Assembly: GCA_902760345.1 (NCBI GenBank)
Contig: CACWFY010000024.1
Span: 1 to 39,483, forward strand
Source of the DNA: an uncultured Bacteroidales bacterium
Lineage (GTDB): Bacteria; Bacteroidota; Bacteroidia; Bacteroidales; Bacteroidaceae
Direction: 5' to 3'
Length of the DNA: 39,483 nt
Below are positions 1 to 39,483 of the stretch, piece after piece. The position numbers were made by a program, and so were the translations under genes. The first letter of the stretch is position 1. Each line of letters starts with the position of its first letter. Below the pieces are notes generated by a model. That model made no database searches, was not told the origin of the DNA, and saw nothing but the letters and a program-made list of their open reading frames with translations.

Positions 1-1
1 C

Positions 2-793
2 TATCAGCAGGGCTTGAAGCCTGTCTGTATGGCTGAGTTCTGGTGGGGTGCAACGACCCACACGGAGTTACGCCAGCATCTGAACTACTATCCTGCCTGC
101 CGGGGAAAGTGTAAGCCCATTCTGACGTGGATGCTGGAAGGGTTGGACGTTGACCCCAACCCGGAGTTATTAGGTTTTGCACATTTGGATCCGAAGACTG
201 TCTATGAAGATGAGTATATCGTGGTGATTGACAAACCCAGTGGACTGCTCTCCACGCCCGGTCGTATCGAGGACTATTCCGTAGAGACGCTGATGCGTCA
301 GCGTTATCCCGATGCTGTCATTGCCCATCGCTTGGATATGGGCACATCAGGATTGCTGATTGTTGCTAAGACGCTGGAGGCCTATCGTCCCTTGCAGGAG
401 CAGTTTATCAAACATCAAATTAAAAAGAAATACGTGGCGAAGCTAGAGGGAAGAGGTAAGAAGGAAGAGGTAAGAGGAACAGTCTCGTTGCCGCTCCGTC
501 CAGACCCTATGAACCGTCCTCGCCAGATGGTGGATTTGGAACACGGCAAGCGGGCGGTGACGGACTACGAGTTTCTGAGCGACAATCTTGTGGCACTCTA
601 TCCGCAAACGGGTCGCACCCACCAGCTCCGCATCCATTGTGCCCATCCCGATGGGTTAGGTCGTCCTATTGTGGGCGATGAGCTCTATGGCACGAAAGGC
701 GACCGCCTGTGTCTGCATGCCTCGGAGATATGGTTCACCCATCCCATAACGGGTGAACCCATGCATTTTGAATCATCCCCAAATTGTAAATAG
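2..793 (+). CDS. RluA-family pseudouridine synthase (5' truncated by window edge)
   Basis: The reading frame is open from the first bases, so the true start lies upstream of the window. The protein carries the RluA-family catalytic motif HRLDMGTSGLL; its Asp codon is at 335-337 and would be the nucleophile that isomerises uridine in rRNA or tRNA. YPQTGRTHQLRIH near the C-terminus is the second family signature. About 60 residues precede the catalytic domain (from about VYEDEYIVVIDKPSG), as in Bacteroidales versions with an N-terminal extension. Which RNA and uridine it modifies cannot be told from sequence. A 7-nt tandem array (445-479) encodes a charged loop, EGRGKKEEVRG, inside the catalytic domain. 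A Dabb-family gene follows after 27 nt and is probably co-transcribed. Confidence 0.9.
   Translation, partial: YQQGLKPVCMAEFWWGATTHTELRQHLNYYPACRGKCKPILTWMLEGLDVDPNPELLGFAHLDPKTVYEDEYIVVIDKPSGLLSTPGRIEDYSVETLMRQRYPDAVIAHRLDMGTSGLLIVAKTLEAYRPLQEQFIKHQIKKKYVAKLEGRGKKEEVRGTVSLPLRPDPMNRPRQMVDLEHGKRAVTDYEFLSDNLVALYPQTGRTHQLRIHCAHPDGLGRPIVGDELYGTKGDRLCLHASEIWFTHPITGEPMHFESSPNCK
445..479 (+). repeat. Heptanucleotide tandem array (AGAGGTA-like, 5 copies) inside CDS
   Basis: Five consecutive 7-mers (AGAGGGA, AGAGGTA, AGAAGGA, AGAGGTA, AGAGGAA) sit inside the pseudouridine synthase. They encode a Lys/Glu/Gly-rich loop. A copy-number change not divisible by three would shift the frame. Confidence 0.8.
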
Positions 794-816
794 TAAATTG
801 TCAAATTGTAAATTAC
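781..816 (+). repeat. AT-rich heptamer array before the Dabb gene
   Basis: Units AAATTGT, AAATAGT, AAATTGTC, AAATTGT and AAATTAC run from the last codons of the pseudouridine synthase to 4 nt before the next ATG. The 28 bp at 788-815 differ at only one position from 30523-30550, which precedes the giant adhesin gene. A diverged copy lies at 6276-6303 on the minus strand. Confidence 0.8.
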
Positions 817-820
817 GCTT

Positions 821-1126
821 ATGGTAAAGCACATTATTCTCTGGACATTGAATCCAGAACTCTCAGAAGAAGAGAAGAACGCCGTAAAGGCAGGTATTAA
901 GGCTGGTCTCGAAGGACTGGTAGGCAAGGTGCCCGGACTCCTTGACGTGAAGGTACACATCGATGGCCGCCTGGCTTCGTCGAATGCCGACGTGATGCTC
1001 GACAGCACGCTGGAGAGCGAAGAGGCGCTGAAGGGCTATGCCGTTCATCCAGAACACGTGGCGGTGGCCAATGGCAAGGTTCGTCCCTATACCGTCCAGC
1101 GCTCGTGCCTCGACTTTGAGGTGTGA
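821..1126 (+). CDS. Dabb-family (stress-responsive alpha/beta barrel) protein
   Basis: This 101-aa protein begins MVKHIILWTL, the typical first strand of the Dabb (dimeric alpha/beta barrel) family. It has the usual helical segment (about residues 15-33, EEEKNAVKAGIKAGLEGL) and a conserved middle strand followed by a downstream HPEHVAVA segment. Family members are small dimeric ferredoxin-like barrels. Their cellular role is mostly unknown, and a few act as cyclases or binding proteins. It lies between the pseudouridine synthase (27-nt gap) and a metal ATPase (20-nt gap), so it is probably in the same transcript. No catalytic role can be assigned. Confidence 0.85.
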   Translation: MVKHIILWTLNPELSEEEKNAVKAGIKAGLEGLVGKVPGLLDVKVHIDGRLASSNADVMLDSTLESEEALKGYAVHPEHVAVANGKVRPYTVQRSCLDFEV

Positions 1127-1146
1127 TGCCTCCAAATACATAGAAT

Positions 1147-3033
1147 ATGGCACACGAACATCATCATCACCACGAGCATGACGGGCACCGCCAATTGTGG
1201 ACCATCATTGCTACGGTAGTACTGCTCATCGGTGCAGTCATCATAGAGAAGAACACCAGTTTGCCTACGTGGCAACTGCTACTGGTCTATCTCGTACCTT
1301 ATTTCTTAATAGGCGCAGGCACGTTGAAGGAAGCTGCCGAGGGCATTGCTCACGGTGAGCCTTTCAACGAGCACCTCCTCATGTCCGTGGCTACCATCGG
1401 CGCCCTGTTTATCGGCTTCTTTCCTGGGGCAGAGACAGAGTTTCCTGAGGCCGTCTTCGTCATGCTGTTCTTCCAGATTGGCGAACTCTTCGAGGGCTAT
1501 GCCGAAGGAAAGAGTAGGGACAGCATTTCTCACCTGATGGATATCAGACCCGACGTAGCCCATGTAGAAGGACTTGGCGACGTGAAGCCTGAAGAGGTGG
1601 GTGTTGGCTCCGTCATTGTCGTACGTCCAGGCGAAAAAGTTCCTCTCGACGGCGTCATCATTGAGGGCGCGTCGACCCTGAACACGATGGCGCTGACAGG
1701 CGAGAGCGTGCCCCTTGAGGTGAAGATTGGCGACGAGATCATATCGGGCTGCATCAACCTGAGCGGTTTGATACAGATACGTACCACCAAGACCTTTGGC
1801 GAGAGTACTGTGTCGAAGATCATCAAACTGGTAGAAGACGCTGGCGAGCATAAGTCGCAGAGCGAGGCTTTCATCACCCGCTTTGCCCGTATCTACACCC
1901 CCATCGTGGTGTTTCTGGCCATTGCTATTGCCATCGTTCCCACATTGCTGGGCGGCAGCTTTGTCACTTGGCTTTACCGCGCCCTGATGTTCCTCGTCGT
2001 CAGCTGTCCCTGCGCACTGGTCATCAGCGTACCGCTTACCTTCTTTGGTGGCATTGGCGGAGCGTCAAGAAAAGGCATTCTGGTAAAGGGTGCCAACTAT
2101 CTGGACCTGCTGGCGAAGGTCGATACCGTGGTGTTCGACAAGACTGGCACGCTGACGCACGGATGCTTCTCTGTGGTGGCCGTACATCCAGAGATGTGCA
2201 GCGAGTATCAGCTGCTGCATCTTGCCGCTCATGTGGAACACTCAACGACCCATCCCATTGGTGCCGCCCTGCGTGATGCCTTCCCTGAAGAAGCCACCGA
2301 CGGTTGTAAGGTAACCGATGTGGAAGAGATTGCCGGCAAGGGCATTCAAGCCACAATCGAAGGACGCAAGGTCGCTGTGGGCAATACGAAGATGATGGAC
2401 GTGATAGGTGCTCAGTGGCACCAGTGCGAACATGGCGATAACGGCACCATTATCCATGTTGCCATTGACGGCACTTACGCGGGTCATATCGTTATCAACG
2501 ACCAAGTAAAGCCCGATAGTGCCGAGGCCATCCAGCAACTGAAGAAACTGGGTGTAAACAAGACCGTGATGCTGACTGGCGACCGTGAGGAAGTGGCTGG
2601 CCGTGTAGCTCAACAGCTCCATATCGATGAATATCACGCAGAGTTGCTGCCTACCGACAAGGTCACAAAACTCACCTCCTCACCTTCTCACTCTCTCCCC
2701 ATGGCCTTCGTGGGCGACGGCATTAACGATGCCCCTGTGCTGGCCCGTGCCGATGTCGGTATCGCTATGGGCGCCCTGGGCTCTGATGCAGCCATAGAGG
2801 CTGCCGACGTGGTGCTGATGGACGATCAGCCGTCAAAGATTGCCACCGCCATTCGTATTGCCCGTCGTACCATTGGCATTGCCCGTCAAAACATCTGGTT
2901 CGCCATTGGCGTCAAGATAGCCGTACTCGTCTTAGCAGCTTTTGGAATAGCCACCATGTGGCTGGCCGTCTTTGCCGACGTAGGCGTCACCGTACTGGCC
3001 GTGCTTAACGCTATGCGTGCCCTGCGAGCATAG
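1147..3033 (+). CDS. P1B-type heavy-metal-translocating ATPase (Zn/Cd/Pb type)
   Basis: This 628-aa inner-membrane pump is predicted to export a soft divalent metal using ATP. Visible motifs, in order, are TGES (184-187, actuator domain), the metal-coordinating CPC in SCPCALVIS (287-289), DKTGTLT (331-337, phosphorylated Asp331), the P1B-specific HP dipeptide (369-370) and GDGINDAP (523-530). CPC plus a Zn/Cd-type N-terminus favours zinc, cadmium or lead over copper, but this is not certain. There is no N-terminal HMA domain (no GMxCxxC). The N-terminus is instead a His-rich tail (AHEHHHHHEHDGH) that could bind metal. An 8-nt tandem array (2671-2694) adds a short Ser-rich loop at about residues 509-516, just before the GDGIND motif. 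No metal-responsive regulator is adjacent. Confidence 0.93.
   Translation: MAHEHHHHHEHDGHRQLWTIIATVVLLIGAVIIEKNTSLPTWQLLLVYLVPYFLIGAGTLKEAAEGIAHGEPFNEHLLMSVATIGALFIGFFPGAETEFPEAVFVMLFFQIGELFEGYAEGKSRDSISHLMDIRPDVAHVEGLGDVKPEEVGVGSVIVVRPGEKVPLDGVIIEGASTLNTMALTGESVPLEVKIGDEIISGCINLSGLIQIRTTKTFGESTVSKIIKLVEDAGEHKSQSEAFITRFARIYTPIVVFLAIAIAIVPTLLGGSFVTWLYRALMFLVVSCPCALVISVPLTFFGGIGGASRKGILVKGANYLDLLAKVDTVVFDKTGTLTHGCFSVVAVHPEMCSEYQLLHLAAHVEHSTTHPIGAALRDAFPEEATDGCKVTDVEEIAGKGIQATIEGRKVAVGNTKMMDVIGAQWHQCEHGDNGTIIHVAIDGTYAGHIVINDQVKPDSAEAIQQLKKLGVNKTVMLTGDREEVAGRVAQQLHIDEYHAELLPTDKVTKLTSSPSHSLPMAFVGDGINDAPVLARADVGIAMGALGSDAAIEAADVVLMDDQPSKIATAIRIARRTIGIARQNIWFAIGVKIAVLVLAAFGIATMWLAVFADVGVTVLAVLNAMRALRA
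2671..2694 (+). repeat. Octanucleotide tandem array in metal ATPase gene
   Basis: Three 8-mers, CTCACCTC, CTCACCTT and CTCACTCT (24 nt, so frame-neutral), encode LTSSPSHS in the ATP-binding half of the ATPase. The unit closely resembles the CTCACCT array inside the AraC regulator (10303-10344). Confidence 0.65.
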
Positions 3034-3053
3034 CAACACAAAGGGAACACAAA

Positions 3054-3102
3054 AGGGACGGTTCTCCTGTGTCATTGAAACGACATGGTGAGAACCGTCC
3101 CT
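3054..3102. repeat. Large palindrome at convergent junction (REP-like element and/or bidirectional terminator)
   Basis: A perfect 13-bp inverted repeat has arms AGGGACGGTTCTC (3054-3066) and its complement (3090-3102), enclosing a 23-nt loop with an inner TGTC/GACA pairing. It fills the 91-nt gap between the convergent ATPase and GGGtGRT genes. The arm resembles the GGGACGGTTCT palindromes that I recall being associated with IS200-like REP transposases in many bacteria. That link is from memory and was not checked. It could also terminate transcription from both sides, although no clear T-tract is attached. Confidence 0.6.
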
Positions 3103-3124
3103 ATTATGCGGAATAAGTAACCTC

Positions 3125-4141
3125 TTACTTCTTGTTCAGAGCGAGGTCGATAGCTACGGCGATAGCAACGCTGGCACCTACCATTGGGTTGTTACCCATA
3201 CCCAGGAAGCCCATCATCTCTACGTGAGCAGGAACAGAAGAAGAACCTGCGAACTGAGCGTCAGAGTGCATACGGCCCAGAGTGTCAGTCATGCCGTAAG
3301 AAGCAGGACCGGCAGCCATGTTGTCTGGGTGCAGGGTACGACCCGTACCACCACCGGAAGCTACTGAGAAGTAAGGCTTGCCAGCGAGCACGCGCTCCTT
3401 CTTGTAAGTACCTGCTACGGGATGCTGGAAACGAGTGGGGTTGGTAGAGTTACCCGTGATAGACACGTCAACATTCTCCTTCCATAGGATAGCTACACCC
3501 TCACGAACATCGTCAGCACCATAGCACTTTACCTTCAGACGGCTGGGGTTGTTGCCATAAGGAACTTCCTTCACCACCTTCAGCTCGCCAGTGAAGTAGT
3601 CGAACTGGGTCTGTACGTATGTGAAACCGTTGATACGGCTGATGATCTGAGCAGCGTCCTTGCCAAGACCGTTCAGGATGACGCGCAGAGGCTTCTGGCG
3701 CACCTTGTTAGCCATCTCAGCAATCTTAATAGCACCCTCGGCAGCAGCGAAGCTCTCATGACCTGCCAGGAAGGCGAAGCACTCAGTCTCCTCGCGGAGC
3801 AGACGGGCAGCCAGGTTACCGTGGCCGATACCTACCTTACGGTCGTCAGCAACAGAACCGGGGATACAGAAGCTCTGCAGACCGATACCGATGGCCTCAG
3901 CAGCCTCAGCAGCTGTCTTTACGCCCTTCTTGATGGCGATAGCAGCACCACAAACATATGCCCACTTGGCGTTCTCGAAGCAGATCAGCTGGGTCTCCTC
4001 ACACATCTGGTAGGGATCCACACCTGCCTTCTCACAAATCTCGTTGGCCTCTTCGATAGAGTTGATGCCATTCTCCTTCAGAGCAGCAAGAACCTGGTTG
4101 ATACGGCGCTCCTGACTCTCAAACTGTACTTTTCTTATCAT
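3125..4141 (-). CDS. GGGtGRT protein
   Basis: This 338-aa cytoplasmic protein contains the family-defining motif GGGTGRTLHPDN (from residue 263). Strongly conserved stretches follow (AGSSSVPAHVEMMGFLGMGNN) and a Gly/Ala-rich C-terminus. The family occurs in anaerobic Bacteroidetes and Firmicutes and, to my knowledge, has no firmly assigned biochemistry. It is encoded 14 nt downstream of an IscU/NifU-like protein, which suggests a shared role in iron-sulfur or sulfur chemistry. That is inference from context. The protein has several Cys residues (47, 54, 64, 92, 121, 206). A strong AAAGGAGGA ribosome-binding site lies 7 nt before its ATG. Confidence 0.88.
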   Translation of the reverse strand: MIRKVQFESQERRINQVLAALKENGINSIEEANEICEKAGVDPYQMCEETQLICFENAKWAYVCGAAIAIKKGVKTAAEAAEAIGIGLQSFCIPGSVADDRKVGIGHGNLAARLLREETECFAFLAGHESFAAAEGAIKIAEMANKVRQKPLRVILNGLGKDAAQIISRINGFTYVQTQFDYFTGELKVVKEVPYGNNPSRLKVKCYGADDVREGVAILWKENVDVSITGNSTNPTRFQHPVAGTYKKERVLAGKPYFSVASGGGTGRTLHPDNMAAGPASYGMTDTLGRMHSDAQFAGSSSVPAHVEMMGFLGMGNNPMVGASVAIAVAIDLALNKK

Positions 4142-4148
4142 AGTCGTA

Positions 4149-4157
4149 TCCTCCTTT
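4149..4157 (-). promoter_or_regulatory. Unusually strong Shine-Dalgarno for the GGGtGRT gene
   Basis: On the minus strand AAAGGAGGA overlaps the stop codon of the IscU-like gene and ends 7 nt before the GGGtGRT ATG (4139-4141). Most genes here have A-rich leaders without a Shine-Dalgarno, so this one stands out and implies high or coupled translation. Confidence 0.7.
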
Positions 4158-4857
4158 ATTCTTTACGTGGGTCAATAGCCTTAACTGCACCCTGATCCTC
4201 GGTACGACGACCGTAAGAACCGGTGAACTTCTTCAGAGCCTCATTGGCGTCCATGCCATTCTTGATAGCCTCCATCATCTTGCCAAGGTGTACATACTCG
4301 TAACCGCAAACCTCGTTGTTCTCGTCGAGGAACTGCTTGGTGATGTAACCCTCGGTCAGCTCCAGGTAACGGGTACCCTTGGCAACAGTGCCGTAGAGTG
4401 TACCAGTCTGTGAGCGAAGACCCTTACCGAGGTCCTCCAAACCAGCGCCGATGGGCAGACCACCCTCAGAGAAAGCACTCTGGGTACGTCCATAGACAAT
4501 CTGCAAGAAGAGCTCGCGCATAGCGGTGTTGATAGCATCACAAACGAGGTCAGTGTTCAGGGCCTCGAGGATGGTCTTGCCAGGAAGAATCTCGCTGGCC
4601 ATAGCTGCAGAGTGAGTCATACCTGTGCAACCGATGGTCTCCACCAGAGCCTCCTGGATGATACCGTCCTTCACGTTGAGGCTTAGCTTGCAGGCTCCCT
4701 GCTGAGGAGCACACCAACCAATACCGTGGGTATAACCCGAAATGTCCTTGATCTCCTTTGCCTGAATCCACTTGCCCTCCTCGGGAATGGGTGCAGGACC
4801 ATGGTAAGCACCTTTGCAGACGCTACACATGTTTTCAACTTCCTTTGAATAAATCAT
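4156..4857 (-). CDS. IscU/NifU-like iron-sulfur scaffold-related protein
   Basis: This 233-aa protein has an N-terminal CSVC pair (C11, C14) and Cys49, Cys56, Cys77 and Cys106. The segment around Cys77 (IGCTGMTHSAAMASEILPGK) resembles the IscU/NifU pattern of a Cys followed by small residues and a GKT-like helix. Known scaffold proteins use three Cys to hold a nascent Fe-S cluster. A matching function here is inferred, since no IscS or NifS is adjacent. It is longer than IscU (about 130 aa); the C-terminal half is unrecognised. It is the first gene of a two-gene operon with the GGGtGRT gene and has its own promoter at 4913-4944. Translation could also begin at Met10 (MCSVC). Confidence 0.75.
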   Translation of the reverse strand: MIYSKEVENMCSVCKGAYHGPAPIPEEGKWIQAKEIKDISGYTHGIGWCAPQQGACKLSLNVKDGIIQEALVETIGCTGMTHSAAMASEILPGKTILEALNTDLVCDAINTAMRELFLQIVYGRTQSAFSEGGLPIGAGLEDLGKGLRSQTGTLYGTVAKGTRYLELTEGYITKQFLDENNEVCGYEYVHLGKMMEAIKNGMDANEALKKFTGSYGRRTEDQGAVKAIDPRKE

Positions 4858-4912
4858 ACTTAAAATATAAATAAAGAAAAATAAAATCTTAGAGTATTTG
4901 TCGATATCTTTG

Positions 4913-4944
4913 CAAAGTTACGAAGGTAATTTGACGAGACCAAA
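4913..4944 (-). promoter_or_regulatory. Bacteroidetes-type promoter for the IscU-like/GGGtGRT operon
   Basis: On the minus strand a TAACTTTG -7 box (4913-4920) follows a TTTG -33 box (4941-4944) with a 20-bp spacer, matching the sigma-ABfr consensus. It lies 55 nt upstream of the start codon. Confidence 0.75.
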
Positions 4945-4992
4945 CCAACTTTCTATTATTTAAGAACAATTAACAGACATTTCCGTCACTTT

Positions 4993-5024
4993 TTTGCTGT
5001 TCCCCGAAAATCTTTATAACTTTG
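4993..5024 (+). promoter_or_regulatory. Bacteroidetes-type promoter for the C_GCAxxG_C_C gene
   Basis: A TTTG -33 box (4993-4996), a 20-bp spacer and a TAACTTTG -7 box (5017-5024) match the consensus well. Transcription should start near 5030, only a few nt before the first ATG at 5035. The mRNA may be nearly leaderless, or a later ATG (5047 or 5053) may be used. Confidence 0.75.
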
Positions 5025-5034
5025 CAAACTACGT

Positions 5035-5532
5035 ATGACAAATAGTATGAAAATGACAGAACAAGAATTAGATGTACGCGTGAGCCGTGCGGTAGACTAT
5101 TTTATGCAGGGTTATGGTTGTTGCCAGAGTGTGGTGGCCGCCTTTTCCGACCTCTATGGTATGGACGAAGAGATGGCGCTGAAGGTAGGTGCAGGCTTCG
5201 GTGGCGGCGTGGGCCGACTGCGCATGATGTGTGGTGCCGTATCAGGTCTGGTGGTGCTGGCAGGACTGGACTGCGGTGAAACCGATGGTAGTAACCGCGA
5301 GGGGAAGTCAGCATGCTACAAGGTAGTGCAAGACCTGCTGGAACAGTTTAAGCAGGCCAACGGCAGCATCATCTGTGCCGAGATACTTGGTTTGCAGGGC
5401 CACGAGAAGGCGGTGTCTACTTATGAGGCTTCGCCGCGTACAGCCGAATACTATAAGACTCGTCCGTGTGCGGCGAAGGTAGAAAGTGCAGCGCGCATCT
5501 TTGCCAACTATCTGCGGCAAAAAGGCGCCTGA
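5035..5532 (+). CDS. C_GCAxxG_C_C family protein
   Basis: This 165-aa protein matches the redox-active-looking C_GCAxxG_C_C family. It has GYGCCQSV (Cys29-Cys30), GAGFGGGVGRLRMMCGAVSG (Cys66), Cys80, Cys94 and Cys114. The conserved Cys pattern suggests metal or disulfide chemistry, but the function is unestablished. It is transcribed alone from its own promoter, divergently from the IscU-like operon, and ends 12 nt before the convergent nucleotidyltransferase gene. The first ATG (5035) is taken as the start. Because the predicted transcription start is so close, Met5 (5047) or Met7 (5053) could be the real initiator; all conserved residues lie downstream of both. Confidence 0.85.
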   Translation: MTNSMKMTEQELDVRVSRAVDYFMQGYGCCQSVVAAFSDLYGMDEEMALKVGAGFGGGVGRLRMMCGAVSGLVVLAGLDCGETDGSNREGKSACYKVVQDLLEQFKQANGSIICAEILGLQGHEKAVSTYEASPRTAEYYKTRPCAAKVESAARIFANYLRQKGA

Positions 5533-5544
5533 CGGTTGCTCTTT

Positions 5545-6273
5545 TTAATATAATGCTGCAGGTATCAGCTGCTTGGCATTCTCAAAATCCTCGGGGGTAT
5601 CCAGTTCGATAGAGAAGAACTGCGTGGTATCTACGATGCTAAAGGTGTGTCCCTGAGGGATGAGACGCTCGAAGGCCCGCTCGTAGAACACGTCGATGAG
5701 TCCTTCGCGCTCAATCATCTGTTCCAGCTCGCGGAATAGGGCGATGCTGTATTCAGCCGTCATCTTCTCAAAGCCTACGCTTTCGCCGATGGCTTTCTCG
5801 ATGGAACAGGTCTTGCTGAGTTCCATGATGCGGTTGCTCTCGTCGACAATCACCTTGATCTCCTCTTCTCCACACTCGTGGCGGTTCAGTGCCAGCGCAT
5901 TGCCCTCAGCCTGAATGACGGCACGAATCAATTGCGGGTCAAACAGGATGTCGCTGTCTGACAGCAGGAAGCTGTGGCCCTCGGTATAGGGGCGCGTCAT
6001 CCATAGCGAGAAGATGTTGTTGTTGTGCTCGTAGTCGCCGTTGTGGATGAAGTGGATGGTGAGGTCGGCGTAGTGTTCCTTCAGGAAGTCGCGAATCATC
6101 TCGGCACGATAGCCTGTGACGACCACCAGCTCGTTGATGCCGGCAGCTATCATTGCGTCGACGGTACGCTGCAACAGCGTACGCTCACCAATCTTCAATA
6201 AACACTTGGGACAGGCGTCCGTTAGCGGGCGCAGTCTCTTGGCCATTCCGGCAGCAAGTATTACTCCAATCAT
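5545..6273 (-). CDS. Nucleotidyltransferase (phosphocholine/sugar-phosphate cytidylyltransferase-like)
   Basis: This 242-aa protein has the N-terminal nucleotidyltransferase signature LAAGMAKRLRPLTDACPKCL (residues 6-25), with the basic residues and PK pair that bind the NTP and the phospho-substrate. The metal-binding Asp cluster is in LLSDSDILFD (D106, D108). It is closest in appearance to LicC-like cytidylyltransferases that activate small phospho-alcohols or phospho-amino compounds as CDP derivatives. As the last gene of the minus-strand operon, it probably supplies an activated head group to the CDP-alcohol phosphatidyltransferase. The substrate cannot be read from sequence. A diverged AAATAGT-type array lies directly before its start. 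Confidence 0.85.
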   Translation of the reverse strand: MIGVILAAGMAKRLRPLTDACPKCLLKIGERTLLQRTVDAMIAAGINELVVVTGYRAEMIRDFLKEHYADLTIHFIHNGDYEHNNNIFSLWMTRPYTEGHSFLLSDSDILFDPQLIRAVIQAEGNALALNRHECGEEEIKVIVDESNRIMELSKTCSIEKAIGESVGFEKMTAEYSIALFRELEQMIEREGLIDVFYERAFERLIPQGHTFSIVDTTQFFSIELDTPEDFENAKQLIPAALY

Positions 6274-6275
6274 GA

Positions 6276-6303
6276 TATTTGACTATTTGACGATTTACTA
6301 TTT
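6276..6303 (-). repeat. AT-rich leader repeat before the nucleotidyltransferase
   Basis: Read on the minus strand, this copy begins AAATAGTAAATCGTCAAAT and ends 2 nt before the ATG. It matches the near-identical pair at 788-815 and 30523-30550 in most positions. All three lie just 5' of a start codon. Confidence 0.65.
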
Positions 6304-6316
6304 GTCAATTTGCTAT

Positions 6317-7354
6317 TCATTCTTTTATCTTCATCAGTGCCATTCCGATGGCTATCCAGATGATTTCACGCACGCGGCAGATGATGCTGACAAAGATGCC
6401 CAAGGCTGCCGAGAGTCCCAAGGCAGCGATAGAGAGCACAAAACCACCCTCCTGTACGCCAATCTGCATGGGCAGGAAACCGATGAGGTTCGCAAACAGC
6501 GTGGTAAACGCCACGATGAGTACGCTGTGCAGGTAGGTGAGCACCATGCCGTCCAGTCCGCCACCATTGTCGATACCAAACAGCAGCAGCATGAACATCA
6601 CCTCCAGGCTTTGCACCATGCGCGAGGTATATTCCAGCATGAGGCTGGTATAGAACGCCTTGGTGTCCTGACTGTAGAGTGCCGATATCTGTGCGTCGAT
6701 ATTGCGCAGTGCCTCTGCGTGCTTACCACGGAAACGACGGCTCCAGCCCTTCAGAAACGGTATCTTGCCTATCAGTCCCAGCACGTAGACCACCAGTCCG
6801 TTGCGGTAGCCCTTGGAGAAAATCCAGAAAGCCAACAGACAAAACAGGATGATGATGCCCAGTATGGTGCCGATGGCGGTGGTCATGGGCATATCGCCTA
6901 CCAGCACCAGTGCCAAATAGATGAAGATGCTGATAAACCAAAACCAGAAGTGCGCAAAGAAGTGCATCATGGCATACAGTATCACACTCGACGTGGCGTG
7001 CTGGTTGTCGATGTCTTTCGAGAGCTCCATGATGCGGTAGGGTTCGCCACCCAGTCCACCTACGGGTGTGGCGTAGTTCAGGGCATAGCCCGTAATGGTC
7101 AGTCGGTAGATGCGCCAAAAGCCGACAGGTGACTTGCCACCCAGATTGCCCTTGATGATGGCTTGCCAGGCCATTGCATTCAGTCCGTAGACCACTATCC
7201 AGATGCCAATGATGGGGATGAGCCAGTAACCGGCATGGGTAATGTGCTCCCACAGTTCCACAAAGCTGACGTCGAACGTGAAGAGCATGACCACGCAGGC
7301 GGCGCAGCCAAGAAAGAAAAACAGGTTGTTCAGTCGTTGCTTAGTCCAGACCAT
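6317..7354 (-). CDS. Flippase-like membrane protein (LPG_synthase_TM / UPF0104 family)
   Basis: This 345-aa polytopic inner-membrane protein has about eight hydrophobic segments. The arrangement matches the membrane domain of lysylphosphatidylglycerol synthase (YbhN/AglD-like), including the motif ATPVGGLGGEPYRIMEL and a C-terminal GFLPMQIGVQEGGF. The cytosolic aminoacyl-transfer domain is absent, so it is more likely a lipid or lipid-linked intermediate translocase than a synthase. Its start overlaps the end of the CDP-alcohol phosphatidyltransferase gene by 14 nt, which indicates translational coupling. It probably moves the operon's lipid product, or acts on it, at the membrane. Confidence 0.85.
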   Translation of the reverse strand: MVWTKQRLNNLFFFLGCAACVVMLFTFDVSFVELWEHITHAGYWLIPIIGIWIVVYGLNAMAWQAIIKGNLGGKSPVGFWRIYRLTITGYALNYATPVGGLGGEPYRIMELSKDIDNQHATSSVILYAMMHFFAHFWFWFISIFIYLALVLVGDMPMTTAIGTILGIIILFCLLAFWIFSKGYRNGLVVYVLGLIGKIPFLKGWSRRFRGKHAEALRNIDAQISALYSQDTKAFYTSLMLEYTSRMVQSLEVMFMLLLFGIDNGGGLDGMVLTYLHSVLIVAFTTLFANLIGFLPMQIGVQEGGFVLSIAALGLSAALGIFVSIICRVREIIWIAIGMALMKIKE

Positions 7355-8345
7355 CGGCTATCTTCTTGCAGAACGCTTCGTGGCGGCGGTTGACATACGT
7401 GTACAGCAGACCCATGGCGATAATCTCCCACAGGAAATTCATGGCGGGCACGTCGAGCAGACAGAACAGGAACAGCCAGAACGAGCGGAAGTTAAACGTC
7501 AGCAGTCCGTTCCAGAAGATGACGGGCAGCGACTGGTCGTGAAACTCCTTGCGTATGCTTTCTGGGATATACTCTGTGGCACCGAATTTGCCGCGCAGCT
7601 TCTGCATCAGGCGCTGGAACTGCGGGGTCACCTCTTCCTGCTTCTTCGTATATTCGATATACGACTTCTGGAAGTAGCGCTCCACGAAGCTGGTGTTCTT
7701 GTCCATCGCCTCGTAGATCTCGAGCTGACGCTTCGAGTTGTCGAGCTCCGAGCCTTTCTCGCCCTTCAGGAAGAACAGGTGTATCTGGATGTAGTAGTCG
7801 GCCAGACGCTGCTGACCGGCCAGTCCTACCAGGCCTGATATCCAGCCCAGCACAAAGACGACGGCCGTAGCTATCACCGTGTTCTCCTGCGTATTCTCGA
7901 TGCCCAGCCACTGGAACTCAAGGTCGTGGTGCAGGTAGAAACGATAGACCATCGCATGGTAGATGGGCAGAAACCACACAAAGCCTGCCACACCGTCGAG
8001 GATACGTCCCAGACGGCTCTTCTTGCCCGACAGACGGGCCAGTTGACCGTCGGTACAGTCCAGGATGTCAGCCACCATCAGCAGCACGATGGCGATGATG
8101 TTCATCGACAGTCCCCACCAACCACTATAGTAAAAGCTGCCGCAGCCAAAGAATACGGCACTGGCGGCACCAATGATCATCGACCATATCGTCACCGTGT
8201 TGGGGTGGATGTCGAAGCGGTTGAAAGCCAGCGCGCAATAATAACAGAAAGGACGGATGACATGGAGGTCAAGCCAGTCTTCCGTCTCTGATGATTTTAA
8301 GGTTGCTTTATATCCTTCAGTCATTTCTTCAAATCTTCGTAACAC
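7341..8345 (-). CDS. CDP-alcohol phosphatidyltransferase-family membrane protein with altered motif
   Basis: This 334-aa integral membrane protein transfers, in the family's general reaction, a phospho-group from a CDP-alcohol to a second alcohol. The signature reads D96-x2-D99-G-x2-A103-R104-x8-G113-x3-D117-x3-G121. The first three Asp are present, but the fourth, the proposed catalytic base, is Gly121 (DGVAGFVWF). It is longer than typical PgsA or PssA enzymes, with a charged C-terminal region (about residues 195-270, including FFLKGEKGSELDNS). It resembles the long CDP-AP enzymes of Bacteroidetes lipid loci, including the one for inositol lipids (recalled, not checked). It overlaps both neighbours (25 nt upstream, 14 nt downstream). 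Substrates are unknown. Confidence 0.85.
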   Translation of the reverse strand: MLRRFEEMTEGYKATLKSSETEDWLDLHVIRPFCYYCALAFNRFDIHPNTVTIWSMIIGAASAVFFGCGSFYYSGWWGLSMNIIAIVLLMVADILDCTDGQLARLSGKKSRLGRILDGVAGFVWFLPIYHAMVYRFYLHHDLEFQWLGIENTQENTVIATAVVFVLGWISGLVGLAGQQRLADYYIQIHLFFLKGEKGSELDNSKRQLEIYEAMDKNTSFVERYFQKSYIEYTKKQEEVTPQFQRLMQKLRGKFGATEYIPESIRKEFHDQSLPVIFWNGLLTFNFRSFWLFLFCLLDVPAMNFLWEIIAMGLLYTYVNRRHEAFCKKIADGLD

Positions 8346-9364
8346 TTCTTGATGGTGTCGCAGACAAACTGCGTCTGCTCCTTACGACCCAACGTGATGC
8401 GCAGGCAGTCCTCCAGACCCTTGTCGCCCATGAACTTGATCTTGTAATCCTGCAGCTTCAGGGCTTCCATCAGCGACTCCTTGATGGCGACGGGATACTT
8501 GATCAGGATGAAGTTGGCCACCGACTTGTAGACCTTGAAGCCGGGCAGGTCGCCTAGTACCTTCTTATACAGTTGGCGTCCCCATTCCATATCGTCGGCC
8601 ACGTGGCGATAGTGCTCGTCGCTGTCCAGGGCGGCCAGCGCCACAGCCTCTGAGAAGCGGTTGTAGCCCAGATACTTGTTCACATAGCTCAGGAACTGGT
8701 CGTGACCCTTGCCGATGAATCCGAAGCCACAGCGCAGGCCGGGCAGTCCGTAGAACTTCGACAGCGTGCGCGAGATGATCAGGTTGTTGTACTTGTTCAC
8801 CAGCGGAGCGATGTAGGCCGTGTCCGTCGAGATGAAGCTGGCATAAGCCTCGTCGATAAGCACCATCGTGTCTTCAGGGATGTTCTCCATGATGCGACCC
8901 ACCTCGTCGGGTGTCAGACCGTTACCCGTGGGATTGTTGGGCGAGGCCAGCAACAGCATGCGCGGATGTACGCGGTTGGTATATTCTATCACCTCCTCCA
9001 CATCGTAGGCAAAGGTGTCCTCCTGCTCATGCAGGGGATACATCTCGAAGACGCCGTCGCACTCGCTGGCTACGCGGTTGTAGTACCACCACGAGAACTC
9101 AGGAATCAGAATCTTCTTGTTGTCGCCCTTGCTCAGGAAGTAGTGGATGGAATTCTTCAGCATGTCCTCGCCACCGTAGGTCAGCAACACCTGCTCTTCG
9201 GGCACACCATATATTTCGCTTACACGTACAGAGATTACGCTCTTCTTACCCTGGTCGTAGATGCGGGTATAAAAGCACAGGTCCTTCGGATCAAAGCCCT
9301 TTACGGCGTCAATCACCTTCTGACTTGGTTCAAAATTGAACTCGTTTCTATCAAGATAATTCAT
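8321..9364 (-). CDS. PLP-dependent class I/II aminotransferase (HisC/CobD-like)
   Basis: This 347-aa fold-type I PLP enzyme shows SPNNPTGNGL (141-150), IDEAY (Asp171 to the pyridine nitrogen, Tyr174) and SRTLSKFYGLPGLRCGFGF with the Schiff-base Lys203. The overall layout matches histidinol-phosphate aminotransferase. CobD-type amino-acid-phosphate decarboxylases belong to the same subfamily. No other his genes are nearby, and it is the first gene of an operon with a cytidylyltransferase and a CDP-AP enzyme. It therefore more likely makes an amino-alcohol phosphate or amino-acid head group than histidine; that is inference. The promoter lies just upstream (9389-9420). Confidence 0.85.
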   Translation of the reverse strand: MNYLDRNEFNFEPSQKVIDAVKGFDPKDLCFYTRIYDQGKKSVISVRVSEIYGVPEEQVLLTYGGEDMLKNSIHYFLSKGDNKKILIPEFSWWYYNRVASECDGVFEMYPLHEQEDTFAYDVEEVIEYTNRVHPRMLLLASPNNPTGNGLTPDEVGRIMENIPEDTMVLIDEAYASFISTDTAYIAPLVNKYNNLIISRTLSKFYGLPGLRCGFGFIGKGHDQFLSYVNKYLGYNRFSEAVALAALDSDEHYRHVADDMEWGRQLYKKVLGDLPGFKVYKSVANFILIKYPVAIKESLMEALKLQDYKIKFMGDKGLEDCLRITLGRKEQTQFVCDTIKKCYEDLKK

Positions 9365-9388
9365 TGTATTTTATTTTGTTTCAGCCTG

Positions 9389-9420
9389 CAAAGGTACGAA
9401 TAAGTGAGCAAAAAACCAAG
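9389..9420 (-). promoter_or_regulatory. Promoter of the head-group/lipid operon
   Basis: On the minus strand a TACCTTTG -7 box (9389-9396) lies 24 nt upstream of the aminotransferase ATG. With a 20-bp spacer the -33 position reads CTTG (9417-9420), an imperfect match. Confidence 0.6.
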
Positions 9421-9454
9421 AGAAAACCGAAATATTTAATCCTGCATTATAGCC

Positions 9455-9471
9455 GCCCCTTATCAAGGGGC
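9455..9471. other. Small palindrome between divergent promoters
   Basis: GCCCCTT (9455-9461) and AAGGGGC (9465-9471) form a 7-bp stem with a 3-nt loop in the 199-nt gap between divergent genes. It has no T-tract. It could be an operator or a decayed terminator; no function is supported. Confidence 0.35.
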
Positions 9472-9521
9472 TCTAAATATTGTCGAGCATGAGTACTTTC
9501 TATATACTTTTTACTACTGAT

Positions 9522-9553
9522 TGTTCTTTTTTCGCGAAAAATGTGTATCTTTG
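9522..9553 (+). promoter_or_regulatory. Promoter of the AraC-type regulator
   Basis: A TATCTTTG -7 box (9546-9553) lies 10 nt before the ATG at 9564. The -33 region is weak (TTG at 9521-9523). The expected transcription start near 9560 would give a very short leader. Confidence 0.6.
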
Positions 9554-9563
9554 CACACACAAT

Positions 9564-10721
9564 ATGGAAATATTCGAGCATACATCACTACAGACGATAC
9601 TGTTTTTCACTCTCTACGGCATATCGGGCGCAGTGCTGCTCGTTGCGGCCTTCTACCTGCTACTGCGGCGGGCTAATGCCATAGCGCCAGGTATCATGCC
9701 GCCGTTGCGGTTGCGCCGCTGGACGGCATCGTTCTTTGTTGTATCGACATTGGCGCATGTGTGGTGGCTACTGTTCTATATCTATTCTAGCGACCTGCAG
9801 TCCGTGAGTTATCTGGTGCTCGTCATGCTCGACTGTGTGACATTATTCACTACCTTTGTCGGCATGTTGCTGTCCATGCTGCAGGATCGTCGCCGCCCCG
9901 TGTGGCATGGTCTGGTGGCCATGATACCGTTCGTGGCACTTTGGGGAGCGTACATGGTTTATCCCAGTAAACTGATAGAGCAGATTGTAAACATCTACCT
10001 CCTGTTGCTCGGCATGGTCTTTACTGGATATATGGTGTTTGCCATCAGACAGTACGGACGCTGGCTGAACGACAACTATGCCGACCTGGAGAATAAGAAA
10101 GTGTGGCTGTGTCAGACTGTAGCGCTTGGCTGTATGCTGTTGTTTGTCATCTATGTATTTGCCACAGACATGGCCTTCATCTGGCTCATACATATCTTCG
10201 AACTCGTGCTTGTCGGCCTGTTGCTGTGGCGCGTGGAGACGCTACCGCAGTTGGAAAGTACACCAACGGAAGAAACGAGCCCCGCATCTGAAGCAGAGCC
10301 CTCTAATCTCTCACCTTTCACCTCTCACCTCTCACCTCTAATCTCGAATATTGACCTCGCACAGATCGAGCAACTGCTGAAGGAGCATTGCGTAAACACG
10401 CGGCTCTACCTACAGCACGACCTCACCCTGCAGCAGCTGGCCCAGGCCATTGGCACCAACCGCTACTACCTCAGCCAGTACTTCTCGCGGCAGAGCATCA
10501 CGTATAATATCTATATCAATAACCTGCGCATCAACCACTTTATCAGCCGCTACCAGGAGCTTGCTACTGCCGGACAGCCCATCGTCGCCCAGCAGCTGGC
10601 CAGCGAAAGCGGCTACCGCAGCTATAGCACCTTCAGCCTCGCCTTCAAGCAGCGCATCGGCCAGAATGTAACGGCATGGATGCGCTCGAACGATTTTTCC
10701 GTTGAAATGGGCGAAAATTGA
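9564..10721 (+). CDS. Membrane-bound AraC-family transcriptional regulator
   Basis: This 385-aa protein joins about seven hydrophobic segments (residues 8-222) to a C-terminal AraC-type DNA-binding domain (about 285-375). The DNA-binding domain includes LTLQQLAQAIGTNRYYLSQYF and YRSYSTFSLAFKQRIGQNVTAW, its two helix-turn-helix units. This layout, a membrane sensor fused to AraC, recurs in Bacteroidales. The start at 9564 is chosen because the -7 box lies at 9546-9553; the frame is open further upstream but would include the promoter. A linker (225-262) contains a frame-neutral 42-nt heptamer array. The gene ends 306 nt before the MACPF operon, whose promoter region carries a 21-bp-spaced direct repeat, so it is the obvious candidate regulator. 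Confidence 0.88.
   Translation: MEIFEHTSLQTILFFTLYGISGAVLLVAAFYLLLRRANAIAPGIMPPLRLRRWTASFFVVSTLAHVWWLLFYIYSSDLQSVSYLVLVMLDCVTLFTTFVGMLLSMLQDRRRPVWHGLVAMIPFVALWGAYMVYPSKLIEQIVNIYLLLLGMVFTGYMVFAIRQYGRWLNDNYADLENKKVWLCQTVALGCMLLFVIYVFATDMAFIWLIHIFELVLVGLLLWRVETLPQLESTPTEETSPASEAEPSNLSPFTSHLSPLISNIDLAQIEQLLKEHCVNTRLYLQHDLTLQQLAQAIGTNRYYLSQYFSRQSITYNIYINNLRINHFISRYQELATAGQPIVAQQLASESGYRSYSTFSLAFKQRIGQNVTAWMRSNDFSVEMGEN
10303..10344 (+). repeat. Heptamer array in the regulator's linker (six 7-mers)
   Basis: Units CTAATCT, CTCACCT, TTCACCT, CTCACCT, CTCACCT and CTAATCT run without interruption. The 42 nt are divisible by both 7 and 3, so the array encodes 14 residues (within SNLSPFTSHLSPLIS) without changing frame. 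It lies exactly between the membrane and DNA-binding domains. Confidence 0.85.
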
Positions 10722-10744
10722 TGCTTTTGGGGAGTAACGTTCCG

Positions 10745-10788
10745 TGTTTAGAGCCGATTCTGAGTGTCTTCTAAACATTTGTTTCTTT
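10745..10788 (+). terminator. Possible terminator after the AraC gene
   Basis: TGTTTAGA (10745-10752) and TCTAAACA (10770-10777) form an 8-bp perfect stem with a 17-nt loop, followed by the T-rich stretch TTTGTTTCTTT. It is AT-rich and therefore weak, but it is correctly placed 23 nt after the stop codon. Confidence 0.4.
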
Positions 10789-10846
10789 GAATCGAGACAT
10801 TTTGATGGTAACTGCCATTATTTTTGCGCATTTTAATAAGTTGGAC

Positions 10847-10888
10847 TTTCAAAATTTGCAATAATAGTTTCAAAATCTGCAAAATTTG
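10847..10888 (+). promoter_or_regulatory. 21-bp-spaced direct repeat, candidate AraC operator
   Basis: TTTCAAAATTTGCAA (10847-10861) recurs as TTTCAAAATCTGCAA (10868-10882), with one mismatch and exactly 21 bp from start to start. A third partial copy, CAAAATTTG, overlaps at 10880-10888. AraC-family proteins classically bind tandem half-sites about two helical turns apart just upstream of the promoter. The downstream copy ends about 26 bp before the -33 box of the MACPF operon promoter. Binding by the adjacent regulator is inference. Confidence 0.6.
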
Positions 10889-10908
10889 TGGTTTTGAGGC
10901 ATTTTGCT

Positions 10909-10940
10909 ATTGTATTTTAATAATTATTTATTTATCTTTG
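10909..10940 (+). promoter_or_regulatory. Promoter of the MACPF/adhesin operon
   Basis: The -33 position reads ATTG (10909-10912), followed by a 20-bp spacer and a consensus TATCTTTG -7 box (10933-10940). The predicted leader is about 80 nt, A/T-rich and without a Shine-Dalgarno, before the ATG at 11028. Confidence 0.75.
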
Positions 10941-11027
10941 TAGCATCATTCCATCGTGAGACCGGAACTTGATTGAATAGTCAAACCTAAAATATATTAA
11001 ATTTAAACAATCTAATAATAAACGATT

Positions 11028-12512
11028 ATGAAGAAAATGACGAAACAGCTCTTTGCAGCTGCAGTGGCTTTAGTAGCCTTCAACGCTTGCTCAGACTCTA
11101 ATTTTGCTGAGTTCAATCCTGGAGTTGGCGAAAACGGCGCATTTGACAATCAGACCATGAATTCCGCCGTGCTGACCAACGCAAATGGTGAACAGATTTC
11201 AAGTGTGTCTGCTGACTTTGGTACTTATTACCTGAACATTAAGACCGATGATGTCTGGTATATCGAGACTCCCAAAAACATGGAGTTCACTCCCACCAGG
11301 ACGTTCGGTAAGGGCAGTGCTCGCATACCAGTAATGATTGGTAACAACTGGGCAGAGGCTCGTCAGTTGTCTTACAAGGTGAACTTTGTCAGCGAAAACG
11401 GTCAGACTGGTGCTAAGCGTCGTGCTCCTGGTGAAAACACGCAGACCGTGACTCAGCAGTCGGCCACCAACCTGGAAGGATTCAAGCAGATCATTAACTC
11501 GAACACCTTTGTTGGTTATGGTTACTATCCTGCCAAGCATGTAAGACCAGAACTGTGCACAGGCGTCCAGATTTTCAAGATGGATGGCAATCCATCATAC
11601 GTTGTCAACAGTCTTGCGCCGCAGAATGATGAATTTTATTTCTACGCCCACAGCGATTCCGTCTTGGATAAAGTGGTTGCTGTCAATGGCCATCCAGGCG
11701 GCAACTTCGGTGCTGTTAAAATGCATTTGGACTTAGATAACGTAAATGTAACGCGCAAAACCAAATTCGAAGTCACCGTCATGCAGAAGTCGATGACTCG
11801 TTCGGTTTACAGCCGTGAGATTCATAACTGGATTACAGTGAAGAATAGCGATGACAACTTCACTGACGGTTTCAAAGAGTGTAAGCAGCGTTTCATTACT
11901 CAACTTGCGGCTGCAGGTACCGATGAAGCCAAGAAGAAAGCAGCTGCAGAATTATTATTCAATGACGTAGGTACACACTTCGTTTATAAAGGCATGTTAG
12001 GCAGTGAACTCGACTACCGACTGGCTGTAGCCAAGAGCAAAGCCGAGAAATCTACCGACGTGAAGGCCGCCCTTGACTTTAAGTGGAAGCAGCAGGTGAA
12101 AGACACCGCCAAGGTTGACTCTGCTCAGTTGGACAGCCTGAAAAAACTGCTCCCCGACAGTGTCAGAAAGAACTTCGTGTTCCATGGAGGTGTGATGGTT
12201 AAGGATTCTACCTTCAGTGCAGCCTCCGCTACCGTTGCACAGGTCAAGGCGCGTGGTGGTGACGTGGAGAGGGTGAGTATCCTGGCCACAGGTGGTACGC
12301 TCAACTGTGCAGACCTGGCTATATGGTTGCTCAGCACTGAACCGGAAAAAGCTACCATGACAGAGATGCTCGTTGAGCCTATTTACCGACTGTTTAAAGA
12401 TTCGGGTGGAACAGCTGAAGAGGCAGCCGCGTACACGTATCTCAAGGACCTGATAGATACGAAATATAATCTCAAAAAGGCACAAGACGGTTTTGGCAAG
12501 CTAGAGGAGTAG
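11028..12512 (+). CDS. MACPF-domain lipoprotein 1 (BACON-like N-terminus)
   Basis: This 494-aa surface lipoprotein candidate has a signal peptide ending in a lipobox with Cys21 (AFNAC), followed by SDSNFAE, whose acidic residues resemble Bacteroidetes surface-export signals. Residues about 60-120 form a BACON-like beta-sandwich (DDVWYIETP through NNWAEAR). The MACPF core follows: GYGYYP (163-168), the signature GTHF (315-318, in FNDVGTHFVYKGMLGSELDY) and the conserved RGGD (409-412). It closes with EPIYRLF. MACPF proteins oligomerise into rings and insert beta-hairpins into membranes. Bacteroidales examples (BSAPs) kill related strains. It is the first gene of the operon, closest to the promoter. 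The target and pore activity are not shown by sequence. Confidence 0.85.
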   Translation: MKKMTKQLFAAAVALVAFNACSDSNFAEFNPGVGENGAFDNQTMNSAVLTNANGEQISSVSADFGTYYLNIKTDDVWYIETPKNMEFTPTRTFGKGSARIPVMIGNNWAEARQLSYKVNFVSENGQTGAKRRAPGENTQTVTQQSATNLEGFKQIINSNTFVGYGYYPAKHVRPELCTGVQIFKMDGNPSYVVNSLAPQNDEFYFYAHSDSVLDKVVAVNGHPGGNFGAVKMHLDLDNVNVTRKTKFEVTVMQKSMTRSVYSREIHNWITVKNSDDNFTDGFKECKQRFITQLAAAGTDEAKKKAAAELLFNDVGTHFVYKGMLGSELDYRLAVAKSKAEKSTDVKAALDFKWKQQVKDTAKVDSAQLDSLKKLLPDSVRKNFVFHGGVMVKDSTFSAASATVAQVKARGGDVERVSILATGGTLNCADLAIWLLSTEPEKATMTEMLVEPIYRLFKDSGGTAEEAAAYTYLKDLIDTKYNLKKAQDGFGKLEE

Positions 12513-12573
12513 CAGCGCTTGAAATCGAATTAAGTTTTTTTACCCGGTTTTGACTGTTAAAGTTATAACAAAT

Positions 12574-13974
12574 ATGAACAGAAACATATCACGCTCAGTA
12601 CTGGTGCTTGTTGCCGCTCTTGCGACAGCATGCTCCGGTAGTGAGGATATGATAGGCAATGAGGGGACTGGCAGCGAGAGCAATGCTCCGTTTTCCATTC
12701 TCGGAACCTCTGGGAGCGACATCGTGAATACGGGCGCCTCCTATGGGGAGTACACAGCCTACATCAACGTGCCGGGCAAGTGGTCTATAGCAACTTCGAA
12801 GGGACTGGCCAACGTGTATCCCTCGTCGGGCGAAGGTCCGACGACGGCTATCGTCCAGGTGGGTGAGAACTGGGGTGCAGCGCGCGAGAACGTGCTGACG
12901 CTCAAGAGCGAAGAGGTTGTCACGCGAGCTGGTGGTGACAACCAGACGAGTCTGTCTATTGTACAGGCGAGCAATCCCTCGCTGGATGCCGTCTCGAAGG
13001 TATTCTCTGCCAACAAAGGCGCCGGCTACAGCTATATGCCTGGTGGCGAATACTGCGACGGCGCCTTGATACAGCTGTTCAACTTGGTCACGCTTGACAG
13101 CATTCAGCGTGCCACGGGCGTCCGCCTGATATCTGACGTCATCTTTCCTGAGACTGTCCAGGAGATTATCACAGCAAACAGTGAGGATGCCATCGTCAAT
13201 AACCTGACCGTCAACGCGTCGGCAGGCTTGAACCTCGGTTTGGTGAAGGGCAAGGGCACTGGTAGCGGCAGCATCAGTGTCGGTGTGGGAACAGGTCATG
13301 AGGAGAAGTCCATCAACAAGTACGCCCTGAAGCGCCAGAAGACCACCCAGTTCATGCGTGAGATTCAGTATATGAACATCATGGCTCTGCTGGAAAAGGC
13401 CACCACGCGCGAAGACTCCATGAAGCTGCTGTCGCCAGGATTCCTCTCCGTACAGGAGACGTTTGCCAAGAATATTGCTGCTGCGAAGGGCAACACCACG
13501 AAGCAGTACGACATCTGCAGCAGGTTCCTGGACGAGATTGGTCCGTGCTTCATCAGCAAGGCGGCGATGGGTGCTGTGCTTGACTACCAGATCAGCGTCG
13601 ACAGCACGTTGCTACGCGATACGCTGGGTGTCAAGGTGGCGCTTGAAGCGAAATTCCAGACCCAAATCAAGTGTAGGGAAGTTGGCGGAAAAGGCTCGTT
13701 CAACATTGGTGTTTCCAAGGAAGGCAAAGAACTGATGTCAAAGACGACGGCCACTGTCAAGGTACGTGGCGGCGATGTCAGCCAGGTGTGTATCCTGGTG
13801 ACTGGCGGCGAGCTGTACGACAGTGATGTCACGGCGTGGCAGAACAGTTGTCTTCCTGAACGTGCCGCCATGGTTGATATGACGCTCATCCCCATCTATA
13901 CGCTTATAGCCGATGCCTATGCCCGTGAAGTGTTGATGAGTTACTTTGATGTGAAGTTAAGAGATAACAGATAA
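12574..13974 (+). CDS. MACPF-domain lipoprotein 2 (degenerate signature)
   Basis: This 466-aa paralogue has its lipobox Cys at residue 20 (LATAC), followed by SGSEDMIGNE. A BACON-like domain (about 58-112, GKWSIATSKG to ENWGAAR) precedes a MACPF region with GYSYMP (151-156), RGGD (398-401) and LIPIYTLI. The signature GTHF is replaced by GPCF (323-326, in LDEIGPCFISKAAMGAVLDY). Alternating small and hydrophobic residues at about 211-240 are what a membrane-inserting hairpin would look like. The start is ATG 12574, which gives a clean signal peptide; an upstream TTG in frame at 12550 is less likely. It follows gene 1 after 61 nt. Its last codons lie in a heptamer array. It is a component of the same predicted complex. 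Confidence 0.82.
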   Translation: MNRNISRSVLVLVAALATACSGSEDMIGNEGTGSESNAPFSILGTSGSDIVNTGASYGEYTAYINVPGKWSIATSKGLANVYPSSGEGPTTAIVQVGENWGAARENVLTLKSEEVVTRAGGDNQTSLSIVQASNPSLDAVSKVFSANKGAGYSYMPGGEYCDGALIQLFNLVTLDSIQRATGVRLISDVIFPETVQEIITANSEDAIVNNLTVNASAGLNLGLVKGKGTGSGSISVGVGTGHEEKSINKYALKRQKTTQFMREIQYMNIMALLEKATTREDSMKLLSPGFLSVQETFAKNIAAAKGNTTKQYDICSRFLDEIGPCFISKAAMGAVLDYQISVDSTLLRDTLGVKVALEAKFQTQIKCREVGGKGSFNIGVSKEGKELMSKTTATVKVRGGDVSQVCILVTGGELYDSDVTAWQNSCLPERAAMVDMTLIPIYTLIADAYAREVLMSYFDVKLRDNR

Positions 13975-13986
13975 GAGATACAGAGA
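13959..13986 (+). repeat. Heptamer array over the gene 2 stop codon
   Basis: Units AAGAGAT, AACAGAT, AAGAGAT and ACAGAGA span the last codons and the stop of MACPF gene 2 and end 3 nt before the ATG of gene 3. Confidence 0.7.
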
Positions 13987-13989
13987 CAA

Positions 13990-15084
13990 ATGACGAACCG
14001 AATATATTGTTTCCTCCTTCTTGCCGCTGTGCTGGGCATGGCCTCCTGTAGCAAGGATGATGCTTCAGGCGACAGCTTTGCTGCTCGTCGCGGAGGCGGC
14101 GAAGAAGTACAGCCGACGGGGGGTACGTATGTGTCCCGACTGCTGGCCCCTCCAGGCTATGAGCGTGGCGTGGGCTATTGCTATGCCACGGGGGCTGACT
14201 ATCTGGAAGGAGTGACTTTCAACATCTTCAACCTCAACTATCTGGACTCCATCCAGTACGTCAAGGGTCTGAACTTCATCAGCGACGATTATACTCCGTT
14301 CAGTGAGGAACAGGTCATCACTGGTGAGACACGCAGTGCCGTTTCCAAGCAATTGGCCGTTTCAGCAAGCCTTGGCGCCAACTTCATCGTTGCCGACATC
14401 AAGGTGTCAGGCACTTTCTCCAAGGGAAGTGTACAGGAGAGCCAGTCGGTGTTTGCCATGAAGCGCACCAAGCGTGTGGCATACAGCCGTGACTTGCAGT
14501 ACAAGAACGTCATCCAGTACTATAAGGAAACAGGCGACAGCATGGTTTTCGCCCCAGGTTTTTTTGCCGACTGGAAGAAGCTTGAAGGCAATAGCACCAA
14601 TCAGGCTGACGTGAGCAACAAGATGGTGCACGACTTCATCAACAAGTGGGGTAGAGGTTTCGTGGCACGGTCCTTCATGGGCGGTGTGCTGGAATATACC
14701 ATGCAGATTGACAAGTCGGTGCTCAGCGAGAACATGAGTGCTGAGATGGCCATCAATGCCAGCGTGGGACTCATTGTGGGTGTTGACGTGTCATCAAGTG
14801 TGCAGACTCAGCAGTTCCAGACAGTTTCCCGTGACCGCTACAGCATGGACATCCACGTTCGTGGTGGTGATGTGCAGGCAGTGACGGAGGTATTGGCAGG
14901 TACGAGCACCTCGCCAAAGGGTATCCAGGAATGGATGGCGAGCGTCAACTTCCCGCCCGTTCCTGACAGCGAGCAGCTGAAGACATGTGCCATGACCGAT
15001 GTGAAGATAGCGTCTATTGCCTATCTCTTTACGGGAAAGGTGCAAGACAGGGTGAATTATATTTTGCGTACGTACGCACAATAA
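13990..15084 (+). CDS. MACPF-domain lipoprotein 3 (minimal, degenerate signature)
   Basis: At 364 aa this is the shortest of the set, a lipoprotein (Cys20 in GMASC, then SKDDASGD) with little beyond the MACPF core and no BACON domain. Shared landmarks are GYCYATG (62-68), FNIFNLNYLDSIQ, RGGD (291-294) and a terminal IAYLF. The signature position reads GRGF (221-224) instead of GTHF. Two amphipathic stretches flank it at about 121-144 (KQLAVSASLGANFIVADIKV) and 251-271 (AEMAINASVGLIVGVDVSSS), the expected positions of the membrane hairpins. It begins 15 nt after gene 2 and is followed 16 nt later by gene 4. The degenerate signature could mark an assembly partner rather than a self-sufficient pore former. 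Confidence 0.8.
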   Translation: MTNRIYCFLLLAAVLGMASCSKDDASGDSFAARRGGGEEVQPTGGTYVSRLLAPPGYERGVGYCYATGADYLEGVTFNIFNLNYLDSIQYVKGLNFISDDYTPFSEEQVITGETRSAVSKQLAVSASLGANFIVADIKVSGTFSKGSVQESQSVFAMKRTKRVAYSRDLQYKNVIQYYKETGDSMVFAPGFFADWKKLEGNSTNQADVSNKMVHDFINKWGRGFVARSFMGGVLEYTMQIDKSVLSENMSAEMAINASVGLIVGVDVSSSVQTQQFQTVSRDRYSMDIHVRGGDVQAVTEVLAGTSTSPKGIQEWMASVNFPPVPDSEQLKTCAMTDVKIASIAYLFTGKVQDRVNYILRTYAQ

Positions 15085-15100
15085 TGAATTGAGAATTAGG

Positions 15101-16309
15101 ATGAAGTACACCTTATTATATTTATATATAGCAGTAGGCATGTTGGCGCTGGTATCGTGTAGCAGTGACGACACGGACGTTGCTCCAAAAGCACCTCAGA
15201 CTGTCGACGCCTCCGAAGGCGAAAACAATGGCAACGACGAGCCCGCCTCATGGCTTACCAGAGCCTATACTGCCGAAGAGATACAGTCTGTTGAAGATGC
15301 CGTTAGTGCCATCCGTGGTGCCGGCTACACCTACAGGGATAATCAGTCATACTGTGTCGGTACCGATATGGAGGTTTTTAACATGCGTAAGCTGCGCGAT
15401 ATGGAAAAGAAATACAATACCTCTTATATCGTGGACGACTACAATCCTGCCAACGAACAGAAGTTCTTCTACAGCGAGAGTGTCAAGGAGCTGAATAAAA
15501 AGTTGTCGCTGGACATCGGTATTGGCTTCGATGCAGGCGTGTTCGCCATGGATTTGGAGGTGGGCTTCAACAAGAAAAATTTCTCAACGACGAAGAACTA
15601 TTATACGTTGATGCGCATGAAGCAGAGCTATTTCACGCGCGAACTCAACTACCTGAATCTTCGTGAACAGGTTGCCAACGCCATTGCCGCTTCGTCGCTG
15701 AAAAGCACCTATCCCAGCGTTGATGCTGACTCACTGGCCAAGGTGGTGCCATTCTTCCGTGAGGCCTACGCTCCAGGTTTTTCCGACGTGATGCAGAGGT
15801 TTGTCCGTAAGATCCATGGCGCTACATCGGCATTTGCTGCCAGCGGTCTCTGTCGTGAGTTCATTGATGAGGTGGGCTCCGGTTTCGTAACCCGCTCCGT
15901 CTTAGGCTGTTCGCTCGACTACTACAACACAACGCGCATGGACTCTGTGTCTAATTCGCTCGACGTGTCTGTGGCTTTGGAGTTGACCGTTCGAATCAAA
16001 TTTATCTCCCTCAGTGCCGGTTTGAGTACCGAATACCATGAGGCCGCCGAAAAGTGTAGCCGCAATTCAGAGAGTCATATCACCGCCCGTGGTGGTGACG
16101 TGTCGAAGGTAACGGCATTCACCACCGGTCAGCAGGCAACGATAGACCCGACAACGCTGAAGACGTGGCAGCAGACGGTGACACCACAGGATGCAGCACT
16201 CATAGACATCCGTCTGGTGCCTATTTATGAGGTCATATACGATGCCAAGACGCGAACCATCCTAAAGAACTATATGGAGAAATCATTACGTAACTTTGAA
16301 GATGAGTGA
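15101..16309 (+). CDS. MACPF-domain lipoprotein 4 (degenerate signature)
   Basis: This 402-aa lipoprotein (Cys20 in ALVSC, then SSDDTDV) has the paralogue landmarks GYTYRD (75-80), MEVFNMRKLRDMEKKYN, RGGD (330-333) and LVPIYEVI. The MACPF signature is GSGF (259-262). Clear alternating-hydrophobicity strands occur at about 134-156 (KLSLDIGIGFDAGVFAMDLE) and 287-309 (LDVSVALELTVRIKFISLSA), good candidates for membrane-inserting hairpins. The start is ATG 15101, which gives a canonical signal peptide; an in-frame TTG at 15089 is rejected. It lacks a BACON domain and resembles gene 3 most in layout. It is an operon member with 16 nt before it and 40 nt after. Confidence 0.8.
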   Translation: MKYTLLYLYIAVGMLALVSCSSDDTDVAPKAPQTVDASEGENNGNDEPASWLTRAYTAEEIQSVEDAVSAIRGAGYTYRDNQSYCVGTDMEVFNMRKLRDMEKKYNTSYIVDDYNPANEQKFFYSESVKELNKKLSLDIGIGFDAGVFAMDLEVGFNKKNFSTTKNYYTLMRMKQSYFTRELNYLNLREQVANAIAASSLKSTYPSVDADSLAKVVPFFREAYAPGFSDVMQRFVRKIHGATSAFAASGLCREFIDEVGSGFVTRSVLGCSLDYYNTTRMDSVSNSLDVSVALELTVRIKFISLSAGLSTEYHEAAEKCSRNSESHITARGGDVSKVTAFTTGQQATIDPTTLKTWQQTVTPQDAALIDIRLVPIYEVIYDAKTRTILKNYMEKSLRNFEDE

Positions 16310-16349
16310 GATGAATACATACAAATATATCTGTCGCGGAGGAAATAGC

Positions 16350-18569
16350 ATGAGCATGGCTATGAAGGGCGTGCTGGGCATAGCAGTCTTTCTGGCTTCT
16401 TGGTGCTTTGTTTCCTGCTCCGACGACATGCTTACAGACGAAGAGGTGACCACCAACGCCCCTCTGTCCAGAAGAGCTTTTTCAGACGATCAGATCAAGG
16501 TGCAGCGCTTGGGGTATGCCTACAATGCCGCTGGCAATGTGATGGACGACAGTAGTTTCACTGCCAGCCCCATCATCAATATGGACCGTCTCAAGGCTGC
16601 CGAGGCAAAGTATGGACTCATCATCAGCTCAGAGCGTCGCCACTATACGTCCCTGGACATCTTCAGCGGTAACACGCTTCAGGAAGTGGGCCATTCGGAG
16701 ACGAAGTACACCGTTGACGACATTGGCGTGGCCGGTTGTGGTGTTTACTTCCGCAAAAACAGTATTTTCTCCGAAACCAGGTTTACAAGTAGCTATAAGG
16801 CGCACATGTTCGTCAAGCACATCATGGCGACCATGACTATTGATGTCGGCATGCTGCACTGTATGGCGCTGGATAGTCTGGACAAGGCTGACAACGTGCT
16901 CGAGACAGACTTTCGCCAGGCCGTCAAGGAACTGGTTCAGGTGGGAGAGGCGAGTGTCGATACCACCAAAGCGACCGAGTTCTCCGAGAAGTACGGCACG
17001 CACCTCGTGGTGTCTTCCAATCTCGGTGGCATGATAGAGTTGCAGATGCAAATCAACCGTGACTCCTGCGTAGATAAGGAATACACTACTCAGCAAGTGA
17101 TTGAGGACGTCGTAGGCCAGCAGGTTGTCAAGACCAGCAAGCCTATGAACCTCAAAGAAACGGTGCGCAAAAATACCGTTGAGTATGAAGGAGCAATCAA
17201 TGTCAAGGGCGGTACGCAAGAACACTGCGACGCGCTTCACAGGACTTTCGACCATAAGGATGCCGTTGCTAAGAAAATTGGCGATGCCGACTATTCCAGT
17301 TGGGCCAGCAATATCAGCATCGAGCCCGATTCTTATAATGCCGCCTTCGTCAGCGGACGTTTCCTGCCCTATTATCAGCTATTCGAAGACTCCATCACCC
17401 GCAAGGTCTTGCGCAAAGTCTATGAGTTGTACCTGAAGAAAGAGGCCCCGACAAAGGAACAATACGAGCCTGTCTACGGCGTCATGCCGGTGGAGGGCAA
17501 TTACGGTCCCGACGTGCGGGTAGCGACGGTAGACAACAACAAGGCATGCATCATCTGTGAGGAATACGTTCCCTCCATCCGAAGCGACAAACCCTGCGTG
17601 GTAGCTTATCCGCTCATCCGTGGCAAGGATGATAAATCACGTCCGTTCTTTTATACCGGTCTGTTCGTAGGCGACGAGAGCCATCGTCCCGGACGTGTCA
17701 TCTGGCAGGGTAGCGCATCGACGTACATCCCCTCCGACAGCATCTTCGCTGAGAGCCCAAGTACTGCTATCAGTGAACTCTTCGACCCAAACACCCATGC
17801 CCTGAAGAACGTGTATATCTATTGGAATGCCGTTCACGCACTTCCTTGTCCCACGAAAAGGGATGAAGAGCCTAAGAACTATACAACCACCGTATTCAGT
17901 ATAAATCCGGCATCCCTTGCCGAGTCGACGACTTTTGCCAAGGTGGCCAGCACCTTCTGGTCGACACGTCCGGTGGTGCCGAAAACCGACAGCCTTAAGG
18001 CTTACTGGGATGGTGACAGCAGATTCCCGGAATTTGCAAAGATAAGAAATAAGACGAATGACGGGGTGTTGTATAAGACCGATAACTACTGCTACAGTCT
18101 GTTGGATGGCGGCGACAACATCAAACGTGCCACACAGCCTGACGATGACCCCGACGCCACCAAAAGGTGGATTGAAGCTGTGAGCCGGTCGATGAAGGCC
18201 ATTGGTCTGAATGACTATCTGCCCAGTGTTGAGCAGTCAAAGAGTATCACCCGCATGTTGGGCAACCGCATGAGCCTGTTCTACAACCGCTTATCCAATG
18301 GTCGTAATATGCTCGGACTGGACTGGCCCACCGGTTACTGGGTCATCTCCGACCCCTCACAGCAGACGATGGCTATCGTTCCTGAACAGAACGATGGCCA
18401 GGGAATACCGATAGTAACCAACGACGAAGGGGAGGCGCGCATCCTGCGTCTGAGTGGTTCGGGAACCGACCTGCTGCTCGATTATCCGGAGTATGTCAAG
18501 GCATTTAACTACTCTGACCAGGTGTTCTTCAAGTTCTTCCCGATTTTTATTACGATAGACAATTTTTGA
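16350..18569 (+). CDS. Long MACPF-domain lipoprotein 5 with unknown C-terminal extension
   Basis: This 739-aa lipoprotein (Cys23 in CFVSC, then SDDMLTDEE) has a canonical MACPF signature YGTHLV (215-220) with GYAY (55-58) and a KGGT motif (286-289) replacing RGGD. The MACPF part ends near residue 370. About 370 residues of unrecognised sequence follow, including VAYPLIRGKDD and YIPSDS. In other MACPF toxins the C-terminal domain binds the target, so this may be the receptor-binding region. The start at 16350 is chosen because GGAGGAAA lies just upstream and it gives a normal signal peptide. The frame is open to 16296, overlapping gene 4, and an ATG at 16311 is an alternative. The stop overlaps nothing; gene 6 starts 5 nt later. 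Confidence 0.82.
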   Translation: MSMAMKGVLGIAVFLASWCFVSCSDDMLTDEEVTTNAPLSRRAFSDDQIKVQRLGYAYNAAGNVMDDSSFTASPIINMDRLKAAEAKYGLIISSERRHYTSLDIFSGNTLQEVGHSETKYTVDDIGVAGCGVYFRKNSIFSETRFTSSYKAHMFVKHIMATMTIDVGMLHCMALDSLDKADNVLETDFRQAVKELVQVGEASVDTTKATEFSEKYGTHLVVSSNLGGMIELQMQINRDSCVDKEYTTQQVIEDVVGQQVVKTSKPMNLKETVRKNTVEYEGAINVKGGTQEHCDALHRTFDHKDAVAKKIGDADYSSWASNISIEPDSYNAAFVSGRFLPYYQLFEDSITRKVLRKVYELYLKKEAPTKEQYEPVYGVMPVEGNYGPDVRVATVDNNKACIICEEYVPSIRSDKPCVVAYPLIRGKDDKSRPFFYTGLFVGDESHRPGRVIWQGSASTYIPSDSIFAESPSTAISELFDPNTHALKNVYIYWNAVHALPCPTKRDEEPKNYTTTVFSINPASLAESTTFAKVASTFWSTRPVVPKTDSLKAYWDGDSRFPEFAKIRNKTNDGVLYKTDNYCYSLLDGGDNIKRATQPDDDPDATKRWIEAVSRSMKAIGLNDYLPSVEQSKSITRMLGNRMSLFYNRLSNGRNMLGLDWPTGYWVISDPSQQTMAIVPEQNDGQGIPIVTNDEGEARILRLSGSGTDLLLDYPEYVKAFNYSDQVFFKFFPIFITIDNF

Positions 18570-18574
18570 GCGTT

Positions 18575-20521
18575 ATGAATAAGAATAAGGCAATACTATA
18601 CTTCTCGCTATTCGCCCTCGGGGCCTCTATGGTTACCTCCTGTACACGTGAGGACGACCTTCAAACGGTTATGGAGGAATACGACCCTGAGAATGCTAAC
18701 GGCACCTACTCGGAAGCCCACTGGAGGCGAGTGCATGCGGCCCAGCGCCAGGCATATATCGGTGATTTGTATCGCAGCTATGGTGTGGGTTATGGCTATA
18801 ACGGCACCGGAAAGTACAGCGACTACGACGAGGTTCGCGACCGTGTCATCGACCTGAGTTATATCCAGCAGTATGATGCACAGCACGGCTCCGCAACTAT
18901 CATCGATGATGTCTCGCCGTCATCTTTCCATCATGTCTATAGCGGCACCGATGCTATCACCATCTGCGAGAAGCTTACCCGCCAGTCGTCGGTGAAGACG
19001 GACCTGCTCCTCTTCCAGTCTGAGGTCAAGACCACCTTCAACAAGACCGATATGACGAGCAACGAGTATGCCTTCTGCACCATTTACGATGGTCTGACTG
19101 TGGCTTCACGCCATCTGGAGACTTATGACCTCTATCATATCGCCCGCGAGCACCCCGAAGCACTCTCTCCGGGATTCACCCGCTACGTAAGTATGGCGTC
19201 AAAGGCTATTAATAAGGGCAACAACACGGAGGCCATGCGCATCATTGAGAATATGTTCCAGACCTATGGCACCCATATTATCTACCATGCCAAGTTGGGT
19301 GGCAAGCTGAAGTTCAGCACCACGATGAACCGACATGTGGTAGACTCTCGCAACACGGTTGACGAGCAAGCCAGCGCATCGTTCCTCTACAGCATCGGAA
19401 CCACCGAAGGCACCGAGAAGCAAAACTGGGTGGTGAACACACAGGAAGACCGTGAGACCCACATCGAGGCTCTCGGCGGCAATAGTGCCTACGCTCTGGA
19501 GCTGGCGGGTATGCATGAGAGTAGTAACATGGCGAAGAAGAACGAGGTGTTGGACAAGTGGTTCAAGTCGATCAAGTTCGACCCCAATGCCGATAAGGAC
19601 GAGAATAACGTGGAGCTTATCGACATCAAGGTAGCCCCCATCTCCGATCTTATTTCTGACCCTCAGGTGGCTGCCCTCTACGCCCTGATGACAGGTAAGC
19701 AAATCGCTTATGAGACCAGTGTCATGCCGCGCGCAAGGAGTCAGGTATATGCCAAGATTCCTACTTCTACGCTCAGAATCGCTGACCGTTCCACCACCAA
19801 TCAGGTTGTTGTGAATAACGAGATTATCGGCGAGGTGCTCAACGAGTATGTTCACAATGTGGAATATACGGTGTTCTATCCAACCTTAGGTGGCAAGCTG
19901 GCTCGTGAGGGTCTTGGCCGCCGCTGCAGCGACGACAGTCTGTTCACCATCACGTGGCAGTATCTCAAAGGCGCAGAGGACCAGGCAAAGGCTTACGTCA
20001 CGCCGCTTGTACGAGGCAACTATGATGACAACATCTATTATAACAACGGTGACATCGACATTGCTCCCTCCGATAGCATCAAGGCTTACACTTCCAACAT
20101 CGCTGTCAATAGGGGTACCCTTTATATGTGGAACGACACCTGCGTGGCCAACATGAAGATTGGTCCCTACTACCTGCATCAGGGAGTGATGGCTAATACC
20201 AGCTCAGATAAAACGGCCATGAACACCATTCGTACCTTACTCAAGGATGTTCCAGTGGGCTATGATGTGGCCAACACGACGAAGCTCAACAGCATTATAC
20301 ATTTTATGTATAAGTCTGGTGAGGTTTTTGGTCCAAATCGCATCAATCAGAACGACGTTCCGTCCTTCTTCAGTTATAAGCGATTTATCATGTTAGATGA
20401 CACTAAGAACCAATATGGTATTTTCAAACTTGAGCCTGGCAAGGACTATGTCACTCCGATGGAGTTAGAGACCATCGGTCAGGCGTTGCTCATACGCAAA
20501 CAGGATTTCGAATTTAAGTAG
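18575..20521 (+). CDS. Long MACPF-domain lipoprotein 6 with unknown C-terminal extension
   Basis: This 648-aa lipoprotein (Cys23 in MVTSC, then TREDDLQ) has an intact signature YGTHII (231-236, in MFQTYGTHIIYHAKLGGKLK), GYGYNGTG (72-79) and a GGN motif (301-303) at the RGGD position, followed by VAPISDLI. The final 270 residues (about 380-648) are an unrecognised extension. They share with gene 5 a recurrent SDSI pattern and a similar YVTPLVRGNYDD/YPLIRGKDD segment, so the two tails may be homologous. The start at ATG 18575 gives a proper signal peptide; an upstream in-frame TTG overlaps the preceding stop. It is the last of the six MACPF genes. The secreted CxxC/GLUG proteins follow. Confidence 0.82.
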   Translation: MNKNKAILYFSLFALGASMVTSCTREDDLQTVMEEYDPENANGTYSEAHWRRVHAAQRQAYIGDLYRSYGVGYGYNGTGKYSDYDEVRDRVIDLSYIQQYDAQHGSATIIDDVSPSSFHHVYSGTDAITICEKLTRQSSVKTDLLLFQSEVKTTFNKTDMTSNEYAFCTIYDGLTVASRHLETYDLYHIAREHPEALSPGFTRYVSMASKAINKGNNTEAMRIIENMFQTYGTHIIYHAKLGGKLKFSTTMNRHVVDSRNTVDEQASASFLYSIGTTEGTEKQNWVVNTQEDRETHIEALGGNSAYALELAGMHESSNMAKKNEVLDKWFKSIKFDPNADKDENNVELIDIKVAPISDLISDPQVAALYALMTGKQIAYETSVMPRARSQVYAKIPTSTLRIADRSTTNQVVVNNEIIGEVLNEYVHNVEYTVFYPTLGGKLAREGLGRRCSDDSLFTITWQYLKGAEDQAKAYVTPLVRGNYDDNIYYNNGDIDIAPSDSIKAYTSNIAVNRGTLYMWNDTCVANMKIGPYYLHQGVMANTSSDKTAMNTIRTLLKDVPVGYDVANTTKLNSIIHFMYKSGEVFGPNRINQNDVPSFFSYKRFIMLDDTKNQYGIFKLEPGKDYVTPMELETIGQALLIRKQDFEFK

Positions 20522-20523
20522 AT

Positions 20524-20568
20524 GAAACTTGGAACTTGGAACTTGAAACATGAAACTAGAAATATGAA
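20524..20568 (+). repeat. Heptamer array running into a start codon
   Basis: Six 7-mers (GAAACTT, GGAACTT, GGAACTT, GAAACAT, GAAACTA, GAAATAT) fill the whole gap between MACPF gene 6 and the next ATG (20564), which lies within the last unit. Copy-number change would alter the leader length. Confidence 0.85.
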
Positions 20569-22330
20569 ACAAATACTATTCACGATTCTCTTTTCACTAT
20601 CTACTGCCGCAGCCATGGCACAGGGCTTTGTATCGGAGATCAAAGTCGTTGCTGTTCAGGACAAGGACAGTCTTGCCCCCCAGGCCGTAGGCTATAGTGG
20701 CACAGGTAACTACGATTTGGATTTCCGTAAGGGACGTGGCGGTGGCTACGTGTTTACCGTCTTCAAGAACACTACAGACCCGAATGGATACATCACCGAC
20801 GTGAAAGTCCTGAAGAGGGATGACTATGGTCATGCTTTTAATGAGGGTGGAAAGGCTTACATGCCGGCACCCTTCTATCAGGCAAAATCACGTAAGGATG
20901 TTGATTACCGCGGTGGACTTAACGGCCGTAACTATGAAATTTATGGTGGAGCATACCCTAAACAGGACCATGTCTATTTTTCCCGTAGCGGCAACAAGGA
21001 TTTTAACCAGCGAGTGCTCCAGTCGGCTGAAGTCAAGACCAGCAAGCCAACGGCGGGTAAGAACCAGACCATTAGCGGTGGTCATGCCGGTGGTGGACGC
21101 TACTTCCTCTTTACCTGGCATACGCACAAATCCCAATATCGTAAATTGCCTTCTGAGAGCATTGAAGACCACGAGCACTATTGCAATCTCGACGGATGCA
21201 AACTCACGGTGCAAGAGCCCCATCGTTTCCCGCAGATATACGGCAATGATTTATGGATGCAGTTCACCGAGAAAGAAAAAAAGTATGATCGCGATTCGGT
21301 GCACTACAAGAAATGTATGGATTGTGGACAAGTGGTCGTAGAGAAGCATAATTTCTCGACCTGTTCCTCTGACTGGAAAGAACACAACCAACGCTGTCTG
21401 GTGTGTGACTATGTCATTACGGCGGAGCACAAAGATTTTGGTAAGCAGAAGCTGCCCGTTGACGAATATCATCACCTGATATATTGTCCTTGCGGATTCC
21501 TCCACAAACTACCCCATTCGCTGGAACGTCGCAGAGAAGTGAGAACAGACTGCGAACACACCCTTGTGAAATATACCTGCGGCCAGTGCTTCCATGAGGT
21601 GTATTTCGAGGAGGCAGGCATAGGCCATGACTTCGACGCTAACGGTTTTTGTACCCGCAAGGGCTGTCTGCATCCCTACCAGCGTCCTGCCGTGGAGTAT
21701 CCCAATGGCAGTAGCGACAGTACCTATGTCGTCAAGTCCTTCGGCAACCTCTACTGGATGGCCGACTATGTCAACAACCGCCGTCCCAAGACTCATTTCC
21801 GGCTTGACAACGATCTGATAGCCGACAGTCTGATGCGATTGCCGTGGTATCCTATCGGCGATACTGACAGCACGGCATTCCAGGGGACTTTCGACGGTAA
21901 AGGTTACGCCATCACCATGCTCCAGACGGAAGAACCCGTAGCTGGCTGCAGCCCTCGTGGACTCTTCGGAACCATTGGCAACGAGGGCGTCGTGAAGAAT
22001 GTCGGCATTGCAGCATGCAATATGCGCGGCTGGGACAATATCGGAGCCATAGCCGGTGTCAACAACGGAACCATTGACAGTTGCCACGTGGTGTTCTCTA
22101 TGATGGAAACGATAGGTACGGGCAAAAACCTCGGCGGTATATGTGGACTTAACAAGGGCACTATCTCCAAGTGTATTACAGAAGGCAACGTATGGGTTGG
22201 CGGTGTGCGCGACTATGCCGGTGGCATCTGTGGAACCAACGAAGGAGGAACGCTGTCGGGCAATACTACTGCAGCCATCTGTGGCAGCGGGTCTGATGCC
22301 ACGTTGCCGGAAGCCGCATCCGAACAGTAA
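20564..22330 (+). CDS. Secreted CxxC/GLUG protein with possible MABP-like N-terminal domain
   Basis: This 588-aa protein has a cleavable signal peptide (to about AMAQ, residue 21). Residues 22-170 contain YDLDFRKGRGGGYVFTVFKN and YITDVKVLKRD. This pattern resembles the DLNKG/ITDI layout of MABP-type beta-prism domains, which are known partners of some MACPF toxins (tentative). The middle (about 207-368) has seven Cys pairs or near-pairs (C251/C254, C278/C281, C339/C342, C363/C368 among them) like tandem zinc-ribbon modules, ending in HDFDANGFCTRKGC. The C-terminal 120 residues carry GLUG repeats (GGICGLNKGTISKC, GGICGTNEGG). Unlike its three downstream neighbours it has no C-terminal sorting tail. 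Start ATG 20564 is chosen over 20522, which lies in the heptamer array. Confidence 0.75.
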   Translation: MKQILFTILFSLSTAAAMAQGFVSEIKVVAVQDKDSLAPQAVGYSGTGNYDLDFRKGRGGGYVFTVFKNTTDPNGYITDVKVLKRDDYGHAFNEGGKAYMPAPFYQAKSRKDVDYRGGLNGRNYEIYGGAYPKQDHVYFSRSGNKDFNQRVLQSAEVKTSKPTAGKNQTISGGHAGGGRYFLFTWHTHKSQYRKLPSESIEDHEHYCNLDGCKLTVQEPHRFPQIYGNDLWMQFTEKEKKYDRDSVHYKKCMDCGQVVVEKHNFSTCSSDWKEHNQRCLVCDYVITAEHKDFGKQKLPVDEYHHLIYCPCGFLHKLPHSLERRREVRTDCEHTLVKYTCGQCFHEVYFEEAGIGHDFDANGFCTRKGCLHPYQRPAVEYPNGSSDSTYVVKSFGNLYWMADYVNNRRPKTHFRLDNDLIADSLMRLPWYPIGDTDSTAFQGTFDGKGYAITMLQTEEPVAGCSPRGLFGTIGNEGVVKNVGIAACNMRGWDNIGAIAGVNNGTIDSCHVVFSMMETIGTGKNLGGICGLNKGTISKCITEGNVWVGGVRDYAGGICGTNEGGTLSGNTTAAICGSGSDATLPEAASEQ

Positions 22331-22365
22331 TTAAGAGTTAAGAATTAAGAGTTAAGATTTGAAAG
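22331..22365 (+). repeat. Heptamer array (TTAAGAG-like, 5 copies) in operon gap
   Basis: TTAAGAG, TTAAGAA, TTAAGAG, TTAAGAT and TTGAAAG start immediately after the preceding stop codon and end 2 nt before the next ATG (22368), so the gap consists of the array. Confidence 0.85.
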
Positions 22366-22367
22366 AT

Positions 22368-25154
22368 ATGGGCAGGAAGTTATTTTATATTTTTACCGTT
22401 TTACTGTTTTCCCTTTCCACTGCCAGCGCAGTCAACGAGACTAAGTTGCTGTTTCCTATTAAGGGCGGCACGACGAGTGATGGAATTAAAGTCACTGAGC
22501 CTCTGATAGACGGCTTCCTGATCATGGAAAATACCAAAGAATTGAATGTCATCGAACGAAAAACTAAAGCCACCATGACATTCAACGTCACCGTTCCTGA
22601 CGGGAAAGTGGCAGTTCTTGAATACAAGGTCTTTATCATGTTAATGAAAGAAGCGGGTGTAAAGGTAAAAAGCCCTAAACTGTATTTCACCGCGAGAATG
22701 GATGACAAAGTAGTCGGAAAACATGAGAATAACAAATCCATGATCATTGATGCCAATTCAGAGGTTATCCGTATTACTTCTGGGAAAGAACACACGATTA
22801 CGCTTGAAGCCAATTTTACTGCTTCATCTAATGCACAATATTGCACCATGCAAGGTGGCATCAAGACCATGTATATCCATGTCCATCATTTCGGCGAATC
22901 GAGATTAGTGCGTCAACCTATATGTGGCCAGCCAGGTGAGACCAATTCCAAATGCAAAGTCTGTGGCATTGACAGCACGGTCTATATCGCTCCTCAATAC
23001 AAGGAGCACAGCCTGAAAAAAAGTTCTACAACCAAAAACAGTTGTTTGTCCAATGTGGGCTCAGTGACCATCTGCGAGCATTGTCCTTATACGGAAATCG
23101 AACACAATGATGAGATAACAAGTCATACATTTGACAATGACGGCGTGTGCACCGTATGTGGCCTGCGCAAGCCTAAAAGCAATGCAGCGAATTCGGTGTA
23201 CGAAGTTAACAATGCCAGTGAGATGCGTGTCCTGGCTGAGATGGTGTCGATAGGCACCATTCCAGGTAACATCGGTATTGACATCAAGGCAGACCTGGTA
23301 TTCAATAATGAAACGTCCATGCTGCCATTAGGCACCATCGAACATCCGTTCCAGGGCGTGCTCAATGGCAACGGTCACCGTATTCGTGGCATCACCAACT
23401 GCTTCCAGGGCATCGACTGTCTGGGCTTCGTGGGTGTGGCCAAGGGAACACCTCTGTCACATGCTGTCATTGCCAACCTCATCTTCGACGCCGAAAACAC
23501 CATGAGGGGTACAGCCTGCGTAGGCGGTATCGTGGGTTATGCCGAATATTGTGACATTGTGAACTGCGCCAGTTTCGGAGTATTGGAAGGCTCCAACTAT
23601 GTCGGCAGCATCGTGGGCTATGCCGACCAGCAGGTAAGCTTCCACAATTGTGCATCAGTATCCTCGATAAGGACACAAGGTCATTGGAACCCCATGGCAT
23701 GCGGTTTGCCATACGGACACATTCTGAACAGTTATGGGGCAGCTACCAACAGCTTGGATGGTCAGCCTGACGAAATGCTTACTACCACCTTCCGTCACTG
23801 TTTCACCACGATGGGCAGCGACGAGGGCCTCACTCAAGTCAGTCCTGACGTGATGTCATCATATAGCATGCTTGAGTTGCTCAACGAAGAGAGTGAGTCG
23901 CCAAGCTTCATGATGTCGGAGACCGACGCTTACCCCATTCCTGTAGTCAACAGCACCATCCAGGCAGCGCCTAATCGTTCCATTCCTACAACGTGGAAAG
24001 CCATACCGCGACGCGCCCCAATGGCAGACCTGACGGATGCTGACGATGAGGATGACGAGAAGAATTATGAGAAAGAGGTCTTCGGCGGCTATGTCGATGA
24101 GGGTACTATTGCCACATTTGGAACTTCCATAGAGGATGTCGTCAGCAAGGATTCTGTTGAGTATGCGGATTTCGACCGTACATACATTTCGACACGTAGT
24201 ATCTCTGATGAGGAACTTGAACTATTCAAACCCATGGATGGAGGCGAACTGTTAACTTTTGAGTCTTATATGCTTTCTCCCGATTCGACCTTCCTAAAAA
24301 AGACGGAATTTCTTCTTGTCTCACCAGAAAAGGTAAAGGCTGTGTCAGAGTCGATCAATGACTGGTCTGGAAGCGATGATTTCATCGACGAATACGCCAT
24401 TGCAGACGGCACCCGCACCCTGGTGTCACGTACCATCATCGAGGGAGAAGAAAACATCTTCTATCAGGAAAATATCGATGGCATCTTGAGGACGAAATGG
24501 TCCATCCAGACCGCATACGACGAGTCGGGCGATGCTACAGCCATCGAAGTGTATTCGCATAACTATAAGACGGGCGAAACCCAGCTGCAATATCGTACAA
24601 AATTCGGTCAGAGTAAGGAGGGAACAGATCAAGAAGTCGAAACTTATGTAGAATATACGGACGAGGCGACCAATACCATCCATATCCTCTTTAATTATTT
24701 GGACTCCATTACTGGTGCGGTCATCTCCCGTGAGCACTTTATTCTCGATGCCTCTACCGAGTATCCCATGCAGTTTCTTACGGAGAAAATGATTGACAAC
24801 GAGCCATATCTGACAGCTGGCATGTATTTCGTCTATGATGATGATGAGACAGATGGGCGGAAGACCCTTCTGCAGTCTGTGGTTTACGGTCCGGAAGATG
24901 CCAACAAGCCTGGCATTGATCTGCGCCCCTATCTGTATTTTGAGTATCTCGGTCTATGGGAGCCCGAGCCTTATCCTACGGCTATCAAGATACCTACAGT
25001 GGAAAAACCGTCATTGCAGAAACAACCAGATTATAATGTCTACGATATGCATGGCCGTGTGGTGCGCCGGGTGACTGACGTGCACAACCCGTTCAGCGGT
25101 CTTCCTAACGGACTCTACATCTATCAGGGTGCTAAGTACCTGAAGAGAAATTGA
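22368..25154 (+). CDS. Secreted CxxC/GLUG protein with C-terminal sorting tail
   Basis: This 928-aa protein has a signal peptide ending near TASA (about residue 21), then a beta-rich region of unknown fold (22-175). A zinc-ribbon-like segment follows (about 185-268) with KCKVCG, CEHC and HTFDNDGVCTVCG; the last element matches FDANGFCTRKGC in the previous protein. GLUG-type repeats at about 375-435 (CVGGIVGYAEYCDIVNC, YVGSIVGYADQQVSFHNC) suggest a beta-helix adhesive module. About 320 acidic, unrecognised residues follow (560-885). The C-terminus (YDMHGRVV to GLYIYQGAKYLKRN) has the layout of a type A sorting domain for the type IX secretion system. Start ATG 22368. The role is probably surface or released adhesin acting with the MACPF lipoproteins (inference from context). 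Confidence 0.78.
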   Translation: MGRKLFYIFTVLLFSLSTASAVNETKLLFPIKGGTTSDGIKVTEPLIDGFLIMENTKELNVIERKTKATMTFNVTVPDGKVAVLEYKVFIMLMKEAGVKVKSPKLYFTARMDDKVVGKHENNKSMIIDANSEVIRITSGKEHTITLEANFTASSNAQYCTMQGGIKTMYIHVHHFGESRLVRQPICGQPGETNSKCKVCGIDSTVYIAPQYKEHSLKKSSTTKNSCLSNVGSVTICEHCPYTEIEHNDEITSHTFDNDGVCTVCGLRKPKSNAANSVYEVNNASEMRVLAEMVSIGTIPGNIGIDIKADLVFNNETSMLPLGTIEHPFQGVLNGNGHRIRGITNCFQGIDCLGFVGVAKGTPLSHAVIANLIFDAENTMRGTACVGGIVGYAEYCDIVNCASFGVLEGSNYVGSIVGYADQQVSFHNCASVSSIRTQGHWNPMACGLPYGHILNSYGAATNSLDGQPDEMLTTTFRHCFTTMGSDEGLTQVSPDVMSSYSMLELLNEESESPSFMMSETDAYPIPVVNSTIQAAPNRSIPTTWKAIPRRAPMADLTDADDEDDEKNYEKEVFGGYVDEGTIATFGTSIEDVVSKDSVEYADFDRTYISTRSISDEELELFKPMDGGELLTFESYMLSPDSTFLKKTEFLLVSPEKVKAVSESINDWSGSDDFIDEYAIADGTRTLVSRTIIEGEENIFYQENIDGILRTKWSIQTAYDESGDATAIEVYSHNYKTGETQLQYRTKFGQSKEGTDQEVETYVEYTDEATNTIHILFNYLDSITGAVISREHFILDASTEYPMQFLTEKMIDNEPYLTAGMYFVYDDDETDGRKTLLQSVVYGPEDANKPGIDLRPYLYFEYLGLWEPEPYPTAIKIPTVEKPSLQKQPDYNVYDMHGRVVRRVTDVHNPFSGLPNGLYIYQGAKYLKRN

Positions 25155-25178
25155 GAAAATGAGATATTGAGAAATTGG
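25147..25178 (+). repeat. Octamer array in operon gap
   Basis: GAAATTGA, GAAAATGA, GATATTGA and GAAATTGG cover the stop codon of the 928-aa protein and end 7 nt before the next ATG (25186). Confidence 0.65.
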
Positions 25179-25185
25179 CATAAAG

Positions 25186-28100
25186 ATGGAAAAGAAACGC
25201 TTTTTACTTGCAGTGCTGCTGCTTCTCACTGTCTGTGTATGGGCAGAAGAGCCGAAGAAATATAGTCTGATGCTAAGTCCCAGCAACCCCATGGTCAATG
25301 GAAGCATTGATATTCCCGACCAGCAGGCTGCTGTAGGGTCTAGAGTGACGGTCACTTGCAAACCGGATCAAGGCTATGGCCTGTCGAGAGGCGTTTACTA
25401 TGCCCCCCGCAACGCAAATGGCGGACTTTCCGAGTCCCATTTGGCTGACAATACAAGTCACGACCCTGACGACCGTGCCAACGAGTCACAGACCTTCTCG
25501 TTCACGATGCCCGCAGCAGATGTCGAGGTGTGGGCATACTTTGTTCCTTTGCGCGAGCTGAGAATCCATCAGTCAAAAAATGCCAAAAGCAAGTTAGTGC
25601 CGACGTATACTTCAAAAGAGGTAAAGAACGACTATACTGTTGTAAAGAATATTCCCAAGAAGCCGGTCTACTTGAAGATTGAACCCGAAACAGGTTACGA
25701 ACTGGTGGATGTTGAAAAGACCAATATCGCTCCGGGGTATTACGAGAGGATGAATGATTCTATCATTAAGATATTCATGCCTACCGAGGATGTCATTATG
25801 CATGTCACTCCTATCTTCGGACAGAACCACTATGAGGTGAAGCTACCCAATGAGATGGAGCACATCCAGGCAACCGTGACCAATCTAAAGCCGAAGGCAC
25901 GCGAAGAGGTCGATCTTATACTGGTGACAGATGATGACTATATCCCTGCCAGAGTAACCATCACGGGCTGCAAGCAGTCGTGGATGGCGGGTAAACCAGA
26001 GCGACTAAAAGATGGTAAATGGAAGACCGTTTATCGTTTCAAGGTCGATTTCCAGAATGTCGATATCACTTATGGTGTTGATCAAGTACATGATTTCATC
26101 GTTACTGACACCCAAAACTCCAAACGCGTCAAGACCTACATTCCTGAGATGATTCCCGGCTACGCAGGCGTGGCACGCTCAGGACAACAAATCCCTATGG
26201 TGTTTATGATGCCTGAAAGCTTCAGCGTCAACTACAATACACAAGGAGCGTCCGAGACTCCGTTGGTTTACCATAATGCCCTGAAAAACAGTTTTGCTGA
26301 TCAGGGTATGGATGGTTGGCACGACACCACTGTAGATGATGGCAAGAGACTTCCCGTCATGGTGTTTACCGATTCCGTCGGTAATAAGTATTGGCGTACT
26401 AGTGGGGTCAACAGTATGTCGCAAACGGTGGACCTTACCAAGTTCTCTTTCCCCCCCAGTGCCAAGCAGAATGGCCGTTTGAATGTGGCAGCCATTGCCA
26501 GCATTAATCCCTGCAATGCCCGCAGTGCAAAGGTCAGTATTGAGGCTACCGGTAATGGCAACACCGAGACCCTGGTCGTTGCCGACCCGTCAGGGAAGGA
26601 GAAAGACTGGATTACCGAGCTCAAGGTGGGCACGGTCAGTGCCACTGCTACCGAGATGAAGTTGCAAGTTGAGGCTACTGCCGACGACGAGAATAAGCGC
26701 AGCTACGAAGGTCCGATGTTCGACGACCTCTGTCTGTTGCTGCCCACGGATGGTCAGTCTATCAAAAACGAAGACGTGCTGATCTTCAAAATGGGCGATA
26801 ACGACATCACCATCGACTATACACCCTCTGGCAGCGAAGGCACGGTAAGCGTCGTCAAGACAGACCATGCCAATCTGACGCTACTCAATACGGCCACTGG
26901 CGAAGAGGGCGAAAGCGTCAAGGCCATGACCGATGATGTCATCCTCATCACAGGCAAGGCTGATGACGGCTATGCCGTCTATGAGCTGTCGTGTGCTGCT
27001 CCTGACGAGGAGAGCAATGCGAGAGCTTCTCATCGTGCCTATGTAGCATGGGATGACGACGAGCCTGAAATCCTCGAGCCCGACTCCGTTAACGTGGCTG
27101 CCAATAAGACCTTCTTCCATTACGTCAAGTCAGATGATGACGACATCGCCATCACGCCCACTGTTGACAAGCAGCAAGTGATGCTGGAGAACTATTACGG
27201 TGGCAAGATTGCGGTCGATAACGAGTCTGCGAAAAAGGGTGAGACGGTGGTTGTCACGGTCACGCCCAAAGCCGGTTGCCAATTGAAGCAAATCAGGACC
27301 ATCCCTGCCAACGCAGCACAATTCACCGAGGTGCAGGTAGATAAAAATACGGGTGCTGGCACTTATTCTTTTGTCATGCCAGGCGCTTACATCACGTTGA
27401 AAGGCGAATTTATCGTGCCCATCACTACTGCGCAGCAGGTAGACAGCATCTCCAATCAGTGTGGAACGTTCCGTCTCGATAACGACCTCGACCTGGGTAA
27501 CCTGTGGGACAATAAGAAGATTACACTCATAGGCGATTTCGACGGTAACGGCCATCGCATCACCTACGGAGGTAATACCAGCCTCTTCCAAACCGTCTCC
27601 CCCAAAGGCTCCGTTCGCCATCTCTATGTCAACGCGAATGTGAAGGGAATTGTCATTGGAGAAGCCAGTGACGACTATATGGGTGGCATTTGCATGAAAA
27701 ACAATGGTGTCATCGAAGACTGCGTGGTCAGCGGCTCTGTGAAGAACGAGCGACCAGCTTCCTTCGTCGGTGGTGTTGCCGGACTCAACGGCGCCAATAA
27801 GAAGGGAGGCACCATCGCCTATTGCCACGTTCTCTGCGACGGTTTGGAAGCCGCTGGCACGTCGTTTGGCGTAGCCCGTCAGGAAAAACATGCCGTCATC
27901 AGGGACAACGTCTTCAGTGGTATGTTTGTCAGTGGCGACAGACTTTCCTATATGATTTGTAACGACCAGGACAGCGTCACCATCGAGCGCAATTACTATG
28001 TTCCCAGTGCAGGCAATTCAAGAGCGGTGCTCTGCAAGGGTGTGTCAGCGGCCACGTCTGCCATTCTGGCTGACGCACTCAAGAATGTGCCTAAGACCTG

Positions 28101-30492
28101 CTACGTCTTTACTGCCAGCATCAAGAGCAAGTACATAGGCGGCAATGACATCAAGTTCGCCGAGACGACCAACGTCACAGTGGAGAGCCTCTCGACAGAG
28201 ACGGCTAATGCCGGCACCGTGGTCACCGCATCCGTGAGCGTTTCAGGCAACAACCACCTGGAGAGCATTACCATCGCGGCACCTGACGGTAGCGACGCCT
28301 TCCAGTGCCCGTTCACCGACAATACTGAGAATGTCTATACCTTCTCGTTCACGATGCCCGCTCATGAAGTGCTCATCACTCCGCAGGTCAAGGAGGGCAG
28401 ATTCATCTATACCGCTACCCAGTTTGAGAAAATCAATGACAGGGAAGGTATCTTCTATCTGGCAAGAGATATTGACCTGAACAATTGGGGAAAGAATAGG
28501 GCCATCAGTCTGAAGGGTACCTTCCATGGTGGCGGTCACACCATCCGATACCACGAAGAGGGTACCTCCCTGGGGTTGTTCAGCAGAATCCGTGAGGGTG
28601 CACTGCTCGAGGGACTGCGTGTTGTCGGCATCGTAGAGTCCAGTGAGAACTGCGCCGGTATCGCCTACGAGAACTGGGGCACCATCCGTGACTGTCATTT
28701 CTGTGGCCAAATTACGAGGTTAGAGGGCAACCGTCCCAGAAAGAACCGTATTGCAGCGCTTGTCTATAGTAATGCAGGCAGCTCCAGCCTCGTTGACCAC
28801 TGTTCTGCCACGGGCATACTGAGCAACTCTGCTAATCAGACGGTTGTTAACAACTGTCCGCTGTACGCTGTCAGCGATAAAGCGAAGATGAAAGACTGCG
28901 TATGGATTGGTGCTGCTCTGACGGCAGAGCAATACCAGCAGCTGCTGCAGAGTGCTCAGGCCATGCTCAACGACTATCCAGTCTGTGCTCAGGGCATTCT
29001 CGACAGGATTGATGCCCGCGTCATCACAGGTAGCCATAGCCAGACGGTGCCCTATGGGCAGACGCTGGCCGAACTCACCATCACCGATGGCGAGCCGTTT
29101 GTCTGTACCAGTGACGTGCAGGTCAATCGCGTTGTCTATAAGCGTAAAGCCACGAAGAACCTCGAGGAGTGGGTACTGCCGTTTGCATTCACTCAGATTG
29201 CCGGCGATGGCCAGTTCACCTACCATGAGGCGGTAGAAAATAACAACATGCCAGACATTGGATCTGCCCATCCGTTGACGCTTAGCAATACGCCGCAGTC
29301 CGTCAACTATACGTTCAACCAGCCCTGGCTGGTCAGCAATGGCGAAGACGGTGAGGAAAGGACATACGTGCTGAGCAACGCCGACGGCAGCCCCATCACC
29401 ATCAAGGCAACCAACGACCATCGCGTCGCACGCTATAAGTCCATTATGGATATAGGCAGTTTCTTTGCCGCCTACGACACCATTCCTGCCAAGACTGTCA
29501 GCGATGAGCTCATGTACGCATGGAATGGCACTCAGCAGGAGTTTGTCCTTTCCAACGGCTCCACCTCCATCCTGCCCAACCGCTTCTACCTGCAGTTCTA
29601 CAACACGACTTCCAAGAAGTTCGTCAAGTATTCGCAAACCCAGTGGGCCAAGATGGAAAATGCTACCCCCAGCACACAAGCCAAGGCATCGCGTCGCCTC
29701 GCTGCGGCAGTAGCCGACGGCTGGCAGCCCATCTTCCTCGATCCGCGTCAGCCACAGAGCATCACGGCTCGTATGCTCGACTACTACGATGTGGCTTATC
29801 TCGCTGACATCCGTGGCGAGGTGCTCGACGAAGAGGATGACGAACCATTGTCTGTCGTATCGCTTGTCTATATTATGGCCGACGATCGTATGGATCTGCC
29901 GGCAGCACTCCCCTTGTTGGTACGTGCCAAGCGTTCCGATGCTGAGCCGCTGGTCGATGCCAAGACCGGTGCAGAGCTTGAGGAGTTGCTCATGAAGATG
30001 ATGGAGGAGGAAGATGAAACCGACGAGGGCTATGATGAGGGCTATGACGAGGACTATGATGACGAGGATGCCCTCGACATACCACACTACTGGTGTGCCT
30101 CGTTCGACAACCGTCTCGACATCTGGCAGCTGCCGGCTCCTGAGCGCTATGCTGATTTGGCAGAATACGGCTGCATGATGTTCAACGACAACTCCTACGA
30201 CCAGTCGTTTGTCTATGCTACTGCCAACGACACCCGTAGCACGTCACCCATGAGCTATTGCATCACGCTGCTCAATGCCAAGACCTACGAACTCCTTCCC
30301 CTCTTAGGCGACCGTGTATGCGTAGAGTTCCTCGTGCCGGCAGAAACAACGGGAGTTAACGACGCTACGCGTCTAAATGATAAAGGACAAATGATAAATG
30401 ATAAAGTCATCTATAACCTCAGCGGACAGCGTGTCAGCAAGCCCACAAAGGGGCTCTACATCGTGAATGGTCGCAAGATGATTAAAAAATAA
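25186..30492 (+). CDS. Large secreted InlB-like/GLUG repeat protein with sorting tail (1768 aa)
   Basis: The signal peptide ends near CVWAE (residue 21). An InlB-B-like domain (about 25-130) has the hallmark ending SFTMPAADVEVWAYF. This kind of domain returns at about 668-745 (SFVMPGAYITLKGEF) and 998-1075 (SFTMPAHEVLITP). Each of the later two is followed by a segment starting like TAQQVDSI/TATQFEKI and then GLUG repeats (about 785-910 and 1080-1220). The unit InlB-like plus GLUG is therefore duplicated. Near residues 1605-1632 lies an acidic stretch with tandem EGYDEGYDEDYDDE. The C-terminus (YNLSGQRV to GLYIVNGRKMIKK) looks like a type IX sorting tail and is preceded by a linker encoded by heptamers. 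The likely role is adhesin or scaffold. A long antisense frame here is a codon-bias shadow. Confidence 0.8.
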   Translation: MEKKRFLLAVLLLLTVCVWAEEPKKYSLMLSPSNPMVNGSIDIPDQQAAVGSRVTVTCKPDQGYGLSRGVYYAPRNANGGLSESHLADNTSHDPDDRANESQTFSFTMPAADVEVWAYFVPLRELRIHQSKNAKSKLVPTYTSKEVKNDYTVVKNIPKKPVYLKIEPETGYELVDVEKTNIAPGYYERMNDSIIKIFMPTEDVIMHVTPIFGQNHYEVKLPNEMEHIQATVTNLKPKAREEVDLILVTDDDYIPARVTITGCKQSWMAGKPERLKDGKWKTVYRFKVDFQNVDITYGVDQVHDFIVTDTQNSKRVKTYIPEMIPGYAGVARSGQQIPMVFMMPESFSVNYNTQGASETPLVYHNALKNSFADQGMDGWHDTTVDDGKRLPVMVFTDSVGNKYWRTSGVNSMSQTVDLTKFSFPPSAKQNGRLNVAAIASINPCNARSAKVSIEATGNGNTETLVVADPSGKEKDWITELKVGTVSATATEMKLQVEATADDENKRSYEGPMFDDLCLLLPTDGQSIKNEDVLIFKMGDNDITIDYTPSGSEGTVSVVKTDHANLTLLNTATGEEGESVKAMTDDVILITGKADDGYAVYELSCAAPDEESNARASHRAYVAWDDDEPEILEPDSVNVAANKTFFHYVKSDDDDIAITPTVDKQQVMLENYYGGKIAVDNESAKKGETVVVTVTPKAGCQLKQIRTIPANAAQFTEVQVDKNTGAGTYSFVMPGAYITLKGEFIVPITTAQQVDSISNQCGTFRLDNDLDLGNLWDNKKITLIGDFDGNGHRITYGGNTSLFQTVSPKGSVRHLYVNANVKGIVIGEASDDYMGGICMKNNGVIEDCVVSGSVKNERPASFVGGVAGLNGANKKGGTIAYCHVLCDGLEAAGTSFGVARQEKHAVIRDNVFSGMFVSGDRLSYMICNDQDSVTIERNYYVPSAGNSRAVLCKGVSAATSAILADALKNVPKTCYVFTASIKSKYIGGNDIKFAETTNVTVESLSTETANAGTVVTASVSVSGNNHLESITIAAPDGSDAFQCPFTDNTENVYTFSFTMPAHEVLITPQVKEGRFIYTATQFEKINDREGIFYLARDIDLNNWGKNRAISLKGTFHGGGHTIRYHEEGTSLGLFSRIREGALLEGLRVVGIVESSENCAGIAYENWGTIRDCHFCGQITRLEGNRPRKNRIAALVYSNAGSSSLVDHCSATGILSNSANQTVVNNCPLYAVSDKAKMKDCVWIGAALTAEQYQQLLQSAQAMLNDYPVCAQGILDRIDARVITGSHSQTVPYGQTLAELTITDGEPFVCTSDVQVNRVVYKRKATKNLEEWVLPFAFTQIAGDGQFTYHEAVENNNMPDIGSAHPLTLSNTPQSVNYTFNQPWLVSNGEDGEERTYVLSNADGSPITIKATNDHRVARYKSIMDIGSFFAAYDTIPAKTVSDELMYAWNGTQQEFVLSNGSTSILPNRFYLQFYNTTSKKFVKYSQTQWAKMENATPSTQAKASRRLAAAVADGWQPIFLDPRQPQSITARMLDYYDVAYLADIRGEVLDEEDDEPLSVVSLVYIMADDRMDLPAALPLLVRAKRSDAEPLVDAKTGAELEELLMKMMEEEDETDEGYDEGYDEDYDDEDALDIPHYWCASFDNRLDIWQLPAPERYADLAEYGCMMFNDNSYDQSFVYATANDTRSTSPMSYCITLLNAKTYELLPLLGDRVCVEFLVPAETTGVNDATRLNDKGQMINDKVIYNLSGQRVSKPTKGLYIVNGRKMIKK
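30375..30409 (+). repeat. Heptamer array encoding the linker before a sorting tail
   Basis: AAATGAT, AAAGGAC, AAATGAT, AAATGAT and AAAGTCA encode NDKGQMINDK directly upstream of the C-terminal YNLSGQRV tail of the 1768-aa protein. Confidence 0.85.
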
Positions 30493-30522
30493 CAAAATAG
30501 CCCAATTGGACAATCAATTGTT

Positions 30523-30550
30523 AAATAGTAAATGGTCAAATTGTAAATTA
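30523..30550 (+). repeat. AT-rich leader repeat before the giant adhesin
   Basis: This 28-bp segment, beginning AAATAGTAAATGGTCAAAT, differs at one base from 788-815. It ends 2 nt before the ATG at 30553. It is part of a heptamer-like array starting near 30515. Confidence 0.8.
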
Positions 30551-30552
30551 CA

Positions 30553-38589
<8,037 letters not shown>

Positions 38590-38595
38590 GAGACA

Positions 38596-38790
38596 ATGAA
38601 GAAGAAAATATATCAACGCCCCATCATGCAGGAACTGCTCATCAGCAGAGCAGTTTCCCTGCTGTCAGGTTCTAACCCCTATTTAAAAGAGGGGGAAACA
38701 GGAAACGGTGGCCCCATAGACACCAACAATCCGGTGGGCAGCGGCCTGAGCCGCGAGTTCGACGACTTCGACGACGACTTCGACTTCTAA
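38596..38790 (+). CDS. Small protein (64 aa) with acidic Phe/Asp tail, end of MACPF operon
   Basis: The peptide starts MKKKIYQRPIMQELLI, has a short hydrophobic stretch ending LLSGS, a polar Gly/Asn/Pro middle and the tail FDDFDDDFDF. It begins 6 nt after the giant adhesin and precedes the operon terminator, so it is very likely co-transcribed and translated. Short proteins with an MKKxYxxPxM start and an LLSGS-like element are, from memory, common near secreted-protein genes in Prevotella, without a known role. It has no conventional signal peptide. Options include a secretion-associated peptide, a precursor peptide cut after the LLSGS region, or a regulator. None is supported further by sequence. 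Confidence 0.7.
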   Translation: MKKKIYQRPIMQELLISRAVSLLSGSNPYLKEGETGNGGPIDTNNPVGSGLSREFDDFDDDFDF

Positions 38791-38820
38791 AGAAATTAGT
38801 AAATTTCACTTTCTAACTAC

Positions 38821-38867
38821 CCGCCGAGACTCCCAGTGTGAGGGGTCCCGGCGGAATCTGTTTTGTT
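38821..38867 (+). terminator. Strong intrinsic terminator of the MACPF/adhesin operon
   Basis: CCGCCG (38821-38826) pairs with CGGCGG (38849-38854). After one mismatch the stem continues as GACTCC with GGGGTC, giving about 12 pairs around a short loop, followed by a T-rich stretch (TCTGTTTTGTT). It lies 31 nt after the last stop codon. Confidence 0.8.
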
Positions 38868-39042
38868 AATGTACACACGACGTTGTGGTCAGTGAGGTGC
38901 AGGTTCTTGATGTGCTTCTGCACCTCGAACTTGTCCTCCGACTCCGCTCCTCGGCTCGACAGGCCTGCCTTGAAGCAGCCGATGCCGTCCAGTTGTCTTG
39001 CTGGAGGTAGTACTCCATCGTCAGATTGGTGTTAACTGCCAT
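38867..39042 (-). pseudogene. Remnant of an HU-like DNA-binding protein gene
   Basis: From an ATG at 39042 (minus strand) the first frame reads MAVNTNLTMEYYLQQ and then becomes meaningless. From about 38997 another frame reads LDGIGCFKAGLSSRGAESED and continues to about 38867 (VQKHIKNLHLTDHNVV). The latter resembles the C-terminal DNA-binding strand region of Bacteroidetes HU-like (HU-HIG) proteins. Start and end are thus out of frame and too close together for an intact protein of 120-160 aa. An internal deletion is the simplest explanation. A consensus promoter remains upstream. The family assignment is from motif resemblance only. Confidence 0.45.
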
Positions 39043-39103
39043 AGTTGTTGTGTGTTTTAAATGGTAAATAGATTATTGTTTCTCTCGAACTTGAATTACA
39101 CTG

Positions 39104-39135
39104 CAAAGATACTACATTTTCCGGTCGATTCCAAG
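39104..39135 (-). promoter_or_regulatory. Promoter upstream of the HU-like remnant
   Basis: On the minus strand a TATCTTTG -7 box (39104-39111) with a 20-bp spacer is preceded by CTTG (39132-39135) as an imperfect -33. It lies 61 nt before the remnant's ATG, so the decayed gene may still be transcribed. Confidence 0.55.
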
Positions 39136-39158
39136 GTTTTCCCCTACGGCGTGCTATA

Positions 39159-39363
39159 CTAAATCTCTTTCTGCCGCTGTTCCACCTGCTGCAGAATGTA
39201 TCGCTGGCGCATACGGCGACCATAGAGCTCCCACCAGCAGCTGCTCGTAGCCAGGTTCGTTACTGATGCCGAGGCGCTCGGCGGTGATGCTTCGGGTGAA
39301 CTCGCCCAGCCGGAAGTGTGGCGACAGGCGCAGGTTCGGATTATAATAATGTTGGTTATTCAT
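39159..39363 (-). pseudogene. Truncated and frameshifted M15-peptidase-like gene fragment
   Basis: The minus-strand frame from 39363 starts MNNQHYYNPNLRLSPHFRLG and continues EFTRSITAERLGISNEPGYE. This resembles the N-terminus of small M15-type D-Ala-D-Ala carboxypeptidase-like proteins, with the HF-x-LGE-T pattern. After about 42 residues the frame loses sense. A second frame (WWELYGRRMRQRYILQQVEQ) runs to a stop at 39159-39161. No catalytic His or Asp residues of M15 enzymes remain. In Bacteroidetes such genes often sit beside HU-like genes, which fits the neighbouring remnant. The family call is tentative. Confidence 0.4.
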
Positions 39364-39428
39364 GTTGTTTGGTCTTTTTTGTTTGGGTTAATTGAAATAG
39401 TACACAATAGGGTCGGTTCCGCTGTGTA

Positions 39429-39455
39429 CATGGGACACATGGGACACTTGGGACA
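39429..39455 (+). repeat. Nonanucleotide array in terminal non-coding stretch
   Basis: Three 9-mers, CATGGGACA, CATGGGACA and CTTGGGACA, lie in the gene-free end of the window (39364-39483). Nothing else is recognisable in that stretch. Confidence 0.6.
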
Positions 39456-39483
39456 GTAAAAATGATAAAAGCCCCGCGTACGT

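Follow-up and report, generated by a model that had tools for sequence, protein, structure and literature searches.

The DNA analysed here (the window, a whole contig stretch of 39,483 nt from an uncultured gut bacterium of the Bacteroidales, in the Prevotella group) contains an operon of ten genes, M1-M6 and S7-S10 in order, which encode six predicted MACPF lipoproteins and four predicted secreted proteins. The row is kept in related species and we therefore suggest that the proteins work as one multi-part machine. We give a probability of roughly one half to the reading that its products make up a multi-component MACPF pore former anchored at the cell surface. The features of the locus are as follows.

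9564..10721, plus strand: AraC-type regulator gene (Pfam HTH_18 34.1 bits, HTH_AraC 30.1 bits, both above the cut-off)
10910..10940, plus strand: promoter-like site TTG-N20-TAtcTTTG (pattern match, 87 nt 5' of M1)
11028..12512, plus strand: M1, predicted MACPF lipoprotein without a C-terminal domain (MACPF 29.5 bits)
12574..13974, plus strand: M2, predicted MACPF lipoprotein with an N-terminal BACON-like domain, without a C-terminal domain (MACPF 35.7 bits)
13990..15084, plus strand: M3, the shortest predicted MACPF lipoprotein, without a C-terminal domain (MACPF 39.5 bits)
15101..16309, plus strand: M4, predicted MACPF lipoprotein without a C-terminal domain (MACPF 35.5 bits)
16302..18569, plus strand: M5, predicted MACPF lipoprotein of C type, C-terminal region of ~370 aa (MACPF 52.3 bits)
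18575..20521, plus strand: M6, predicted MACPF lipoprotein, C-terminal region of ~280 aa (MACPF 54.1 bits)
20564..22330, plus strand: S7, predicted secreted, CxxC/H-rich and GLUG-like repeats, without a T9SS-like tail
22368..25154, plus strand: S8, predicted secreted, T9SS-like C-terminal tail (TIGR04183 17.8 bits, cut-off 23)
25186..30492, plus strand: S9, giant, predicted secreted, InlB-type B repeat (Flg_new_2 36.9 bits), T9SS-like tail
30553..38589, plus strand: S10, giant, predicted secreted, GLUG and Listeria-Bacteroides repeats (Flg_new 41.1 bits, Glug 23 bits), Gly-rich stretch, T9SS-like tail
38596..38790, plus strand: small gene of 64 aa, one copy in the genome
38821..38854, plus strand: terminator-like hairpin with a weak U tract (-25.8 kcal/mol; z score over 38790-38875, -2.73)

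The six consecutive MACPF reading frames span 11028-20521, and all six proteins exceed the Pfam MACPF (PF01823) gathering cut-off of 21.5 bits, so the profile search that the initial annotation had proposed bears out its count of six MACPF lipoproteins. The motifs it had read are also there in every protein: GYxY, an (R/K)GG or LGGN motif (RGGD, KGGT or LGGN), and a MACPF signature position (GTHF, GPCF, GRGF, GSGF, GTHL and GTHI from M1 to M6). A signal peptide and a lipoprotein cysteine with D/E residues were seen by eye in all six translations, most weakly in M1, and the cysteine is found in many orthologues as well (the regular expression missed or misplaced it in some rows). M1-M6 are predicted to be surface lipoproteins with a MACPF domain, attributes shared with the BSAPs, surface MACPF toxins of Bacteroidales (PMC12853789; this paper and PMC11169675 are cited for the portions available to us). 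At E ≤ 1, M1-M6 match no Pfam domain besides MACPF, save for one sub-threshold match in M3, and the C-terminal regions of M5 and M6 match none. The M proteins divide into a type lacking the C-terminal domain (M1-M4) and a type bearing it (M5 and M6). From its BLAST alignment to M2 (residues 1-459), M1 probably has a BACON-like N-terminal domain too.

We used fold comparison because the M2 sequence matched none of the 177635 sequences of solved structures at E ≤ 1. Both models that were built, M2 and M6 (pLDDT 64 and 60, a low to medium confidence), have a MACPF fold, match MACPF pore formers as well as Bt_3439 (3kk7), and resemble complement C6, C8 and C9. Structure prediction, by which the initial annotation had allowed its MACPF assignment to be overturned, left it standing in these two cases.

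A MACPF match was found in 59 of 398 genomes of the genus, and stretches from all 59 were inspected. The row of M1-M6 and S7-S10 is held by 20 of the 398, the window's own genome included, and all six M genes are present in 19 of these loci, the twentieth (G107) being a 3.2-kb contig with M3-M5 (M3 of G243 and S7 of G007 were located by tblastn). Both the synteny of MACPF and secreted genes and their co-occurrence across genomes, on which the initial annotation had staked its proposal, are thus found. The giants are not always kept, since G007 has M1-M6, S7 and S8 with S9 and S10 absent within the 40 kb fetched; in G289, S8 is split into two frames in its assembly. M3 has a median pairwise identity of 77% among 18 orthologues. 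An M6 search returned 25 named loci, all in Prevotella, Prevotellaceae or Bacteroidales assemblies, 12 of them with RUG (rumen) isolate names and one from red deer. We rejected a plasmid origin because M6 had no match among 72,556 plasmid records, and a known anti-phage defence system because PADLOC recognized none of the nine proteins M1-M6 and S7-S9 at E ≤ 0.01.

Besides this row, the genus has loci of another class that carry three MACPF genes, similar in type to those of the operon. These A, B and C types occur together in 15 fetched loci, some of which are near copies of one another. In a tree with seven of the 20 six-gene loci (eight other rows, near copies or pieces, were omitted), each of M1-M6 forms one clade with support of 99-100; M5 groups with the C subunits of the triplet loci (support 97) and M1-M4 with the A subunits (support 89; the A-type candidates L027, L028, L077 and L078, with partial profile matches, are absent from the tree), while M6 is nearest to the B type by profile score and has no firm grouping with B subunits in the tree. 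Most triplet loci carry a lipoprotein with a receptor and a C13 protease. A C13 lipoprotein adjoins M1 upstream in only two of the 19 other loci with the present operon (L046 and L048), and for this reason we rejected the idea that the operon generally includes a protease of its own; in G123 one lies ~15 kb upstream, and the window's own genome gave a single weak match to C13 (E 2.6e-4).

These comparisons bear on the possibility that the operon is a collection of six separate BSAP-like toxins, each with its own homo-oligomeric ring and its own target, which we hold to be unlikely. BSAPs are handled as single-protein toxins (PMC12853789), the M proteins share just 19-28% identity in BLAST, with M5 aligning to no other at E ≤ 1e-3, and single MACPF genes do occur in the genus (for example at loci L033 and L034), all of which would suit independent toxins. 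However, the six M genes stay together in nearly every locus, no M1-M6 orthologue was found outside such a row in the stretches from the 59 MACPF-bearing genomes, and the triplet loci repeat the combination of A, B and C. M1-M4 also lack the C-terminal domain, to which BSAP-1 owes its receptor, although 9% of BSAP representatives lack one as well (PMC12853789).

The operon has a mosaic allele history. S7-S10 occur as two allele classes, defined from the S7-S10 identities (allele and distance families comprised proteins >40% identical to those of the window and 80-120% of their length), and because M1 does not follow these classes we regard the operon as modular. A tree matching the S7-S10 class was rejected for M1 (AU p 8e-8; 15 rows, four of class I), for M1-M4 jointly (3e-7) and for M1-M6 jointly (8e-4), was borderline for M3 (0.027) and M2 (0.064), and was not rejected for M4 (0.21), M5 (0.24), M6 (0.27) or M2-M4 jointly (0.089). 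By these tests a single history for all ten genes is rejected. M5 and M6 jointly recover the S7-S10 class (support 86, not starred), and distance correlations among the operon genes are mostly low.

Of the four giant secreted proteins with GLUG modules that had been described downstream, all four appear to be secreted, but the first of them has 602 aa; Glug exceeds the Pfam cut-off in S10 alone and is sub-threshold in S8, with GLUG-like repeats visible by eye in the others. S7 and S9 resemble each other along 208 alignment columns (E 6e-5). The tails of S8-S10 look like sorting tails of the type IX system (T9SS) and, by eye, are conserved in orthologues of S8 and S10 and in most S9 orthologues that could be followed to their end. 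In the NCBIfam protein scan the T9SS sorting profile TIGR04183 stays below its cut-off in S8 and has no match in S9; for S10, covered by a whole-genome search with this profile, the tail was not reported. The genome encodes the T9SS translocon protein SprA (2564.5 bits), and the giant S proteins are probably exported by this route. The role of dedicated adhesins or scaffolds that the initial annotation gave to the S proteins is a candidate one.

Whether the M proteins would insert into membranes can be approached from their hairpin regions. Alternating hydrophobicity, measured as the beta moment, amounts to 0.94-1.37 in the TMH2 stretch vs 0.55-0.63 elsewhere in all six proteins, in a test that has no outside control and a stretch that takes in core strands, and TMH1 lies above the rest in five; the exception is M5, whose TMH1 is short and by this test not amphipathic (0.61 vs 0.62). 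Since the GTH of the signature is kept only in M1, M5 and M6 and lost in M2, M3 and M4, and since M5 has this unusual TMH1, some of the subunits may not insert. The loss of GTH in half of the proteins, the four secreted proteins with repeat kinds known from surface proteins, and the lack of a recognized immunity gene would also fit a non-lytic assembly, in which rings or arcs on the cell's own surface serve adhesion, aggregation or uptake and the S proteins are adhesive. We consider this improbable, because TMH2 is amphipathic by this test in every M protein, no operon protein matches SusC/SusD-like families in Pfam, and tested MACPF/CDCL relatives in Bacteroidota kill bacteria (PMC12853789, PMC11169675).

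The gaps between the operon genes are at most 61 nt, as had been stated, with a lower bound of -8 nt in place of the 5 nt given before. The single promoter placed in front of the operon agrees with the promoter-like site upstream of M1. Its form, TTG-N20-TAnnTTTG, which we take to be a Bacteroidales promoter pattern and which was picked after the sequence had been read, occurs five times in the window vs 0.25 expected by chance, the other four sites lying outside the operon and none within it; the stricter TTTG-N18-23-TAnnTTTG has no match at this site. The strong terminator reported at the other end corresponds to a terminator-like hairpin, but its U tract is weak and it is absent from the output of the consensus terminator scan. 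The 64-aa gene does follow the S genes as described; it has no Pfam match at E ≤ 1 and is present in just two of the 19 relatives' loci (G243 and G259). The AraC-type gene is a possible local regulator of the operon, and a homologue lies within ~4 kb upstream of M1 in five of the 19 other loci (L023, L025, L045, L063 and L070), in L063 in divergent orientation.

Returning to the multi-component pore former, we infer that the subunits would be lipoproteins exposed on the cell, where they would assemble into a ring or arc of mixed composition; amphipathic hairpins of this assembly would then enter the membrane of another cell, either a competitor or a grazer. M1-M4 may be the wall subunits, and M5 and M6, with their large C-terminal regions, may attach to the target and either initiate or complete the assembly, like CDCL-L and C5b-8. 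S8-S10, and perhaps S7, would leave by the type IX system and could act as a surface scaffold, help in targeting or protect the producing cell; the allele class of the S genes moves separately from M1. A more specific version is only tentative: an obligate six-component pore in which M1-M4 form the wall module and M5-M6, together with S7-S10, a targeting module that can be exchanged, all derived from the subunit types of the triplet class. In that class, the lipoprotein with the C13 protease might trigger assembly, as proteases do in complement.

Bacteria are the more likely target of such a machine. Rumen ciliates feed on bacteria, and the rumen names of about half of the M6 loci, together with the one from red deer, could point the same machine at ciliates, fungi or host cells instead. 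This is quite unlikely in our estimate, because the tested Bacteroidota relatives kill bacteria (PMC11169675, PMC12853789) and the sequence itself names no target.

The hetero-oligomeric surface machine of the initial annotation remains, given six MACPF proteins and a conserved row, the most economical reading in its complement-like, multi-component form, but the idea of a complement analogue in bacteria is not new, having been published for the two-component CDCL toxins (PMC11169675). New here are the division between M1-M4 without and M5-M6 with a C-terminal domain, the three-MACPF locus class and the two S7-S10 allele classes that M1 does not follow. We found no six-component set in the available portions of PMC11169675 or PMC12853789, and no six-MACPF operon is named in the titles and abstract openings on bacterial MACPF proteins that we covered, a limited literature that does not prove absence. 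Complement is the main known case of mixed MACPF rings, and the bacterial examples come from the two-component CDCL toxins of the same superfamily. If our reading is true, a conserved six-component set would mean that bacteria independently reached comparable subunit complexity, with more components than the bacterial pores of this superfamily in those portions of the two papers and with large secreted partners that they do not mention; the role of each extra subunit could be asked, as the genes are small enough for individual expression, and rumen Prevotella would have a candidate weapon.

Several known systems resemble the operon in part. Like the complement membrane attack complex, it combines several different MACPF proteins, two of whose models recall C6, C8 and C9, whereas its products are bacterial, apparently lipid-anchored and nearly free of other Pfam domains, and their joint assembly is putative. 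Bt_3439 (Bth-MACPF) is likewise a Bacteroidales MACPF protein and matches both models, but its C-terminal D2 and D3 (PF20779 and PF20785; PMC12853789) match none of M1-M6 at E ≤ 1. The CDCL toxins of Bacteroidota, whose tested pairs are complement-like in mechanism, share the adjacency of related pore-former genes, which reaches three genes in 61 genomes, and the lipoprotein signals of the analysed pairs and triplets (PMC11169675). They differ in being defined by PF01289, which matches none of M1-M6 at E ≤ 1, and in having two or three components rather than six; giant secreted partners do not feature in the portions available. The BSAPs are also MACPF surface lipoproteins of Bacteroidales, some with an N-terminal BACON domain and some without a C-terminal domain; they are treated as toxins of one protein each (PMC12853789), whereas here six are kept together in an operon with secreted partners.

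The operon is a single row of eleven plus-strand ORFs (11028 to 38790), with intergenic gaps of -8 to 61 nt when counted with ATG starts. The six tandem MACPF lipoproteins proposed in the initial annotation were confirmed: the MACPF genes M1-M6 all encode lipoprotein signals and exceed the Pfam MACPF gathering cut-off (29.5 to 54.1 bits vs 21.5), and the motifs named there (GYxY, the signature position, and xGG) are common to all six. GTH at the MACPF signature is kept in M1, M5, and M6 only. The secreted proteins S7-S10 (602, 931, 1768, and 2678 aa) have signal peptides at their N-termini, as judged by eye. GLUG modules had been assigned to all four; Pfam bears this out for S10, which also contains Listeria-Bacteroides repeats, whereas the S8 match is under the cut-off and S7 has no Pfam match. 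S9 contains InlB-type repeats (Pfam). Recurring CxxC and histidine motifs in S7 and S8 (window 20522-25154) look like small metal-binding repeats. The operon is flanked or closed by the following features:

9564-10721, AraC-type regulator gene upstream of the operon
10910-10940, promoter-like TTG-N20-TAnnTTTG copy, 87 nt before M1
38596-38790, plus strand, final gene of the operon, 64 aa, single copy, acidic end, present in 2 of the 19 other loci

TTG-N20-TAnnTTTG, which we take to be a promoter consensus, occurs five times in the window vs 0.25 expected, for a form picked after the sequence had been read; the remaining copies all lie outside the operon. A terminator-like hairpin with a weak U tract (-25.8 kcal/mol, z -2.73) stands past the last gene. 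Two lipoproteins are encoded downstream of the operon in L037 (L037:2981-6461), of which one gives a sub-threshold HAD match and the other a secretory-lipase match; upstream of M1 in L025 is a lipoprotein that is similar, by eye, in start and length.

MACPF matches were found in 59 of 398 genomes of the genus, and the stretches around them were taken from all 59. The operon is present in 20 genomes, including that of the window (G000, G007, G040, G107, G121, G123, G155, G229, G238, G243, G259, G260, G289, G298, G331, G334, G367, G400, G424, G435). The genes co-occur across genomes, as the proposal of one machine had supposed, with all six MACPF genes in unchanged order in 19 of the 20; the twentieth (G107), a 3.2-kb contig, runs from the end of M3 through M4 into M5, and M1 of G260 is incomplete at a contig start. 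S7 and S8 follow the M genes in 19 of 19 loci (S8 of G289 is split over two frames), and S9 and S10 are present wherever the contig continues, except in G007, where neither lies within the 40 kb fetched; the contig ends before this region is complete in G123, G260, G400, and G424. Median pairwise identities are 55% (M1), 75% (M2), 77% (M3), 73% (M4), 64% (M5), 72% (M6), 62% (S7), and 48-52% (S8-S10).

No other MACPF locus was found in the operon's own genome (85% complete), and 15 of the 59 MACPF-bearing genomes contain distant MACPF proteins only, at most 32% identical to M1-M6. Near a distant MACPF gene of genome G232, a stretch (L124:11817-13460, minus strand) is ~23-34% identical to S7 and S10. 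Scanning a named genome collection with M6 gave 25 loci, all in Prevotella, Prevotellaceae or Bacteroidales assemblies, which cannot be added to the 20 genomes because many are the same contigs; twelve bear RUG names and one comes from red deer. RUG denotes rumen-uncultured genomes in the part covered of PMC5830445. Across the order, 24 of 393 genomes had a MACPF match, and the only three-in-a-row case besides the window's own genome is in another family (G687:C37:17947-21796). Since some subunits escape the Pfam profile (it reported 5 of the window's six in the own-genome search and 4 of six in two other searches), these survey counts are lower bounds.

Export of S8-S10 by the type IX secretion system (T9SS) is predicted to be likely from their conserved tails, of the YDMxGRVV...GLYIYQGxKYLKR or YNLxGQRV...KGxxxxNGRK type; S7 has no such tail. 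The own genome encodes the T9SS translocon SprA (2564.5 bits) and has seven sorting-tail matches, four of them above the cut-off. S8 is one of the other three, and the profile backs S8 only. D/E residues behind the lipid cysteine of the M proteins are consistent with the surface signal named in the part covered of PMC12853789.

The six subunits are paralogues (19-28% identity by BLAST); M5 aligns to no other M paralogue at E <= 1e-3 in BLAST and is linked by profiles. M1-M4 end soon past the MACPF domain, and a BACON-like domain stands at the N-terminus of M2 and probably of M1. The C-terminal regions into which M5 (~370 aa) and M6 (~280 aa) continue match nothing in Pfam. The genus also contains a second type of locus with three MACPF genes, namely A (~480-600 aa, lacking a C-terminal domain, CTD), B (~600-690 aa), and C (~785-890 aa), which occur together in 15 fetched loci (L027, L028, L029, L031, L071, L072, L074, L076-L081, L083, L084). 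Among them are the near copies L027/L028, L071/L072, and L077/L078; for four loci (L027, L028, L077, L078) the A gene was identified by a partial match to the profile. A tree built from 98 MACPF cores recovers M1 to M6 as one clade each (support 99-100). It groups M5 with the C subunits (97) and M1-M4 with the A subunits (89, not starred) but leaves the placement of M6 open, for which BLAST and profile scores point to B as the nearest type. Given these subunit types and groupings, the six-gene operon can be viewed as an A-B-C set in which A has expanded to four copies, a direction that we infer with the tree root not fixed. Large proteins partially similar to S10 are encoded directly before or between triplet MACPF genes (L074:14411-18400, E 1e-9; L079:1095-5051, 2e-8; L081:10201-13020, 1e-26), and a similar-sized gene without a match to S10 stands in front of another triplet (L084:394-4314).

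Identities split S7-S10 into two allele classes. Class I (G000, G243, G259, G289, G298, G334, G435) has support 100 in trees of S7 (18 rows), S9 (13), S10 (10, 4 of class I), and S7+S8 (18). It is rejected by M1 (AU p 8e-8; 15 rows, 4 of class I), M1-M4 (3e-7), and M1-M6 together (8e-4), so the operon is a mosaic. M3 rejects it weakly (0.027), M2 (0.064), M4 (0.21), M5 (0.24), and M6 (0.27) do not reject it, and the joint M5+M6 tree recovers it (86). The CTD-bearing M5-M6 may be closer in history to the S genes than M1 is, although the M5-M6 evidence is weak. A closer shared history would suit a division into targeting and wall modules, but simple adjacency of the genes would produce the same pattern.

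Of the 15 triplet loci, 13 encode a lipoprotein bearing a peptidase C13 domain; the others are a 7-kb contig (L028) and L031 (G032), whose C13 match lies ~17 kb from the MACPF genes. Pfam places an ANF-receptor/periplasmic-binding domain ahead of C13 in three loci scanned in full, and C13 also occurs at two six-gene loci:

L078:10282-12552, ANF-receptor/periplasmic-binding domain fused ahead of C13, lipoprotein
L079:12187-14394, same fusion, lipoprotein
L029:6759-8882, minus strand, same fusion, lipoprotein
L046:1337-4773, C13 lipoprotein and small lipoprotein right upstream of M1
L048:1640-5057, C13 lipoprotein and small lipoprotein right upstream of M1

Because the tested pair of CDCL (related two-/three-gene pore-forming toxins) must be activated by a C11 protease on the surface of the target cell (PMC11169675, part covered), it is tempting to suppose that triplet loci carry their own activating protease. 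C13 was rejected as a general part of the six-gene operon, being right upstream of M1 in 2 of 19 other loci, with a weak match in the own genome; across the genus such matches are frequent, occurring in 135 of 398 genomes.

Joint assembly of M1-M6, formation of a pore, and the target are inferred. Two readings chiefly compete with this one: a row of independent toxins like the Bacteroidales secreted antimicrobial proteins (BSAP), in which each M protein would act by itself, and a non-lytic surface structure. The parts of the operon belong to a known kind, the MACPF surface lipoproteins of Bacteroidales. Multi-MACPF operons are not mentioned in the parts covered of the BSAP paper (PMC12853789), and no conserved operon that combines six such components with giant secreted proteins turned up in the MACPF literature listings, as far as these were covered; the covered part of PMC11169675 describes sets of two and three genes in the wider superfamily. 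In CDCL, the long subunit binds and recruits short ones. By analogy to CDCL and complement, jointly assembled M1-M6 would most likely divide the work, with M5 and M6 binding the target and M1-M4 forming the wall.
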